A DNA stretch of 64,000 nucleotides from Gammaproteobacteria bacterium (lineage in GTDB: Bacteria; Pseudomonadota; Gammaproteobacteria; Burkholderiales; Gallionellaceae): the NCBI GenBank assembly GCA_018820925.1, contig JAHJNJ010000042.1, positions 62,001 to 126,000 on the forward strand, written 5' to 3'. Numbering within the stretch: position 1 is the stretch's first letter; every line of letters starts with the position of its first letter. A program made the position numbers and the translations under genes. The notes below the pieces were generated by a model. The model did not search any database and was not told the DNA's origin. It worked only from the letters and a program-made list of their open reading frames with translations. Positions 1-64,000 of this stretch are shown in pieces.

Positions 1-576
1 GCTGTCGGCAATCGCGCGGAAACGTTTCCAGTCGATCACCAGCGCGTAAGCGGATGCACCCGCCACGATCATCTTCGGCTTGTGCTCGGTGGCCAGCTTC
101 TGCACCTGGTCGTAGTCGATCTCTTCCTTGTCGTTCAGGCCATACTGGATGGCGTTGTACAGCTTGCCGCTGATGTTCACCGAGGCGCCATGGGTCAGGT
201 GACCACCGTGCGCCAGGCTCATGCCCAGGATCGTGTCGCCGGGCTTCAACACGGAGACGTATACACCCTGATTTGCCTGCGAGCCGGAATGCGGCTGCAC
301 GTTGGCGTATTCCGCACCGAACAGCGCCTTGGCACGGTCGATGGCCAGTTGCTCGGCCACATCGACGAATTCGCAGCCGCCGTAATAGCGCTTGCCGGGA
401 TAGCCCTCGGCATATTTGTTAGTCAGCTGGCTGCCCTGCGCCTCCATCACCGCCGGACTGGTGTAATTTTCCGAGGCGATCAGCTCGATGTGATCCTCCT
501 GGCGGCGATTTTCGTTCTGGATGGCGGCCCAGAGCTCGGGGTCGGTCACGGCGATGGTGTTTTTGCTGGAGAACAT
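1..576 (-). CDS. glyA: Serine hydroxymethyltransferase, N-terminal part (cut by window edge)
   Basis: Interconverts serine and glycine with tetrahydrofolate in the cytosol, feeding one-carbon metabolism. The 192 visible codons begin [16 protein letters not shown] and carry the family hallmarks [31 protein letters not shown] and AHGGHLTHG. The PLP-binding lysine (near residue 230 in the family) lies beyond the window edge, so this is a partial gene and not a broken one. The start is supported by AGGGATG a few bases upstream. It is divergent from rpoH. The assignment is secure. Confidence 0.95.
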
Positions 577-699
577 GGCTTACATCCCTAAAAATAGTTG
601 AAAAACAGGAAGGCGCGGATTCTACCATGCCAAGCTACAGGCCTTACAAATGCTCCCTGTCGCCTTTTCCGGCTGGCTAGGAGCGAACTTATTCTTCGA

Positions 700-729
700 T
701 TGGCACTCGAATTGCCCGAGTGCTAGAAT
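700..729 (+). promoter_or_regulatory. CIRCE operator overlapping a sigma-70 promoter of rpoH
   Basis: The inverted repeat TTGGCACTC-N9-GAGTGCTAG (700-726) matches the CIRCE consensus TTAGCACTC-N9-GAGTGCTAA at 16 of 18 arm positions. The left arm contains a -35-like TTGGCA (700-705), and the right arm runs into a -10-like TAGAAT (724-729) with 18 bp spacing. Bound HrcA would therefore cover the promoter. HrcA/CIRCE control of rpoH is known from comparative work in betaproteobacteria; that it operates here is inferred. Confidence 0.85.
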
Positions 730-754
730 TACGCCCACTTTAGGAGGAAATGCC

Positions 755-1618
755 ATGAATACATCCATGAGTCTACCGATACCCTCTGCCGTTGGCAGTA
801 TCGAGGGGTATGTGCAGGCCGTGAATCGCTTCCCTGTGCTGACACATGAGGAAGAGTTGTCCCTGGCGAACCGCTTCAAAACACAGAATGATTTGGCCGC
901 TGCACGCCAGTTAGTGCTTTCTCACTTGCGCGTCGTGGTCAGCATTGCGCGCGGCTATGCCGGGTACGGGCTACCCCAGGCCGATCTGATCCAGGAAGGC
1001 AATATCGGGCTGATGAAAGCAGTGAAACGCTATGACCCGGAACGGGGGGTGCGCTTGGTATCGTTTGCCCTGCACTGGATACGCGCCGAGATTCACGAGT
1101 ACGTGATACGCAACTGGCGCATGGTGAAGATCGCCACGACCAAGGCTCAACGCAAACTGTTCTTCAACCTGCGCAGCATGAAGCAAGGGCTGGAGCCGCT
1201 CAAACCGCAACAAGTGCGCGAGATCGCGCAACAACTCAACGTGAGTGAGCACGATGTTGTGGATATGGAGGCACGTTTTGCCGGACATGAATTGGCGCTT
1301 GAACCGCTGGCCGGAGAAGATGACGAGAGCTATGCACCCATCAACTATCTCGCCGACAACCCCGAGCATGAGCCCTCCCATATTCTGGAAGCAGCAGAAC
1401 GTGAACACCTGCACACTGCAGGCTTGGCCCAGGCGCTGGCAAGCCTGGACGAGCGCAGCCGCCGCATCGTCGAGGCGCGTTGGCTTCGCGAGGAAAACGG
1501 GGCTACGCTGCACGATTTGGCAGCCGAGTTCAAAGTTTCTGCCGAGCGCATCCGCCAGATCGAGCAGAAAGCCCTGAGCAAGATGCAGACGCAGTTGGCA
1601 TTGCCTGCGACAGTTTAG
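755..1618 (+). CDS. rpoH: RNA polymerase heat-shock sigma factor RpoH (sigma-32)
   Basis: Directs RNA polymerase to heat-shock promoters. The 287-aa protein has sigma regions 2 to 4 in order: SHLRVVVSIARGYAGYGLPQADLIQEGNIGLM-type region 2, the RpoH box QRKLFFNLR at residues 132-140, and a C-terminal HTH ending in RIRQIEQKALSKM. The ATG at 755 is preferred over the in-frame ATG at 650 because AGGAGGAA (742-749) lies just before it and the CIRCE/promoter region would otherwise be inside the coding sequence. It is monocistronic and ends at a shared terminator with sspB. Confidence 0.96.
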   Translation: MNTSMSLPIPSAVGSIEGYVQAVNRFPVLTHEEELSLANRFKTQNDLAAARQLVLSHLRVVVSIARGYAGYGLPQADLIQEGNIGLMKAVKRYDPERGVRLVSFALHWIRAEIHEYVIRNWRMVKIATTKAQRKLFFNLRSMKQGLEPLKPQQVREIAQQLNVSEHDVVDMEARFAGHELALEPLAGEDDESYAPINYLADNPEHEPSHILEAAEREHLHTAGLAQALASLDERSRRIVEARWLREENGATLHDLAAEFKVSAERIRQIEQKALSKMQTQLALPATV

Positions 1619-1640
1619 TTTTAACAACCCGCCAATGAAA

Positions 1641-1669
1641 AAGCCGCAGATTTCTCTGCGGCTTTTTAT
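1641..1669. terminator. Bidirectional terminator between rpoH and sspB
   Basis: AAAAGCCGCAGA-tttc-TCTGCGGCTTTTT forms a 12-bp stem with A- and T-runs on opposite sides, so it can stop transcription from both convergent genes. Its right edge overlaps the last bases of sspB. Confidence 0.85.
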
Positions 1670-2073
1670 TTCACCACCCTCAACGTCGGTTTACCCTGTG
1701 GTGGCGGCTCATCATCCGGCGATCCACCATCGCTCGCCACGGTGGCACCCATCGGCGAGGATTCCTGCCCCTGGAATACCAGGCCCTGACCGGTTTCTTT
1801 GGCAAAAATACCGATGACCGCTGACATCGGAACGATAAGCTGATGCGCGACGCCGCCAAAACGTCCTCCACAGGTAATGTCCTCGTTGCCCAATTGAAGA
1901 TTGCGCACGGCGTCCATGCCGATGTTCAGGACAATCTTGCCATCCTTGACGTAGGCCATCGGAACCTGGGTGTATTCATCCACCTGTACCGCCAGATACG
2001 GGGTATACCCGGCGTCCGTACACCAATCAAAGATGGCGCGAATCAGGTATGGCTTGGTAGAGGGCTCGCTCAT
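1666..2073 (-). CDS. sspB: ClpXP protease specificity-enhancing factor SspB
   Basis: Adaptor that delivers ssrA-tagged proteins to ClpXP. The 135-aa product has the SspB substrate-binding fold at residues 1-110 (MPKPYLIRAIFDWC-like start, EDITCGGRFGGVAHQLIVPMSAV) and a flexible acidic linker. The extreme C-terminus PTLRVVK is the ClpX-binding tail typical of SspB. It lies 13 bp downstream of sspA in the same direction, the usual sspAB operon. Secure. Confidence 0.95.
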   Translation of the reverse strand: MSEPSTKPYLIRAIFDWCTDAGYTPYLAVQVDEYTQVPMAYVKDGKIVLNIGMDAVRNLQLGNEDITCGGRFGGVAHQLIVPMSAVIGIFAKETGQGLVFQGQESSPMGATVASDGGSPDDEPPPQGKPTLRVVK

Positions 2074-2086
2074 GCCAAACCCGAAA

Positions 2087-2686
2087 TCACTTGCGCATCG
2101 CTTTTTCGGCCGGCGTCATTGCTTCGATGTAAGCCGGGCGCGAAAACAGGCGTTCGGCATATTTCATCAGCGCTGCAGACTCCTTGTCGAGCTGGATGCC
2201 GTAGTGGTCCAGGCGCCACAGCAAGGGTGCGATCGCCACGTCCAGCATGGAAAATTCATCGCCCAGCATGTATTTCTGCTTGGCAAATACCGGGGCGATC
2301 TGCGCCAGATTCTCGCGCACTGACGCACGTGCTTTCTCCGCGACCTTGGCGTTGTTGCTTTCCAGACCCTGGATATGGCAGAACAACTCATTCTCAAAGC
2401 GGTGCAAAAACAAACGCGCACGGGCACGCATGACCGGATCCGGTGGCATCAACTGCGGATGCGGGAAGCGCTCGTCAATGTATTCATTGATGATATTGGC
2501 CTCGTACAGGATCAGGTCGCGTTCGACCAGAACCGGCACGGTGTTATACGGGTTCATTACCGCCAAGTCTTCCGGCTTATTGAAGACATCCACGTCTATG
2601 ACCTGGAAATCCATGCCCTTCTCAAACAAAACGAAGCGGCAACGGTGGCTGTAGGGATCAGTCGTCCCGGAATAAAGTGTCATCAT
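2087..2686 (-). CDS. sspA: Stringent starvation protein A (GST-fold RNA polymerase-associated protein)
   Basis: Binds RNA polymerase and modulates stress and stationary-phase transcription. The 199-aa protein has an N-terminal thioredoxin-like domain (MMTLYSGTTDPYSHRCRFVLFEKGMDF, NPYNTVPVLVERDLILYEANIINEYID) and an all-helical GST C-terminal domain. The cis-proline in TVPVL is kept, and the N-terminus looks like SspA and not like a catalytic GST. It is first in the sspAB pair, and the petABC terminator upstream separates it from the bc1 operon. Confidence 0.93.
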   Translation of the reverse strand: MMTLYSGTTDPYSHRCRFVLFEKGMDFQVIDVDVFNKPEDLAVMNPYNTVPVLVERDLILYEANIINEYIDERFPHPQLMPPDPVMRARARLFLHRFENELFCHIQGLESNNAKVAEKARASVRENLAQIAPVFAKQKYMLGDEFSMLDVAIAPLLWRLDHYGIQLDKESAALMKYAERLFSRPAYIEAMTPAEKAMRK

Positions 2687-2731
2687 AAAAAAACCACCTA
2701 CACAAAAAAACGCTATGACATAAAACCAAAA

Positions 2732-2754
2732 GGCGGAGCTTTTATAGCTCCGCC
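2732..2754 (-). terminator. Terminator of the petABC operon
   Basis: GGCGGAGCT-tttat-AGCTCCGCC is a perfect 9-bp stem. Read on the minus strand it is followed by TTTTGGTTTT, and it lies about 80 bp downstream of petC and before sspA, so it isolates the bc1 operon from sspAB. Confidence 0.85.
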
Positions 2755-2836
2755 GTTTGGCACTTGGTAAAACGGGTTGCGGAAGTTACCACAAATGACT
2801 CCGGAAATTCAATCCGACGCCATCTAATTCACTGAA

Positions 2837-3559
2837 TCAATGAATATCTTTCCAGAATTCTTTCTTCAACAGATAAGCCAGAATCAGGAGTATGAACAGG
2901 AAACCCAGCACGATATACCCGAGTTTGTAACGCACCAGCTTGGCCGGCTCGCTCATGAAATCGAGAAAGTTGACCAGATCGCCCACCGTCGCATCGAACT
3001 CTTTGGGGCTCATGGAACCCGGAGAGGTCAGTTTCAAGGTTTGCACTTCATGACCGCCTTCGTGTTTTACCACCTCCAATGCCTGATCGCCCTGCAGCGT
3101 ACCCAGGATATTGGGCATGGCAACCAGCGGGAACAGCAGGTTGTTCACTCCAGACGAACGTTCGGTATCCACGTAGAAGCTGCGCAGATAGGTGTACACC
3201 CAGTCTGCGCCGCGCGCGCGCACTTCCACGCTCATATCGGGCGGTGCAGCGCCGAAAGCCGCTTTTGCGGTTTCCGAATCCATTGCGGCTTTCATGGTTG
3301 AACCCGGTTTGCCGCCTTCCGGCAGCAACTTCCTGATTTCTTCATCGCTCATGCCGATATCCGCCAGCCGGTTGTAACGCATGTAAGCCGCACTGTGGCA
3401 AGCCAGGCAGTTGGCAACAAAGAATTGCGCACCGCGTTGCAGCGAAGCCTTGTCACTCAGGCTGCCGGGGGCAGCATCCAAATGAAGCGTCTCGCTGGCA
3501 AACGCCATCGCCGGTACCATCAGCAGCACCAGCATCCATAGTTTATTGATTAGTTTCAT
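2837..3559 (-). CDS. petC: Cytochrome c1 of the bc1 complex
   Basis: Membrane-anchored haem c subunit that passes electrons from the Rieske protein to soluble cytochrome c. The 240-aa protein has an N-terminal signal peptide (residues 1-21), the haem-binding CLACH at 51-55 followed by SAAYMRYNRL, a candidate axial Met in MPNILGTLQGD near 148, and a C-terminal anchor (about 213-232) ending in KKEFWKDIH. It is the last gene of petABC, 24 bp after petB. Confidence 0.96.
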   Translation of the reverse strand: MKLINKLWMLVLLMVPAMAFASETLHLDAAPGSLSDKASLQRGAQFFVANCLACHSAAYMRYNRLADIGMSDEEIRKLLPEGGKPGSTMKAAMDSETAKAAFGAAPPDMSVEVRARGADWVYTYLRSFYVDTERSSGVNNLLFPLVAMPNILGTLQGDQALEVVKHEGGHEVQTLKLTSPGSMSPKEFDATVGDLVNFLDFMSEPAKLVRYKLGYIVLGFLFILLILAYLLKKEFWKDIH

Positions 3560-3583
3560 GTCAACGAATCCCTCACAGTTATT

Positions 3584-4819
3584 CTATTTGAACGTCACAC
3601 GATCAGGCTCGGGCTTGCACTTGTCGATCTTGGTGTACCACGGCATCAAGATGAAGAATGCAAAGTACACCACCGACAGCACTTGAGAGAGCAATGTGTA
3701 GGTAGGGGTCACCGGCATCATGCCCAGATAACCAAGACCGAGGAAGCTGATCACGAAAGCAGCCAGGAAAGCCTTATAGATCGGGCCGCGATAACGGATC
3801 GATTTGACCTTGCCGCGATCCAGCCAGGGCAGGAACACGACGGCGATTGCACCGATACCCATGGCGACCACCCCCGGGAATTGCGAACCGAACATTGGCG
3901 GCACCGCACGCAGGATGGCGTAATAGGGAGTGAAATACCAGACCGGCGCAATATGTGCCGGAGTCTTCATCGGGTCGGCCGGAATGAAGTTGTTGGCTTC
4001 GATGAAATAACCGCCCATGTCCGGCGCAAAGAATACGACCGCGCAGAAAATCATGAGGAAAGCCACCACCGCCACAATATCTTTCACGGTGTAGTAGGGA
4101 TGGAAAGGAATGCCGTCAAGCGGAATGCCATTCGCGTCCTTGTTTTTCTTGATCTCGATACCGTCCGGGTTGTTGGAGCCGACCGCGTGCAAGGCAACGA
4201 GGTGCACGAAAACGATGCCCACCAGAACCAGCGGGATCGCGGCCACGTGCAACGCAAAGAAGCGGTTCAGGGTCGCATCCGAAATCACGTAGTCGCCGCG
4301 GATCAAGACCGACAGATCTTCGCCGATGAACGGCACGGAAGAAAACAGGTTAACGATCACCTGCGCACCCCAGAACGACATTTGACCCCATGGCAACAGG
4401 TAACCCATGAAAGCTTCAGCCATCAGCGCCAGATAAATGACCACGCCGATGATCCACAGCAATTCGCGCGGCTTGCGATAGGAACCGTACATCATGCCGC
4501 GGAACATATGCAGATACACCACAATGAAGAAAAAGGAAGCGCCAGTGGAGTGAATGTAGCGCAACAACCAGCCCGATTGCACATCACGCATGATGTACTC
4601 GACGGATGCGAAAGCGAACAATGCGTCCGGCTTGTAGCTCATGGTCAGGAAGATACCGCTGACGATCTGGATCACCAGAACCAGCAGCGACAGGGAACCG
4701 AAGAAATACCAGAAGTTGAAGTTCTTCGGTGCGTAATACTCGGAAAGATGGTATTTCCAGGTTTCGATCAGCGGGAAGCGATCATCGACCCAGCCAATAA
4801 AATCGTTCAATAGTTTCAT
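3584..4819 (-). CDS. petB: Cytochrome b of the bc1 complex
   Basis: Quinol-oxidising and proton-translocating core subunit with two b haems. At 411 aa it is the long, unsplit form with about eight membrane helices. Visible landmarks are YIHSTGASFFF, the b-haem histidines in that region and in NRFFALHVAAIPL, GYLLPWGQMSFWG, and the Qo-site motif PVWYFTPYYAILR, where many other groups have PEWY. The PVWY form is known in beta- and gammaproteobacteria, so it is lineage-typical. Its ATG shares one base with the petA stop (TAATG), indicating translational coupling. Confidence 0.97.
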   Translation of the reverse strand: MKLLNDFIGWVDDRFPLIETWKYHLSEYYAPKNFNFWYFFGSLSLLVLVIQIVSGIFLTMSYKPDALFAFASVEYIMRDVQSGWLLRYIHSTGASFFFIVVYLHMFRGMMYGSYRKPRELLWIIGVVIYLALMAEAFMGYLLPWGQMSFWGAQVIVNLFSSVPFIGEDLSVLIRGDYVISDATLNRFFALHVAAIPLVLVGIVFVHLVALHAVGSNNPDGIEIKKNKDANGIPLDGIPFHPYYTVKDIVAVVAFLMIFCAVVFFAPDMGGYFIEANNFIPADPMKTPAHIAPVWYFTPYYAILRAVPPMFGSQFPGVVAMGIGAIAVVFLPWLDRGKVKSIRYRGPIYKAFLAAFVISFLGLGYLGMMPVTPTYTLLSQVLSVVYFAFFILMPWYTKIDKCKPEPDRVTFK

Positions 4820-5415
4820 TATGCAACTCCCTTTTTCTTGTCATCGCCAATCAGCAGCAGAGTGTCACTGAGATATTGATGCGGGGGGATAATCAGATTG
4901 GTCGGCGCGGGAGAGCCCTGGTAGACGCGGGCCGAAATGTCGAAACGCGAACCGTGGCAAGGACAGAACCAGCCACCGCCCCAGTTGGCACCGAGGTCAG
5001 CTGCCGCCACTTCCGGACGGTAGGTCGGGGAACATCCCAAGTGAGTACAGATACCGATCACGACGAACACTTCCGGCTTGATGGAGCGGGTTGCGTTATT
5101 GCAGTAATCGGGTTGTTGGGGAACTGCGCAGGTCGGGTCGGTCAATTCGCCATCATGTTTAGTCAGCAAATCAAGCATTTCCTGGGTGCGGCGCACGATC
5201 CATACCGGCTTGCCCTGCCACTCGACGACTATCTGCTCGCCCGGATTGATACTGCTGATATCCACCTCGACCGGCGCTCCGGCAGCCTTGGCACGCTCAC
5301 TGGGCATAAAGCTCAGCACAAATGGCGTTGCCATGCCCGCTGCGGCTACACCACCTGCCGCCGAGGTGGCGGCAAGCAATAGTCGCCGCTTGCTGCGATC
5401 TACATTGTCAGTCAT
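4819..5415 (-). CDS. petA: Rieske iron-sulfur subunit of the bc1 complex
   Basis: Carries the 2Fe-2S cluster that takes electrons from quinol to cytochrome c1. The 198-aa protein starts MTDNVDRSKRRLLLAATSAAGG, a twin-arginine signal-anchor. Cluster box 1 CTHLGC is at residues 123-128 and box 2 CPCH at 151-154. I chose the ATG at 5415 because AAGGG sits 9 bp upstream and the Tat motif then has normal placement; a longer reading from 5463 adds an unlikely N-terminus. It is a likely substrate of the tatA/tatC products encoded nearby. Confidence 0.96.
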   Translation of the reverse strand: MTDNVDRSKRRLLLAATSAAGGVAAAGMATPFVLSFMPSERAKAAGAPVEVDISSINPGEQIVVEWQGKPVWIVRRTQEMLDLLTKHDGELTDPTCAVPQQPDYCNNATRSIKPEVFVVIGICTHLGCSPTYRPEVAAADLGANWGGGWFCPCHGSRFDISARVYQGSPAPTNLIIPPHQYLSDTLLLIGDDKKKGVA

Positions 5416-5491
5416 GACTCTCATCCCTTCATAAATAAAGAAAAAATTGCATTGCTTCGACACGAACAGTCAGATTCATGCCGATCAAAAT

Positions 5492-5520
5492 ATTATATGC
5501 ATACCACTCGTTATCGCTAA
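5492..5520 (-). promoter_or_regulatory. Candidate sigma-70 promoter of petABC
   Basis: On the minus strand a perfect TATAAT (5492-5497) is preceded after 17 bp by TTAGCG (5515-5520), a weak -35. It lies about 80 bp upstream of the petA start in an otherwise non-coding stretch. The -10 is strong and the -35 matches only 3 of 6 consensus bases. Confidence 0.5.
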
Positions 5521-5898
5521 CATCGGGAACACAGCGGAACCGCCTCAAAAGCAAACACCCCTGATGGAATACCCCAGCCACAACTGTCATTCAACCGATA
5601 ATTTTACCCAGTTACACACCCTGTCGCAAGCAGGGGGATGGAAAATAAGGGGTTTTATTGATTTGAAACTGGCCAATGAATTTATCGGTGACAGATAAGC
5701 CTTATTATTCTGGCCCCTGCACTTGAAACGGCTTTCGTCAGCATCATGAAACCTGTTCCCTCATGCAAAAAATGTGTCGAACTGACGTTAGTTGGGTGTG
5801 CGACAAACCCTGTCAAGGCTGCAAGGCGCCAAAAACTGCGCAGCAGAAATTCAAGCCCGATTCTTGTACACTCTCAACCGATAAGAGGGAGAGCGGGA
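5521..5898. other. Non-coding spacer between petABC and the mgtC-like gene
   Basis: I see no convincing gene or structured RNA here. The mgtC frame stays open back to an ATG at 5746, but the Cys/Lys-rich translation (CKKCVEL, KAARRQKLRSRN) does not resemble the family N-terminus. Two copies of ACCGATAA (about 5595 and 5877) lack a matching sigma-28 -35 element. A short open frame at 5447-5698 has no ribosome binding site or recognisable product. Confidence 0.4.
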
Positions 5899-6648
5899 AT
5901 GAACGAACTATCGTTTGCGAATCTGTCAGCTTACTGGTCCGCCCCGGAAGTTGCGACCAATATAATCGTGTTTTTCAACCTGTTCGGGGCACTCATACTC
6001 GGCCTGATCGTCGGTTATGAGCGCTCCTACCATGGCCGGGCAGCAGGTATGCGCACCTACGGCCTGGTCTGCATGGCCGCCGCCGCACTCACCGCCATCG
6101 CCGGGTACCCGTCTTTCTGGTATGGCGGACAAGTAAACACCTATCTTGCGGGCGATCCCACCCGGGTCATTCAGGGCATCGTCACCGGCATTGGCTTCCT
6201 CGGCGCCGGCGTCATCATGCGCGACGGGCTTAACATCAGCGGGCTGACCACCGCAGCATCAATCTGGACCTGCGCGGCCATCGGCATTATGGTAGGCGTC
6301 GGGTTTTACGCGTCGGCGATATTGCTCACCATGCTCTCGGCGATGAGCATGATGTGGATATCCAGGCTGGAAAACTGGCTGCCTTCGCGCCCCGCCATCG
6401 CCATTTCGCTCGAGTTTGAAAAGAATTTCGTGCCTCAGGAAAACACCCTGCGCGATGTCGTCCACTCCCACGGTTACGAGGTCGCCACGGGCTCCTTCTC
6501 CATCCGTTCCAATAACGAAAAACTGGAATGGCACTTTGTCGCCATCGCTTTCAATAAAAACAGTGGCGTAGCAATGAACGAACTGGCAAGCGGATTGAGC
6601 ACGCTGCAAGGCGTGGAAGATTTCTCTCTATCTCACGCACGCAACTGA
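5899..6648 (+). CDS. MgtC/SapB family inner-membrane protein
   Basis: Membrane protein of the MgtC/SapB family, members of which are linked to magnesium limitation, membrane potential and F-ATPase control; its specific role here is unknown. The 249-aa product has about five N-terminal membrane helices (residues 20-155) with the conserved GLIVGYERSYHGRAAGMRT, TGIGFLGAGVIM and GLTTAASIW segments. A soluble C-terminal ACT-like domain (about 165-249) follows. The start at 5899 is chosen because AGAGGGAGAGCGGGA precedes it. It is not obviously in an operon. Confidence 0.85.
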   Translation: MNELSFANLSAYWSAPEVATNIIVFFNLFGALILGLIVGYERSYHGRAAGMRTYGLVCMAAAALTAIAGYPSFWYGGQVNTYLAGDPTRVIQGIVTGIGFLGAGVIMRDGLNISGLTTAASIWTCAAIGIMVGVGFYASAILLTMLSAMSMMWISRLENWLPSRPAIAISLEFEKNFVPQENTLRDVVHSHGYEVATGSFSIRSNNEKLEWHFVAIAFNKNSGVAMNELASGLSTLQGVEDFSLSHARN

Positions 6649-6687
6649 TCATCCTGGCTGATTGGCTGTTTGCGCATACAAGCCCCG

Positions 6688-7434
6688 CTAAACCGGATTA
6701 TCCTGGTCGAAGAATCGGTGTTCCAGTCCGAAGCGTGCAGCAAGATGTTCCCCCAGCGCCTGCACACCGTAGCGTTCAGTGGCATGGTGCCCGGCAGCAA
6801 TGAAGGCGACGCCGGTCTCCTGTGCCACATGCACGTTCTGCTCGGAAATTTCCCCCGTCAAGAAAGCATCCACCCCCAGCGCCACGGCCTGTTCGAAGTA
6901 ACTTTGTCCGCCTCCGCTGCACCATGCGATGCGAACAATGTTGGGATTGGCATGGCCGATGACCTGCGGCACCCGTTGCAGGGTATGTTCGATCAGATGA
7001 GTAAGTTGTTGCAGGGTCTGCGGCTGCGCCAGCGCGCCGTGCATGGCAATATCCTGTTCGCCGAAGCGTCCCTGCTCAACAAATCCCAGCATTTCGCCAA
7101 GTTGGGCGTTGTTGCCGAGTTCGGGGTGAGCATCCAGCGGCAGATGATAGGCCAGCAAACTGACGTCATGTTTGAGCAGGTGGGCAACACGCCGTTTTTT
7201 GATACCGGTAATGGCGGCGTCTTCGCTGCGCCAGAAATAGCCGTGGTGCACAAGGATGGCGTCCGCCCCCCAGGCCGTGGCCGCCTCCAGCACGGCCTGC
7301 GAGGCTGTGACGCCGGTGGCGATACGCCGTACTTCAGCCCGGCCTTCAACCTGCACCCCGTTGGGGCAGTAATCACGAAAACGACTGACGCCAAGCTCGC
7401 TTTCGATATAATCACGCAACTCTGTCAATCGCAT
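6688..7434 (-). CDS. Nif3-like dinuclear metal centre protein (YbgI family)
   Basis: Member of the Nif3/YbgI/YqfO family, toroidal hexamers with a two-metal site. GTP cyclohydrolase-type hydrolase activity has been proposed for some members, but the physiological role is unsettled. At 248 aa it is the short form without the inserted PII-like domain. Metal-ligand motifs seen are ILVHHGYFW near residue 65 and FIAAGHHATERYG near 215-225. It is divergent from the DegS-like gene, with 38 bp between starts. Confidence 0.88.
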   Translation of the reverse strand: MRLTELRDYIESELGVSRFRDYCPNGVQVEGRAEVRRIATGVTASQAVLEAATAWGADAILVHHGYFWRSEDAAITGIKKRRVAHLLKHDVSLLAYHLPLDAHPELGNNAQLGEMLGFVEQGRFGEQDIAMHGALAQPQTLQQLTHLIEHTLQRVPQVIGHANPNIVRIAWCSGGGQSYFEQAVALGVDAFLTGEISEQNVHVAQETGVAFIAAGHHATERYGVQALGEHLAARFGLEHRFFDQDNPV

Positions 7435-7472
7435 CGGGTTCGCCCCATCAATTTAGCGGCTTAAATCATATC

Positions 7473-8627
7473 ATGCGCAAATTCTGGCTCCTTTTCGCCC
7501 AAGCCACAACTGTCGGCCTCGCGCTGCTGTTTGTTGTCCACACGCTGCGGCCTTCGCTTTTGCCCAACGCAGCGCGTAGCGGCGTAGTCACACTCTATGA
7601 AAGTGCCATGAACGGCGGCGATCTGCCCTCGGTCGGTTTCAGCAAGGCGGCACAAAAAGTCATGCCTGCAGTGGTCAACATCTTCACCAGCAGCGAAGTC
7701 AAGACACCCGCCTCTCCCTTCATGGACGACCCGCGTTTCCGCTTCTTCTTTGGCGACGAGTTTGACAACAATGTCCCGCAGCAAAGCTCCAGCCTGGGTT
7801 CCGGCGTCATCGTCAGCCATGACGGTTATATCCTCACCAACCATCACGTGGTCGAATCCGCCGACGAGATCGAAGTGGCACTCGCCGACGGACGCACGGC
7901 CAAGGGACACATTATCGGCTCCGACCCCGACACCGACCTGGCCGTGATCAAGGTGGACTTGGGCAACAACTTGCCCGCCATCACATTCGGGCAATCCGAT
8001 CAGGCGCACGTTGGCGACATCGTGCTGGCCGTCGGCAACCCGTTCGGCGTCGGCCAGACGGTCACCATGGGCATCATCAGCGCATTGAAGCGCAATCATC
8101 TGGGATTAAGCACATTCGAGAATTTCATCCAGACCGATGCCGCCATCAACCCCGGCAACTCGGGCGGGGCACTGGTGGATGTGGAAGGCAACCTGCTCGG
8201 CATCAATAGCGCAATCTATTCACCCAACGGCGGTTCGCTCGGGATCGGCTTTACCATCCCGACCAGCACGGCAAAAAAAGTCATGGAGCAAATCATCCAG
8301 AACGGCTCTGTGACGCGTGGCTGGGTGGGGATTGCCGTGCAGGAACTTACGCCGGAACTGGCCGAATCATTCAAACTGAAAGACACTCAGGGTGTGTTGA
8401 TTGCAGAAGTAGTGCGCGGCAGTCCGGCGGACAAAGCGGGCATCAAAGCCGGAGACATCCTCGTCAGCATCGACGGCAAACCGCTGGCCGATTCCACCGC
8501 CATGCTGGAAACCATCTCGTCGCTGCCGCCGGGCAAGGAGGCTGCGCTCATGCTGCTGCGCAATCAATCCGAGATCGAGTTAAAAGTAAAAGTCGGCAAA
8601 CGTCCGAAACCCAAGGCTCAGGAATAA
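7473..8627 (+). CDS. Membrane-anchored trypsin-like serine protease with one PDZ domain (DegS/AlgW-like)
   Basis: Periplasmic HtrA-family protease. The 384-aa protein has an N-terminal hydrophobic anchor (residues 4-24), a protease domain with the triad His125 (TNHHVV), Asp155 (DPDTDLAVIK) and Ser230 (NPGNSGGA), and one PDZ domain (about 285-375). A single PDZ plus an anchor without a clear signal-peptidase site is the DegS/AlgW layout; DegP and DegQ have two PDZ domains. Family members sense envelope stress by cleaving anti-sigma factors, but no such gene lies nearby. It is convergent with tatC. Confidence 0.88.
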   Translation: MRKFWLLFAQATTVGLALLFVVHTLRPSLLPNAARSGVVTLYESAMNGGDLPSVGFSKAAQKVMPAVVNIFTSSEVKTPASPFMDDPRFRFFFGDEFDNNVPQQSSSLGSGVIVSHDGYILTNHHVVESADEIEVALADGRTAKGHIIGSDPDTDLAVIKVDLGNNLPAITFGQSDQAHVGDIVLAVGNPFGVGQTVTMGIISALKRNHLGLSTFENFIQTDAAINPGNSGGALVDVEGNLLGINSAIYSPNGGSLGIGFTIPTSTAKKVMEQIIQNGSVTRGWVGIAVQELTPELAESFKLKDTQGVLIAEVVRGSPADKAGIKAGDILVSIDGKPLADSTAMLETISSLPPGKEAALMLLRNQSEIELKVKVGKRPKPKAQE

Positions 8628-8646
8628 AACTCTCGGGCCTTGGCAG

Positions 8647-9357
8647 TTACGCTTTTGGTGCAGCCCAGACCGAAACCATAATTCCCGCTTCGTAGAGCAG
8701 CCAGAGCGGGATTGCCAGCATGAACTGGGACACCACGTCCGGCGGGGTGAAAATGGCGCCCACAACGAACGCCCCCACGAACACGTAAGGCCGTATCTCG
8801 CGCAACTTCTCCACCGACACCACCCCCATCCGCACCAGCACCACCACGACCACCGGCACCTGGAAAGTGATGCCGAACGCCATGAACATGCCCAGCACAA
8901 AGCTGAGGTATTTGTCGATGTCGGTCATCACCGCCACGCCGAGCGGCGCTGAAGAGATGATGAAACCGAATACCACGGGAAATACCACGAAATAGGCGAA
9001 AGTCATCCCGCAGAAGAACAGCAGCGTGCTGGCCAAAATGAGCGGCAACACCAACTTTTTCTCGTGCGCATACAATCCCGGAGCGACGAAACGCCACCCC
9101 TGATACAGAATATACGGCAGGGATATCAGGAAGGCCGTCATCATCGTCACTTTGAGCGGCACAAAGAAGGGTGTGGTGACATCGGTGGCGATCATTTGCC
9201 CGCCATGCGGCAATTTTGCCAGCAGTGGATGAGCCAGCAAGCCATACAAGTCCGACGCCCAGGGAAACAGGCAGATGAACGCCACCAACACGACGATGGC
9301 CGAGTTCAACAGGCGCGAGCGCAACTCGATCAGGTGGGCGATTAGTGATTCACTCAT
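8647..9357 (-). CDS. tatC: Twin-arginine translocase subunit TatC
   Basis: Multi-spanning receptor of the Tat pathway that recognises twin-arginine signal peptides. The 236-aa protein starts MSESLIAHLIELRSRLL, matching the conserved cytosolic N-terminus, and has six membrane helices. FFVPLKVTMMTAFLISLPYILYQGWRFVAPGL covers helix 2 and the conserved FVAPGL. It is the last gene of the his-hinT-tat operon. The 78 bp between tatA and tatC holds no tatB. Confidence 0.96.
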   Translation of the reverse strand: MSESLIAHLIELRSRLLNSAIVVLVAFICLFPWASDLYGLLAHPLLAKLPHGGQMIATDVTTPFFVPLKVTMMTAFLISLPYILYQGWRFVAPGLYAHEKKLVLPLILASTLLFFCGMTFAYFVVFPVVFGFIISSAPLGVAVMTDIDKYLSFVLGMFMAFGITFQVPVVVVVLVRMGVVSVEKLREIRPYVFVGAFVVGAIFTPPDVVSQFMLAIPLWLLYEAGIMVSVWAAPKA

Positions 9358-9435
9358 GCTTGTTTGAATGGGGCGTTGTGGGATGCAGCTCGAGCGCCCC
9401 GCTTGTCGGCAGGGCCGTTCGCGGCCGGAACAGGC

Positions 9436-10009
<574 letters not shown>

Positions 10010-10013
<4 letters not shown>

Positions 10014-10327
10014 TTTCGTTTCGCCTTTTCTTCGATGCCGGAGACGCCTTCTCGCCGCGCCAATTCTTGCAGCACGTCCTCCGCACGCAGTCCTTTGTGC
10101 GCCAATAACACCAGACTGTGGAACCAAAGATCGGCAACTTCGTATACCAAATGTTGCTTGTCCGTATCCTTGGCTGCCAGCAATACTTCCCCGGCCTCTT
10201 CAATGACTTTCTTCAAAATGGCATCGTCGCCCTTGCTGAACAGCTTGGCGACGTATGAAGATTCGGGTGCAGCCAGCTTGCGCGCCTCCAAAGTCTCGGT
10301 CAATCGTTGCAGAATGTCGTTGTTCAT
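10010..10327 (-). CDS. hisE: Phosphoribosyl-ATP pyrophosphatase HisE
   Basis: Second step of histidine biosynthesis, converting PR-ATP to PR-AMP plus pyrophosphate. The 105-aa all-alpha MazG-like protein has the [14 protein letters not shown] and [14 protein letters not shown] motifs whose acidic residues bind magnesium. It is a separate gene, not fused to hisI. It overlaps hisI upstream and hinT downstream by ATGA at both ends. Confidence 0.96.
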
Positions 10328-10713
10328 TTCTTGTATATCTCGTCTGGTGACTTGAGCACGGGATCAATCTCCACCCAGCGGCCCTGTTCCAGTTTGCTGT
10401 AAAAGCAACTTTCGCGCCCGGTGTGGCAGGCAATGCCGCCCTGCTGTTCCACTTGCAGCAGAATCACGTCACTGTCGCAATCCATGCGTATCTCTTGCAC
10501 TTTCTGGATATGCCCGGATTCCTCGCCCTTGTGCCACAGTTTCTTGCGCGAGCGCGACCAGTATATCGCCTCGCCTGTTTCTACCGTGCGTTTGAGCGCT
10601 TCGCGGTTCATCCAGGCCACCATCAGTACGCGACCGCTCGCAGCATCCTGCGCGATGGCTGGAACCAGGCCATCTTCCGACCAGTTTACTTTGTTCAGCC
10701 AACTCTCGGTCAT
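10324..10713 (-). CDS. hisI: Phosphoribosyl-AMP cyclohydrolase HisI
   Basis: Third step of histidine biosynthesis, opening the purine ring of PR-AMP with zinc. The 129-aa protein shows [19 protein letters not shown] at the start, VAWMNREAL, and the metal-binding MDCDSD and [14 protein letters not shown] clusters. Its start region GGAGGTGCGGTTATGACC duplicates the end of hisF. The ancestral junction was probably an ATGA overlap, now separated by an inserted repeat. Confidence 0.96.
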
Positions 10714-10879
10714 AACCGCACCTCCGACACGTTACCGGCGTAGCCGGCCGTTTGCACCCGCGAGAAGTACGCCGGTGGGTACCCGGCAGCCTCGCTGCCA
10801 CCCTCCCGCTGCGGGAGGAGGTGCAATGCGGTTATTCCCGCACCCACCGCTGTCGCGCACCGTGTCATAACCGCACCTC
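10709..10879. repeat. 155-bp hairpin-rich insertion with 16-bp direct repeats between hisF and hisI
   Basis: The 16-mer GTCATAACCGCACCTC occurs at 10709-10724 (hisI start) and at 10864-10879 (hisF end), offset 155 bp. Between the copies are three back-to-back hairpins: CCGGC-gta-GCCGG (10735-10747), GGCAGC-ctc-GCTGCC (10785-10799) and CCTCCCGC-t-GCGGGAGG (10802-10818). The unit looks inserted into an ATGA-overlapping hisF/hisI junction with target duplication. Parts resemble repeats at 18747-18855 and 43906-43934. Confidence 0.75.
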
Positions 10880-11623
10880 TATCCCTTGTTGCGCCATGTA
10901 CTGCTTGGCCTGTTGCACGGTGTATTCGCCAAAGTGGAATATGCTGGCCGCCAGCACCGCGTCCGCCCCACCGATTTTCACCCCGTCGGCCAGATGTTGC
11001 AGGTTGCCCACGCCGCCGCTGGCAATCACCGGAATCTCCAGCGCATCGGTTACCGCACGCGTCAGCGCCAGATCGAAGCCGCGTTTCTGGCCATCCTGAT
11101 CCATGCTGGTCAGCAGTATCTCGCCCGCGCCCAGGTTCTGCATCTTCTTCGCCCATTCCACCGCATCCAGCCCGGTGGCTTTGCGTCCGCCGTGGGTAAA
11201 AACCTCCCACTTGCCCGGTGCAATTTGCTTGGCGTCGATGGCGACCACGATGCACTGCGAACCGTAGCGCCCCGCCGCATCGGCCACCAATTGCGGATTG
11301 ACCACCGCCGAGGTGTTGATACTGACCTTGTCCGCGCCCGCATTGAGCAGGTTGCGCACATCCTGCACTTCACGCACCCCGCCGCCCACCGTCAGCGGAA
11401 TGAACACTTGCTCCGCCACTTTTTCGATGATATGGAAAATGATGCTGCGATCATCGGAACTGGCGGTAATGTCGAGAAAAGTGAGTTCGTCCGCGCCTTG
11501 CTCGTCATAGCGGCGCGCAATCTCCACCGGATCGCCCGCATCGCGCAGTTCGACAAAGCTGACGCCCTTGACCACGCGGCCGGCAGTTACATCCAGACAG
11601 GGAATAATGCGTTTGGCGAGCAT
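10865..11623 (-). CDS. hisF: Imidazole glycerol phosphate synthase cyclase subunit HisF
   Basis: Uses ammonia from HisH to form IGP and AICAR. The 252-aa TIM barrel has catalytic Asp11 in [15 protein letters not shown] and the second Asp in VVAIDAKQ near residue 130, plus phosphate loops LTVGGGVR and IASGGVGNL. The start at 11623 overlaps the hisA stop by one base (TGATG). Its last codons GAGGTGCGGTTATGA abut the inserted repeat. Confidence 0.97.
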
Positions 11624-12381
11624 CAGATTTTCGGAGACAACTCGTCCGCCAAGGCTTGTGCCGCCTTGAAATCGAGCGTGCCTTCGTAGATGGCGCGGCC
11701 AGTGATGGCACCGGTGATGCCTTCCGACCGAACCGCGCACAAGGCGCGCACGTCATCCAGATTGGTGATGCCACCGCTGGCGATGACCGGCACATGCAAT
11801 GGCCGCGCCAGTTCCACCGTCGCTTCGATATTCACGCCGCTCATCATGCCGTCGCGGCCGATGTCGGTATAGATGATGGCTTCCACGCCGTAGCCTTCAA
11901 AGCGTTGCGCCAGGTCGGCCACATCGTGCCCGGTCAGTTTGGACCAGCCGTCCACGGCGACTTTGCCGCCCTTGGCATCCAGACCGACCATGATGTGTCC
12001 CGGGAAGGCATCGCAGGCTTCATGCAGGAATCCGGGCACTTTCACCGCAGCGGTGCCGATGATGACGTAGGTCACGCCGATATCGAGATAGCGCTCTATG
12101 GTTTCCAGATCGCGGATACCCCCACCCAACTGGACTGGGATCTCGCTGCCCACCGCTTCGACAATGCCGCGCACCGCTGCTTCGTTCTTGGGTTTGCCGG
12201 CAAAAGCGCCGTTCAAATCCACCAGGTGCAAACGGCGTGCGCCTTGTGCCAGCCAGTGTTTGGCCATCGCGGAAGGATCGTCGGAGAACACGGTAGCGCC
12301 CTCCATTACACCTTGCCGCAGACGCACGCACTGGCCGTCTTTCAAATCGATCGCGGGAATAATCAGTGTCTTAGTATCCAT
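11623..12381 (-). CDS. hisA: ProFAR isomerase HisA
   Basis: Isomerises ProFAR to PRFAR, the HisHF substrate. The 252-aa TIM barrel resembles HisF, with Asp8 in [15 protein letters not shown], Asp near 129 in VGLDAKGG, and phosphate loops QLGGGIRD and IASGGITN. It is coupled to hisF by a one-base overlap and lies 11 bp downstream of hisH. Confidence 0.97.
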
Positions 12382-12392
12382 GATATGAACGA

Positions 12393-13031
12393 TTAAACAG
12401 GATTCCAGTTAATAAAATTCCGCAGCAACTGCAAACCAGCCGCCGCGCTTTTCTCGGGGTGAAACTGAACAGCAAACAAATTATCGCGCGCCACACCGCA
12501 GACAAAAGGCTGCGGATAATCAGTGGTCGCTTGTACCAGACTCGCATCCTTGGGCTGCACGTAGTAGCTGTGCACGAAATAGAAGCGCGCATCTTGTGCG
12601 ATGTCGTTCCATAAAACATGCTCGCCATGATGTACCTGATTCCAGCCCATGTGCGGCACCTTGAGTTTATTCCCCTGCACATCGTGCAGACCGGAAGCGA
12701 AGCGTTTGACCGGCCCCGCAAACAGCCCCAGACAAGGGGTATCACCTTCCTCGCTGTGTTCAAACAACACTTGCAAACCCATGCAAATGCCAAGAAACGG
12801 TTTTCCTTCGCTGACGACGGCGGCGATTACATTATCCAGACCACGGGAACGAATCTCGCGCATACAGTCTGGCGCCGCACCCTGTCCCGGAAAAACCACC
12901 CGCCCGGCTTCGGCAATCACCTTGGCATCGCCAGTCACCGCGATCTCCGCTTCAGGCGCCACTTTGTGCATGGCCTGTTGCACCGAGCGCAAATTGCCCA
13001 TGCCGTAATCTACAACTGCGATATCAACCAT
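12393..13031 (-). CDS. hisH: Imidazole glycerol phosphate synthase glutaminase subunit HisH
   Basis: Class I glutamine amidotransferase that supplies ammonia to HisF. The 212-aa protein contains [11 protein letters not shown] at the start, the nucleophile Cys in [12 protein letters not shown], and the His/Glu pair of the triad in VQFHPEKS. It lies 8 bp downstream of hisB. Confidence 0.97.
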
Positions 13032-13039
13032 AATTGAAG

Positions 13040-13627
13040 TTACAGCGTTCCTTTGGTTGAAGGCATGACACCCGCCATACGCGGATCGATCTCCAAAGCC
13101 ACCCGCAGCGCACGGCCGAACGCCTTGAAAATGGTTTCGGCCTGGTGGTGGGCGTTGTCGCCCGCCAGATTGTCGATATGCAGCGTGACCAGGGCGTGAT
13201 TGACGAAACCCTGGAAAAATTCGCGGATCAGGTCAACTTCGAATTCACCCACATTGGAGCGCACGAACTCGGCATTGAACACCAGACCCGGACGTCCGGA
13301 AATATCCAGCACCACGCGTGACAAGGCTTCGTCCAGCGGCACGTAGGCATGACCGTAGCGGCGCAGGCCTTTCTTGTCGCCAATCGCCTGGTTGAACGCC
13401 TGTCCCAGTGTGATACCGATGTCTTCCACGGTGTGGTGCGCGTCGATGTGCAGATCGCCCTTGGCGTCGATATCCAGATCGAGCAGGCCGTGGCGCGCGA
13501 TCTGGTCCAGCATGTGCTCGAGAAACGGCAGACCGGTATCCAGCCTGACCTTGCCCGTCCCGTCGAGATTCAGCTCGACGCTGATTTTGGTTTCGAGCGT
13601 GTTGCGGCTGATTTTTGCGCTACGCAT
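13040..13627 (-). CDS. hisB: Imidazoleglycerol-phosphate dehydratase HisB
   Basis: Mn-dependent dehydratase of the histidine pathway. At 195 aa it is the monofunctional form, without the phosphatase domain found in enteric bacteria. The two half-site metal motifs [10 protein letters not shown] and [11 protein letters not shown] are visible. It lies between hisC and hisH with 8-bp gaps. hisG and hisD are not in this window. Confidence 0.97.
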
Positions 13628-13635
13628 GATTCGCC

Positions 13636-14730
13636 TTATGCGAGTTGGTTAATGGTGTCTTGCAATGCGACAACAAAACTTCTGTTCTCGTCCGGCGTTC
13701 CCACCGTGACGCGCAGGCAATCGGTCAATGCCGGATGCCCGCTGTTCAAGTTCTTGATCAGTACCCCGCGCTGCTTCAGGCCTTCAAATACCTGCGTGGC
13801 CTTTGCCACGCGAAACAGGATGAAATTGGCTTCGCTGGAATACGTCCTTACACCGACAACCGTATTCAATGCCGCCAGCAACCTGGCACGTTGCTGCTTG
13901 ATGCGCTCGGCCTGTTCCAGCAGCACATCGTGATGCTGCAGCAACTTCACCGCCACCAGTTGCGACAGAACGCCCACATTATACGGCAAGCGCAACTTTT
14001 CCAGCTGGTTCAACCAGGCCTTTGCACCCGCCAAAAAGCCGAGACGCAATCCCGCCATCCCCAGCTTGGAGAAAGTGCGCATCACCAGCAGGTTGTCATA
14101 GTGCGCCAGATGCGGAATAAAACTGTCGCGCGCAAAAGCATAATAAGCCTCGTCCACCACCACCAGGCCGGGGGCTGCCTCGATGATCTGCTTGATAGTC
14201 GCGGCATCGAAAAGGTTCCCCGTCGGATTGTTGGGATAAGCCAGGAACACCAGTGCGGGTTGTTCTTGCCGGATCGCGTCCAGCATCGCCTTCCGGTTCA
14301 ACGAAAAATCGTCGTCCAGCGGCACACCGACGTACCTCATGCCGACAAAGGTGGAGATCATTTTGTACATGACAAACGAAGGCTCCACGCTCAGCAACAC
14401 CGCGCCGGGCCTGGCGACTGCCAGCGCCAGCAACTGGATGATCTCGTCGGAACCATTGCCCAGCAGGATATCCATACCGTGCGGCAGGTTGCTCACCCTG
14501 CGAATTTCGGCCTTGAGCAGCTGCGCCCCCGCATCGGGATAACGGTTGATCTCGGCATCCGCCACCAGCCGCGCAATCTCGTCGCGCAAGTCCTGCGGCA
14601 GCACATAGGGATTTTCCATCGCGTCCAGCTTGATCATGCCGCTGGCGGGAGCAACATGATAGGCATGCAACGCCATCACTTCGAGGCGAAGCGGGTTTGC
14701 GGGAACCACAACGGGGCGGACAGAAGACAT
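13636..14730 (-). CDS. hisC: Histidinol-phosphate aminotransferase HisC
   Basis: PLP enzyme converting imidazole acetol phosphate to histidinol phosphate. The 364-aa fold-type I aminotransferase has [11 protein letters not shown] at the start, the cofactor-contact GNGSDEII and YPNNPTGN motifs, and the Schiff-base lysine in [14 protein letters not shown]. It is the first gene of the leftward operon seen here and is divergent from the sensor kinase gene, with about 100 bp of shared upstream DNA. Confidence 0.96.
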
Positions 14731-14831
14731 AATGGGCGGGCTCGGTAACAGCCGGTATTCTACCGAAATATCCGGCCTAGTGTGCAGCGCGGGCGCCGCT
14801 TATAATCGGGTCACCTGTACGGAAAAATAGA

Positions 14832-16343
14832 ATGACTGCCAAAAAACTCCGCGTATTGCTGGTCGAGTCTTCGAACGCCGATGCACAGCACACATTGAAC
14901 AAACTGTCGCAAGCCGGTTATCTGCTTGAACATCGCCGCGTGGACAGCGCCAAGGGCATGAAAGCGGCGCTGGGCAAGGGGCAATTCGATGTCGTATTGT
15001 GCAGTTACGATCCGCCGGGCTTTGGCGGATTGGCCGCGCTCGAACTGTTGCAAAAAAGCGGTGTGGATCTGCCGCTCCTGTTTCTTTCCCACGACTTGCG
15101 CGAGGAGACCATCCTCTACACCATGCGGCACGGTGCGGACGATTACATCTTCAAGGGCAGCCTGAACCGCCTCGCCCCGGCCATCGAACACAATCTGCGC
15201 GAAGCGCGCATCCGCCAGGAACATCGGGCTGCGCAGCTGGCGCTGCAGGAGAACCAGACCCGTTTGCATGCCTTTATTGCCGACCTGCCGGGCATGGCCT
15301 ACCAGATGCTTCTGAAAAACGACGGCAGCATCACCTACCCCTATGTGAGTGAAGGATGTCAATCCCTGCTCGGCATCACCCCGCAAGATCTGACCCACGT
15401 CGTCATGCTGTTCGAGGCTCTGCTGCATCCCGAAGATTTCGCCTCCTACCAGCAAAGCCTGCAGGCCTCCGCCAAGGATTTGTCATTCTGGAACTGGGAG
15501 GGCCGCATCCTGACCATGCCCGACAACGAGGTGAAATGGATCAACGTGCGCGGCACGCCGCGCAAGACTCCGCTCGGAATACAGTGGGAAGGCATCATTT
15601 TCAACATCACGCAAAGCAAGGAAGCGGAACTGGAGATCTTGCGTTCCAGGACACAGTTGCGCGAGCTCTCCTCGCACTTGCAGGACGTGCGCGAACAGGA
15701 ACGCATCGCCATCGCCCGCGAGATACACGACGATATGGGCAGTACGCTCACCGCCATCAAGCTGGATATCGCGTGGCTGGGAGGGCGCCTGGGCAACAAC
15801 CCGTTGCTCGCCGAAAAAGCCAGGAGTATTGAAGCGCTGGTGGACAAATGCACTGCGGCAGCCGGCAACATATCGCGCAGCCTGCGCCCGAGTGTGCTGG
15901 ATACCTTCGGCATCGTGGCCGCAATTGAAATGGAAGCGGATGAGTTCGAGCAGCGCACCCGCATCTCCTGTATTCTCGAGTCCAGGGATGAAGGCCCTGC
16001 CGTTCCTCCGGATATTTCCATCGCCCTGTTCCGCATCCTGCAGGAAGCGCTCGCCAATATCATCAAACATGCTTCCGCCAGCGAAGTCACCGTATATATC
16101 CATAACCGCAAGGAGGGTGTTGTGCTCACGGTGCAAGACAACGGACGCGGTCTCTCGGAAGCGGATCGTGCAAAACCGCGTTCATTCGGCTTACGCGGCA
16201 TCCGCGAAAGAGTAGAATATTTCGGCGGGGATGTGCGTATCGACAGCCTCCCCGGGCAAGGAACCAAAGTCAGCGTATTCATTCCGCACGCAAACGGCAG
16301 CATGGCGACGGACGATTGGCTGGCGCAACAAAAACTCTTCTGA
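14832..16343 (+). CDS. NarL-type sensor histidine kinase with an N-terminal degenerate receiver and a PAS domain
   Basis: Cytosolic two-component kinase of 503 aa with no membrane segment. Residues 5-125 fold as a receiver domain, but the phospho-acceptor position in FDVVLCSYDPP is Ser58 where active receivers have Asp, and the acidic pair is reduced to Glu12-Ser13. A PAS domain follows (about 140-265). The HisKA_3 dimerisation helix has REIHDDMGSTLTAIK with His299, and the HATPase shows LANIIKHA, DNGRGL and GLRGIRERV. The partner regulator starts 14 bp downstream. The signal is unknown. Confidence 0.88.
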   Translation: MTAKKLRVLLVESSNADAQHTLNKLSQAGYLLEHRRVDSAKGMKAALGKGQFDVVLCSYDPPGFGGLAALELLQKSGVDLPLLFLSHDLREETILYTMRHGADDYIFKGSLNRLAPAIEHNLREARIRQEHRAAQLALQENQTRLHAFIADLPGMAYQMLLKNDGSITYPYVSEGCQSLLGITPQDLTHVVMLFEALLHPEDFASYQQSLQASAKDLSFWNWEGRILTMPDNEVKWINVRGTPRKTPLGIQWEGIIFNITQSKEAELEILRSRTQLRELSSHLQDVREQERIAIAREIHDDMGSTLTAIKLDIAWLGGRLGNNPLLAEKARSIEALVDKCTAAAGNISRSLRPSVLDTFGIVAAIEMEADEFEQRTRISCILESRDEGPAVPPDISIALFRILQEALANIIKHASASEVTVYIHNRKEGVVLTVQDNGRGLSEADRAKPRSFGLRGIRERVEYFGGDVRIDSLPGQGTKVSVFIPHANGSMATDDWLAQQKLF

Positions 16344-16356
16344 AGAGCGACACCAA

Positions 16357-16989
16357 ATGATAAAAGTGCTGATAGCCGACGATCACGCGCTCATCCGCAA
16401 AGGCCTCAAGCAATTGCTGGATGACACGGACGACATGCGCGTCACGGGCGAAGCCGAGAACGGCATGCAAACCATACGCATGGTGGATGAAGCGCGCTAC
16501 GACGTGGTGCTGCTCGACATCAGCATGCCGGACAAGCACGGCGTTGACGTGCTCAAACAGATCAAGATCAACCAACCGCAACTGCCGGTATTGATGCTCA
16601 GCATGCACCCGGAAGAGCAGTATGCCCTGCGTTCCATGAAAGCCGGCGCTGCGGGCTATCTCAACAAGCAGAGCGCTCCCGCGCAACTGGTGACCGCCAT
16701 CCGCCAGGTCGCCAGCGGCAAAAAATACATCAGCACCGAACTGGCGGTGCAATTGGCCGATGGACTTTCACAAGGCTACCAGGAGTTGCTGCACCAGACC
16801 CTGTCCAACCGCGAGTACCAGACACTGTGCCTGATGGCTTCGGGCAAAAAACTGAGCGAGATGGCGGATATCATGACGCTCAGCCCCAAGACAGTGAGCG
16901 TATATCGTTCGCGTCTGCTGGAAAAAATGAAACTGAAGAACAATGCGGAAGCGATTCATTACGCCATCAGCAACCATTTGATTGAATAG
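16357..16989 (+). CDS. LuxR/NarL-family response regulator
   Basis: The 210-aa protein has a receiver domain with Asp8-Asp9 (IADDHAL), phospho-acceptor Asp54 (YDVVLLDISMP) and a conserved Lys in GYLNKQSAP. A GerE/LuxR HTH follows (LSNREYQTLCLMASGKKLSEMA, TVSVYRSRLLEKM). The start at 16357 gives the canonical MIKVLIADDHALIRKGL, and the upstream extension lies in the kinase gene. The pair forms an operon just ahead of flagellar and c-di-GMP genes; the target promoters are not evident. Confidence 0.92.
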   Translation: MIKVLIADDHALIRKGLKQLLDDTDDMRVTGEAENGMQTIRMVDEARYDVVLLDISMPDKHGVDVLKQIKINQPQLPVLMLSMHPEEQYALRSMKAGAAGYLNKQSAPAQLVTAIRQVASGKKYISTELAVQLADGLSQGYQELLHQTLSNREYQTLCLMASGKKLSEMADIMTLSPKTVSVYRSRLLEKMKLKNNAEAIHYAISNHLIE

Positions 16990-17088
16990 CTGACGCAAAT
17001 TAACGCATGAAACAACCGCTATTCATTGATTCATGCCAGACTTGCTGCCGGATAATGCAAGGCATGAAATATCAGCGACAATCCGCAC

Positions 17089-18750
17089 ATGAGTAAGTCA
17101 AAAAACCCTTCGGACATCGCCCGCGAGACGCTCACCAGCCTCGCATCGAAGCGACTTGCGCCCACCCCGGAGAATTACGCGCAAATGTACCGCGAGATTG
17201 GCGGCGAACCGGTACAAGCGGCACCTGCCGACAGCGGCGCAACCACCAGCAAAGGCCAGCTCGTTCCCGCCTGGTCGGAACTGATCCGCGACTTGCTGCA
17301 CCAGTTGGATACCCCGCACAAAGGCATCACCATTACGCGCAAGAAAGACGGCGTGGAAACCGTATTGAATCGCTTTTCCAGAGATCCGGAAGTCCTGTTC
17401 GGCAAACTGCAGGGCCTGTTGCGCTCCTGGTCTGCGGCACCTACCGCCCCCGGACCCGACGATCTGGTTCCTTCCGTTTCACCGGGTGCAGCCCCCTCCG
17501 CCAGTGCCACGCAATCATCCGCAATCCCTGCTGCATCGCCTGCACAGGCCGAACATCAGGAGCTGATCAACCAACTGCGCGAGCTATTGGCACAAACGCT
17601 GGAAAACACGCTCGCCACCCAGCCCGAACTGGCCAGCGAAATTCAGGCGCTGGCAGCGCAAGTCCGTGCCAGCGACAACAAGGACAGCCTGAACAACCTC
17701 GCCAAACAGCTGCGCCAGTTCTGGCTCAAGCTGGAGCTGCGCGGCGGCGACAAGGCAAAGATCCAGGAAGGTCTGGTGCGCCTGTTGCGCCTGCTGGTGG
17801 AAAACGTCAGCGAAATGGTGGAGGACGACAAATGGCTGCACGGACAAATAGCCGCCTTGCAGGAAATCATCACAAAACCGCTGGACAAGCGCGCCATCGC
17901 CGATGCCGAACGCAATCTGCGCGATACCGTCATCAAGCAGGGCATGCTCAAACAAAGCCTGACCGACGCCAAGGCGACCCTGAAAAGCATGATGACCACT
18001 TTCATTGACCGCCTGGGCGACCTGACTGAAAGCACCGGGGAATATCACAACAAAATCGAGGGCTACACCCAGAAAATCGGCAAGGCCGACAACCTGACCG
18101 AGCTCAGCCACATCCTCAAGGATGTCATGCACGACACCCGCATCATCCAGGCCAGCGCCTTGCGCTCCCATGAGGAGTTGCTTGTCTCCAAGAAACAGGC
18201 GGACGAAGCCGAAGCGCGCATCCGCGAACTGGAACAGGAACTGGAACAGGTCAGCGAACTGGTGCGCGAAGACCAGCTTACCGGCGCGCTCAACCGGCGC
18301 GGGCTGGACGAAACCGTAGAACGCGAACTGAAACGGGCCGATCGCAGCAAGGTCGCCTTCAGCGTCGCCCTGCTCGACATCGACAACTTCAAACACCTGA
18401 ATGATTCCCTTGGCCACCAGGCGGGCGACCGCGCGCTGCAGCACCTGACAAGAGTCATTAAAGAAACGCTGCGTCCTGCCGATTCAGTAGGACGTTACGG
18501 CGGCGAGGAATTCCTCATTGTTTTGCCGGATACCGATCTGAAGTCGGCGATCGAGGCCATGCAGCGCCTGCAACGCGACCTGACCAAGAAATTTTTCCTG
18601 CATAACAACGAGCGAATCCTGGTCACTTTCAGCGCCGGCGTCGCCTTGCGCGGCGAGGGTGAAGATGCCGAGGATCTTGTCGGTCGCGCCGACAAGGCCA
18701 TGTACAAAGCCAAACTGGCCGGCAAAAACCGCGTGGAGGCTGCGCCATGA
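17089..18750 (+). CDS. Diguanylate cyclase (GGDEF protein) with a long coiled-coil N-terminus
   Basis: Probable c-di-GMP synthase of 553 aa. Residues 1-390 are largely helical and low-complexity, with a short MSKSKNPSDIARETLTSLASKRLAPTPENYAQMYREI module, a Pro/Ala/Ser linker and coiled coil (RIRELEQELEQVSELV). The GGDEF domain covers about 393-550 with an intact GGEEF active site at 471-475, so it should be catalytic. No transmembrane helix is visible. It sits between the two-component pair and flagellin, and a PilZ protein that could read its product is 5 kb away. Confidence 0.92.
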   Translation: MSKSKNPSDIARETLTSLASKRLAPTPENYAQMYREIGGEPVQAAPADSGATTSKGQLVPAWSELIRDLLHQLDTPHKGITITRKKDGVETVLNRFSRDPEVLFGKLQGLLRSWSAAPTAPGPDDLVPSVSPGAAPSASATQSSAIPAASPAQAEHQELINQLRELLAQTLENTLATQPELASEIQALAAQVRASDNKDSLNNLAKQLRQFWLKLELRGGDKAKIQEGLVRLLRLLVENVSEMVEDDKWLHGQIAALQEIITKPLDKRAIADAERNLRDTVIKQGMLKQSLTDAKATLKSMMTTFIDRLGDLTESTGEYHNKIEGYTQKIGKADNLTELSHILKDVMHDTRIIQASALRSHEELLVSKKQADEAEARIRELEQELEQVSELVREDQLTGALNRRGLDETVERELKRADRSKVAFSVALLDIDNFKHLNDSLGHQAGDRALQHLTRVIKETLRPADSVGRYGGEEFLIVLPDTDLKSAIEAMQRLQRDLTKKFFLHNNERILVTFSAGVALRGEGEDAEDLVGRADKAMYKAKLAGKNRVEAAP

Positions 18751-18855
18751 CCGCCCGCAGGGCGAGTGTCTGGCGGCGTACCCCCTGCGGGTGCTGCATC
18801 ATGACCGCCCGTTCAGGGCGAGCGTCTGGCGGCGTACCCCTTGCGGGTGCTGCAA
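18747..18855 (+). repeat. Tandem pair of about 54-bp hairpin repeats downstream of the diguanylate cyclase gene
   Basis: Copy 1 is 18747-18800 and copy 2 is 18801-18855. Each begins ATGACCGCCCG and ends in TGCGGGTGCTGC plus three bases. They differ mainly in a hairpin loop, CGCCC-gca-GGGCG versus CGCCC-gttca-GGGCG, so the stem is kept. The first ATGA contains the TGA stop of the upstream gene. The segment GGCGTACCCCCTGCGGGTGC matches the hisF/hisI insertion (minus strand, GGCGTACTTCTCGCGGGTGC) at 16 of 20 positions. Confidence 0.75.
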
Positions 18856-18893
18856 CATGAGGTATTTCAGTCTTCCCGAATTTCATCCTGCGC

Positions 18894-18920
18894 TAAAGTT
18901 TTCCCGTAATGCTCCGATAA
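18894..18920 (+). promoter_or_regulatory. Sigma-28 (FliA) promoter of the flagellin operon
   Basis: TAAAGTTT (18894-18901), an 11-bp spacer and tCCGATAA (18913-18920) match the FliA consensus TAAAGTTT-N11-GCCGATAA at all but one base. It lies about 100 bp upstream of the flagellin start, giving a leader of roughly 90 nt. Confidence 0.9.
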
Positions 18921-19019
18921 CTGGTTCAACGGCGGTTGCACAGTTTCACGAAACAGCCAACCAAAGTAAGCGGTGAAATAGCCGCGTATTGCGAACCAAG
19001 CTAAATTAGGAGAATTATC

Positions 19020-19736
19020 ATGGCACAAGTCATCAACACAAACGTTTCAGCCCTGTTCGCTGGAGCAGCCCTGAACAAATCGAACCTGGCCTTGCAAACT
19101 GCCATGCAGCGCCTGTCTTCCGGCCTGCGCATCAACAGCGCCAAGGACGACCCCACTGGCTTGGTTACTGCCACGACTTATGACAGCCAAGTGCGCGGCA
19201 CCAACGTCGCCATCCGCGGCGCCAATGACGCGATCTCGACGGCGCAGACCAACGACGGTTATGCGGGACAGATCATTGAAAACCTGCAACGGCTGTATGA
19301 AATTGCAGTTCAATTGGGCGGCACCGCCTCCGGCGTTGAAGCGACCGCGCTCGTTACGGAAAACGCGCGTATTGCCGGCAAGACAACCGCCGCTGCCGCC
19401 ACAGTGGTGGACGGGATAGGTAGTACAGTCACCGGTCTCAGTGCTGTCATTGCAGCCCCTACCGCGCTTACGGTCACCGGCATCACCGCAGATATCGCCA
19501 CAGTGAACACATCACGCGCCAACTACGGTGCCGACATGGCGACTTTCGGATCCGCGATCTCCACCATGCAGACTGCATCGGTGAACCTGTCTGCTGCGTA
19601 TAGCCGCATTATGGATACCGATTACGCGACAGAAACCACGAACATGACCCGCAACCAGATTCTGCAACAAGCCGGTACCGCGATGTTGGCCCAGGCCAAC
19701 CAGGTTCCGAACACGGTTCTGACGCTGCTGAGATAA
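19020..19736 (+). CDS. fliC: Flagellin, very short form
   Basis: Filament subunit. The 238 aa hold the conserved D0/D1 N-terminal half (MAQVINTNVSALFAG at 1-15, LSSGLRINSAKDDPTGL at 32-48, about 1-98) and the C-terminal half (about 164-238: YSRIMDTDYATETTNM, NQVPNTVLTLLR). The middle is a 65-residue Ala/Thr/Ser/Val-rich stretch (99-163) with no FNG motif and no D2/D3. Typical flagellins exceed 270 aa. The reading frame is intact behind GGAGAA and a sigma-28 promoter, so it is probably functional. Abundant Ser/Thr offer O-glycosylation sites for the nearby glycosyltransferases (inference). Confidence 0.92.
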   Translation: MAQVINTNVSALFAGAALNKSNLALQTAMQRLSSGLRINSAKDDPTGLVTATTYDSQVRGTNVAIRGANDAISTAQTNDGYAGQIIENLQRLYEIAVQLGGTASGVEATALVTENARIAGKTTAAAATVVDGIGSTVTGLSAVIAAPTALTVTGITADIATVNTSRANYGADMATFGSAISTMQTASVNLSAAYSRIMDTDYATETTNMTRNQILQQAGTAMLAQANQVPNTVLTLLR

Positions 19737-19747
19737 GCAAGTAACAC

Positions 19748-19773
19748 CCCCCGGCCGCTAAACCGGCTGGGGG
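19748..19773 (+). terminator. Hairpin after flagellin, probable attenuator or mRNA stabiliser
   Basis: CCCCCgGCCG-ctaaac-CGGCtGGGGG is a strong stem with one wobble pair, 11 bp after the flagellin stop. Only ATTT follows, so it probably limits rather than abolishes read-through into flaG-fliDST, giving more flagellin message than cap or chaperone message. Confidence 0.6.
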
Positions 19774-19796
19774 ATTTCGAATGAAGGAGAGGCAAA

Positions 19797-20183
19797 ATGC
19801 TCATCCAGAACACAAGCAACTTGGCGACAGTAGCAATGCCAGTCAAGCTCCCCGGCAACGGCGGGCCTGTTGCTGTTGCTGCGCATTCCGGCGCGTCAGC
19901 TGAAGCAGTAAAGCCTGAAGCAGTAAAGTCTGCAGTTGCCCAGCAGCCTACTAACGCCCAGTTGGCAAATGAAGTAAACAAAATCAACGTGGCCCTCCAA
20001 CAAACCAACAAAAGTCTGGAATTAAGCTTCAGCGTGGACAAAACCACCAACAAACAAGTCATCAAACTGATGGATAAAACTACCGGAGACACCATCGTGC
20101 AAATTCCATCGGAAGCCGTGTTGGCGATCGCACAAGGAATAGACGAATTCCAGCAGGGTTTGTTGTTGAAACAGAAGGCATAG
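19797..20183 (+). CDS. flaG: FlaG family protein
   Basis: Small flagellar protein usually encoded next to flagellin and associated with filament length. The 128 aa have an Ala/Val-rich N-terminus and the conserved C-terminal FlaG domain: ELSFSVDKTTNKQVIKLMDKTTGDTIVQIPSEAVL. It lies between flagellin and fliD with AAGGAGAGG just upstream. Confidence 0.9.
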   Translation: MLIQNTSNLATVAMPVKLPGNGGPVAVAAHSGASAEAVKPEAVKSAVAQQPTNAQLANEVNKINVALQQTNKSLELSFSVDKTTNKQVIKLMDKTTGDTIVQIPSEAVLAIAQGIDEFQQGLLLKQKA

Positions 20184-20198
20184 TTCGGGAGACGTATC

Positions 20199-21605
20199 AT
20201 GGCAACCAGCGGCATATCCTCATCGACGACGGGCGCAACCCTGGACGTGCCATCGCTCGTCTCGCAGTTGATGACGGCGGAGCGCCAACCCATCAACAAG
20301 CTCAACACCAAGTCCAGCAACTATTCGGCACAGATTACCGCGCTGGGGCTGATCACGAGCAAAGTGGACGCGCTGCAAACTGCCGCACAGAGTCTGGGCA
20401 GCACGAGCTCGAGCAGCCTGCTCGCATTCACTGCCACCTCGTCCAACACGTCCGCCCTTTCCGCCACTGCCAGCACCTCAGCAGTCGCGGGAAATTATTC
20501 TGTAAATGTAACCGCGCTTGCCCAGTCGCAAAGACTGGTTGCGGTCGGGCAGGTCAGTGACACCGCCACAATCGATGCGGGCACCTCGACCACGGTCACC
20601 TTCGATTTCGGTACCACGGTGGGTTCTGTCTTTACTTCCAATGGCAGCGGCACCCAGAGCATCACAATAGACAGCTCGAACAATACGCTGCAAGGCATAC
20701 GCGACGCGATCAATGCTGCCGGCATGGGCGTGTCCGCGACCATCGTGAACGACGGCAGCGGTACCCCTTATCGTCTCGCCCTGTCCTCGGACAATACCGG
20801 CGCCAGCAACAGCCTCAGAATTACCACCGACGGTGCGGGCAACGGCGTGGACAACCTGTTGGCCTACGATCCCGGCGGCACGCAAAACCTGACCCAGACC
20901 CTGGCCGCCCAGAATGCCGCCTTCAATGTAAACGGGATTGCAATCACAAAATCCTCCAACACGGTCACCGATGCCATCCAGGGGGTCACACTGACACTGA
21001 GCGCTGTCACGACCACGCCCGCCACGCTGACGGTGGCAAGAGACACGGCTGCCGTCAGTGCTGCGGCAGCCAGCTTTGTCACGGCATACAACGACCTGTA
21101 CAGCTCGATGAAGAATTCCTATGCCTATGATTCCGGATCGTCGTTGGCAGGAGATGCCACGTTACGCAACCTGCAATCGCAAATGCGCGACATTGCCGCC
21201 TCGGCAGTCGGCAGCGGCAACCTGACTCACCTGTTTGAAGTCGGCATCAGCTTCAAGGCGGACGGCACCATGCAACTGAACAGCGCCACGCTGAACAGCG
21301 CCATGGCATCCAGTTTCAGCGACGTTGCCACCTTGTTCAATTCTGCCACCGGCTTCGCCACGAGGTTTGAAGCATGGGCGACGACAACCCTTTCTGTGGA
21401 AGGCACGCTCGCCAATCACACCTCGGCAATCAACCAGCGCATCAGCACGATCAGCGATCAGATCAGCGCGCTGGAATTGAGAATGACGGTACTGCAAAGA
21501 CAATATACCGCGCAATTCACCGCGCTTGATGTCGCGTTGACCAGCATGAATTCGACCAGCGCATACCTGACTCAACAGTTTGCCGCAATGCAAAACAACA
21601 ACTAA
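20199..21605 (+). CDS. fliD: Flagellar filament capping protein FliD (hook-associated protein 2)
   Basis: Caps the filament tip and folds incoming flagellin. The 468-aa protein has the FliD N-terminal domain (LDVPSLVSQLMTAERQPINKLNTK near 17-40), a variable Ser/Thr-rich centre, and a C-terminal FliD/HAP2 domain with coiled-coil ends (ISTISDQISALELRMTVLQRQYTAQFTALDVALTSMNS). It is 15 bp after flaG and followed by the chaperone gene fliS. Confidence 0.95.
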   Translation: MATSGISSSTTGATLDVPSLVSQLMTAERQPINKLNTKSSNYSAQITALGLITSKVDALQTAAQSLGSTSSSSLLAFTATSSNTSALSATASTSAVAGNYSVNVTALAQSQRLVAVGQVSDTATIDAGTSTTVTFDFGTTVGSVFTSNGSGTQSITIDSSNNTLQGIRDAINAAGMGVSATIVNDGSGTPYRLALSSDNTGASNSLRITTDGAGNGVDNLLAYDPGGTQNLTQTLAAQNAAFNVNGIAITKSSNTVTDAIQGVTLTLSAVTTTPATLTVARDTAAVSAAAASFVTAYNDLYSSMKNSYAYDSGSSLAGDATLRNLQSQMRDIAASAVGSGNLTHLFEVGISFKADGTMQLNSATLNSAMASSFSDVATLFNSATGFATRFEAWATTTLSVEGTLANHTSAINQRISTISDQISALELRMTVLQRQYTAQFTALDVALTSMNSTSAYLTQQFAAMQNNN

Positions 21606-21624
21606 ATTTCGTTAGGAGCAGATC

Positions 21625-22086
21625 ATGAACGCTGCAGCAGGAATAAAAGCATATTCGAATGTCGGACTTGAATCGGGTTTGACCGCTGCCGACCCGCTCA
21701 AGCTGATTTTGATGCTGTACCAGGGGGCGTTGCTTGCCATCGCCACGGCAAAGAACCAGATGCTGCAGGGTGAAACCGCCGCCAAGGGCGCGTCCATCAG
21801 CAAGGCCATCATGATCATCGGCGAAGGCCTGAGAGCTTCGCTGAATCTTGAAGCCGGCGGCGAGATCGGGCACAACCTTGCATCGTTGTATGACTACATG
21901 AACAACCGCCTGTTTCAAGCCAACCTGAACAACGATCCCGCCATGCTGGACGAAGTCAGCAGGCTGCTGACCGAACTTCAGGGCGCATGGGAAAGCATCC
22001 GCCAGCCGAATGCCGCACCAGCGCCTGTTGCGCAACAGCCCCGCCCGGTCAACAAGCCGACCGCACTGGTCTACGGAAAGGGCTGA
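21625..22086 (+). CDS. fliS: Flagellin export chaperone FliS
   Basis: Cytosolic chaperone that binds the C-terminal D0 of flagellin before export. The 153-aa helical protein contains AYSNVGLESGLTAADPLKLILMLYQGAL and LYDYMNNRLFQANLNND, the standard FliS signatures. It is longer than many FliS (about 130 aa) because of a Pro/Ala-rich tail. Confidence 0.95.
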   Translation: MNAAAGIKAYSNVGLESGLTAADPLKLILMLYQGALLAIATAKNQMLQGETAAKGASISKAIMIIGEGLRASLNLEAGGEIGHNLASLYDYMNNRLFQANLNNDPAMLDEVSRLLTELQGAWESIRQPNAAPAPVAQQPRPVNKPTALVYGKG

Positions 22087-22088
22087 TA

Positions 22089-22409
22089 ATGTCGCTACTT
22101 CTCGAAGACTACCAACGCCTCTCCGGCATCACCGGACAAATGCGTGAAGCCGCCGTCGGGGGCGAATGGGATCGCTTGATCGCGCTGGAACAGGAATGCC
22201 ACCGCAAGGTCGAGGAGATCAAGCCGCGCGACGTCATTCCCGCCAATCCGGACGAACGCGCACAGAAACTCGCACTGCTCAAGAAGATACTTGCCGACGA
22301 TGCCGACATCCGCAGCCGCACGGAGAACTGGATGGAACAGCTGCAACGCATCATGCAAAGCCCGCGCAGCGAGCAACGCCTGAAACAGACTTACCTGGCC
22401 AATTACTGA
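22089..22409 (+). CDS. fliT: Flagellar protein FliT (FliD chaperone)
   Basis: Small helical protein of 106 aa that in the known system chaperones FliD and can inhibit FlhDC. It starts MSLLLEDYQRLSGITGQM, 2 bp after the fliS stop, and its helices carry the typical WDRLIALEQEC motif. FliT proteins diverge strongly, so the call rests on size, position after fliS and this motif. Confidence 0.85.
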   Translation: MSLLLEDYQRLSGITGQMREAAVGGEWDRLIALEQECHRKVEEIKPRDVIPANPDERAQKLALLKKILADDADIRSRTENWMEQLQRIMQSPRSEQRLKQTYLANY

Positions 22410-22424
22410 TCGTCTCCGTAATGC

Positions 22425-23498
22425 ATGCTACCCGCCAACCTCATCTCCACGCTCCAGGCGCTCGCACTCAACGATAAGCCGCTGATCACTGCAACGCCGG
22501 ACAAGAACGCCGCGAATGCAGCCAAACAATTCGAGCCGGGACAAAGGGTGCAGGGCACGGTGCAAACGCAAGTTACTCCCGGCATCTTTAACGTACGCGT
22601 GGCCAACCAGGTGATGCAAATGCAGCTGCCTGCCTTCATCCGCTCCGGCGACATCATCTCGCTGCAAGTTGTTTCCCTGCAACCGCGCCTGACGTTCTCC
22701 CTGGCCGCTTCTTCCAACCCGGTCTCCACCCCCGAATCGCTCAGCGCCACTGCGCGCCTGCTCTCCTCGCTGTCCCAACAACCGCTGGAAAGAAGCTATG
22801 TGCGTCCCATCCAAAGTTCGCCGCTGTGGACCGGTGCCCAGGCGCTGCCGGACACCACGCAACTCGCCGGCAAACTGCACGATGCGTTGAGCCACAGCGG
22901 CCTGTTCTACGAATCGCACCAGGCGCAGTGGATCGCGGGCACGCGCCCCACCACACAGTTGCTGCTGGAACCGCAAAACCAGCTCACGGGAAAACTGTTG
23001 CCGCAGAACCCGGCAGCCCAGGCGCCGCCTTCGCAAAATGCAAGTGCCAGGAATCCCGAAACCCCGGTCAACCCGGCTCCGCTCGTCCAGGGCGGCAGCG
23101 AACAGCGCGCGGCAGCGCCCACCATCCCGCAACATCTGCAGGCGCTGGTACAGCAGCAGTTGGGCGCGCTGGAAACGCACCAGGTGCTGTGGCAGGGACA
23201 AGTGTGGCAAGGACAGGAGATGCGCTGGGAGGTCAGCGAGGAGTCGCCCCATCGCAACGCGCAAGGAACGGAAGAGGGAGAGTGGATAACCCAGGTCAAC
23301 CTGGATTTGCCCAACCTGGGAGGTGTCTCGGCGCGCCTGAGTTTCAACGGCAATGCCCTGAATCTTTCGTTCGAAGTTGCCGATGCGCAAACCCGGGACA
23401 AACTCGGCAACGCCAGTTCGCAATTGGTCGCCGCACTCTCCGAGCGCGGCATCCCCGTCACGCATACGCAGATCACCCAGAATGAGCACGCCGGATAA
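22425..23498 (+). CDS. FliK-like flagellar hook-length control domain protein
   Basis: The 357-aa protein has an N-terminal region beginning MLPANLISTLQALAL with a possible beta-rich module (PGQRVQGTVQTQVTPGIFNVRVANQVMQMQLP), a Pro/Gln/Ala-rich disordered centre, and a C-terminal Flg_hook domain (ITQVNLDLPNLGGVSARLSFNGNALNLSFEVADAQTRDKL). The window has a second, more classical fliK at 45822, so this one is a paralogue whose role is uncertain. It overlaps the next gene by 17 bp. Confidence 0.75.
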   Translation: MLPANLISTLQALALNDKPLITATPDKNAANAAKQFEPGQRVQGTVQTQVTPGIFNVRVANQVMQMQLPAFIRSGDIISLQVVSLQPRLTFSLAASSNPVSTPESLSATARLLSSLSQQPLERSYVRPIQSSPLWTGAQALPDTTQLAGKLHDALSHSGLFYESHQAQWIAGTRPTTQLLLEPQNQLTGKLLPQNPAAQAPPSQNASARNPETPVNPAPLVQGGSEQRAAAPTIPQHLQALVQQQLGALETHQVLWQGQVWQGQEMRWEVSEESPHRNAQGTEEGEWITQVNLDLPNLGGVSARLSFNGNALNLSFEVADAQTRDKLGNASSQLVAALSERGIPVTHTQITQNEHAG

Positions 23499-23823
23499 AA
23501 GCCCGGTCAGGCAGATGGCGGTCGCCCTCGCCTACCGCAACGGCGATGCCGCCCCCAAGGTGGTCGCCAGCGGCCGCGGACTGATTGCACAGGCCATCAT
23601 CGAGCGTGCCAAGGAACACGGCGTCTATGTCCATGAATCTGAAGAATTAGTCAGCATGCTGATGCAGGTGGAACTGGATCAGCACATCCCGCCGCAACTC
23701 TATCTGGCCGTGGCCGAACTGTTGGCCTGGCTATACCGTTTGGAACGGGGTGAAACCGGCGCATTTCCCGGTACTGCCCCGATTGCAAACCCGCTACAAT
23801 CGTCACCGGTGAAACCACGTTGA
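23482..23823 (+). CDS. Stand-alone FlhB C-terminal-domain protein (FhlB-like export switch)
   Basis: The 113-aa protein matches the part of FlhB/YscU downstream of the NPTH autocleavage site: QMAVALAYRNGDAAPKVVASGRG, IIERAKEHGVYVHES, IPPQLYLAVAELLAWLYRLE. It lacks the membrane domain and the NPTH motif itself, as known for stand-alone FhlB proteins. Pairing it directly with a FliK-like gene suggests the two act together on substrate switching (inference). Confidence 0.85.
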   Translation: MSTPDKSPVRQMAVALAYRNGDAAPKVVASGRGLIAQAIIERAKEHGVYVHESEELVSMLMQVELDQHIPPQLYLAVAELLAWLYRLERGETGAFPGTAPIANPLQSSPVKPR

Positions 23824-23833
23824 CGATTGCCCC

Positions 23834-24598
23834 ATGCGTACCAAAGAAATTCCGCTGAAGATAGAACTGTTTTCCAAAGATAACGAGAATAAATACCTCG
23901 TTACCAACCCCAAAGAGATTATTTCTATCCTGCAAACCATCGCGCAGCGCAAATCGCGCGTCGCCCTGTATTACAACGAAGGCATCAGCATGGTGCTGAC
24001 CATGATCCTGGCTGCGGACGCATACGGCGTCTGGATCGATGCCACCTCCAACCCGAACGACAACCGCCTCATCGAGCGCAGCAAGCGCATCATTTTCGTC
24101 AGCACGCACAATCAGGCCAAAGTGCAATTCATCGCGGACGACGTCATGCTGGGGACATACGAAGACGCTCCCGCGTTCAGCCTGGCCTTGCCGCAAAAAT
24201 TGCTGCGCCTGCAACGGCGCGACTATTACCGGCTGGTCACGCCGGAAACAAATGCGCCAAAATGCATCATTCACCCCGTCCCTGAAAAGGATCATATCCA
24301 GCACGAAATCACCATCATGGACATCAGCATCGGTGGCGTGGCGCTGGTATGCGAAGCGACCGGCATCGAACTGCAACCGGGTACGGTATACAAACACTGC
24401 CAGATCGAACTGCCTGAAATCGGTAAGGTGGAAGCCACCATCGAGGTCAAAAACACCCTGGAAATCACCGACCGCAGCGGCAAGGTGAAGCGCCGCGCCG
24501 GTTGCGTCTTTGTCAAACCGGATGGCAAGACCACGATACTGCTGCAGCGCTATGTGGCGCAGATGCAACAAAACACCATTCAATCGTTCACGAAATAA
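23834..24598 (+). CDS. ycgR: YcgR-type flagellar brake protein (PilZ domain)
   Basis: c-di-GMP-dependent brake on the flagellar motor. The 254-aa protein has an N-terminal YcgR domain (about 10-115) and a C-terminal PilZ domain with the binding signature RRDYYR (Arg129 and Arg133) and DISIGG (163-168). Both c-di-GMP-binding elements are intact. It is 10 bp downstream of the FhlB-like gene; the diguanylate cyclase at 17089 is a plausible source of ligand. Confidence 0.92.
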   Translation: MRTKEIPLKIELFSKDNENKYLVTNPKEIISILQTIAQRKSRVALYYNEGISMVLTMILAADAYGVWIDATSNPNDNRLIERSKRIIFVSTHNQAKVQFIADDVMLGTYEDAPAFSLALPQKLLRLQRRDYYRLVTPETNAPKCIIHPVPEKDHIQHEITIMDISIGGVALVCEATGIELQPGTVYKHCQIELPEIGKVEATIEVKNTLEITDRSGKVKRRAGCVFVKPDGKTTILLQRYVAQMQQNTIQSFTK

Positions 24599-24609
24599 CT
24601 CCATCGCTC

Positions 24610-25353
24610 ATGGAGAGCTCAACGCTCATTCCGACACCCGCCAGGAAGAAGCTGGCCATTATGCAGCCCTACTTTTTCCCCTATCTGGGTTATTGGCAGT
24701 TGCTGGCAGCTGTCGACACTTTAGTTCTGCTCGACGATGTGAATTACATCAACCGCGGCTGGATCAATCGCAACCGCATCGCCCTCAACGGCGAACCAAC
24801 TTGGCTGACCGTGCCGTTACGGGGCGCCAGTCAGAACAAACTCATCTGTGACATCGAGATCGCACCGGACGACGGCTGGAAAAAGCGCATGCAGCGCACG
24901 CTCTCCACCGCCTACGCCAAGGCACCGCAATCCGCCAGCGTGCTGGCGCTGTTCGAACAATGGCTGGCGCATGCCGACGGCAACCTCTCCGCTGCGCTGC
25001 ATCACAGCATCACCCAGGTAGCCGACGCGATCGACATCAAAACAACCATCGTGCCCAGCAGCGGTATCTATCCCAAAGGGGAGCTGAAAGGTGCAGACCG
25101 CATCCTTGATATCTGCCAGCGCGAGGGAGCTTCTGTCTACGTCAATCCGCCCGGCGGACGCGAACTTTACGATGCCGAAGCTTTTCGGCAAGCCGGGATA
25201 GAGCTGATGTTCCTGCAGCCCGATTTGCACCAGAATGAATTGCGCACCGGCGCCAGCGACGGCAGCGTGTTATCCATCCTCGACTCTCTGATGCACAACC
25301 CCGCTGAAGAACTGGCCGAAGCGGTAAAGCGTTTTGCACTACAGGCTGCCTGA
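24610..25353 (+). CDS. WbqC-like protein
   Basis: Member of the WbqC family, found in O-antigen, capsule and flagellar glycan clusters and without a proven reaction. The 247-aa protein shows the family N-terminus KKLAIMQPYFFPYLGYWQLL and DDVNYINRGWINRNRI, then TWLTVPLRG and YVNPPGGRELYD near 180. It starts 11 bp after the ycgR stop and opens the decoration island; its base use is still like the flagellar genes. Confidence 0.85.
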   Translation: MESSTLIPTPARKKLAIMQPYFFPYLGYWQLLAAVDTLVLLDDVNYINRGWINRNRIALNGEPTWLTVPLRGASQNKLICDIEIAPDDGWKKRMQRTLSTAYAKAPQSASVLALFEQWLAHADGNLSAALHHSITQVADAIDIKTTIVPSSGIYPKGELKGADRILDICQREGASVYVNPPGGRELYDAEAFRQAGIELMFLQPDLHQNELRTGASDGSVLSILDSLMHNPAEELAEAVKRFALQAA

Positions 25354-25444
25354 CTGAATCGGTCGATCGGCGCTCAGCAGCATTGCAATTAGATCAGTCC
25401 GCGATTACTTTGATGACACAGTAAGATATGTAGAGGGAAAGCCA

Positions 25445-26386
25445 ATGTTCAAATGGATCAAGAAGGGGCGTATATTTGTCCCGAATAACAATTTCCCATG
25501 GATGTTCAGTCATGCCCAGTGCCCGTTTCCTTTAGAGTTTGACGGCTTCATCAGAGTGTATTTCGCCACGCGGGAGGACTACAAAGACGGAATGTGCCGA
25601 GCCTTTGGCGGATTCGTGGATCTGGACAAATACACATTCAAGGTTATTAACATTTCTTCGCAACCATTAATCGAATTAGGCGGTGTGGGTGAATTCGACG
25701 AATTTGGTTCCATGCCGATAAGCGTAGTCAGGCATGACGGCGAGTTCTATCTTTATTATGTCGGCTGGTCCCGCCATTACAGTGTGCCCTATGATTGGGA
25801 GATTGGATTGGCCAAAAGCGTGAACGGCGAAAGATTTACCAAAGTGGGCAAGGGACCGCTTCTCGGCCCCACCCTGAATGAACCTTACTTAAATTCAACC
25901 CCGGTAGTCTATAAACTGGCAGAAGATGACTGGCATATGTTTTACCACACTGGCGTAAAGTGGATCCGGGAAGGCGACAAGCTTGAGTCACAATATGTCA
26001 TCAAGCACGCAACATCCAGAAATGGTCTGGACTGGAACAGAAACAATATTCAGGTGATCCCCTTCAAGGTGGAAAACGAATGCCAGACTACTCCCGCAAT
26101 CATGAAACTGGGGGACAGATTTCATATGTTTTTTTGTTACCGTTTCGGGCTGGATTTCAGGGCTGACAAGGATAAATCCTACCGCATCGGCTACGCCTAT
26201 TCAGACGATCTGGTTAACTGGACCCGCGACGATTCACGGGCCGGAATCGATGTCTCCGAGACGGGATGGGACTCACAGATGATCGAATACCCGCACATCG
26301 CAAAGATCAACGAAAAATTCATCATGTTTTATTGCGGCAACCATTTCGGAAAAGAAGGATTCGGATATGCAGAGCTGGAGATATAG
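25445..26386 (+). CDS. Five-bladed beta-propeller glycosidase-like protein (GH43/GH130-like)
   Basis: The 313-aa protein reads as repeated propeller blades: MFSHAQCPFPLEFDG, RVYFATRE, GEFYLYYVGWSRH, DWHMFYHTGVKWI, RFHMFFCYR, and EKFIMFYCGNHFGKEGFGYAELEI at the end. Such proteins are annotated as glucosyl hydrolases or phosphorylases, and in surface-glycan clusters their reaction is unknown. It has AGAGGGA before the ATG and no signal peptide, so it is cytosolic. The DNA turns clearly more A+T-rich from this gene on. A broken C-terminal copy lies at 31597-31753. Confidence 0.75.
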   Translation: MFKWIKKGRIFVPNNNFPWMFSHAQCPFPLEFDGFIRVYFATREDYKDGMCRAFGGFVDLDKYTFKVINISSQPLIELGGVGEFDEFGSMPISVVRHDGEFYLYYVGWSRHYSVPYDWEIGLAKSVNGERFTKVGKGPLLGPTLNEPYLNSTPVVYKLAEDDWHMFYHTGVKWIREGDKLESQYVIKHATSRNGLDWNRNNIQVIPFKVENECQTTPAIMKLGDRFHMFFCYRFGLDFRADKDKSYRIGYAYSDDLVNWTRDDSRAGIDVSETGWDSQMIEYPHIAKINEKFIMFYCGNHFGKEGFGYAELEI

Positions 26387-26413
26387 ATCGGATTCATATC
26401 CGGGGAAGATCGC

Positions 26414-28129
26414 ATGAAAGTTGCCAGGTATGTAGCGCAAGTGCTGAGCGACAACGGAATCGATACGGTATTCGGCCATATCGGCGGATTCAATGCGGAC
26501 ATGATTGACGCGATGACCGAGAGCGGGAAACAGAAATTCGTACTGAATTACCACGAGCAAGCGTCCGCTTTTGCGGCCAATGCCTTTGCCATGGTCAGGG
26601 AAAATCTGGGGGTAGCCACTTCTTCCGGCGCACCCAGTTCCTGCAATCTGGTGGCGGGTATCGCCAACTCATTTTTTGACTCGGTCCCCTGCCTTTTCCT
26701 GGTTGGCAGCGTCCACACCAAGGCGGTCAGGAAGTCTCCCGAAATCAGGCAGAACGCCTTCGAAGAAATCGATATGGTCTCGCTGGTCGCAGGGATCTCC
26801 AAGTATGCGGTGAAGGTAACCGATCCAAAGGATATACGGTATTGCCTGGAAAAGGCTCTTTATGTCGCCAGGGAAGGGCGCAAAGGACCTGCAGTCCTCG
26901 ACATTCCCTATGACGTAGCCCGCAGCGACGTCAATGTGGAGGAACTGAAGGCTTTTTCTCCGCCGCAAGAAGAAAACTTCGATCCAATCGATGTACACGA
27001 ATTCGTCAAGACACTGGAAAATGCCAAGCGGCCATTGCTGCTTCTCGGCGGAGGGTGCAGGAGTGCGACGTCGAGACAAGCGCTAGGCGAACTGCTCGAC
27101 AAGGTGGCCATTCCCGCCGTGGCGTCCCTCTGCGGACTTGACGTACTACCCCACGACCACCCTTGTTTTGCCGGTTTCATAGGACATTATGGCAATCGAT
27201 ATGCCAACTTCGCGCTGGCAAATTGTGATGCGCTGATCGTGTTGGGATCAAGGCTGGACGAAAGGCAAATTGCCGGCAACAAGGACAGATTCGCCCCGGA
27301 TGCGAAGATTATCCGCGTTGATATCGATCGCGTAGAACATGTCCGTAGTATTGCGGCTCACGTCAGCATTTATTCAAGTGTCGAGAATTTCCTGAAGACA
27401 GTCCTTGAGGGAAATTACCAGGGATTGCATTTTCCAAAATGGCACGACGCGATTGCCGGATGGAAGAAGCGCTATCCATCTCACGACATAAAACTCGATG
27501 AAGTTAATGCTCACAATTTCCTGAACGCCATATCCGGGTATCTTCCGGAAAATCTCGTGGTCTGTGTCGATGTTGGACAGAACCAGATGTTTACGGCGCA
27601 GTCATTACGGCTGCGGCAAGGCAATAGACTTCTGAATTCTGCGGGGTACGGATCAATGGGATATTCCCTCCCGGCCGCAATAGGTGCGGCATACGCCCAG
27701 CCAGACGCAACTATCATTTCCATAAACGGCGATGGCGGGCTGCAAATGAACATACAAGAATTGCAGGTCATCAAGCGAGACAAACTCCCGATCAAAATCA
27801 TCGTCCTGAATAACAATTGTCTTGGCATGATCAGGAGGTTGCAGGAAAGACTTTTTGATGATCGTACCGTCGCCACGGTGCAGGGCTATGAGTCTGCCGA
27901 TTATTCCGCAATAGCCCCTGCATATGGTCTGCAGTATGTAAAGATTGATTCGGCAGATCAATATTGCCTTATGAAGGATCTGTTAAACAGCCCCGCCTCT
28001 GTTCTCGTAGAAGTAATACTCCCCCAGAAAATAATGAACAACCCCGAGCCTGGCGCCGAGATCGATTTGCAGACGCCGCTGCTCTCCGAAACAGAAAACG
28101 AGCAGATTAAAATGGATTGCAAGTTCTGA
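26414..28129 (+). CDS. Thiamine diphosphate-dependent acetolactate synthase-like enzyme
   Basis: The 571-aa protein has the three ThDP-enzyme domains. The catalytic Glu is in NYHEQASAF (Glu48), the central domain follows, and the ThDP/Mg motif starts GDGGLQ at 439-441 and closes with VLNNNCLG. Residues expected for catalysis are present. Housekeeping acetolactate synthase is unlikely because no small subunit or ilv genes are near. By context it may add a two-carbon unit to a keto-sugar, as YerE does for yersiniose, but that is inference. It shares one base with the next gene (TGATG). Confidence 0.82.
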   Translation: MKVARYVAQVLSDNGIDTVFGHIGGFNADMIDAMTESGKQKFVLNYHEQASAFAANAFAMVRENLGVATSSGAPSSCNLVAGIANSFFDSVPCLFLVGSVHTKAVRKSPEIRQNAFEEIDMVSLVAGISKYAVKVTDPKDIRYCLEKALYVAREGRKGPAVLDIPYDVARSDVNVEELKAFSPPQEENFDPIDVHEFVKTLENAKRPLLLLGGGCRSATSRQALGELLDKVAIPAVASLCGLDVLPHDHPCFAGFIGHYGNRYANFALANCDALIVLGSRLDERQIAGNKDRFAPDAKIIRVDIDRVEHVRSIAAHVSIYSSVENFLKTVLEGNYQGLHFPKWHDAIAGWKKRYPSHDIKLDEVNAHNFLNAISGYLPENLVVCVDVGQNQMFTAQSLRLRQGNRLLNSAGYGSMGYSLPAAIGAAYAQPDATIISINGDGGLQMNIQELQVIKRDKLPIKIIVLNNNCLGMIRRLQERLFDDRTVATVQGYESADYSAIAPAYGLQYVKIDSADQYCLMKDLLNSPASVLVEVILPQKIMNNPEPGAEIDLQTPLLSETENEQIKMDCKF

Positions 28130-29091
28130 TGTGCACAATTCTGGTTTCAGGTGCCTCCGGTATCGTTGGATATGGCATTCTAAAATCTCTGAGGCAGAGT
28201 CATCCGGATTGCCGGCTGATCGGCACTACCGTACATGACGGCAGCATAGCACCGGCTTTTTGCGATATTTTTGAAAAAGCCCCGATGACCAATGATGCAG
28301 GTTATTTCCCATGGTTGGTCAACTTGATCAAGAAATACAAAGTTTCACTTGTCATTCCCGGCATTGAAGCGGATGTGTTTGCCTGGAATGAGCACCGTGC
28401 AGCAATTGAACAAAGTGGAGCTGTCGCTCTGCTGAACAATCCTGAACTAATCAGATTGTGCTCCGACAAATGGCTCTTTTACCAATGCCTCATAGAAAAC
28501 AATTCACCATACGCCATTCCAACAAGCCTGGAGTTGGACGAAAAACTGGGGCAGTTTCCTTTACTGATGAAGCCAAGGAAAGGATCAGCGTCACAAGGAA
28601 TAACCATCATCGAAAACAGGGAGAGCCTTGAGAAGCACCTTAGCAACCCCAAGCCCATGATGATGTATCAGCCGGAAATTGGCAGTACGGAGGAGGAATA
28701 TACGGTCTCCGCCTTTTTTGATAAGAACAGCAAGATATGTTCTTTTATCACGCTGAAAAGAAAACTTTCCGAAGCAGGTTTCACTGAAAGCGCAGAAACC
28801 GCCGAACTGGCCGGAGTCGATGATGCACTTTTCCATTTGGGCGGGATATTCAAGCCCATTGGTCCGACAAATTTTCAATTCAGAGTTGAAAAGGGGTGGC
28901 TGAAACTGCTGGAAATCAATCCGCGAATTTCCTCAGCCACATCGATCAGGACAGCATTCGGCTACAATGAAAGCGCCATGGCCGTCGACCTGTTCCTGCT
29001 AGGCATAAGCCCTGGTCAGCCACAAATAAAACGTGGTCATGCGGTCAGATATACAGAGGACAAGATATTTTATGATAGCGCTAATCTCTGA
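28129..29091 (+). CDS. ATP-grasp ligase (carbamoyl-phosphate synthase-like)
   Basis: Cytosolic 320-aa protein: an N-terminal Rossmann-like domain (ILVSGASGIVGYGILKSL) followed by ATP-grasp, with the nucleotide-binding lysine region FPLLMKPRKGSASQGI and the magnesium-binding end LKLLEINPRISSATSIR. ATP-grasp proteins join a carboxylate to an amine or thiol through an acyl phosphate; the substrates here are unknown. It may acylate or aminoacylate a sugar. Its start is fused to the stop of the ThDP gene, and its end overlaps the phosphoesterase gene by 20 bp, so the three are co-translated. Confidence 0.82.
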   Translation: MCTILVSGASGIVGYGILKSLRQSHPDCRLIGTTVHDGSIAPAFCDIFEKAPMTNDAGYFPWLVNLIKKYKVSLVIPGIEADVFAWNEHRAAIEQSGAVALLNNPELIRLCSDKWLFYQCLIENNSPYAIPTSLELDEKLGQFPLLMKPRKGSASQGITIIENRESLEKHLSNPKPMMMYQPEIGSTEEEYTVSAFFDKNSKICSFITLKRKLSEAGFTESAETAELAGVDDALFHLGGIFKPIGPTNFQFRVEKGWLKLLEINPRISSATSIRTAFGYNESAMAVDLFLLGISPGQPQIKRGHAVRYTEDKIFYDSANL

Positions 29092-29752
29092 CATCCACGG
29101 TAACCATGAAGCGTTAACCAAAGTGTTGGCAAAAATCGACAGCATGGGCATCAATGAGGTTTACTGCCTTGGAGACGTGGCTGGTTACTATACCGAGATA
29201 AATGCATGCTGCGATGAGATACGCAGGAGAAACATTAAAACAGTAATGGGGAATCATGACTGGTATGTGGCTGGAAAGAGTTTCTGCCCAAGGTCAAAGA
29301 GTGTAAATGACTGTCTCAAGTATCAGAGGTCTGTTATCTCCGAAGAAAATTTCGCCTGGATTCGTAGCCTGCCCATTTTTCTGAACGCAGGTGAACTGTC
29401 GATGGTGCACGGAGGATGGGGCGACCCTATTGACGAATATGTGGACCCAACTGAGGATTACTTTTCGCAGATCGATGGAAAATTTTTTGCCTCGGGACAC
29501 ACTCATAGACAGGTAATCTGCCAATTTGAGGACAAGGTTTATTGCAATCCCGGCTCTGTCGGACAACCCAGAGACAATGATCCAAGAGCCGCTTTCGCAA
29601 CATTTGATGGAAAAATGTTTCACCTTCATCGGGTCGAGTACGATTTCAATCGAGTCGGCGACCTGATGGAAAAAGCGGGCTTTTCCGGTTATTACTATGA
29701 TTGCTTGAAGAGTGGCGCCCAAAGACTTGGCTGGGCAGAAACCATGAAGTGA
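29072..29752 (+). CDS. Metallophosphoesterase of the YfcE/calcineurin-like superfamily
   Basis: The 226-aa protein has the full two-metal motif set: SDIHGNHEAL, GDVAGYY, GNHDWYVAG, HGGWGDP near 115-125, and SGHTHRQ, then NPGSVGQPRD. It should hydrolyse a phosphomonoester or diester, perhaps a sugar phosphate made by the neighbouring enzymes (inference). The start at 29072 lies within the end of the ATP-grasp gene. It is the last gene of the rightward cassette. Confidence 0.85.
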   Translation: MIALISDIHGNHEALTKVLAKIDSMGINEVYCLGDVAGYYTEINACCDEIRRRNIKTVMGNHDWYVAGKSFCPRSKSVNDCLKYQRSVISEENFAWIRSLPIFLNAGELSMVHGGWGDPIDEYVDPTEDYFSQIDGKFFASGHTHRQVICQFEDKVYCNPGSVGQPRDNDPRAAFATFDGKMFHLHRVEYDFNRVGDLMEKAGFSGYYYDCLKSGAQRLGWAETMK

Positions 29753-29882
29753 CAAACCGGAATTATGGACACTCATTAGTCGGCCGGTAGTCAAGGGCAA
29801 AAATATAGGCATCGCAATCCGGCAAACCCAACCGCACCCGTTTCCTCATTCTGTTGGTTGCAAAGAGAATCGCACCAGACAC

Positions 29883-30503
29883 TCATCGCACACCTTCCAA
29901 CGAGATAATGACCCCGCTTTCTCGCAGAAAACCGATGATTTCATCGACACATTGAGCCAGAGATAAACTCCCTGTATCCACAATAAGTTCCGGACTTACC
30001 GGCTCCTCATAGGGGGATGAGATGCCTGTGAAATTTTGAATCTCGCCAGCGCGAGCGCGCCGATACATCCCCTTCACATCCCGGCTCTCACAGATTTCCA
30101 GGGGGCAACGGCAGTACACTTCAATAAAATCCCCGACATCAAATAGCTGGCGAGCCACCAGCCGATCTGAGCGAAAGGGGGAAATGAAGGCCGTTAGCGT
30201 TACAACGCCTGCATCGACAAACAACTTTGCTGTCTCGCCAATCCGGCGAATATTTTCCTTGCGATCATTGTCAGAAAATCCAAGGTCTGCACACAACCCA
30301 TGCCGTATGTTGTCACCATCCAGAACATACGTGCGGCATTTCATCTGAAACAGTTTTTCTTCAACTGCATGAGATAGCGTAGACTTCCCTGACCCGGAAA
30401 GACCTGTGAACCATATTACCGCGCTATGGTGATCATTTAGCCGCTCCCTGCGATCACGTGTCACGCTTGCATGATGCCAGACAATGTTTGATTTTTGCTT
30501 CAT
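29883..30503 (-). CDS. cysC: Adenylylsulfate (APS) kinase
   Basis: Phosphorylates APS to PAPS, the universal sulfate donor. The 206-aa protein has the P-loop GLSGSGKST at 34-42, DGDNIRHGL, and the APS-kinase serine motif FISPFRSDR (Ser108). It has no fused sulfurylase domain. No cysDNH or sulfate assimilation genes are near. It overlaps the sulfotransferase gene by ATGA, so PAPS production and use are translationally coupled. Confidence 0.93.
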   Translation of the reverse strand: MKQKSNIVWHHASVTRDRRERLNDHHSAVIWFTGLSGSGKSTLSHAVEEKLFQMKCRTYVLDGDNIRHGLCADLGFSDNDRKENIRRIGETAKLFVDAGVVTLTAFISPFRSDRLVARQLFDVGDFIEVYCRCPLEICESRDVKGMYRRARAGEIQNFTGISSPYEEPVSPELIVDTGSLSLAQCVDEIIGFLRESGVIISLEGVR

Positions 30504-31546
30504 ATGGCGAGATCGGCCATAGGCTGCAATTCACATGGATAATCTAATGCCTGCAAATCCAACCCCGTCACTTCGGCCAATGCCCTGTTGTGGGGAACAA
30601 ACATGTTATTGAGTACATCCCGCCAACGCGCCGGATATTCCGCCGCCATGGGAGGGACATAGTCCTTTATCACCTCTGCGGCCGCACGATAGATCATCGT
30701 CCGCATCGAATAGCTTTTTTCCGCCTCTGCCGGAACGCTGCCACCATAGTTGACCTTCCAGTGCGCCCTCAATTTTTCCGTATCCGTCATGCCAAAATGC
30801 CCGCTCCCCATATTGTTCGGGTATTTCTCGTTCATTTGGCGCACCGCTTCGATATAGCGTTTGTCATCTGAATTGTTGTATTTCTTCAATTCCAGATCCA
30901 GCGGGATGATACCTGTAAACAGGCTGATTTCCTTCAGAACTTCCTGTTGCTCGCGAACCAGCAGTTCCATGGGAATCACGGCCACATTCTCCGCCCCGAA
31001 GAGCCCGGCATAGAGATCGAACATGCGGTCGTAATACAGATCGGAAAGGATCGTGCGAAACTGATGGAAATAGTGGTATTCGATAAATCGGGGGAAGTCT
31101 CCCTGATAACCGCAGCGCACGCACTCGAAGTAGAACGAAAGAAACAGGTCAAGCTGGTTGCGAATAACCATGAGAACCTTGCAATCCGGGCCGAACAGAG
31201 AATGCAGCCGCCGCGCTTTTTCCACCACATCAATGTCGTAATGGAAGGTGAACGCCATACTCTCTGAGGAGAAGCAGAGCAATTTCTTTGATTCATCCTG
31301 TTCGAACTTTTCGATATGCGATTGCAAATAGTCGCGCGTCTTCTGATCGTCGTACACGAACGATTTGGCATATCGCAGATCGACTTCCCCGATGCTAGCC
31401 ATTTCCTCGGTTATCCAGCCATGCACATTTTCCGCCCTGCCCCAGCCGAGAAAATAGATTTCCGGATGCTTATTGAAATAGTCCAGTTGCAGACTCGTGG
31501 ACATGCATTTTGGATACCCAATGTGAAGCAACCTTGTCTTAACCAT
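30500..31546 (-). CDS. PAPS-dependent sulfotransferase
   Basis: The 348-aa cytosolic protein begins MVKTRLLHIGYPKCMSTSLQ. PKCMSTSL (12-19) is the 5'-phosphosulfate loop, and KVLMVIRNQLDLFLSFYFECVR supplies the Arg/Ser of the 3'-phosphate loop. No transmembrane anchor is seen. The acceptor is unknown; context points to a sugar on flagellin or on a surface glycan. It is the first gene of a two-gene leftward operon with cysC, with modest A+T enrichment. Confidence 0.85.
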   Translation of the reverse strand: MVKTRLLHIGYPKCMSTSLQLDYFNKHPEIYFLGWGRAENVHGWITEEMASIGEVDLRYAKSFVYDDQKTRDYLQSHIEKFEQDESKKLLCFSSESMAFTFHYDIDVVEKARRLHSLFGPDCKVLMVIRNQLDLFLSFYFECVRCGYQGDFPRFIEYHYFHQFRTILSDLYYDRMFDLYAGLFGAENVAVIPMELLVREQQEVLKEISLFTGIIPLDLELKKYNNSDDKRYIEAVRQMNEKYPNNMGSGHFGMTDTEKLRAHWKVNYGGSVPAEAEKSYSMRTMIYRAAAEVIKDYVPPMAAEYPARWRDVLNNMFVPHNRALAEVTGLDLQALDYPCELQPMADLAI

Positions 31547-31596
31547 GAATAAGACCTTTCAGTAATAAGCGAAAATTCATTTTTGAACCACCCTGA

Positions 31597-31753
31597 TTAT
31601 GGCTGCCACTCGGCGATGCTGAACCCGCTGCGCCCCAAAACCATTGCCGTAATAGAACATATAGCGCTTACCAGTGACATCGATCACATAGGGATAGCAC
31701 TGCATCTCTTTCTTCCAATCTCCCGTTGAGCATTTCCAGCCAAAGACTGACAT
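31597..31753 (-). pseudogene. Frameshifted C-terminal remnant of a GH43/GH130-like propeller gene
   Basis: The minus-strand translation contains TGDWKKEMQCYPYVIDV then GKRYMFYYGNGFG, which aligns with the last blade of the intact gene at 25445-26386 (EYPHIAKINEKFIMFYCGNHFG). The frame is then lost in a CCCC run (31633-31636). Removing one base restores GFGRSGFSIAEWQP and a stop at 31597-31599, matching the intact ending GKEGFGYAELEI. The first 260 or so residues are missing. Confidence 0.7.
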
Positions 31754-31797
31754 CCTTGCGCACCTAAGCCATGACGCTTTCTTCCTTGTCTCATGAT

Positions 31798-33831
31798 TCA
31801 TTGCGGTTCGCGCAGCCAATCCTGCCAGATCATGCGCAACCTGGATTCGAAATTGCGCGCAAACGCCGCAACCTGCCATTGCGGTGAGGCAGCCACATGC
31901 TTGCCCAGCGTGGCGCGCAATTCCACCAACCGGGCCGGATCGGCCGCCAGCGCAGCCGCCTTGGCGATATATCCGGCGGTATCACCGGCAATGAACCGGT
32001 CCAGTCCGGCACCCGCAAGAATGGCGCCGGTACTTCTGCCGCGCCAATCGTTGCCTTCGATGGTAATCACCGGCACGCCCTGCCACAGCGCATTGATGGT
32101 GGTCGATCCGCTGCTGTAGGGAAAAGTATCCAGCGCAATATCGATCAGTTCATAACTTTTCTTCATGTGCTTGTAATGCGACATCCCCTCCAGAATCAAC
32201 CGCTCCGCATCAATCCCGCGCCGCTTGAAGAAATCGCGCACACGGACGCACTCCGCCGGTAAACGCAGATTGTTGGATTTCAGGTACAGGCGCGAACGCG
32301 GCACCTGACCGAGCAAGTCGGCCCATGTGGCCAACACCCGCTCGTTAACCTTGAAAAAATCGCCAAAGCATCCGAAAGTCACATATCCGTTTGTTTCGCA
32401 GCGCGGTCGCGCTACAACGGGTGGCTCGCCCATGTCCCATGCGCAAATCGTTCCCGGCGGCATCTTGAATATTTTCTCTACAAAGACGTTTTCCTCGCCC
32501 TCGCGGACGCAATATTCGTCGGTGATCACGTAGTTGTATGCCTTCACCCCCACCGTACACGGCAGGTTGTACCAGTTCAACTGGATGGGCGCGGGTTGCC
32601 TGAGCAGCGTTTCGAAGTAGTTCGGGCTGCGTATGCGCCCGTTGATATCCAGCATGATGTCGATCTCGTCGCGGCGAACCAGCGCAAAGAAATCCGCGCC
32701 GGGCAGTTTGCGGATATCGCGATACTGGTCGACGATGGGACGAATCTTCGCTTCGCCTATGCCGAAGTTATAGCAATACAGCTCGATTTTGCTTCGGTCA
32801 TGCGCCCTGAAATAGGGGTAAAGCGTATGCGCGCCGATCACACTATCGAAGTAGTCGCCGACAATCCCGACCTTGAGGCGCCGATCCGGGTTGCGATCAT
32901 TTTTGAAATCTCCGGGATGCGGCAGCAACTCCTCATGCGCATGCAATTTCGACCACTCCCGGCTTTCCCGAAAGTAATCCGCCGCAGTATGCCTGTCGCT
33001 CGCGAGATAGCACTTGAGCAGGAAGTTGTGGTTCTCCACCGAATTGTCTTTGGACAGATCGTCACGCGCCAACGCCTCGGCAAGATCAATCAGGCCGGAA
33101 TTAAAGAATGCCTCTTTGGCAGGTGTGTGATCCTGAATATCGGCCTCAGCATGTTTCATCAACATGCTCGCCATTTGATGCTCCGGATGCTGCGATAATA
33201 CTTTGCTCACATAAGGTATGGCCTCGTCACTTCTTCCCTGGTTGATCCTGATCTTGGCAAGCAGGTTCAATACATCGATGTTGTCGGGTTCGAGATGGTG
33301 CGCCCTGACAAAACTCTCCCAGGCCTCACTCAAATCATGGTCCCGCGTGAAATGAATCATCCCCACGCGCGAGTGTGCAGACACCGAATCATGCTTGAGC
33401 GCCAGCGCTGTCTGGTAATAGCGCATGGCAGCATCCATATCGCCCTTGTCGTAATAAGCCGTGGCTGCATTGAAGTTTACTTCCGGAGAGTCCGGGCAAA
33501 GCTCAAGCGCTTTGAGGAAACAATCGAGCGCCTGATCCAGCCGCTCCGACGCAAGCAGAAGCATGCCGAACTCATTGAGCGCTGCAGCAGAATCCGGCCG
33601 GATGGAAAGCGCCGCACGGAAAAATCCCTCGGCCATCGTTTGTTGCCCCATCTTGTTCGCGGCCTGCCCAAGCGCGTGATAAGCGTCGAAATTCGCCGGA
33701 TCCTGCGCCAACACCTTCTGATATGCCATGATGGCTTCCGCAAGCTGCCCACGCCGATGAAGAGCGACAGCAGCCTCCAGCAAAGCCGCGACACCGGATG
33801 GAGCATTACTTTGCGCCAGATTGGAATTCAA
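31798..33831 (-). CDS. TPR protein with a SPINDLY/O-GlcNAc transferase-type glycosyltransferase domain (GT41)
   Basis: The 677-aa cytosolic protein has an N-terminal TPR superhelix (about 10-250; repeats ending in DPANFDAYHALG, RPDSAAALNEFG, CPDSPEVNFNAA, EPDNIDVLNLLA). A C-terminal GT41-like two-domain transferase follows (about 310-670) with KVGIVGDYF, VTFGCFGDFFKVNERVLATWADLL and the C-terminal nucleotide-sugar segment TTINALWQGVPVITIEGNDWRGRSTGAILAGAGL. TPR arms in this family recognise protein substrates, so flagellin is the leading candidate acceptor. Confidence 0.88.
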   Translation of the reverse strand: MNSNLAQSNAPSGVAALLEAAVALHRRGQLAEAIMAYQKVLAQDPANFDAYHALGQAANKMGQQTMAEGFFRAALSIRPDSAAALNEFGMLLLASERLDQALDCFLKALELCPDSPEVNFNAATAYYDKGDMDAAMRYYQTALALKHDSVSAHSRVGMIHFTRDHDLSEAWESFVRAHHLEPDNIDVLNLLAKIRINQGRSDEAIPYVSKVLSQHPEHQMASMLMKHAEADIQDHTPAKEAFFNSGLIDLAEALARDDLSKDNSVENHNFLLKCYLASDRHTAADYFRESREWSKLHAHEELLPHPGDFKNDRNPDRRLKVGIVGDYFDSVIGAHTLYPYFRAHDRSKIELYCYNFGIGEAKIRPIVDQYRDIRKLPGADFFALVRRDEIDIMLDINGRIRSPNYFETLLRQPAPIQLNWYNLPCTVGVKAYNYVITDEYCVREGEENVFVEKIFKMPPGTICAWDMGEPPVVARPRCETNGYVTFGCFGDFFKVNERVLATWADLLGQVPRSRLYLKSNNLRLPAECVRVRDFFKRRGIDAERLILEGMSHYKHMKKSYELIDIALDTFPYSSGSTTINALWQGVPVITIEGNDWRGRSTGAILAGAGLDRFIAGDTAGYIAKAAALAADPARLVELRATLGKHVAASPQWQVAAFARNFESRLRMIWQDWLREPQ

Positions 33832-33832
33832 C

Positions 33833-34048
33833 TTAGCCCCCTCCCCTTCCCCGCACCGGTAAAAAGCGCATAGCGCTCACAGCTGCGAAAAATTGAATTG
33901 CTGCGCCTATAGTTTCATCGTAGATCGCTTCGTGGTCGCGGTTCATGTTCCCGGGCGACTTCGGCGCGAAGAAATAACATGCGTCCGGCGGATAGAAACT
34001 CTCGACATCCTCATAATCATTCAGCCCGAAAATATCGACTTTGCGCAT
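33833..34048 (-). CDS. Small hypothetical protein
   Basis: The 71-aa frame begins MRKVDIFGLNDYEDVESFYPPDACYF and ends in a Gly/Arg-rich tail next to the following gene. AGGGATGGA precedes the ATG, and the frame lies between the methyltransferase (24 bp) and the TPR transferase (1 bp), consistent with co-transcription. I do not recognise the family. It could be a real small protein or the tail of a lost gene. Confidence 0.45.
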   Translation of the reverse strand: MRKVDIFGLNDYEDVESFYPPDACYFFAPKSPGNMNRDHEAIYDETIGAAIQFFAAVSAMRFLPVRGRGGG

Positions 34049-34071
34049 CTCGATCCATCCCTGATGTCCGG

Positions 34072-34803
34072 TCAGTCCTTGATCACGTACGCCGTCGGCA
34101 TCCAGCCGTTGGGGAACGTGCGTATCACCGCATGCGGCAACACCTCGCGTACCGCGCGCGTCTCGCCGGGGGCGATATCCAGGTTGTACTGGTCGAAGAT
34201 GACGACGCCGCCCGGCGTCATGCGTTCCCAGAAATACGGCAGGCTGTTTTTGACGACTTTATAGATACCGATGTCGAAAATTACCAGCTTGAATTGCAGA
34301 TGCGGATGTGCGCTGAAAAATTCGCCCACCGCACTCGATGTCATATCCATGTCATGCACTTTGAGGATGTGCCCCAGCCCCTGCGCCTCGATCAGTTTAT
34401 CCACGCGTGACTTGGGTTCGGCATACGCACCTTCGATGAGGTGCGCCTTGTCTTCCTCTGAAATGTCGCGCTCCCCCTGAAACCAGTCGAAGCCGTGCAC
34501 CTGGGTCAGCGCGTGCGGCTCGTACAACTGGCTCAGCTTGGTCAGCAGCATGGAACCGGCGCCTTTGTACATGCCGATCTCGGCCATATGCCCGGCGATC
34601 CCCAATGTCTTCTGGTAAGTCTCGATCAGTGCCATGAAACGTGCCAGCGTGAGATGCCCGGTGAAGCAGGGAAAGTTGTGGATGTAATCCTCGGTGCTAT
34701 AGCCGAGCCCTTTGATGGTCTCCAGCGCCTGATAGTAGGGCTCCCTCATGGCTGCAAACTTGCTGCTTTCCAGATCGCCAGGTACGAAATCGCCTTTAGA
34801 CAT
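34072..34803 (-). CDS. Class I SAM-dependent methyltransferase (TylF/macrocin O-methyltransferase-like)
   Basis: The 243-aa protein has a helical N-terminus (YQALETIKGLGYSTEDYIHNFPCFTGHLTLARF) and a Rossmann methyltransferase core: MAEIGMYKGAGSMLL (SAM loop, near 87-101), QVHGFDWFQG, KLVIFDIG and PGGVVIFDQYN. TylF-like enzymes O-methylate sugars. The start at 34803 gives MSKGDFVPGDLESSKF. It is 7 bp from the upstream methyltransferase. Confidence 0.82.
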   Translation of the reverse strand: MSKGDFVPGDLESSKFAAMREPYYQALETIKGLGYSTEDYIHNFPCFTGHLTLARFMALIETYQKTLGIAGHMAEIGMYKGAGSMLLTKLSQLYEPHALTQVHGFDWFQGERDISEEDKAHLIEGAYAEPKSRVDKLIEAQGLGHILKVHDMDMTSSAVGEFFSAHPHLQFKLVIFDIGIYKVVKNSLPYFWERMTPGGVVIFDQYNLDIAPGETRAVREVLPHAVIRTFPNGWMPTAYVIKD

Positions 34804-34810
34804 GATTTTT

Positions 34811-35899
34811 CTATCCCCTGAATTTGATGAACAGTGCTTTGCCGCACTCGAATGATCGTTCGATATCACCTGCGCGCTCCTGCAACAGTGCGTCGCCGAC
34901 GCGCTTGGGGCCATCGCCGTGCACCCAGACATAATCGTCAAGGATCAGCCAGCCGTTCGGATCCAGCAGCGGCAGCCAGGATTCGCAATCCTGCTTGACC
35001 TGCGCATAGTCGTGATTACCGTCGATGTGCATGACCGCGATGCGCCCCTCGTAGTCCACATGCCCGAAGGTCGGGCTATGAACCGACTTCTCCTTCTTGA
35101 ATATTTCGCAGCCGTGCACCGATTCCTGCTGCAGGTAATTGAAACTGCCGAAACCGATCGGATAAGTATTGACGGCGAAATCCTGCGGCGGCACATCCCA
35201 GCGCCATTCGTTCACCAGCCCGACCCGGACCGTCTCGGGCGAATCATGCTGCGTGGCGGCGGCGGCCTGCCAGGGGTCGATGGCGAGCACGTTGCCGATG
35301 TTGTAACGCCGCGCCAACAGCGCCAGTACCGCAGCCGACTTGCCCACCAATGATCCGACCTCGACCACGTCACCCTTGGGTGCGCTGGCGAAAATGGCCA
35401 TCATCGCCGCAATCTTCTGTTCGTTCGATTCGCCGTAGATATGGGAGGACATGCGGAACGCCGCCGCGATCTCGATGTCGCTTAGATCGCTCTTGCCGCC
35501 CGCACATTGGTCTATGAAAGCGCGCCAGAACGACACCTTCGCCATCAGCCTGTCGAAGCGTTCGATCTCGCGCTTGATCGGCGAACTGCCAATCAGCCGC
35601 AAAGACAGGCTCTGCTCCGCAATGAAACGTTCCAACCAGGAATAGGCGGCAGCTACCGGTGCGTAAATACGGGTGATGTTGTGCTGTTGCACCAGCGCCA
35701 AGAAGCGCGCGGGAAACTCTGGGTCATCCACATAAGGCAGCACGGCGAGTTCACCCTCATGGGTAGCCAGTCCGGCATCCCAGACCGATGAAGCAGCCAC
35801 CACGCGCTCGTCGCGTTCGCGCGACACTTCCAGATATTCGCGCCCGTCGGGATGAGAGGCGGGGAACACCAGTGTGGCCGGTTCTTGCGTCGCGTCCAT
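34811..35899 (-). CDS. Two-domain protein with a C-terminal class I methyltransferase domain
   Basis: Residues 1-150 of the 362-aa protein form a domain I do not recognise (LVFPASHPDGREYLEVSRERDERVVAASS, RIYAPVAAAYSWLERF), possibly sugar- or nucleotide-binding. Residues 165-360 are a methyltransferase: GDVVEVGSLVGKSAAVLALLARR, VLAIDPWQ, AVMHIDGNHDYAQVKQDCESWLPLL, GWLILDDY. The pattern resembles cephalosporin-hydroxylase/Methyltransf_24 proteins. The ATG at 35899 is 2 bp after the aminotransferase stop, with GGGAGGA upstream. Confidence 0.75.
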   Translation of the reverse strand: MDATQEPATLVFPASHPDGREYLEVSRERDERVVAASSVWDAGLATHEGELAVLPYVDDPEFPARFLALVQQHNITRIYAPVAAAYSWLERFIAEQSLSLRLIGSSPIKREIERFDRLMAKVSFWRAFIDQCAGGKSDLSDIEIAAAFRMSSHIYGESNEQKIAAMMAIFASAPKGDVVEVGSLVGKSAAVLALLARRYNIGNVLAIDPWQAAAATQHDSPETVRVGLVNEWRWDVPPQDFAVNTYPIGFGSFNYLQQESVHGCEIFKKEKSVHSPTFGHVDYEGRIAVMHIDGNHDYAQVKQDCESWLPLLDPNGWLILDDYVWVHGDGPKRVGDALLQERAGDIERSFECGKALFIKFRG

Positions 35900-35901
35900 G
35901 T

Positions 35902-37044
35902 TCACTGTCCTCCCTCGCGCAGTGCGCGCCATAGACATTCCACAACCACGTCCTGCGTCTCCACATCCAGATCGGGATACATCGGCAGGCACAGCACGCG
36001 GTGCGAGATGTCCGTCGCCACCGGCAGGTGGACCGTCGCGGAAGAAGAAAGGCCACGGTACACTGGAAACTCGCTGATCAGCGGATAAAAATAGCGCCGG
36101 GCATAGACGCCACATTCGCGCATGCGCCGGTACAACTCGTCGCGCGAAATGGGAAAATCGTCTTCGATGAAGATGGGAAAGTAGGCATGGTTGTAGCGGA
36201 TGTCATCCGGGATGGCGTGCATGCGGATGCCGCGCACGTCCTTGAGTATTTGGCGGTAGCGCACATCCACCTGCTTGCGCCGCTCCAGCGCATCGTCGAT
36301 GTACTTCAGTTGCAACAGACCGAATGCGGCCTGCACCTCGTTCATCTTGCCGTTGATGCCAGGGCCAATCACCGTCGTCTCATCGGCAAAGCCGAAGTTC
36401 TTCAGGTAATCGATGCGGTGTTTGGTTTTGGCGTCACGGCAGATGATTGCGCCGCCCTCGAAGGTATTGAAGACCTTGGTGGCATGGAAACTGAGGATGG
36501 ACATGTCGCCGTATTCCAGTACCGAATGTCCGCCGCTCATACGCATGCCGAAGGTATGCGCCGCGTCGTAGATCACCTTGAGACCATAGGTATCGGCGAT
36601 GCGCTCTATTTCGTCCACCGCGCAGGGCACGCCGTACACATGCACCGGCAGGATGCCTGTGGTCTGCGGGGTAATGGCCGCTTCGATCTGCTTCGGGTCG
36701 AGATTGAGGCTCACCGGGTCGATATCCACGAACACCGGCTTGATGCCGTTCCAATCCAGTGCGTGGCTGCTCGCCACGAAACTGTAAGGCGTGGTGATGA
36801 CCTCTCCCGTTACCCTGAGCGCCTGCAATGCGATGACCAGCGCCAGCGTCGCATTGGCGAACAGCGAGATGTGCTCCACACCGAGATATATCGCCAGTTC
36901 CCTTTCCAGCTCCTGATGGTAGGGGCCGTTGTTGGTGAGTTGTTTGCTGTCCCATATCTTTTGCAGATAGGGCATGAATTCCTCCAGCGGAGGCAACAGG
37001 GGTTGCGTGACATAAATCGGCGATGTTCTTTGCTGGTCGGTCAT
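35902..37044 (-). CDS. DegT/DnrJ/EryC1/StrS-family sugar aminotransferase
   Basis: PLP enzyme that normally transaminates an NDP-keto-sugar. The 380-aa protein has SKQLTNNGPYHQELERELAIYLG, the cofactor-contact segments TTPYSFVASSHAL, PVFVDIDPVSLNLDP and DAAHTFG, and the Schiff-base lysine in SFHATKVFNTFEGGA. The lysine is present, so it is a true aminotransferase and not a dehydratase variant. It overlaps the downstream TPR transferase gene order by ATGA at 37041-37044. Confidence 0.9.
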   Translation of the reverse strand: MTDQQRTSPIYVTQPLLPPLEEFMPYLQKIWDSKQLTNNGPYHQELERELAIYLGVEHISLFANATLALVIALQALRVTGEVITTPYSFVASSHALDWNGIKPVFVDIDPVSLNLDPKQIEAAITPQTTGILPVHVYGVPCAVDEIERIADTYGLKVIYDAAHTFGMRMSGGHSVLEYGDMSILSFHATKVFNTFEGGAIICRDAKTKHRIDYLKNFGFADETTVIGPGINGKMNEVQAAFGLLQLKYIDDALERRKQVDVRYRQILKDVRGIRMHAIPDDIRYNHAYFPIFIEDDFPISRDELYRRMRECGVYARRYFYPLISEFPVYRGLSSSATVHLPVATDISHRVLCLPMYPDLDVETQDVVVECLWRALREGGQ

Positions 37045-39896
37045 TTGCCTTCCTCCTGCCTCGTTTCATCCGCTTCCTGCATGTTCACTTCGAATGCCTG
37101 CGGAGGCAGCCCGGCGCACCAGCGCCGCCACATGGTACGCAGGGCGCGCGCCAGCCCTGCGGCGATCAGTTCCGGCTTGCCCAGTGCCGATACGGAAAGG
37201 CGTTCGCGCAGCACGGCGCGCAGACTGGACAACGCCGCCGTGTCGCCTGCCAGCGCCAGCCCTTTCTGCACGAAATCGGCCGCATCGCTGGCGATGCAAG
37301 CTTCCAGCCCGACATGGCCGAGAATCTGCGCGCCCGGACGGCCCGCCACGGTATTACCCGCGAGGGTCAATGTCGGCACACCCATCCACAGCGCATGAAA
37401 GGTCGTCGTGCTGCCGTTGTAGGGAAAGGTATCCAGGCAGATGTCCACCTGCCGGTGCAGCGCCAGATATTCCGCCATGCCGCTGCGCGCATGAAAATCC
37501 AGGCGTTCGCGCGCGATGCCTTCCTGCGCAAACCATTCGATCAGCATCTTGTATTTTTCGTCTTCAGCCATCCCTCCCAACAGCATGCGCGCATCGGGCA
37601 TGGCGCGCAGCAGTTGCGACCAGAGCGCGATCACGCCGGGACTCAATTTGCTCATGCGGTTGAAGCTGCCGAAAGTGATATAGCCGTTGTCCAGCGCGGG
37701 CAGGCCACTAACCGGCGGCGCCTCCCGGCTTGGCAGGAACGGCGCGCTGGCGGGCAACTGCACGATCTTTTCCGTGAATTGGTCGTCGAACCGGCCTTGC
37801 GGCAACAGGTGGCGGTCTGCCAGGTAGTAATCCATGGTCGTCAGGCCGGTCGTACCCGGATACCCCATCCAGCTTGCCTGCACCGGCACAGGTTTGCGCG
37901 CGAATACTGGCAAGCGGTTATTGTTCGCATGCCCCGAGAGGTCGATCAGGATGTCGATCCCTTCGGCCGATATCTTATCCGCCAGCGCCACATCCGACAT
38001 GCCCGTAACCGGGTACCAATGCGCAAAATGTTTTTTGATGCGCCGCGTGGTCGCATCGTCCACGACATGGTTGTAATAGGCATGCAGCGTCAACCGTGCA
38101 TTGCCGGCCAGGCAGGCCAGTATCGGTTCGATGAAATAGGCAATTGCATGGTCGCGGAAATCGCCGGAGACGAAACCGACTTGCAGGCAGCGTTCCGGAT
38201 CGCGTGAATTGACATGCTGCGCAAGTGCATCCGGCGGCAAGGTTTCGAATTGTTCGCCGAAACGGCGGTGTTCGAGAAACAGTGCGTGCGCATCCAGCGT
38301 TGCGCTCTGCGTCAGGCAGAACAGCAGGTTGCTGTACGCCTGGGCAAAGTCCGGCTTGATCTCCAGTGCACGCCGGTAGCTGACCACTGCTTCTTCCAGC
38401 CGTCCCGCATCGTGTAGCGTCCCGCCCAGGTTGCTGTGCGCCTCGGCCAGGTCCAGCTTGTATTCCAGCGCCTTGCGATAGCTGGCTTCGCCTTCTGCGG
38501 TGCGTCCCAAGCTGTTGAGCGTGCTACCCAGGTTGCTGTGCGCTTCGGCATAATCGGGCTTGATCTCGAGCGCCTTGCGGTAGCAGGTTTCGGCATCTTC
38601 CGGCCTGCTCATGTCCTGATAGGTGGCGCCGAGATTGCAATACGCCTCGGCATAATCCGGCTTGATCTGCAGCGCTTTGCGGTAGCTGGCTTCGGCTTCA
38701 TCCGGTTTGCCCAGGTTCTTGAGCGCATTGCCCAAGTTGAAGTGCGCCTCAGCAAATTGCGGATCCATTTGCAACACTTGGCGGAAACAATCGGCAGCCT
38801 CCTTCTCGCGTCCCATATCATGCAGCACGATACCCAGGTTGTTGCGCGCCTGCGTGTATTGCGGATCGATTTGCAACGCGCACCGGCAACTGGCAGCCGC
38901 CTCGTCCAGACGTCCCAGATCATGCAGCAAGGCGCCCAGGTTGCCGTGCGCCCTGGCGTAGTCCGGCTTGATCCGCAACGCCTTGCAGTAACAGGCTTCG
39001 GCTTCGTCCGGGCGCTTCAATTCCTGTAGCGTGGCTCCCAGGCAATTGAGCGCCTGCGCATAATCCGGGTTGATCTTCAGTGCCCGCCGGTAGCTGGCTT
39101 CGGCTTCCTCGAAGTTGCCCAGATTGTGCAGGATGATGCCGAAATTGTTGTGCGCCTCGACATCGCGCGGTGACAGCGCCACGGTTTTCTGCATGGCGGG
39201 CAGCGCATCCCGGTGGCGCCCCATTTGCTGGAACACCACTCCCAGCATCTTCCAGCCGATCCAGTGCTGCGGATAGCGCTCCGTCATGGTCTGCGCGAGC
39301 GCTGCCGCTTCTTGCATGCGTCCCTGGTTGAACGATGCCACAAGCGTGTCGATTTCCTTCTGGCCGGGATTTTTTCCGTGATGTGATGACGGCTTCGGGT
39401 TTGGCTTGCCTGATTTACTATTGTTGTCCTTCTTGGCGCCGTGCACGGATAGAGGTGCTGGCGGCTGTTTCACCCCGGGCTGACCATCCGCCTGTTCCGC
39501 ATCCTGCCCCTCGCTCTGCAAAAGCAGTTCCAGCGCTTCGACTTCCTCGCCATCCAGGCCCTGCTGCCGTGCGATCTGCAGCACCTGCCGTGCATCGTCC
39601 GGTTGACCGGCCCGGTATAGCGCATCGATATAACTCAACCAGTATTGTCCGTGCGTCGGCTCGGCCTCAAGTGCGGCCAGGAAGTGAGCCAGTCCGGCAG
39701 CAGGCTGTCCCATCTGCACCGACACTACGCCCAGATTGTGGTTGGCTTTGGCATGATGCGGATTGATCTGAAGGACATCCCGATATTCTGTTTCGGCTTC
39801 CCGCAACCGGCCGGCCTGCTGGTGTTCCAGAGCCCGGCCGAACGCCTGTTCTTCCGCCGACAACCCGCTTTGCGCTGAGGAAAAATCAATGCTCAT
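37041..39896 (-). CDS. Large TPR protein with a SPINDLY/O-GlcNAc transferase-type domain (GT41)
   Basis: The 951-aa protein has a short TPR block, a charged linker (about 125-180) and a long regular TPR superhelix (about 180-510; repeats such as PDYAEAHSNLGSTLNSLGRTAEGEASYRKALE). The GT41 catalytic region is at 560-930 with [53 protein letters not shown] and TTFHALWMGVPTLTLAGNTVAGR. The many near-identical TPR units invite repeat-number variation. It probably modifies flagellin or another flagellar protein. Confidence 0.88.
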   Translation of the reverse strand: MSIDFSSAQSGLSAEEQAFGRALEHQQAGRLREAETEYRDVLQINPHHAKANHNLGVVSVQMGQPAAGLAHFLAALEAEPTHGQYWLSYIDALYRAGQPDDARQVLQIARQQGLDGEEVEALELLLQSEGQDAEQADGQPGVKQPPAPLSVHGAKKDNNSKSGKPNPKPSSHHGKNPGQKEIDTLVASFNQGRMQEAAALAQTMTERYPQHWIGWKMLGVVFQQMGRHRDALPAMQKTVALSPRDVEAHNNFGIILHNLGNFEEAEASYRRALKINPDYAQALNCLGATLQELKRPDEAEACYCKALRIKPDYARAHGNLGALLHDLGRLDEAAASCRCALQIDPQYTQARNNLGIVLHDMGREKEAADCFRQVLQMDPQFAEAHFNLGNALKNLGKPDEAEASYRKALQIKPDYAEAYCNLGATYQDMSRPEDAETCYRKALEIKPDYAEAHSNLGSTLNSLGRTAEGEASYRKALEYKLDLAEAHSNLGGTLHDAGRLEEAVVSYRRALEIKPDFAQAYSNLLFCLTQSATLDAHALFLEHRRFGEQFETLPPDALAQHVNSRDPERCLQVGFVSGDFRDHAIAYFIEPILACLAGNARLTLHAYYNHVVDDATTRRIKKHFAHWYPVTGMSDVALADKISAEGIDILIDLSGHANNNRLPVFARKPVPVQASWMGYPGTTGLTTMDYYLADRHLLPQGRFDDQFTEKIVQLPASAPFLPSREAPPVSGLPALDNGYITFGSFNRMSKLSPGVIALWSQLLRAMPDARMLLGGMAEDEKYKMLIEWFAQEGIARERLDFHARSGMAEYLALHRQVDICLDTFPYNGSTTTFHALWMGVPTLTLAGNTVAGRPGAQILGHVGLEACIASDAADFVQKGLALAGDTAALSSLRAVLRERLSVSALGKPELIAAGLARALRTMWRRWCAGLPPQAFEVNMQEADETRQEEGK

Positions 39897-39976
39897 TTGC
39901 CCGTCACTTTCAAGTTCGTTTCAAATGATTCCGTCGCCCGGCCTGCCGGCAAGCGCGGCCCGATCATGACAATTAA

Positions 39977-40303
39977 TCAGACCTGCATGTTCATGATGTC
40001 GTTATACGCCGCCACCACTTTGTTGCGCACTTGCACGGCGGTCTGGAACGAGATGTTGGCCTTCTGCATGGCAATCATCGTATCACTCAAACTCACCTTG
40101 TCGTCGCCCAGCACAAAGGCTTTTTGCAGGGCTTCCGCCTGATGTTGCGCCTGGTTGACGCCATCCAGCGAGGATTTCAACACATTGGCGAAATCGACAC
40201 CACTGGTCGATGCCGGGGTTTGCACCGGCTGTCCCTGGGCGGCGGCCATCGCCGCGCGCATCTGGCTCAGCAGATTATCCACATTGGAAACATTCATACT
40301 CAT
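39977..40303 (-). CDS. fliE: Flagellar hook-basal body protein FliE
   Basis: Links the MS ring to the rod. The 108-aa protein has an N-terminal NVDNLLSQMRAAMAA, the FANVLKSSLDGVN segment and the conserved C-terminal SLSDTMIAMQKANISFQTAVQVRNKVVAAYNDIMNMQ. It is divergent from fliF and directed toward the TPR transferase gene; GGAGGTGAACC precedes the ATG. Usually fliE and fliF lie in the same direction, so its orientation is atypical. Confidence 0.95.
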   Translation of the reverse strand: MSMNVSNVDNLLSQMRAAMAAAQGQPVQTPASTSGVDFANVLKSSLDGVNQAQHQAEALQKAFVLGDDKVSLSDTMIAMQKANISFQTAVQVRNKVVAAYNDIMNMQV

Positions 40304-40539
40304 GGTTCACCTCCTTTTTCGACGAAACTCGCCGCGCCCGTCATGTCTAACAAGTTGGAGTTCGTTCCAGAGAAACGCGCGGCGCTCTTTTTCATGACCG
40401 CACTGTACGCGCAGGAACTGCCACTCAAGCTGATGAAAAGCACCCGATTTACCCCGCTTTTCGGCTTACCAAACTTGTCTTGCAGGCAGATAATGCCCAG
40501 CATGAGGGAGTGACCCTTGTTTCCATCCGGAAGAAAAGC

Positions 40540-42168
40540 ATGGCTGAAAATACAAACGTTTCCTTGACCCGGTTGCTCTTCGGCATGCCCAACCAGCAAA
40601 AGCTCGGCCTGATCATTGCCGTGGCCTCAACCGTCGCTTTGCTGGCTGGCCTGTTCATGTGGGGGCAGACGCCGGATTACCGCGTGCTCTACGCCAACAT
40701 GCCCGAACGCGATGGCGGCGCCGTCATCGAAGCCTTGCAGCAGCAGAACATCCCGTACAAATTCACCGACGGCGGCACGCTGATGGTGCCCGAAGACCGG
40801 GTGCACGAAGTGCGCCTGCAGATGGCCGCGAAGGGCCTGCCCAAGGGCGGCACGGTCGGCTTCGAGATCATGGAAAACCAGAAGTTCGGCACCAGCCAGT
40901 TCCTGGAACAGGTGAACTACCAGCGCGCGCTGGAAGGCGAACTGGCGCGCTCGGTGGAAACCATGGCCTCGGTCGCCAGTGCGCGCGTGCATCTGGCCAT
41001 TCCCAAACAAACGGTATTCGTCAAGGAACAGCAAAAACCCAGCGCCTCCGTCGTGCTGGCGCTGCGTGCCGGAGGCGCTCTGGAAGCGGGCCAGGTCAGC
41101 GCGATAGTGCATTTGATTTCCAGCAGCGTGCCCAACATGCGAGCCCAGGGTGTCACCGTGGTGGACCAGACCGGCACCTTGTTGAGTTCGGCGCGCGACA
41201 GCAGCGCCGAGCAATTGATGGATGCGACACAGCTCAAATATGTGCGCCAGATCGAGCAGGATTACGTCAGGCGCATCGAGGATATTCTGATCCCGATCAC
41301 CGGCTTGCAGAATGTGCGCGCGCAGGTCACCGCCAGTCTCGATTTTGCGCAGACCGAGCAAACTGCAGAGTTGTATAAGCCCAACCAGCCGCCCGGTCAG
41401 GCATCGATACGCAGCCTGCAAACATTGGAAACGCAGAACGGAACCACCGGCAGCGGGGGCGTCCCCGGCGCATTGACCAACCAGCCGCCGGTTCCGGCCA
41501 CCGCGCCCATCGTTACCCCGGCCAATGCGGCAACCGGAGCCGCAGCCAACAATGCCATCAGCAACACGCACAAGGAACTGACCACCAACTACGAAGTGGA
41601 TCGCACCATCCAGCACACCAAGTCGCCGTCGGGCAGCATCAAGCGTTTGTCCATCGCCGTGGTGGTGAACAACCCCAGCAGAACCGGCAGGGACGGCAAG
41701 GTCACTTCCCGCCCCTACACCGAAGCCGAAAAAGCGCAGATCACCGCACTGGTCAAGGAGACCGTCGGCTTCGACGCAAAACGCGGCGACAGCTTCAACC
41801 TGCTCAACAGCGCCTTCAGCACCACACCCGAGGAAATCCTGCCCGAAGTACCGATCTGGAAGCAGCCCGGTACCATCGCCATGGTCAAGGACGCCCTGAA
41901 ATTTGTGCTGATCGCGGGCGGTATCGGTTTCCTGTTGTTCGGCGTCATCAAACCGGCCTTCAAGACCATTTCCACGCAGAGCGCAGCGCAGGAAGAAGCC
42001 TGGGCAAGCAGCCAGGTCTCGCATGCGGGCAATGCGTCAGGACTGTATGCCGCACAGCAGCGTAACAACTCCTACGAAGACAACCTGCAGCTCGCCAAGC
42101 AACTGGCAAAAGAGGAACCCAAGATCGTCGCCTCGGTCGTCAAGCAATGGGTGAACAAAGATGAGTGA
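40540..42168 (+). CDS. fliF: Flagellar MS-ring protein FliF
   Basis: Membrane ring that anchors the C-ring and houses the export gate. The 542-aa protein has two membrane helices (about 25-45 and 450-470), ring-building motifs YRVLYANMPERDGGAVIEAL, VPEDRVHEVRLQMAAKGLP and GTSQFLEQVNYQRALEGELARS, and a cytosolic tail that binds FliG. The start at 40540 gives MAENTNVSLTRLLFG. It overlaps fliG by 8 bp. Confidence 0.96.
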   Translation: MAENTNVSLTRLLFGMPNQQKLGLIIAVASTVALLAGLFMWGQTPDYRVLYANMPERDGGAVIEALQQQNIPYKFTDGGTLMVPEDRVHEVRLQMAAKGLPKGGTVGFEIMENQKFGTSQFLEQVNYQRALEGELARSVETMASVASARVHLAIPKQTVFVKEQQKPSASVVLALRAGGALEAGQVSAIVHLISSSVPNMRAQGVTVVDQTGTLLSSARDSSAEQLMDATQLKYVRQIEQDYVRRIEDILIPITGLQNVRAQVTASLDFAQTEQTAELYKPNQPPGQASIRSLQTLETQNGTTGSGGVPGALTNQPPVPATAPIVTPANAATGAAANNAISNTHKELTTNYEVDRTIQHTKSPSGSIKRLSIAVVVNNPSRTGRDGKVTSRPYTEAEKAQITALVKETVGFDAKRGDSFNLLNSAFSTTPEEILPEVPIWKQPGTIAMVKDALKFVLIAGGIGFLLFGVIKPAFKTISTQSAAQEEAWASSQVSHAGNASGLYAAQQRNNSYEDNLQLAKQLAKEEPKIVASVVKQWVNKDE

Positions 42169-43150
42169 TGCCGGAGCCAACAAGAGCGCCATCCTGCTCA
42201 TGACGCTCGGCACCAGCGAGGCGGCCGAGGTGATGAAATATCTGGAGCCGAAAGAAGTACAGAAAATCAGCACCGCGATGGTCGCGTTGAAAAATTTGTC
42301 GCGCGAGGATATCTCGAGCGTGTTCAACGAATTCCATGCCGTCGCGGCCGAGAAAACCGCCATCGGCATGGATTCCGACGAATACATCCGCGACATGCTG
42401 ACCAAGGCACTGGGCGACGACAAGGCCGCCGGCCTGCTCGACCGCATCCTGCACAACAGCGACACCAGCGGCATCGAAAGCCTGAAGTGGATGGATCCCG
42501 CTTCGGTCGCCGATCTGATCATCAACGAGCATCCGCAGATTGTCGCCACCATCATGGTGCACCTGGAGCCGGATCAGGCGGCGAGTGTGATGGCGCTGTT
42601 GCCGGAACGGCTGCGCAACGACGTGATGTTGCGCATCGCCACGCTGGACAGCGTGCAACCCGCCGCACTGCAGGAGTTGAACGATGTGCTCACCAAACTG
42701 CTGGCCGGCAATGCCGTCGGCAAAAAGAGCATACGCGGCGGCATCAAGACCGCCGCCGAGATCCTCAACTACATGGGCAACCAGGAGGCCGTGCTGGAGT
42801 CGGTGCGCGGCCACGATGCGGACCTTGCGCAGAAGATGATGGATGAAATGTTCGTGTTCGAGGACTTGCTGGAAATGGAAGACCGGGGCATCCAGCTGGT
42901 GTTGCGCGAAGTGCAATCCGAATCGTTGATCGTCGCACTCAAGGGGGCCAGCGAGGAATTGCGCGAAAAAATATTCAAGAACATGTCGCAGCGCGCCGCC
43001 GAAATGCTGCGCGAAGATCTGGAGGCCAAGGGACCGGTCAAACTCAGCGAAGTGGAATCGGAACAGAAAGAGATTCTCAAGGTCGTGCGCCGCCTGGCCG
43101 ACGAAGGCCAGGTGATGATAGGCGGCAAGGGAGAAGAAGAATATGTCTGA
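42161..43150 (+). CDS. fliG: Flagellar motor switch protein FliG
   Basis: C-ring torque subunit. The 329-aa protein has the N-terminal FliF-binding domain (GANKSAILLMTLGTSEAAEVMKYL), the middle domain with EHPQIVATIMVHLEPDQAA (EHPQ motif), and the C-terminal domain with the charged torque helix (QLVLREVQSESLIVALKGASEELREKIFKNMSQRAAEML). It overlaps fliF and fliH by 8 bp on each side. Confidence 0.97.
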   Translation: MSDAGANKSAILLMTLGTSEAAEVMKYLEPKEVQKISTAMVALKNLSREDISSVFNEFHAVAAEKTAIGMDSDEYIRDMLTKALGDDKAAGLLDRILHNSDTSGIESLKWMDPASVADLIINEHPQIVATIMVHLEPDQAASVMALLPERLRNDVMLRIATLDSVQPAALQELNDVLTKLLAGNAVGKKSIRGGIKTAAEILNYMGNQEAVLESVRGHDADLAQKMMDEMFVFEDLLEMEDRGIQLVLREVQSESLIVALKGASEELREKIFKNMSQRAAEMLREDLEAKGPVKLSEVESEQKEILKVVRRLADEGQVMIGGKGEEEYV

Positions 43151-43781
43151 CCCCGTCACAGCGCGCGCACCGGAAGTGGATCCCGAAAAGCTCACCGCCT
43201 GGCAGCGCTGGGAAGCCCCTAATTTCGAAGCGGGCACCGTTTTCCGCGCCGGCGGCGTGGCACTTCCCACGGCGTCGCAGGTCGAAGGAATACAGCAGCA
43301 GGCGCGCAATGAAGGTTATCAGGCCGGTCGTGCCGAAGGCCTGCAGAGAGCAGTGGAAGAGAACCGGCGTGTGGCTGAATTGCTCGGCGTTTTCGAGCAA
43401 CAAATTGACGAGCAGGTCGCGCGCGAACTGCTCGACCTGTCGCTGGATATCGCACGCCAGGTGTTGCACCAGGCGCTCAAGGTGAATCCGGAACTGTTGC
43501 TGGGCGTGGTGCGCGAAGCCATCGGTACGCTGCCGCACGTCAATCAGGGCGCGCATCTGGTATTGCACCCGGACGATGCGGCATTGGTGCGCGAACGCAT
43601 GGGCGAACAGTTGGCGCATTCCGGCTGGAAAATATTCGAGGATGCGCGCATCGAACGCGGCGGAGCACGCATCGAAACCGCCAACAGCCAGATCGACGCA
43701 TCGCTGGAGACCCGCTGGAATCGCGTGGTCGCCGCACTGGGGCAAGACAAGTCGTGGTTGATACAGGATGAAGGTTCTTAA
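43143..43781 (+). CDS. fliH: Flagellar export ATPase regulator FliH
   Basis: Binds and regulates the FliI ATPase. The 212-aa protein has a short N-terminus with [10 protein letters not shown], a region of helical repeats ([22 protein letters not shown], with the typical GxxxG-like spacing) and a C-terminal FliH/YscL domain ([20 protein letters not shown]). It overlaps fliG by 8 bp and ends 1 bp before the fliI start. Confidence 0.93.
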
Positions 43782-43782
43782 A

Positions 43783-45333
43783 ATGAACAGCAGCCCTAAC
43801 CTTGATGAACTAGATCCTCCGGTACGTGACGGGCTGCCGGAGGCTGCTGATGGAACTACTAGCCATTCGACTAAGCCCGCAATCGGGCAAGTCGCTGGTT
43901 ATCCCGCAAACGGCGGCTCTGCGGTAACGTGTCGCAACCTCCACCAACAGCGCTGGCAGGACTTGCTGCACCTGAATCGCGAACTCGTCGCGCAGAGCAG
44001 CCCCTTGCAGCTGTGCGGACACCTGACCAAAGTCACCGGACTGGTGATGGAGGCGGTCGGTCTGCGCATGGCGGTGGGCAGCACCTGCTGGATCGAACTG
44101 CCGAACAACCGCATCGAGGCGGAAGTGGTCGGTTTTGCCGGCGACAAGCTGTTCCTGATGCCGGAAAACGATGTACAGGGACTGGTGCCGGGTGCGCGCG
44201 TGACCCCTGCCGAACCGGTGCGCGTCCCGGTCGCCATCGGACAACGGCAGCCGCTGCGCCGCCGTGCCGCCGACCTGGCGCGCCATCTGCCGGTCGGCGA
44301 ACATCTGCTGGGACGCGTGCTGGACGGCGCCGGTCGTCCGCTCGATCAATTGGGCCCCTTGCTGGAAAGCAAAAGCGCGCCGCTGCAAAGCCGCCCGATC
44401 AATCCGCTGGAACGCGCGGCGATCAAGGATGCGCTGGATGTCGGCGTGCGTTCCATCAACAGTCTGCTGACCGTCGGACGCGGCCAGCGCATGGGGCTGT
44501 TCTCCGGTTCCGGCGTCGGCAAGAGCGTGCTGCTCGGCATGATGGCGCGCTACACCAGCGCCGATGTGATCGTGGTCGGGCTGATCGGCGAACGCGGCCG
44601 CGAGGTTAAGGAATTCATCACCGATATTCTGGGCAAGGCAGGCCTGGCACGTTCGGTGGTGGTTGCCGCCCCTGCCGACACCAGCCCGCTGATGCGCCTG
44701 CAGGGCGCCGCCTACGCCACCACCATCGCCGAATATTTCCGCGACCAGGGCAAAAACGTGCTGCTCATCATGGATTCGCTCACCCGTTACGCCATGGCAC
44801 AGCGCGAGATCGCGCTGGCCATCGGCGAACCGCCCGCCACCAAGGGCTATCCGCCCTCGGTGTTCGCCAAGTTGCCGCAACTGGTGGAACGCGCGGGCAA
44901 CGGCGCCGAGGGTGCCGGCTCGATCACCGCTTTTTACACGGTGCTGACCGAGGGCGACGACCCGCAGGATCCCATCGCCGACAGTGCGCGTGCCATCCTC
45001 GACGGCCACATCGTGCTGTCGCGCCGGCTTGCCGAATCGGGGCATTATCCGGCAATCGACATCGAAGCCTCGATCAGCCGCGCCATGAACCACCTGGTCA
45101 GTCCGCAACATTTCCTGCAGGTGCAGCGCTTCAAGCATTTGTATGCGCACTATCAGCGCAACCACGACTTGATCAGTGTCGGCGCCTATGTAAAAGGCAG
45201 CGACCCGCTGCTGGATGAAGCCATTGTGCTCTATCCGCACATGGAACATTTCCTCAAGCAAGGCATGTATGAATCCGAGGCGTATGTTTCAAGCATGGAA
45301 AAATTTTCCGAACTGTTTCCGAATGAAAGCTGA
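43783..45333 (+). CDS. fliI: Flagellum-specific export ATPase FliI with an N-terminal extension
   Basis: Powers substrate unfolding and export. The 516-aa protein has the F1-beta-like fold with Walker [15 protein letters not shown], Walker [37 protein letters not shown] and a C-terminal [19 protein letters not shown]. FliI is normally about 440-470 aa; homology starts near residue 55 ([14 protein letters not shown]). The first 50 or so residues look like translated repeat DNA (see 43875-43934). I chose the ATG at 43783, with AAGG 8 bp upstream; an in-frame ATG at 43768 overlaps fliH. Confidence 0.95.
43875..43934 (+). repeat. Repeat-derived segment inside the 5' end of fliI
   Basis: The segment contains the hairpin GCCCG-caat-CGGGC (43875-43888). 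It then has GCAAACGGC-GGCT-ctG-CGGTAACGTGTCG (43906-43934), which matches the minus strand of the hisF/hisI insertion (10725-10755) at all of those blocks with only short gaps. It lies in the N-terminal extension of FliI that other FliI proteins lack. Confidence 0.6.
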
Positions 45334-45342
45334 TAAAAGAAC

Positions 45343-45804
45343 ATGATCAAACCGTTTACATTGCAACCCCTGGTTCATCTGGCGCAACAGAAAAATGATG
45401 CCGCCACGAAAAAACTCGGCCAGCTCAACCAGCAGCACCAGACCGCGCAGCAGAAACTGGATGCGCTGCAGCAATTCCGCAAGGACTATCAGCTGAAGTT
45501 CCAGGAAGAGGCCAGGACAGGCATGACACCGGCCGACATGAAAAATTTCCAGGACTTCATCGGAAAACTGGATCAAGCCATCCAGCAACAGACCTCGGTC
45601 ATCGAAAAGACCAAGGCCGGGGTGCAAAGCGGGCGTTCCGAATTGATGGACGCAACCCGCAAAATGAAATCCTTCGACACCCTGGCCCAGCGTCATGTCG
45701 ACGCGGAAAAGAAACTGGAAGCCAGGAACGAGCAACGCTTGCAGGACGAACACACCGGACGTCTGGCCGCCTATCGCACGGTGGAAAAGAACGGCGAAAA
45801 ATAA
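45343..45804 (+). CDS. fliJ: Flagellar export chaperone-escort FliJ
   Basis: Coiled-coil stalk protein that sits in the FliI ring. The 153-aa product is almost entirely heptad-like helix (LVHLAQQKNDAATKKLGQLNQQHQTAQQKLDAL and RKMKSFDTLAQRHVDAEKKLEARNEQRLQDE). It is recognised from position after fliI, size and coiled-coil character. Confidence 0.92.
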   Translation: MIKPFTLQPLVHLAQQKNDAATKKLGQLNQQHQTAQQKLDALQQFRKDYQLKFQEEARTGMTPADMKNFQDFIGKLDQAIQQQTSVIEKTKAGVQSGRSELMDATRKMKSFDTLAQRHVDAEKKLEARNEQRLQDEHTGRLAAYRTVEKNGEK

Positions 45805-45821
45805 TCTCGGGAGCAAACACC

Positions 45822-46964
45822 ATGACCAGCCTGCCCATCACCACCAACGCCCCGCAAAATGCGGCGCCCTCCAAACAGACCGCAAACACTGCCGAAACCG
45901 GGGACGCGCAGAACAGTCCGCCATTCGGAGAGGTGTTGGCGCGCCAGATCAGCGATCCGTCGCTAAAAGACACGAAAGCGAATGGCAAACTCGGCGTCGA
46001 CGCGCTTGCACAACTCGCCACCGACACCGGCGCCAACAAAATTGATGCCGCCGACGACAAGAAGACCAACATCGCTGCAACGGACGGCACATCTGTCTTG
46101 CCAACCGACATGCTTGCGGCATTAATGCCGCAAGGCATGAACACCTCCAATGCTTCCACCCCGGGTGCGGATGCGAGTGCAAAATCAGACCGCACTGAAA
46201 TCGGCACCGATACGACTCAAGGCAGGCGCGACGTGGCATCGACAAGAGCCGATGCCGCCGCCGGCACCGTCAAGGCCGATGCAACACTGCAAGCGGCAAC
46301 AGGGGCGCAGCCGGGCGCCCAGGCAAAAGAACGGTCTTTTGCCGCAACGGTCACCGAGTCCGCCAATCGCCCCCCTGCTGCCGGCATGGAGTTGAAAACA
46401 GTCGTGCGCGAGGCAATCGCCCTGGCCGCCCAGAAACCGGATGCCGTTCCGCAAGCCAATGCTGCGGCACTCGCTTCGTTGCAGAATCCCGCCGCCAATG
46501 TCGCCGCACCCGCCATACAACCCGTGCAAGTGACGATCAATACCCCCGTCAACCAGAGCAAATGGCGCGACGAGTTCAGCCAGAAGATTACTTGGCTGGC
46601 GTCTTCCGATAACAAGAATCAGACGGCCGAACTGCACCTCAATCCGCCCAAACTGGGACCGCTGGATGTGGTGATCAAAGTGAGCGGCGACCAGGCCACC
46701 GCGCAGTTCACCTCGCCGCATGCCGCCGTACGCGAAGCAGTAGAGCTGGCAATGCCCCGTCTGCGCGAAATGCTGGCTGACAGCGGCATCATGCTGGGCA
46801 ACGCCACAGTCAGCGATCAGGCGCCGCGCGATCAGGGACAGTCCGGCACGCAGCGTGCGTCAGATCAGGGAAATAGCATTCAGGATACCCCCGCAGCGAG
46901 CAATAGCACGGCACGGGTATCCCCAATCTCGCGTCATAACGGTATAGTGGACACCTTCGCCTGA
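45822..46964 (+). CDS. fliK: Flagellar hook-length control protein FliK
   Basis: Secreted molecular ruler that triggers the export switch through FlhB. The 380-aa protein has a long low-complexity Ala/Thr/Asp-rich ruler region and the conserved Flg_hook C-terminal domain with WRDEFSQKITWLA, AELHLNPPKLGPLDVVIKV and REAVELAMPRLREMLADSGIML. It is in the canonical fliJ-fliK-fliL position, so it is more likely the true FliK than the paralogue at 22425. Confidence 0.94.
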   Translation: MTSLPITTNAPQNAAPSKQTANTAETGDAQNSPPFGEVLARQISDPSLKDTKANGKLGVDALAQLATDTGANKIDAADDKKTNIAATDGTSVLPTDMLAALMPQGMNTSNASTPGADASAKSDRTEIGTDTTQGRRDVASTRADAAAGTVKADATLQAATGAQPGAQAKERSFAATVTESANRPPAAGMELKTVVREAIALAAQKPDAVPQANAAALASLQNPAANVAAPAIQPVQVTINTPVNQSKWRDEFSQKITWLASSDNKNQTAELHLNPPKLGPLDVVIKVSGDQATAQFTSPHAAVREAVELAMPRLREMLADSGIMLGNATVSDQAPRDQGQSGTQRASDQGNSIQDTPAASNSTARVSPISRHNGIVDTFA

Positions 46965-47055
46965 AGGTGAAATAGGGCTGCTTTTCCGCCTTATTCCACT
47001 GATGGCATGTGAATGATCAACTCCATAATGCCAATCAACCGGAAGGAATAGCGAG

Positions 47056-47679
47056 ATGCAGAGACCACCCGCAAAACCAGCACCAGCAGCACCAGCCGCC
47101 AAAGAGGAAACGCCTGTCGCTGCGCCTCCCAAAAGCAAGAAAATGCTGATGATCGTCATCGTCATATTGCTGATGGGCATCGCCGGCGGTGCGGGCTGGT
47201 TCTTCAGCAAAGGCTCTGCCCCGGCTGAAGAAAAGGCCGAAACTGCAAAAGCGAAGGAAGAACCCGCGTATGAAGCGAAGTTCGTCCCACTGGGCGAGAA
47301 TTTCACCGTCAATCTGCAACGCGAGGAAGGCGACCAATATCTGCAGGCCGGTATCACGCTGAAAATCCTGCAACCGGACCTGGAAGAAAAAATCAAGGCC
47401 TTGATGCCGGAAATCCGCAGCAAGCTGCTGTTCCTGCTGTCCAGCAAGAAACCTTCCGAATTGCAAACGATTGAGGGCAAGAAAAAACTGATCGCCGAGA
47501 TCATCGCCGTGACTGATACCGTGCTCGGTATAAGCGACGCTCCGGCGGAAGAAACGGCAGATGTAGCCGAACCGGCAGAGGCTGAAGCTTCCGCTCCGGC
47601 AGCCGCCCAGCCGGCTCCGGCTGAGCCAAAAACAACGGGCGTGGTGGACGTGCTGTTCACCTCATTCATTATCCAGTGA
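47056..47679 (+). CDS. fliL: Flagellar basal body-associated protein FliL
   Basis: Membrane protein that surrounds the stator and supports torque. The 207-aa protein has a Pro/Ala-rich N-terminus, one membrane helix (about 30-50: MLMIVIVILLMGIAGGAGWFF), a periplasmic FliL domain (FTVNLQREEGDQYLQAGITLKIL) and a C-terminal VLFTSFIIQ. An Ala/Glu/Pro-rich insertion (about 160-195) lies just before the last strand, which is unusual. GGAAGGAATAG precedes the ATG. Confidence 0.93.
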   Translation: MQRPPAKPAPAAPAAKEETPVAAPPKSKKMLMIVIVILLMGIAGGAGWFFSKGSAPAEEKAETAKAKEEPAYEAKFVPLGENFTVNLQREEGDQYLQAGITLKILQPDLEEKIKALMPEIRSKLLFLLSSKKPSELQTIEGKKKLIAEIIAVTDTVLGISDAPAEETADVAEPAEAEASAPAAAQPAPAEPKTTGVVDVLFTSFIIQ

Positions 47680-47694
47680 CGACGAATTGATGCC

Positions 47695-48699
47695 ATGAGC
47701 AACGAATTCCTCTCCCAGGACGAAGTCGACTCGCTGCTGCGGGGCGTCACGGGCGAAGCCGAAGAAGCCGCTTCGGACGTTCCCGAGGGAGGTGTGCGCC
47801 CGTACAACATGGCGACACAGGAACGCATCGTGCGTGGGCGCATGCCCACCATGGAAATCATCAACGAACGCTTCGCACGCCTGTTCCGCATCGCGCTGTA
47901 TAACTTCATCCACCGCAGTTCGGAAGTGTCGGTCGGGCCGGTGAAGGTGATGAAGTTTTCCGAGTTCATCCGCAACCTGCCGATTCCCGCCAACCTGAAC
48001 CTGGTGCAGGTCAAGCCGCTGCGCGGCAATGCGCTGTTCATTCTCGATCCCAATTTGGTGTTCATGGTGGTCGACAGCATGTTCGGCGGCGACGGGCGTT
48101 TTCATACGCGAGTCGAAGGCCGCGAGTTCACCCAGACCGAGCACCGCATCATCCAGAAACTGCTGGAAGTGCTGTTCCAGACCTACGGCAAATCCTGGGA
48201 TCCCGTGTACAAGCTGGATTTCGAATTCGTGCGTTCGGAAGTCAATCCGCAGTTCGCCAACATCGCCACGCCGAACGAAGTGGTCGTGGTGACGACGTTC
48301 GAAGTCGAGTTCACCGGCGTCGGCGGCGCCATCCACATCTGCATGCCGTACGCGATGATCGAGCCTATCCGCGAGTTGCTGTACAGCACCATGCAGGGCG
48401 ATCACTTCATCGCCGACAAGCGCTGGCTGCATATGCTTTCCAGGCAGATACAGTCTGCGGAGATCGAACTGACTGCCGTGCTCGGTCACGCCAAAATGAA
48501 TCTGGACCAGGTGTTGAAGATGCACAACGGCGACATCATCCCGCTGGAAGTGGACGAGAACATTCAGGTGCAAGTCGATGGCGTACCGGTGATGGAGTGC
48601 AAGTACGGCGCTTCCAACGGCCAGTATGCGCTGCGGGTGGAAAAGATGCTGGCAACGGAGCCCGGCGAACCGATTAGTGGAGGAAAAAATCATGGCTGA
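47695..48699 (+). CDS. fliM: Flagellar motor switch protein FliM
   Basis: C-ring protein that binds phosphorylated CheY. The 334-aa protein has the N-terminal CheY-binding peptide LSQDEVDSLL, the CheC-like middle domain (INERFARLFRIALYNFIHRS, FMVVDSMFGGDGRFHTRVEGREFT) and a C-terminal SpoA domain (LDQVLKMHNGDIIPLEVDENIQVQVDGVPVMECKYG). It overlaps fliN by 8 bp. Confidence 0.97.
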   Translation: MSNEFLSQDEVDSLLRGVTGEAEEAASDVPEGGVRPYNMATQERIVRGRMPTMEIINERFARLFRIALYNFIHRSSEVSVGPVKVMKFSEFIRNLPIPANLNLVQVKPLRGNALFILDPNLVFMVVDSMFGGDGRFHTRVEGREFTQTEHRIIQKLLEVLFQTYGKSWDPVYKLDFEFVRSEVNPQFANIATPNEVVVVTTFEVEFTGVGGAIHICMPYAMIEPIRELLYSTMQGDHFIADKRWLHMLSRQIQSAEIELTAVLGHAKMNLDQVLKMHNGDIIPLEVDENIQVQVDGVPVMECKYGASNGQYALRVEKMLATEPGEPISGGKNHG

Positions 48700-49087
48700 A
48701 GATACCAAGGAACAGATCAGCGCGGACGATTGGGGTGCTGCCATGGCCGAGCAAGCGGCGGCGGCACCCGCAGCCCAACCGGCTGTGTTTGAACAATTCG
48801 GCGGCGACAGCGGCGCAACAGCACACAACGACCTGGATATGATCCTCGATATCCCGGTGCAGCTCACCGTGGAACTGGGGCGCACCAAGATGCCGATCAA
48901 GAACCTGCTGCAACTGGCGCAAGGCTCGGTGGTGGAACTGGCGGGCATGGCGGGCGAACCGCTGGACGTGCTGATCAACGGCTTCCTCATCGCGCAGGGC
49001 GAAGTGGTGGTGGTGAACGACAAACTGGGCATCCGTCTCACCGATATCATCACCCCGTCGGAGCGTCTGCGCCGCATCAACAAATAG
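48692..49087 (+). CDS. fliN: Flagellar motor switch protein FliN
   Basis: C-ring base protein. The 131-aa product has a variable acidic and Ala-rich N-terminus and a C-terminal SpoA domain with ILDIPVQLTVELGRTKMPIKNLLQLAQGSVVEL, LDVLINGFLIAQGEVVVVNDKLGIRLTDI. GTGGAGGAAAAAA precedes the ATG at 48692 inside the end of fliM. Confidence 0.97.
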   Translation: MAEDTKEQISADDWGAAMAEQAAAAPAAQPAVFEQFGGDSGATAHNDLDMILDIPVQLTVELGRTKMPIKNLLQLAQGSVVELAGMAGEPLDVLINGFLIAQGEVVVVNDKLGIRLTDIITPSERLRRINK

Positions 49088-49100
49088 CCGGGTAGCCATC

Positions 49101-49547
49101 ATGCAAACACGCATTCTTGCTGCCCTGACCGCAGCCTGTTTCTCCCCGCTCGCCTTCGCCGCAGAGACAACCCGCCCGGCCTATGTGCCGCCGCCTGCCG
49201 CTGCACTGACTTCCGGCAGCGTTCTGCAAGTCGTCCTGAGCCTGCTGCTGGTACTGGTTGCCGTGGTCGTGGTGGGCTGGATACTGAAACGCATCAACCT
49301 GCCGCAGCAAGGCGCGGGCAACGCGCTCAAAGTCATCAGCGGCGTTGCCGTCGGCCAGCGCGAACGCATCGTGCTGGTGGAAGTGAACGATACCTGGCTG
49401 GTGGTCGGCGTGGCTCCCGGTCAAGTCAACGCGCTGCACACCATGCCGAAGGGAGCCCTGCCCTCCGCATCCAATAGCGAAACCGGTGACGACAATAAAT
49501 TTCAAGGCTGGCTGAAACAGATGATGGAGAAGCGCAATGCCCGTTAA
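49101..49547 (+). CDS. fliO: Flagellar biosynthetic protein FliO
   Basis: Scaffold for assembly of the FliP ring of the export gate. The 148-aa protein has a signal-like N-terminus (residues 1-20), a single membrane helix (about 38-57, [26 protein letters not shown]) and a short FliO domain ([32 protein letters not shown]). It overlaps fliP by 11 bp. Confidence 0.93.
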
Positions 49548-50283
49548 CAGGTTCTTTGCTGCGGTACTGTTGCTCGCGATGAGCACATCCGCGTTCGCCG
49601 CCGAAACCGGCATGCTGGCGCTCACCAGCACGCCGGCTCCCGGCGGCGGACAGACCTACACGCTCAGCCTGCAAACGCTGATCCTGATCTCGTCGCTCAC
49701 CTTCCTGCCCGCCATCCTGCTGATGATGACCGGCTTCACGCGCATCATTATCGTACTCGCGCTGTTGCGTTCCGCCCTCGGCACACCTTCCTCGCCACCG
49801 AATCAGGTGCTGGTCGGAATGGCATTGTTCCTGACCTTGTTTGTGATGGCTCCCGTGTTTGACAAGATCTACTCCGAGGCCTACCTGCCCTTCAGCGAAA
49901 ACAAAATCTCGCTGCAGCAAGCATATGACAAAGGCAGTGCACCGCTCAAAGCTTTCATGCTGCGCCAGACGCGCGAAGCCGATCTCGCCCTGTTCGTGCG
50001 CGTCTCCAACAGCGAGCCGCTGGAAAGTGCGGAAGATGTACCTCTCAAGATTTTGGTCCCCGCTTATGTCACCAGCGAGTTGAAGACCGCTTTCCAGATC
50101 GGATTTGTCGTGTTCATTCCCTTCCTGATTATCGACATGGTCGTGGCCAGCCTGCTGATGTCCATGGGTATGATGATGTTGTCTCCCGCCATCATCTCGC
50201 TGCCTTTCAAGATCATGCTGTTCGTATTGGCCGACGGCTGGAATTTGCTGATCGGTTCGCTCGTGCAGAGCTTCTATACCTGA
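49537..50283 (+). CDS. fliP: Flagellar biosynthetic protein FliP
   Basis: Core of the FliPQR export gate. The 248-aa protein has a cleavable signal peptide (about 1-22) and four membrane helices. Family motifs are [34 protein letters not shown] and [41 protein letters not shown]. Confidence 0.97.
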
Positions 50284-50293
50284 GGAGAAACAC

Positions 50294-50563
50294 ATGACCC
50301 CCGAATCGGTAATGACCATAGGACAGCAGGCGATGGAACTAACCATGATAGTGGCCGCACCGCTGTTGCTCACCGCACTGGTCATCGGTTTGCTCGTCAG
50401 CATTTTCCAGGCTGCTACGCAGATCAACGAAATGACGCTGTCGTTTATTCCAAAACTGCTCGGTATTTTCATCGTGTTGATGGTCTCCGGCCAATGGATA
50501 ATCGGGCTTTTGCTGGATTACATGACCCGGCTCTTCAACAGCATTCCCTACATGGTAGGTTGA
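50294..50563 (+). CDS. fliQ: Flagellar biosynthetic protein FliQ
   Basis: Small export-gate subunit with two membrane helices. The 89-aa protein shows the family pattern MTPESVMTIGQQAMELTMIVAAPLLLTALVIGLLVSIFQAATQINEMTLSFIPKL. It is 10 bp after fliP with GAGGAG upstream, and 4 bp before fliR. Confidence 0.97.
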   Translation: MTPESVMTIGQQAMELTMIVAAPLLLTALVIGLLVSIFQAATQINEMTLSFIPKLLGIFIVLMVSGQWIIGLLLDYMTRLFNSIPYMVG

Positions 50564-50567
50564 CGTC

Positions 50568-51356
50568 GTGATCAGCTTTACCAGCGCCCAACTTTCCGCC
50601 TGGTTTGCCGCCCTCATCTTCCCGCTCGCCCGCATTCTTGCGCTGATCGCCAGCGCGCCAATCTTCGGCAATAAACAAGTGCCTGCACGCGTCAAAGTCG
50701 GGTTTGCGTTTGCAATCACCGTGATCATCTCACCCACCCTCAGCATTCCGCCCGGTCTTGATCCGGCCTCGGCGCAGGGTTTGTTCGTTTTGATGCAGCA
50801 GATCGTCGCCGGGCTCATCATGGGCTTCACCATCCGCCTGGTCTTTGCTTCTCTGGAAATGGCGGGAGACATCGCAGGCATGCAAATGGGATTGGGTTTC
50901 GCCAGTTTTTACGATCCGCAAAATGCGACATTCACGCCCATCATCGCGCAGTTTCTCGGCATACTCACTGCGCTGGTCTTTCTCGCTGCCGATGGTCACC
51001 TGTATATGCTTGCGGCAATGTCCGACAGCTTCCGGGAATTCCCCATCGGTGTCGGCGTCCCTTCTGCCAATGCTCTCCGCACTGTCGCTGAATGGGGAGG
51101 CACATTGTTCAGTAACGCCGTGCAGTTCGCCATGCCATTGATTGGCGCGCTGCTCATCACCAACCTCGCCCTCGGCATCCTCACCCGTAGCGCCCCCCAA
51201 CTCAACATTTTCGCGGTCGGTTTCCCCATAACGATCGCCGTTGGCTTCACCACACTGTTGCTCTCCATCCCCTATCTCGCACCGCTGATGGAATATTTCA
51301 CCCACGCCAGTCTGGATGCGGTATCGCGCATCATGCATCAGCTCGGCGGGCATTGA
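50568..51356 (+). CDS. fliR: Flagellar biosynthetic protein FliR
   Basis: Export-gate subunit with about six membrane helices. The 262-aa protein has FPLARILALIASAPIFGNKQVPARVKVGFAFA and EMAGDIAGMQMGLGFASFYDPQ, both family signatures. The start is GTG, 4 bp after fliQ; the upstream frame has no better start. It closes the rightward cluster; flhB and flhA are not in the window. Confidence 0.96.
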   Translation: MISFTSAQLSAWFAALIFPLARILALIASAPIFGNKQVPARVKVGFAFAITVIISPTLSIPPGLDPASAQGLFVLMQQIVAGLIMGFTIRLVFASLEMAGDIAGMQMGLGFASFYDPQNATFTPIIAQFLGILTALVFLAADGHLYMLAAMSDSFREFPIGVGVPSANALRTVAEWGGTLFSNAVQFAMPLIGALLITNLALGILTRSAPQLNIFAVGFPITIAVGFTTLLLSIPYLAPLMEYFTHASLDAVSRIMHQLGGH

Positions 51357-51643
51357 ATCCGGCGATTCATTGTGTTTGCCATACCCGCATGACTCATTGC
51401 AGCGTCAGCCAGCCGAACTGCCCGCATATCATTTTCGGCATTCGTCCTTCTGGTTAAAAATCGTCGAAAACTGTCATTGATTCGACATCCGGGCATGAAC
51501 CCCCGCACTCAACACCATGATTCCACGCGGGTGTACGGAGCACAACAGCGTGGCACGTGTCTTGCATACCCATATACGCAACAGGCTTTTTCTGCCCAAC
51601 AATTGGCAATACTGAAATCAACTTCGGAACAACAGGGTGTGTC

Positions 51644-52099
51644 ATGGCAAAAACAATATGGACTTCAAATCTGAACACAGGGATTGAGGCGATCGACAAG
51701 CAACACAAGATGATCGTGGAATACATCAACCAGCTTGACGACGCAAAATCCTGCGCTGGAAATAAGGAGCTTGTCGCCAAAGTGATCAAGAATCTGGTGA
51801 ACTACACTATTTCGCACTTCGAATATGAAGAACGCATGCTGGAACAGGCGGAATATCCCTTCCTGAAAGCACACAAAAATATTCACGAGCTTTTTGTAAG
51901 ACGCGTAAGCGAATACCAGAACCGGTTCAAGCTTGGTGAAAACATTACTGAAGAATTGCACGATTTGATGTTCAACTGGCTGTTCGGCCACATCAAGCAT
52001 GACGACATGGACTATGTTTCTTCAATATCCAATAATTATTCCCTGCAAGAAGATTTTTCGGAAGGAAAAAGAGGATTTCTCGGCAGACTGTTCGGCTAG
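51644..52099 (+). CDS. Bacteriohemerythrin
   Basis: Di-iron oxygen-binding protein of 151 aa, used in oxygen sensing, storage or delivery in microaerophiles. All seven ligands are in place: His21, His58, Glu62, His77, His81, His116 and Asp121, in the motifs IDKQHKMIV, HFEYEERML, HKNIHELF and HIKHDD. The start at 51644 gives MAKTIWTSNLNTGIEAID. It stands alone, with 287 bp of non-coding DNA upstream in which I see no clear promoter or operator. Confidence 0.94.
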   Translation: MAKTIWTSNLNTGIEAIDKQHKMIVEYINQLDDAKSCAGNKELVAKVIKNLVNYTISHFEYEERMLEQAEYPFLKAHKNIHELFVRRVSEYQNRFKLGENITEELHDLMFNWLFGHIKHDDMDYVSSISNNYSLQEDFSEGKRGFLGRLFG

Positions 52100-52719
52100 T
52101 TGACCTATGAAAATCCCGCATGCCACTGATCGAAACTATGAATAGTGGCCGTCGTGCACTCAAGTCGTTCATATGAATGACTTTCTCAGGACGCCGCACA
52201 CTCGACATCCATCCGGAAAGTATGTGTATTCAGCTTTGAATATTGACCAACGTTTGACTGAGGAGTAGCCTCAAATGGCAGTGCAGGGTTGATGTTAATT
52301 TCTCCTGTGGCTGTTCGGCAGGAGACTCCTATGAAACTTCCCAAAACACCCGACCTCCCGGGTTCGGCCAACCCTTCGGTGACAGAAAAAAAAGGCGCAT
52401 CAGTTTCTGAATTGCCCGGTGCTGTATTTCATCCTGCTCGCCGTGTCTCCGATAACTGCCCGTTATCCAGGGTATTTCCCGGCTCGGACTATCCGCCAAC
52501 CTCTCCAAAAATGCATGAGTTGCGCGAGAGAAATTCAATCCAGCCGGCAACTGAAAATCGTTCGGGTTCGCGCACAAAAAAGTAATTTCAATTTGCTTTC
52601 GGTATTCCTTCAACTGGTTGCCGCCAATAACGCTCGCGCTTTGACCCGGTACCGCAAGGATCAAAGTTGCAAAGCCTGGTTATAACCACATTGCATTATC
52701 AGTTTTGGCTGGCCGGGGT
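52100..52719. other. Long spacer between bacteriohemerythrin and ubiU, with one doubtful small frame
   Basis: I find no family-recognisable gene. An 84-codon plus-strand frame at 52331-52585 (starting MKLPKTPDLPGSANPSV, with AGGAG 6 bp upstream) is the best candidate, but its Pro/Ser-rich, charge-poor sequence and an equally long opposite frame (52329-52664, minus) make both doubtful. AGGAG-act-CCT around 52320-52330 would form a small hairpin over the binding site. Confidence 0.3.
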
Positions 52720-52760
52720 TTGACAATAATCAATGGACTTGGGCATAGCATGGCTATACT
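52720..52760 (+). promoter_or_regulatory. FNR-type site and -10 element of ubiUVT (class II layout)
   Basis: TTGAC-AATA-ATCAA (52720-52733) matches the FNR box TTGAT-N4-ATCAA at 9 of 10 positions. A good -10 TATACT lies at 52755-52760. If transcription starts about 7 bp later, the FNR box is centred near -41, the class II activator position that replaces a -35 element. ubiUV expression is under Fnr in Escherichia coli, so the site fits the genes it precedes. Confidence 0.75.
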
Positions 52761-52786
52761 TGTCACCTTTGCATCAAGAGATTTTC

Positions 52787-53800
52787 ATGTCGACCTTAAA
52801 CACACCCCAACTCATCTGCCCCGCCGGCAGTCTGCCCGCCCTGAAGGCGGCAATCGATAACGGCGCGGACGCCGTCTATCTCGGTTACAAGAACGATACC
52901 AACGCGCGCAATTTCGCCGGGCTCAATTTCGACGACAAGGCGCTGCGCGAAGGCATCCGCTACGCACAATCGAAAAATCGTGAAGTGCTGATGGCGATCA
53001 ACACCTTCGCCCAGCCGGGCCGCGTCGCCGATTGGCAGCGCGCCGTCGATGGCGCTGCAAACCTTGGCGTCAACGCAGTAATCCTTGCCGATGTGGGCCT
53101 GCTCGATTACGCCTGTAAACGGCACCCTGACTTGCGACTGCATTTATCGGTGCAGGGCTCGGCCACCAGTTACGAGGCGGTGAATTTCGCGCAGCGCGAA
53201 TTCGGCGTGCGCCGCGCCGTGCTGCCGCGCGTGCTGACGCTGGCGCAGGTCGAGAACGTGATCAAGAACACCACAGTCGAGATCGAGGTGTTCGGCTTCG
53301 GCAGCCTGTGCGTGATGAACGAAGGCCGTTGCTGGCTTTCTTCCTACGCCACCGGCGAATCGCCCAACACAGTGGGTGCCTGCTCACCGGCCAAGTACGT
53401 CAAATGGGAGAAGTCGCCGGGCATGATGTCGACGCGCCTGAACGGGATCCTGATCGACCGCTTCGGCGACAGCGAACCGGCCGGTTACCCGACATTGTGC
53501 AAGGGGCGCTTCGAGGTGAACGGCTCGACCTATTACGCGCTGGAAGAACCGACCAGCCTGAACGTGCTGGAAATACTCCCGGAGATCGCCAGGATCGGCG
53601 TAGCAGCCATCAAAGTCGAAGGCAGGCAGCGTAGCCCCACTTATGTGGCGCAGGTCACCAGAACCATGCGTGCCGCGCTGGATGCGCTGGCCAGGGATGG
53701 TGAACGCTACTTGGTTAAACAGGCATGGCAGGCGGAACTGGCCAAGGTGTCGGAAGGCAGTCAGGCAACATTGGGCGCTTACAGCCGCCCCTGGAGATAA
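52787..53800 (+). CDS. ubiU: Oxygen-independent ubiquinone hydroxylase subunit UbiU (U32 peptidase family)
   Basis: With UbiV it hydroxylates the ubiquinone ring without oxygen. The 337-aa U32-type protein starts [33 protein letters not shown] and has the four cysteines expected to bind a 4Fe-4S cluster in [22 protein letters not shown] and PTLCKGR. The ATG at 52787 is used because it follows the FNR-type promoter; the longer frame begins upstream of its -10. First gene of ubiUVT, 4 bp before ubiV. Confidence 0.93.
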
Positions 53801-53804
53801 GCAC

Positions 53805-54686
53805 ATGAAACTCGCTCTGGGGCCCCTGCTCTATTTCTGGCCAAAACAAACCGTTCTGGATTTCTACGCCGAAATGGCGCAGAACCCCGCGCTCGACATC
53901 ATCTACGTCGGCGAAGTGGTGTGTTCGCGCCGCCAGCAATTGCGTGTCCAGGACTGGATCGCACTGGCACGTGAACTTTCCGATGCAGGTAAGGAAGTTG
54001 TCGTGTCGGCACAGGCGCTGCTCGAATCGGAAAGCGACCTGAAGTCGCTGCGCCGCCTGATGGACGAAGCCAATTGCAAGGTCGAAGCCAACGATCTGGG
54101 CGCGGTGAACATCGCCGCCGGACGCCCCTTTGTTGCAGGACCGCACCTGAACATCTACAACGAAAGCACGATGGCCACTTACGCGCGCTACGGCATGCAG
54201 CGCTGGGTGCCGCCGCTGGAAGCCGACCGCAAGCTGATCGAGATTTTGCACAAGAACCGCCCCGCCGGGATGCAGACCGAGGTTTTCGTATACGGCAAGT
54301 TAGCGCTGGCTTTCTCGGCACGCTGCTTCACTGCACGCCATTACGACCTGAACAAGGACGATTGCCAATTCAAGTGCATGGAACATCCGGACGGGATCAC
54401 GCTGAAAACGCGCGAAGGCCAGCCGTTCCTGACCATCAACGGCATCCAGACCATGTCGGCGCAGAGCTATAATCTGCTCAACGAAGTGCCGGACATGCTG
54501 AAGATGGGCATAGACATCATCCGCGTCAGTCCGCAGTCGCAACACATGGCGGAAATTATTGCCGCCTTCGATGCGGCGCGAAAGGGTGAAACGCCGCATC
54601 CGGATACCGGTGCATGGTGCGCCGACGGTCTGGTGGACGGTTACTGGTTTGGCGATGCCGGCATTGCACAACATCACCTGTCCTGA
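53805..54686 (+). CDS. ubiV: Oxygen-independent ubiquinone hydroxylase subunit UbiV (U32 peptidase family)
   Basis: Partner of UbiU. The 293-aa protein begins [21 protein letters not shown] and holds the cluster cysteines in [24 protein letters not shown] and [13 protein letters not shown]. The truncated U32 fold without the C-terminal extension is typical. It is followed by ubiT after 26 bp. Confidence 0.93.
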
Positions 54687-54712
54687 ATTAAAGAACTGCA
54701 AGGAGTGAAAAA

Positions 54713-55153
54713 ATGAATATCCCGAAATTCAAGTTGCCCGGATTGGTCGCACGCATCGGCGGTCGTCTGCCGCAATGGCCGCACTCCCTGACGCTCATTG
54801 CCGGACTGAACGCCGCCGCCAAAATGAAACTGCTGCCGCTGGACAGCCTTGCCTTGCTCGAAGGCCGCACCTTCCTGGTCCAGGTGCTGGATACCGGGGG
54901 GCAGGCAAACTTCACTTACCGCAACGGCTTGTTCCGTCCATTATTTTCCGCACCACAGACGCCGGACCTATCCTTCCGCGCCAACCTGTCCGCCTTCATG
55001 CAGATGATAGCCCGCCAAGAAGACCCCGACACCCTGTTCTTCAACCGCGAACTATCGATCGAGGGCGATACCGAACTCGGGCTGGTGGTGAAGAACATGC
55101 TCGACGCAGTGGAGTGGCCGCAAATGCCAAAATTGCCAGGCTTAAGTCACTGA
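54713..55153 (+). CDS. ubiT: SCP2-domain ubiquinone accessory protein UbiT
   Basis: Lipid-carrier-like protein that supports anaerobic ubiquinone synthesis, related to UbiJ. The 146-aa product has the SCP2 fold with LEGRTFLVQVLDTGGQANFTYRNG, PDLSFRANLSAFMQMIARQEDPDTLFFNRELSIEGDTELGLVVKNMLD. The complete ubiUVT set implies that ubiquinone can be made when oxygen is scarce. A strong terminator follows. Confidence 0.92.
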   Translation: MNIPKFKLPGLVARIGGRLPQWPHSLTLIAGLNAAAKMKLLPLDSLALLEGRTFLVQVLDTGGQANFTYRNGLFRPLFSAPQTPDLSFRANLSAFMQMIARQEDPDTLFFNRELSIEGDTELGLVVKNMLDAVEWPQMPKLPGLSH

Positions 55154-55182
55154 CAAGCTTTTAGCATCCCGAACTTGCCAAT

Positions 55183-55220
55183 AGAAAAAGGGCAGAGCCA
55201 TGCGGTTCTGCCCTTTTTCT
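55183..55220. terminator. Bidirectional terminator between ubiT and the isochorismatase-like gene
   Basis: AGAAAAAGGGCAGA ... TCTGCCCTTTTTCT is a long perfect stem with A- and T-runs in its flanks (core GGGCAGA 55190-55196 with TCTGCCC 55207-55213), placed between two convergent genes. Confidence 0.9.
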
Positions 55221-55236
55221 ATTTTTGTCCATCAGT

Positions 55237-55803
55237 TCACTTGACCAATTTCGAAAGTTTCTTGAACGACTCTGTCCCGGCAATCTTCAATAACTGAAAT
55301 ACGACTGCCTCCGTGGAAGTAGGTACAGCACCGGCCAGCACCATGGCTTCCAGAGCAGTTTGCCGGTTATCGCCGCTGCGACTCATCATGGCGTCCTTGA
55401 CCACATGCACATTGAACCCGGCATCCAGCAAGTCGATGACGGTCTGCAGCACACACACATGGGTCTCCATGCCGGTGACGATAACCTGCGTTCTGCCGCT
55501 GTCTTTGAGTTGTTTGACGAAGGCCTCGTTGCCGCAGCAACTGAAAGTCAGTTTTTCATGACAGGGGGCCGTCGGCGCCCTCTCCTTGAGTTCGGCCAAT
55601 GTCGGCCCCAGTCCCTTCACGTATTGCTCGGTAAAGACCACCGGGATCGCCAGCTCCTTGGCGCTTTCCAGCAGGATGCCGGCGTTTTTGGTCAGTTGCG
55701 CCAGTACGTTTGCATCCATGGCGGCGCAGAGTTTTTCCTGCACGTCGATGACCACCAGCACAGCCTTTGCGGGTTCCAGCATGAATTTGTTTTTGACTGA
55801 CAT
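55237..55803 (-). CDS. Isochorismatase-family cysteine hydrolase (YcaC-like)
   Basis: The 188-aa protein has the family catalytic set: Asp in VLVVIDVQEKL, Lys in HEKLTFSCCGNEAF, and the nucleophile Cys in VIVTGMETHVCVLQTVIDLLDAGFNVHVV with the cis-peptide GMETH. Such enzymes hydrolyse amides or esters; this substrate is unknown. The second of two adjacent ATG codons (55803) is preferred because GGAGA then has normal spacing. Confidence 0.9.
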   Translation of the reverse strand: MSVKNKFMLEPAKAVLVVIDVQEKLCAAMDANVLAQLTKNAGILLESAKELAIPVVFTEQYVKGLGPTLAELKERAPTAPCHEKLTFSCCGNEAFVKQLKDSGRTQVIVTGMETHVCVLQTVIDLLDAGFNVHVVKDAMMSRSGDNRQTALEAMVLAGAVPTSTEAVVFQLLKIAGTESFKKLSKLVK

Positions 55804-55875
55804 CATTTCTCCAAAATAGGGGTTGCCGTGCCATCACACTAACCAGCCACCATCAACCCGTCAATATCCCCAATC

Positions 55876-57252
55876 CTATCTACGCGCCCACTGCGCCAGT
55901 GCGCCAGCCACCTCGGCCACAACGGCGTCCCAATCGCCCATGGCAGGCTGGCGGAACAGGCGCATGGTTCCGGGATACCACGGCGAATCTGCGCGGCCCG
56001 TCATCCAGCGCCAGTCCGTCTTGTAGTCCGGCAACAAGACCCAGCAGGCTTTTCCAAGCGCACCAGCCAGATGCGCTACCGCCGTATCGACGCAAATGAC
56101 CAGATCGATATTTGCGACAACGGCGGCAGTATCCGCAAAGTCGGTCAACTGCGAACCCAAGTGAGTGAGATGCAATCCAGGGGGCGGGCGCGTTGCTTCA
56201 TCTTCACCCGCACCTTTCTGCAGACTGATGAAATTCACACCGCCCACGGCACCCAGGGGAAGCAATGCATCAAGTGACGGAAGAGAGCGGTCGGCGTCAT
56301 TCTCGAACAGCGGGTTTCCCTTCCACACCAGGCCGACACGAAGTCCGCCTTTGGGCAGAAGCGCGGCCCATTTTTCGGACCGGTCTGTCGGCACATGCAG
56401 ATAGGGAATCTTTGCCGGAATGGAATCGAGGCGCGTTTTGCAGTAGCAAGGGATGCTTAACGGAGGCGTCCAGAAATCCGGGCCGGACAAGGGTATCTGA
56501 TCCTCGAATGACAGAACCTGATCCACGCCTTCCAGCGTCGCAAATAACGTTTTCAAAGCCGGGTGACAGACCAGTGTAATCGCGGCAGCGCCTTGCTTCT
56601 TTAACTCTGAAGCGTAGCGGCAATACTGGATCATGTCGCCGTGGCCGGGCTCATAACCGATCAGGACGGATTTACCGGCAAGCGATTCGCCTCGCCAGCG
56701 CGGAAAGCCCAGATGGGCTGCCCAAGCCGCATACCAGTTGCGCGCTTCCAGACAAGCCCAGCCTTCCTCGAACCTGCCCTGTCGCAACAGGATATAGCTC
56801 AAGTTGTATCTGGCCATTGCATAACCATCATCCAGCGCCAGCGCCGTGCGATAGCATTGCTCGGCTTCCGCTTCGCGCTTCATGCAGGCGTAGAGCACAC
56901 CCAGGTTCGACCAGCCGACCGGGGAATCCGGGTTGAGGGAAATTGCCTGGCGGTAGGCCGTCTCGGCCTCGCCGAACCGTTTCTGGCTTGCCAGCAGCGC
57001 GCCGAGATCCAGATGGGTTTCTGCGTAGTTCGGATCAAGTCCGATGGATACGCGGTAGCACATCTCGGCGGCTTCCGTATCCAGCCGTTTTTCCAGAAGC
57101 AGCCCCAGGTTGGCATACGCCTCGGCAAAATCCGGCGCGATTTTCACCGCCAACCCGAAGCAGGCTTCGGCGCCGGTCGCATCACCGGCTTCCAGCAAGC
57201 GGGTTCCCCGATAAAAAAGCGCCTCAGCTTCTGCACGTTTCTGGTTACTCAT
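55876..57252 (-). CDS. TPR protein with a GT9/heptosyltransferase-like domain (FlmG-like candidate)
   Basis: The protein has four to five TPRs in the first 200 residues (APDFAEAYANLGLLLEKR, DPNYAETHLDLGALLAS, NPDSPVGWSNLGVLYACM). A GT-B C-terminal domain follows with LIGYEPGHGDMIQYCRYASELKK, LRVGLVWKGNPLFENDADRSL and IDLVICVDTAVAHLAGALGKACWVLLPDYKTDWRWM. Known FlmG proteins have this layout and glycosylate flagellin. The start is uncertain: ATGs at 57252 (458 aa, used here) and 57318 both lack a clear ribosome binding site. It follows flgL in the same direction. Confidence 0.82.
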   Translation of the reverse strand: MSNQKRAEAEALFYRGTRLLEAGDATGAEACFGLAVKIAPDFAEAYANLGLLLEKRLDTEAAEMCYRVSIGLDPNYAETHLDLGALLASQKRFGEAETAYRQAISLNPDSPVGWSNLGVLYACMKREAEAEQCYRTALALDDGYAMARYNLSYILLRQGRFEEGWACLEARNWYAAWAAHLGFPRWRGESLAGKSVLIGYEPGHGDMIQYCRYASELKKQGAAAITLVCHPALKTLFATLEGVDQVLSFEDQIPLSGPDFWTPPLSIPCYCKTRLDSIPAKIPYLHVPTDRSEKWAALLPKGGLRVGLVWKGNPLFENDADRSLPSLDALLPLGAVGGVNFISLQKGAGEDEATRPPPGLHLTHLGSQLTDFADTAAVVANIDLVICVDTAVAHLAGALGKACWVLLPDYKTDWRWMTGRADSPWYPGTMRLFRQPAMGDWDAVVAEVAGALAQWARR

Positions 57253-57335
57253 AGCAACGACAACCCGTTCGCCTGATTGGACAGGTGCGTATTCTAAAAC
57301 GTCCGGCGGATTCTTCATGCACAGAAAATACAAAC

Positions 57336-57358
57336 GGCGCGCAGGATCATTGCGCGCC
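57336..57358 (-). terminator. Terminator of the flgKL operon
   Basis: GGCGCGCA-ggatcat-TGCGCGCC is an 8-bp G+C-rich stem 21 bp after the flgL stop. On the minus strand it is followed by GTTTGTATTTTCTG, a moderately T-rich tail, so some read-through into the TPR transferase gene is possible. Confidence 0.7.
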
Positions 57359-57379
57359 GCTCAAATCGAGATGACAAAC

Positions 57380-58597
57380 TTACAGGTAGTTAAACAGCGT
57401 CAGTTGGGAAACCTGCGCGAACGATTGCTGGGCCGCTTGCAGAATCAGTTTCTGCTGCGTCAAATCCGTGATGGCCTTGGTGTAGTCGGTGTCCTGTATT
57501 GAAGACAGCGTTTTCTGGAATTGCAGGCCAAGTTGATCGCCGGTGGTTTGCAAGGCATCCAGTTCGTTCAAACGCGAACCCGTTGTGGCGCGCACCCCCA
57601 GCACGGCATTCAGGTCCTGGTTCAAGGCGCCATACGCATCGTTCAGCCCTTGTGTGTACGCTGCTGCGGCAGCCGCATCGCCGGTCGGCAGCGACATGCT
57701 CAAGGTCGTGATGAGATTGTTGAGTGTGTCGAATACGCTTTGGTTGCTGCTGGGTGCGACGGTGAAGGTGTCGCCGTTGGCCGGTGTGCCTTTTACATCG
57801 AACTGGATGCCTTCAAAGCTGATGGCTTGTCCGCTGACGTAGGCTACATTGCTCATGCCCACCACCGGCAGACCGGTCGTGACATCGGTAACGGTGTAGG
57901 TGGTGGTGCCTGCCACGGTAAACGCCACCTGGTAGTTGTGGCCGGTGGCCAGGGTCGGGTTGGTCACCGACCCCTGACTGATGATACCGCTGCCGGTGTT
58001 GCCCGCAGCGGGCGCAGTCTGGAACGTTCCATTGCCGTTACGGATGCGCACGAAGATATCGGATCCGGAATCGGAGCTGGAAATTTGCCGCGAAGCGGCA
58101 ACTTGCACTTTGCGCTGCACATCGTCGCCCTGATAGACCACCCCGCCTGCCGTCTCCACAAAAGGTTTCACACTGCCCTGCGCGCCGGAATACAGGTAAC
58201 TCCCCGCACCATCGGTGCTGTTTGCCAGACCAAGCAGATCCTGCAAACGGCTTCGCACATCGGTCGCCAGCGCCTGGCGACTGATGTCGGACAACGTGCC
58301 GTTGCCTGCCGTCAACGCCGTTTCCTGCACATCCTGCAGCAGTAACGTTACGCTTTCGAGCACGCCCTGCGACAGCGACAGCGTATTGGTTGCGGCGGTA
58401 CGATTGGTCGAGTACTGGGTATTCGTTGCGGCGGACTGCGTGAGTTCCGTGGCGCGCGCAGCTCCGATCGGATCATCGGCGGGACTCAGAATACGCTGCC
58501 CGGTCGACATCTGCAGCGTCGTATTGGCGATCTGCACCTGAAGCGTATTCAGGGAGCGGATGTTCGCATTATAGATTTGGCTGGTACTGATACGCAT
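57380..58597 (-). CDS. flgL: Flagellar hook-filament junction protein FlgL (HAP3)
   Basis: Joins the hook to the filament and resembles flagellin in its ends. The 405-aa protein starts MRISTSQIYNANIRSLNTLQVQIANTTLQMSTGQRI with PADDPIGAARAT, and ends TKAITDLTQQKLILQAAQQSFAQVSQLTLFNYL. It lies 9 bp after flgK in the sigma-28-controlled pair. Confidence 0.96.
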   Translation of the reverse strand: MRISTSQIYNANIRSLNTLQVQIANTTLQMSTGQRILSPADDPIGAARATELTQSAATNTQYSTNRTAATNTLSLSQGVLESVTLLLQDVQETALTAGNGTLSDISRQALATDVRSRLQDLLGLANSTDGAGSYLYSGAQGSVKPFVETAGGVVYQGDDVQRKVQVAASRQISSSDSGSDIFVRIRNGNGTFQTAPAAGNTGSGIISQGSVTNPTLATGHNYQVAFTVAGTTTYTVTDVTTGLPVVGMSNVAYVSGQAISFEGIQFDVKGTPANGDTFTVAPSSNQSVFDTLNNLITTLSMSLPTGDAAAAAAYTQGLNDAYGALNQDLNAVLGVRATTGSRLNELDALQTTGDQLGLQFQKTLSSIQDTDYTKAITDLTQQKLILQAAQQSFAQVSQLTLFNYL

Positions 58598-58606
58598 GAT
58601 CTGCTC

Positions 58607-60535
58607 CTATTGGCCGAGGGTCAGCAACGTGTCAAACATGGAGCTGGCAATCTGCATCGCCTTGGCTGCCGCCTGGTAAGCCTGTTGATAACGAATCAGA
58701 TTCGCCGCTTCCTCATCCAGATTCACACCGGATACCGCTTGTTGCGATGCGGTTACCTGATCCAGCAAACTGGTTTGTGCCTGGCTGATGACAGTCAGCT
58801 CGCGTGTCTGGCTGCCCACCTGCCCGATCAGTTGTCCATACGCCCCCTGATAGCTGGTCGTACCGTTCGCCAGGGTATTGGCCGTCTGCAATGCGGCCAT
58901 CAGCAGGACGTTGCTGCCGTCGGTGGTGGCATTGGTATTCTGGGTGACGGTGAAGGTATCGCCGGCTGACGGGGTGCCGCTGATCTGTGTCGTCCAGCCG
59001 TTGATGGTGATCGCCGCGCCGGAAGTGTAAGCCTGCGGGCCCACCGGGGCGCCGGTTCCGGTTGCGGTATAGGTCGTGGGCGGATTATCGAAGGTGATCG
59101 TGATCGGCTGTTGCAAGTTCGCATCCAGCGGCAATCCGGGAACCACTGTTGCCGCTGCGATAACGCCCGACCCCAGATTGCTGGTCGAGGCATTGGAACG
59201 GATGGGGGACGCCGCCGCAATCCTGGTCGGATCGGTGAAGTTCAGGGAAATGACGCTTGCCCCGTCCGCTGTAGGGCGGACGAGAAATGTATCTCCATTC
59301 GCCGCCGCACCGGCAGTCAATTGCAAAGTGATGCCGGTGCCGGCAACTGCCTGGCCTGCGGTCATGGCCGCAACCGAGTAAGGTCCGCCGATGGTTGCGT
59401 TGGTAGCGGCGTCATAAACGTTATAGTTTGTCCCGTCGAAACGCACGCTGTAATCGGCGGCAGTCAATGCCGAAGTACTGGTCACGGTCGCCGTCAGTAC
59501 GCCTGTTCCGGTATTGTTGGAAGAAGGCGTCACGCGCGGCGTCGCCAAGGCAAACAAACTGCCGCCCAGCGCACCCTGCAGATCAACCCCTTGTTGCTGT
59601 TGCTGATTGAAGGTGTCTGCCAGCCCCATCGCGATGCGGCCCAACGCATTCACCGCCGGATCGAGCACATCCTGACGGAAGCTGAGATAAGCGCCGAGAT
59701 TGCCGCCTTGCAAGGAACTCTGCGGAATCGTGCTCACCGTGCCGCTGCTCAGGTTGTAATACGCAACCTCCAACGCGGATGGGTCGGTGGCGGAAGTAAC
59801 CGTGCGTAAAGTCGATGCCTGACTGCCGACAACCAGGGATTGTCCGCTGCCGATGAACACATTCATCGAACCGTCCGACTGCTTAAGCGTCGTGACGCGT
59901 ATTTCCTGGCTGAGTTGGCTGACCAGTTGATCACGCTGATCCAGCAAATCGTTGGGCGGCTGGTTGGGCGAATTTGCCTGCAGTTGCACAATCTTGTCGT
60001 TGAGCGAGGCGATCTGTTTCGCGTAACTGTTGATCGATGTCACGCTGGCGGAAATTTGCCCGTTGAGGCCATCGCGGATCTGGTTCAGGTTCTGGTCCAG
60101 GGATTGAAAACGCCCCACCAGCGATTGCGCGCTGGAGACCATGGTTTGACGTGCAGGAACGGATTGCGGCGCGTTGGACACCGCGTTCACCGCACTGAAA
60201 AAATCCTGCAGCACGGTCGTCAGGCCGCCGCTGGAATCGCCCAGCAGGTTGCTCACTTGCTGCGACAGTCCGAGCTGGGTATTCAGGTTGGATGATTGCG
60301 TCTGCGCTTCCAGCACTTGTGCGCTGAGAAACTGGTCGTACTGGCGCACCACGTTCGTCACGTTGACACCCTGCCCGAAATATCCGGAACCCGTGTTTTG
60401 CGGCAACTGCGCAGTTTGCAGAATTCCCTGCCGCGAATAACCCGGCGTGCTGGCATTGGCAATGTTATGTGTGGTCGTGGCGATCCCCGCCTGCGCCGCA
60501 TTGAGTGCACTTACTCCGATGCCGTATATATTCAT
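58607..60535 (-). CDS. flgK: Flagellar hook-associated protein FlgK (HAP1)
   Basis: First junction protein at the hook tip. The 642-aa protein begins MNIYGIGVSALNAAQAGIATTTHNIANASTPGYSRQ and ends in VSGVNLDEEAANLIRYQQAYQAAAKAMQIASSMFDTLLTL, both FlgK hallmarks. The centre is rich in Thr/Ala/Gly repeats of the D2 type. The start at 60535 is chosen over one seven codons upstream because it gives the family N-terminus. Confidence 0.96.
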   Translation of the reverse strand: MNIYGIGVSALNAAQAGIATTTHNIANASTPGYSRQGILQTAQLPQNTGSGYFGQGVNVTNVVRQYDQFLSAQVLEAQTQSSNLNTQLGLSQQVSNLLGDSSGGLTTVLQDFFSAVNAVSNAPQSVPARQTMVSSAQSLVGRFQSLDQNLNQIRDGLNGQISASVTSINSYAKQIASLNDKIVQLQANSPNQPPNDLLDQRDQLVSQLSQEIRVTTLKQSDGSMNVFIGSGQSLVVGSQASTLRTVTSATDPSALEVAYYNLSSGTVSTIPQSSLQGGNLGAYLSFRQDVLDPAVNALGRIAMGLADTFNQQQQQGVDLQGALGGSLFALATPRVTPSSNNTGTGVLTATVTSTSALTAADYSVRFDGTNYNVYDAATNATIGGPYSVAAMTAGQAVAGTGITLQLTAGAAANGDTFLVRPTADGASVISLNFTDPTRIAAASPIRSNASTSNLGSGVIAAATVVPGLPLDANLQQPITITFDNPPTTYTATGTGAPVGPQAYTSGAAITINGWTTQISGTPSAGDTFTVTQNTNATTDGSNVLLMAALQTANTLANGTTSYQGAYGQLIGQVGSQTRELTVISQAQTSLLDQVTASQQAVSGVNLDEEAANLIRYQQAYQAAAKAMQIASSMFDTLLTLGQ

Positions 60536-60575
60536 GTCCAGTCCTTTTGCCGCCACGCAGCTCTACATAGCCCAA

Positions 60576-60602
60576 CTATCGGCAAAAAATAATTAAACTT
60601 TA
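60576..60602 (-). promoter_or_regulatory. Sigma-28 (FliA) promoter of flgKL
   Basis: On the minus strand TAAAGTTT (60602-60595), an 11-bp spacer and GCCGATAG (60583-60576) match the FliA consensus at 15 of 16 positions. It lies about 40 bp upstream of flgK, and its -35 overlaps the stop codon of flgJ, so flgKL can be expressed late and apart from the flgB-J operon. Confidence 0.9.
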
Positions 60603-61484
60603 GGCCCGCGCCCGGATGCCGCCGATCACCCCTGCCAATTTGTCCGCATAATGCGGATCGGTGGCATACCCGGCTTGCTGCAATGCCTGCGCGAATCCTT
60701 TGGCATCTCCCTGCCCCACCACTTCCGCATAACGGGAATTCTCTTTCAGCAACCGGGCGTAATCCTGGAACGATTCGCTGTAAGAGTCATAGGCACGGAA
60801 GCGCGCCACTTGTTTACTCGCCACGCCATTGTGGTATTCGGTGGTGGTCACTGCCGCCACCTTGCCGTTCCAATCCTTGCCCGCCTTGATGCCGAACAGG
60901 TTATGACTGTCCCTGCCGTCAGCCATTTTGATCTCGCGCCTGCCCCAACCGCTTTCCAGCGCGGCCTGGCCCATGATGAGGTGCGCAGGAATGCCTGTGG
61001 CAAGACTGGCCAGCTCGGCATGCGGCCGCATTTTATCGACGAAGGTTTGTTGTATATCTGCCGGGTGAGCCGATGGAAGAACACTCGTGACATTCGGCGA
61101 TGGAAGAACACTCGTGACGTTCGGCACGGGTGTCGCAGTTGCCGCTGGCGTCACTTCAGGGGTTGTCGCGCCGGCACCTTGGGTGCGGCTGAGTTGCTTC
61201 ACCATGATTTCCGCGAGACCCACGCCGCGCGAAGACGCCATGCTTTGTGCCAGTTGCTGATCGAGCATGCCGGTAAACATTTTGGTCTGTTCGCTATCGA
61301 ACATGCCGTCCTGCGGCGTCGCATCGCGCATGCTTTTCAGCATCATGTTCAGGAACACCGTCTCGAATTGTTGTGCGGCAGCTTTTAACGCCTGATCGGG
61401 AGATTGTTTGGCCTGCAGGCGCAGATTGTTCAGACTCTGGCTGTCGATCGCCAAGCTGCTGACATTTGTGCCGGAGATGGTCAT
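60600..61484 (-). CDS. flgJ: Flagellar rod assembly protein and muramidase FlgJ
   Basis: Two-domain 294-aa protein. Residues 1-100 are the rod-capping domain (QQFETVFLNMMLKSMRDATPQDGMFDSEQTKMFTGMLDQQLA). Residues 145-294 are a GH73 peptidoglycan hydrolase with HLIMGQAALESGWGRREI (catalytic Glu177) and HNLFGIKAG. The linker contains a 9-residue direct repeat, PNVTSVLPS. It is 5 bp after flgI. Confidence 0.95.
   Translation of the reverse strand: MTISGTNVSSLAIDSQSLNNLRLQAKQSPDQALKAAAQQFETVFLNMMLKSMRDATPQDGMFDSEQTKMFTGMLDQQLAQSMASSRGVGLAEIMVKQLSRTQGAGATTPEVTPAATATPVPNVTSVLPSPNVTSVLPSAHPADIQQTFVDKMRPHAELASLATGIPAHLIMGQAALESGWGRREIKMADGRDSHNLFGIKAGKDWNGKVAAVTTTEYHNGVASKQVARFRAYDSYSESFQDYARLLKENSRYAEVVGQGDAKGFAQALQQAGYATDPHYADKLAGVIGGIRARA
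61071..61124. repeat. 27-bp tandem repeat in the flgJ linker
   Basis: Two adjacent 27-bp copies (61071-61097 and 61098-61124) differ at one base and encode two copies of a nine-residue PNVTSVLPS-like unit between the rod and muramidase domains. The unit length keeps the frame, so copy number could vary without disrupting FlgJ. Confidence 0.85.
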
Positions 61485-61489
61485 GGCGG

Positions 61490-62590
61490 TTAGATGACTT
61501 CCAGTTCCGCCCGCAATGCCCCCGACGCTTTCATCGCCTGCAATATCGCCAGCATATCCTGCGGGGTGGCGCCGATGGAATTCAGCGCCTTGACCACATC
61601 GCCCAGATCCACACCGCGTTTCATGAGCAACAGGTTGCCCTTGTCCGCCTTGATATCGATGGTGGCGTTGGTCACGTCTGCCGTCTGTCCCTGCGCAAAA
61701 GGGGCGGGCTGGCTCACGGTATTTTCGGCGCTGATCACCACCGTGAGGTTGCCATGTGCCACCGCGCAGTCGTCGAGAGCGACATGCTGGTTCATCACCA
61801 CCGAACCCGTGCGCGCGTTGACGATCACTTTGGCACTGCCCGCTGCCGCGTTGACCAGCAGGTTTTCGATACGCGAAATGAATACAACGCGCGCGCTGCC
61901 TTCGGGGGCTTTGACTTGTATGGTGCGCGCATCCAGCGCGGCGGCGATCCGCGCCGGCGGTGAAATTTCGCGGTCGATGGTGTCCGCCAGACGCGTCGCC
62001 GTGGTGAAGTCGGCGGTATTCAATTCGAGATAGATGTATTCGCCCTGCCCCAGCGGGGTCGGTACGGAGCGCTCCACGGTCGCGCCGCCGGGAATGCGCC
62101 CCACGCTCAAGTGATTGACCTGGGCCTTGGAACCGCCCGCCGCCGCACCCGCGCCGCTCACCAGCATGTTGCCCTGCGCCATGGCATACACCTGGCCGTC
62201 CGCGCCTTTCAACGGCGTCATCAACAGCGTGCCGCCGCGCAGGCTTTTTGCGTTACCGATGGACGACACCGTAATGTCGATCGTTTGTCCGGGCCGTACG
62301 AACGGCGGCAGCGAAGCCGTCACCGTGACCGCCGCCACGTTCTTCAATTGCAGACTGGTACCGGGCGGCAGCGTAATGCCCATCTGCGCCAGCATGGTGA
62401 CCGTGCTTTGCACCGTGAACGGCGTTTGCGTGGTCTGGTCGCCGCTGCCGTCCAGGCCGACCACCAGACCGTAGCCCAGCAACTGGTTCTCGCGCACGCC
62501 CAATACGGTGGCGAGATCCTTGATGCGCTCCGCCGCCGCGCTCATCGAAACGAGCAGCAATAATGCGAATGCAAACGATCTGGTATTCAT
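61490..62590 (-). CDS. flgI: Flagellar P-ring protein FlgI
   Basis: Periplasmic ring around the rod. The 366-aa protein has a signal peptide ([27 protein letters not shown], cleavage after AAA) and family motifs [61 protein letters not shown] and [28 protein letters not shown]. The ATG at 62590 has AAGGGG 7 bp upstream, which favours it over the GTG at 62596. Confidence 0.96.
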
Positions 62591-62608
62591 GATCACACCC
62601 CTTGTCCG

Positions 62609-63298
62609 CTAGAACGGCAACACCGAGAAGAAGATGCGGTTGAACATGCTGATCACCGCCGCCGTGTCGATATTGTTCGCGCCCTTGTATTCGACATGCA
62701 CATCCGCCACCTGGGTGGATTGCACGGTATTGCTGCCGCTGATGGTGGAAGGATTCACCACACCGGAAAATCGCACATACTCTTCGGCGAGTTTGATGGC
62801 CACTTGTTTTTCGCCTGCCACGCGCAGATTGCCGTTGGCCAGCACCTCCGTCACCGTTACGGTGATCGAACCGGAGAAAGTGTTGCTGCCCGAACTGTCG
62901 CTCTTGGCTGCGGATTTGACCGCACTGTTGCTCTCCACACCGACCGGGTTCTGGATAACGCCAGCCGTGGCCCCGGCAGTTATCGTGGGGGTACTCAACG
63001 CGATGCTGCCGCTATTGTCGTCGTTATGACCGGATTTGCCGGAAGCCGATGTCGTCTCGACAATATTGACGGTCAGCACATCGCCAACATTGCGCGCGCG
63101 CCTGTCCTCGAACATCGGCCGTTCATTCACCCCGGCCTGATAGATCGCACCGTTGCCCGCCATTACCGGCGCCGTTTGCGGCGGCGGAAGGGCAGTCAAT
63201 GGCTGCTTGATGTTGGTGGAAGGTACACATGCCGCCAGCGCCGACACCAGCGCCAGCAGGCACATCGTTCCGATCCCATTTTCAAATACTTTTTTCAT
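62609..63298 (-). CDS. flgH: Flagellar L-ring lipoprotein FlgH
   Basis: Outer-membrane ring lipoprotein. The 229-aa protein has a lipoprotein signal peptide with lipobox LAAC (lipidated Cys24) and the FlgH signatures GAIYQAGVNERPMFEDRRARNVGDVLTVNIVE, VRFSGVVNPSTISGSNTVQSTQVADVHVEYKG and the C-terminal FNRIFFSVLPF. It lies 12 bp upstream of flgI's leader. Confidence 0.96.
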   Translation of the reverse strand: MKKVFENGIGTMCLLALVSALAACVPSTNIKQPLTALPPPQTAPVMAGNGAIYQAGVNERPMFEDRRARNVGDVLTVNIVETTSASGKSGHNDDNSGSIALSTPTITAGATAGVIQNPVGVESNSAVKSAAKSDSSGSNTFSGSITVTVTEVLANGNLRVAGEKQVAIKLAEEYVRFSGVVNPSTISGSNTVQSTQVADVHVEYKGANNIDTAAVISMFNRIFFSVLPF

Positions 63299-63301
63299 GG
63301 C

Positions 63302-64000
63302 TTACATCTGCGACAATTTCTGCAACATCTGATCCGAAACAGTGATCGCCTTGGAGTTGATCTCGTATGCGCGCTGCGTCTGGATCATGTTCACCAGTTC
63401 TTCCACCACGTTCACGTTCGATGTTTCGACATATCCCTGGCTCAAGGTACCCGTCCCGTTCGTGCCGGGCACATTGGTGCTGGGCGTGCCGGATGAGGCC
63501 GTCTCCATGTACATGTTCTGCCCCATGCTTTGCAGACCGGACGGATTGATGAACGTCGCCAATTGCAGGCTACCGACCTGCACCGGCGCTGCCACCCCCG
63601 CCTGCGTGATGCTGACCACGCCATCCAGGCCGATGGTAACCGTGATGGCATTGGCCGGAATCGTGATGGCGGGTTGCACCACATAGCCGTTGGACGTCAC
63701 GATCTGTCCCTGGCTATCCGTCTGGAAAGCGCCGTCGCGGGTATAAGCCGTCGTGCCGTCGGGTTGCAATATCTGGAAGAACCCCGCCCCCTGGATCGCC
63801 ACATCCAGCTGGCCGTTGGTCTGTTGCAGGTTACCCTGGGTATGAATGCGCTCGGTGGCAACAGGACGCACGCCGGTACCGATTTGCAAACCGGAGGGAA
63901 TCTGCGTTTGTTGCGACGACTGCGCGCCGGGCTGGCGAATGTTCTGGTACAACAAGTCCTCGAATACTGCCCGCGCCCGCTTGAAACCATTGGTGCTGAC
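63302..64000 (-). CDS. flgG: Flagellar distal rod protein FlgG (C-terminal part; start beyond window)
   Basis: The 232 visible residues run from [19 protein letters not shown] to the end. The motifs [37 protein letters not shown] and [43 protein letters not shown] identify FlgG and not FlgF or FlgE. The missing part is about 28 residues. It is 3 bp from flgH; the order G-H-I-J-K-L is canonical. Confidence 0.96.

Follow-up and report, generated by a model that had tools for sequence, protein, structure and literature searches.

In Pseudomonas syringae, the viosamine island produces a 4-amino-4,6-dideoxyhexose, which it also methylates and transfers, and viosamine is a component of the flagellin; a sulfation or ThDP cassette is not known from this island. 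The glycosylation islands of enterobacteria are variable regions beside the flagellin genes, with lowered G+C and modular gain and loss (PMC4875605). They resemble the present locus in their SPINDLY-type GT41 enzymes, DegT aminotransferases and methyltransferases, whereas the main text of that paper holds no sulf-, thiamin, ATP-grasp, viosamine, glycosid or acetolactate terms (PMC4875605). In Dickeya zeae WH1, the insert between fliA and fliC carries a SAM methyltransferase, a glycosylase, WbqC, DegT and a further methyltransferase; of its seven genes, two are hypothetical, and the passage concerned gives no product and does not name a gene for a ThDP enzyme, ATP-grasp protein, phosphoesterase, APS kinase or sulfotransferase (PMC9650423). 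An earlier note on this DNA knew of no described pathway with its enzyme set; with the Dickeya insert, a related set next to fliC has already been published.

As for sulfur, a sulfur-bearing group is likewise found on the type B flagellin glycan of Clostridioides difficile, although it is a taurine-containing sulfonated peptidylamido cap and not a PAPS-derived sulfate ester (PMC5207245). Halobacterium salinarum has sulfated glycoprotein glycans made by the N-glycan sulfotransferases Agl30 and Agl31, and its archaellins are N-glycosylated; this system differs in being archaeal and N-linked, on a filament of other origin (PMC11980604). An adenylyl-sulfate kinase and a sulfotransferase also lie beside aminotransferase and acetyltransferase sugar genes in Moumouvirus australiensis, but there the cluster is assigned to viral fibrils, with no flagellum, and sulfation is predicted only (PMC10117803, which also mentions the viosamine of P. 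syringae). Among openly licensed PubMed Central papers, we found none on sulfated bacterial flagellin, only the giant-virus paper for flagellin glycosylation together with a sulfotransferase, and only the Dickeya paper for WbqC together with flagellin. The taurine-sulfonated flagellin of C. difficile and the sulfated archaellins are the nearest cases to a sulfated bacterial flagellin.

Gene content of the island

The locus lies between ycgR and fliE in a 64,000-nucleotide stretch of DNA (the window) from an iron-oxidising member of the Gallionellaceae. All 12 enzyme families that had been named from the letters alone were recovered by Pfam at 24610-39896, in the same place and the same order (Table 1). 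To the left are genes for flagellin, FlaG, FliD, FliS, a FliK-type protein and YcgR, and an ORF labelled FliT that has no Pfam family match; FliF follows on the right, past FliE. The flagellin, which we propose as the acceptor, has 18 Ser/Thr among residues 98-172. G+C is 0.47-0.54 at 24-32 kb and 0.55-0.60 in the right half of the island, with dips of 0.52-0.54 also at 2-6 and 50-52 kb of the window. A sigma-28 scan of the window (spacers 14-16, at most one mismatch) gave three sites, with one upstream of fliC and none within the island, where shuffling set the expectation at 0.6.

Table 1. Features of the island and its surroundings, numbered as in the window. Start codons marked ~ were refined by eye.
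Feature	Position	Strand	Evidence and remarks
Flagellin, 238 aa	19020..19736	+	PF00669, PF00700
YcgR, left flank	23834..24598	+	PF07317, 89 bits
WbqC-family protein	24610..25353	+	PF08889, 206 bits; ORF opens at 24502, start ~24610
GH130-like five-bladed propeller protein	25445..26386	+	PF04041, 27.0 bits (cut-off 26)
ThDP-dependent enzyme, acetolactate-synthase-like	26414..28129	+	PF02775/PF00205/PF02776, 142/122/89 bits
ATP-grasp ligase, carbamoyl-phosphate-synthase-like group PRK12767	28117..29091	+	PF15632, PF02655 (32 and 30 bits)
YfcE-like metallophosphoesterase	29072..29752	+	PF12850, 75 bits; ORF opens at 29033, start ~29072
APS kinase, makes PAPS	29883..30503	-	PF01583, 228 bits; over NCBIfam apsK cut-off
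PAPS-type sulfotransferase	30500..31546	-	PF00685 (Sulfotransfer_1), 26.4 bits (cut-off 22)
Relic of second GH130-like gene, ~53 residues of C-terminus	31634-31792	-	tblastn/blastx
TPR/GT41 glycosyltransferase b	31798..33831	-	PF13844, 110 bits; TPR families
Methyltransferase b (MTb)	34072..34803	-	Methyltransf_24 PF13578, 37 bits; ORF opens at 34941, start ~34803
Methyltransferase a (MTa)	34811..35899	-	Methyltransf_24 PF13578, 65 bits; ORF opens at 36115, start ~35899
DegT/DnrJ sugar aminotransferase	35902..37044	-	PF01041, 340 bits
TPR/GT41 glycosyltransferase a (GT41a), SPINDLY-like	37041..39896	-	PF13844, 152 bits
FliE, right flank	39977..40303	-	PF02049, 111 bits

The best PDB matches of GT41a are to SPINDLY (7y4i/8dtf, 441/439 bits), and its gene overlaps that of DegT by ATGA. 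DegT is closest to 4-keto-6-deoxyglucose 4-aminotransferases, with TIGR04427 as best model and PDB 2po3 as best structure, and it stays below this curated DesI/VioA-type model (298 bits against a cut-off of 650). The Methyltransf_24 protein that scores 37 bits also touches TylF, at 22.8, just below the cut-off of 23. MTa is 77-86% identical in four islands of the same genus and WbqC 79-84% in three; for WbqC, a sequence search found no solved structure.

The GH130-like, ThDP, ATP-grasp and phosphoesterase genes form a portable four-gene cassette. Among its products, the predicted model of the GH130-like protein (pLDDT 94.7) is a GH43/GH130-type propeller whose top PDB matches are the glycoside hydrolase BT_0996 and beta-1,2-mannan phosphorylases, and the protein scores 51 bits against 450 for the curated functional model NF052550. 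The closest PDB entry for the ThDP enzyme is 5ahk, and its alignments with acetolactate synthases were not decisive. A plain acetolactate synthase was considered and dropped on the curated equivalog cut-offs, with scores of 413 against 538 (TIGR00118) and 417 against 738 (NF006524) among the best 25 of 53 matching models; the enzyme may have a YerE-like role, placing a carbon branch on a keto sugar, or an acyl-donor role. The ATP-grasp protein comes just under the cut-off of NF009402 (217.1 against 218) and matches PDB 2pn1.

The APS kinase and sulfotransferase genes overlap by ATGA. The Pfam match of the sulfotransferase covers only the middle of the profile and its phosphate-binding residues were read by eye only; a PDB search with its predicted fold (pLDDT 82) ranks sulfotransferases first, with a best TM-score of 0.52/0.71, among them 3rnl and eukaryotic PAPS sulfotransferases, and tyrosylprotein and heparan sulfate sulfotransferases are in the list. 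In the whole genome, the APS kinase is the single strong match to its family and the sulfotransferase the only PF00685 match. CysH passes the APS_reductase cut-off (259.8 against 235.3) and falls short of the PAPS_reductase one (149.9 against 254.2), and it also passes two general phosphoadenylyl-sulfate reductase models. With a lone strong APS kinase, and with the two specific models favouring an APS reductase for CysH, the PAPS may be dedicated, and the kinase may not be needed for sulfate assimilation. An APS-kinase remnant is present in the island of another genome, G022.

A hotspot for islands between ycgR and fliE

Both flanks could be resolved in 21 genomes of the genus, the window's included, with the gaps of G028 and G027 resolved from stretch coordinates and six of the 27 FliE-bearing genomes left out for having one flank only (G002, G003, G004, G011, G022, G025). 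The gap is empty in 10 of them (37-92 bp) and filled in 11, and a long match to GT41a is present in 10 of the 11 filled gaps, G017 matching in the TPRs only. Flagellar markers occur in 18 of 37 neighbourhoods of GH130-like genes, 10 of these stretches being shorter than 15 kb, against about 0.6 expected for an estimated target of 46 kb per genome, and the excess holds without FlaG, FliS and FliT. GT41-type matches, which can be to TPRs only, were found in all 18 loci with flagellar markers, as against 5 of the other 19. These counts support the linkage to the flagellum that had been proposed, and relatives of the island are not confined to the surroundings of LPS or capsule genes. The same families recur in the gap of other genomes of the genus, so the content of the island is more than chance. 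In having flagellar neighbours, GT41 O-glycosyltransferases, sugar-modifying genes, variable content and signs of transfer, the island shows the genomic traits of flagellin glycosylation islands.

Four of the six complete four-gene cassettes lie between ycgR and fliE, in the window and in G007, G014 and G027, and in the latter three they stand alongside GT41, MTa and DegT. Two other gaps hold sulfotransferases of their own, of PF00685 in G017 (59 bits) and of PF13469 in G006 (68 bits), the second missed by the greedy ORF picker and found through the genus-wide scan; neither was matched by tblastn with that of the window. Three sulfotransferases in 21 gaps compare with 0.05 expected, or two with 0.05 without the window, on rounded genome sizes and an assumed even spread over genomes that is in fact uneven. 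Together with an APS kinase that may not be needed for assimilation, these two further gaps strengthen the idea of sulfation put forward in the earlier note. Outside the flagellar gap, sulfotransferases are common in the genus (19 of 34 genomes, 33 of 36 matches, in whole-genome scans for PF00685 alone), which indicates that other molecules are commonly sulfated in this genus.

Proposed pathway and alternatives

The likeliest product of the island is an unusual amino sugar, probably carrying sulfate and methyl groups, that would be attached to the flagellum. We consider it probable, with some reserve, that this is a flagellin-glycosylation island of recombining modules, in which a 4-amino-6-deoxy sugar is elaborated, methylated, sulfated and put on flagellin by GT41 enzymes. 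Points that speak against this reading are the closest cassette relative in an export locus (below), the restriction of the sulfotransferase to one genome of the genus, the many sulfotransferases outside the gap, the two general models that CysH also passes, and the lack of sigma-28-like sites in the island. We infer the substrate, the order of steps, the site of sulfation and flagellin as the acceptor as follows. RmlB, encoded elsewhere in the genome (504 bits), would supply dTDP-4-keto-6-deoxyglucose, and the DegT enzyme would place an amino group on C4. An acyl (or carbon-branch) substituent may then be formed and added by the WbqC, GH130-like, ThDP, ATP-grasp and phosphoesterase proteins. 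Methylation would fall to one or both methyltransferases, and the sulfotransferase would draw on PAPS from the APS kinase for the sulfate group. Finally, while flagellin is still in the cytosol awaiting export, the SPINDLY-like TPR/GT41 enzymes would transfer the sugar or sugars to its Ser/Thr residues.

Two Wzm/Wzt export loci carry the cassette as well, one in Gallionella STA_17 (L094) and one in an alphaproteobacterium (L097). L094, whose stretch has no flagellar match, is the closest relative of all, with cassette proteins 95/89/85/90% identical; the cassette of the window resembles that of another genus more than those of its own. The sulfotransferases of L094 and L097 are 48% and 44% identical to that of the window and adjoin DegT about 8 kb from the cassette, and their MTb relatives are 49% and 40% identical; an APS kinase had no match in the L097 stretch, and the genome of L097 encodes one within a frame of 746 aa. 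The occurrence of cassette and sulfotransferase in Wzm/Wzt loci means that the module is not flagellum-specific and that the island is a mosaic. In these two loci, the nucleotide-linked sugar would be put on polysaccharide instead.

Such relatives, accompanied by DegT and MTb, could mean that the sulfation pair and the ThDP/ATP-grasp cassette act on the LPS O-antigen or another surface polysaccharide made elsewhere in the genome and only happened to insert at a flagellar hotspot, and that GT41, DegT, MTa and WbqC alone serve flagellin. Related DegT-WbqC-GH130 sets on one Rhizobium and one Tateyamaria plasmid, with no flagellar gene annotated in those stretches, point the same way, as does the fact that sulfotransferases in this genus mostly lie outside the gap. 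We regard this as unlikely, since the cassette shares the flagellar gap with GT41, MTa and DegT in G007, G014 and G027, and a scan of the 20 window ORFs at 17089-42024 turned up no export or polymerase family (Wzm/Wzt, Wzx/Wzy).

Decay of the whole island, leaving it without product, would agree with the GH130-like relic, which was absent from the earlier list, is 51% identical over 53 aa to a relative (L060, E 1e-16) and on its own has no Pfam match, and with the APS-kinase remnant of G022. This is very improbable, given that the 12 other genes are open over their family lengths, two pairs overlapping by ATGA, and have homologues of similar length in other genomes. Very improbable as well is that the sulfotransferase acts on a tyrosine of the flagellin polypeptide or on a small molecule, as the tyrosylprotein sulfotransferases among its top fold matches might suggest, for heparan sulfate sulfotransferases are in the same list and its 48% and 44% relatives sit with the same sugar genes in polysaccharide-export loci, which makes the sugar most simply the shared substrate.

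Turning back to the flagellin-glycosylation island, we advance a wider reading only tentatively: a portable module of DegT, GH130-like, ThDP, ATP-grasp, phosphoesterase, methyltransferase and PAPS sulfotransferase genes could provide a new sulfated, ThDP-elaborated amino sugar for both Wzm/Wzt-exported polysaccharide and flagellin. No earlier case of a bacterial flagellin sulfated from PAPS would then precede this one, and the flagellar islands of iron-oxidising Gallionellaceae would have recruited sulfation more than once. One sugar module would then be traded between surface polysaccharide and flagellin. It would also give a context to WbqC, GH130-like and ATP-grasp/phosphoesterase genes, which are found side by side again and again in several phyla and for which we know of no function. 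PAPS-derived sulfate would be present on bacterial flagella as it is on archaeal glycoproteins, and the responsible enzymes could be named. A fixed negative charge on the filament could, we guess, affect how iron oxide sticks to the cells of iron oxidisers; where a Gallionellaceae pangenome paper takes up avoidance of encrustation, the passage raises it for envelope genes only (PMC10734462).

Wider distribution of the sulfotransferase and cassette

Among 120 genomes searched, to which Gallionella STA_17 (G140) does not belong, a relative of the window's sulfotransferase was found in its own genome only, and so in no other genome of the genus. At the class level, matches were present in 7 of 369 genomes, its own included, the other six at 28-37% identity, with no flagellar match in the neighbourhoods of the top two (L084, L085). 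A scan of genome contigs with the sulfotransferase alone gave no relative, and a second was run with the ATP-grasp alignment. The ThDP protein had no match among viral contigs. On plasmids, the sulfotransferase matched four records at 27-32% identity and the ATP-grasp protein 101 records, all below 60% and about 30% among the matches listed; the ThDP protein matched 1631 records, again below 60%, and the annotated ones among the best eight listed are acetolactate synthases.

Organization of the island

The window is positions 62001-126000 of contig 40 in a genome of 3.44 Mb and 52 contigs. Pfam profiles confirmed all of the enzyme families that the earlier note had listed for the island between ycgR and fliE. 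This island consists of two convergent halves: the plus-strand genes (WbqC, GH130-like, ThDP, ATP-grasp and phosphoesterase) read toward a minus-strand half that begins next to fliE (APS kinase, sulfotransferase, the transferase GT41b, the methyltransferases MTb and MTa, DegT and the transferase GT41a). ATGA overlaps join the sulfotransferase to the APS kinase gene and GT41a to DegT. The G+C content is 0.47-0.54 across 24-32 kb and 0.55-0.60 in the remainder of the island; elsewhere in the window it is mostly 0.56-0.61 per block, with comparable dips at 2-6 and 50-52 kb. Locations are collected in the table.

Features of the window and of related flagellar islands
Feature	Location	Strand	Remark
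Sigma-28-like site, upstream of fliC	18894-18920		one mismatch to TAAA-N15-GCCGATAA
Flagellin gene	19020-19736	+	238 residues; 5 kb left of island
Island	24610-39896		
Relic of second GH130-like gene	31634-31792	-	~53 residues
FlgK gene	58607-60556		Pfam
Second sigma-28-like site, upstream of FlgK gene	60602	-	one mismatch
APS-kinase remnant, G022 flagellar island	L063:2511-2867		118-aa frame; 61% identical over matched part
Gap island, G017	L126:1062-8759		same genus
Gap sulfotransferase, G017	L126:4833-5645		PF00685, 59 bits
Gap island, G006	L115:3728-16156		same genus
Gap sulfotransferase, G006	L115:11627-12475		PF13469, 68 bits

The ycgR-fliE gap is an insertion hotspot

FliE was detected in 27 of the 34 genomes of the genus, and both flanks were readable in 21 of these, including that of the window. 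The gap is empty in 10 of the 21 (ycgR-fliE distance 37-92 bp) and holds an insert of 3.5-20.7 kb in the other 11; it is thus an insertion hotspot. GT41a has a long match in 10 of the 11 filled gaps. What the inserts share is therefore a glycosyltransferase of protein type, as would be expected of flagellin-modification islands more than of a site taking up cargo at random. In the eleventh (G017), GT41a is matched in its TPRs only and GT2-type transferases are found instead.

The G017 insert encodes a TPR-methyltransferase fusion, DegT, WbqC, a methyltransferase, a sulfotransferase and GT2/TPR transferases. The G006 gap holds an entirely different island (HAD phosphatase, SDR, ThDP enzyme, NeuB-type synthase, FkbM and TylF methyltransferases, sulfotransferase), and is a second flagellar island combining a ThDP enzyme with a sulfotransferase.

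A sugar cassette shared with polysaccharide loci

With the genome of the window counted, 38 of 299 relatives have the GH130-like gene. Thirty-seven further loci were retrieved; 18 contain flagellar markers, as compared with about 0.6 expected from an estimated 46-kb target per genome. GT41-type matches occur in all 18 loci with such markers but in only 5 of the 19 without: the sugar module is constant, while the transferase type follows the flagellar setting. All four cassette genes (GH130/ThDP/ATP-grasp/phosphoesterase) were found together in six genomes. Four copies lie between ycgR and fliE (window, G007, G014 and G027), and two lie in Wzm/Wzt loci, of Gallionella STA_17 (G140, L038/L094) and an alphaproteobacterium (L097). 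The tie to the flagellum proposed in the earlier note therefore stands, although not as an exclusive one. In G003, a further flagellar cassette is truncated inside the GH130-like gene by the contig end. Named close relatives of the cassette come from Gallionella, Sideroxydans, Sideroxyarcus and Gallionellaceae MAGs, with G007 and G014 belonging to the genus of the window; the host is accordingly a member of the iron-oxidising Gallionellaceae.

The window's cassette proteins are 95/89/85/90% identical to those of STA_17 and 88/70-73/68-69/72-73% identical to those of same-genus flagellar islands. WbqC, MTa and DegT, by contrast, are 77-91% identical to those of the same-genus islands, and the WbqC proteins of the window and STA_17 share only 35% identity. 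For the GT41 proteins, identity among the cassette-bearing islands of the genus is 48-59%. These values make the island a mosaic, whose cassette has moved between a polysaccharide and a flagellar locus, one way or the other.

The ATP-grasp relatives extend to Patescibacteria, Mycolicibacterium, Flavobacteriales, Chloroflexi, Achromobacter and Bradyrhizobium. The phosphoesterase gene adjoins that of ATP-grasp in 19 of 21, and the same stretches contain WbqC (16), GH130-like (15), DegT (15) and, in only five, the ThDP enzyme. Flagellar matches are near five of the 21 (three Gallionellaceae, Janthinobacterium FT58W and one Pseudomonadota MAG). An ATP-grasp gene and a phosphoesterase gene stand next to each other in all 15 of the loci L098-L112, which come from several phyla; WbqC, DegT and a tandem pair of GH130-like genes are frequent companions. 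We know of no name for this widespread module.

Sulfation genes

The APS kinase of the island (228.6 bits) has no strong counterpart elsewhere in the genome, where the one other match scores 21.8 bits on part of the profile. The sulfotransferase is the only PF00685 match of the genome. CysH, whose gene adjoins that of a second PF01507 protein, scores above the cut-off of the APS-reductase model and below that of the PAPS-reductase equivalog, although it also passes two general models that carry the PAPS-reductase name; sulfate assimilation thus probably does not need PAPS.

The predicted sulfotransferase model (pLDDT 82) resembles solved PAPS sulfotransferases. A search of 119 other relatives for related proteins was negative at E 1e-10; at class level, six other genomes among 369 have one (28-37% identity). 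Homologues in L094 (48%) and L097 (44%), however, adjoin DegT, with the same cassette some 8 kb away and an MTb-type methyltransferase also present. L094 also encodes an APS kinase 65% identical to ours; none was matched in the L097 stretch. Since the same enzyme type serves these polysaccharide loci, its substrate would most simply be the shared sugar rather than the flagellin polypeptide.

Between its sulfotransferase and GT41b genes, the window retains the relic of a second GH130-like gene. In L039, L040, L041 and L055, GT41b is followed at this place by a GH130-like gene; the sulfotransferase/APS kinase pair thus seems to have displaced that gene.

The window's sulfotransferase matches neither the G017 nor the G006 enzyme. 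Three sulfotransferases were observed in the 21 gaps versus 0.05 expected under a uniform null (two versus 0.05 without the window). On the other side, 33 of the 36 PF00685 matches of the genus lie outside the gap, so sulfation in the genus mostly serves something else.

Comparison with known systems and proposed pathway

GT41/DegT/methyltransferase islands adjoining flagellin are known (PMC4875605), and a passage of PMC9650423 places a methyltransferase/glycosylase/WbqC/DegT set beside fliC with its function unstated there. Our literature search found neither PAPS sulfation nor a ThDP/ATP-grasp cassette in a flagellin island. The nearest known chemistry is that of the sulfonated flagellin of Clostridioides difficile (PMC5207245) and of the Halobacterium salinarum N-glycan, which is sulfated (PMC11980604).

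By profile and structure, DegT is nearest to dTDP-4-keto-6-deoxyglucose 4-aminotransferases, scoring under the curated cut-off; RmlB is encoded elsewhere in the genome. The amine so introduced may be converted to an amide by the ATP-grasp enzyme. The ThDP enzyme could provide an acyl group or else, as YerE does, introduce a carbon branch, and the phosphoesterase could take off a phosphate at some step. WbqC and the GH130-like protein belong to this unit as well, in putative roles, and the methyltransferases and sulfotransferase would complete the sugar. We infer the order of these steps and the acceptor. Since SPINDLY is nearest to GT41a among solved structures, cytosolic transfer to Ser/Thr is likely; flagellin residues 98-172 contain 18 Ser/Thr.
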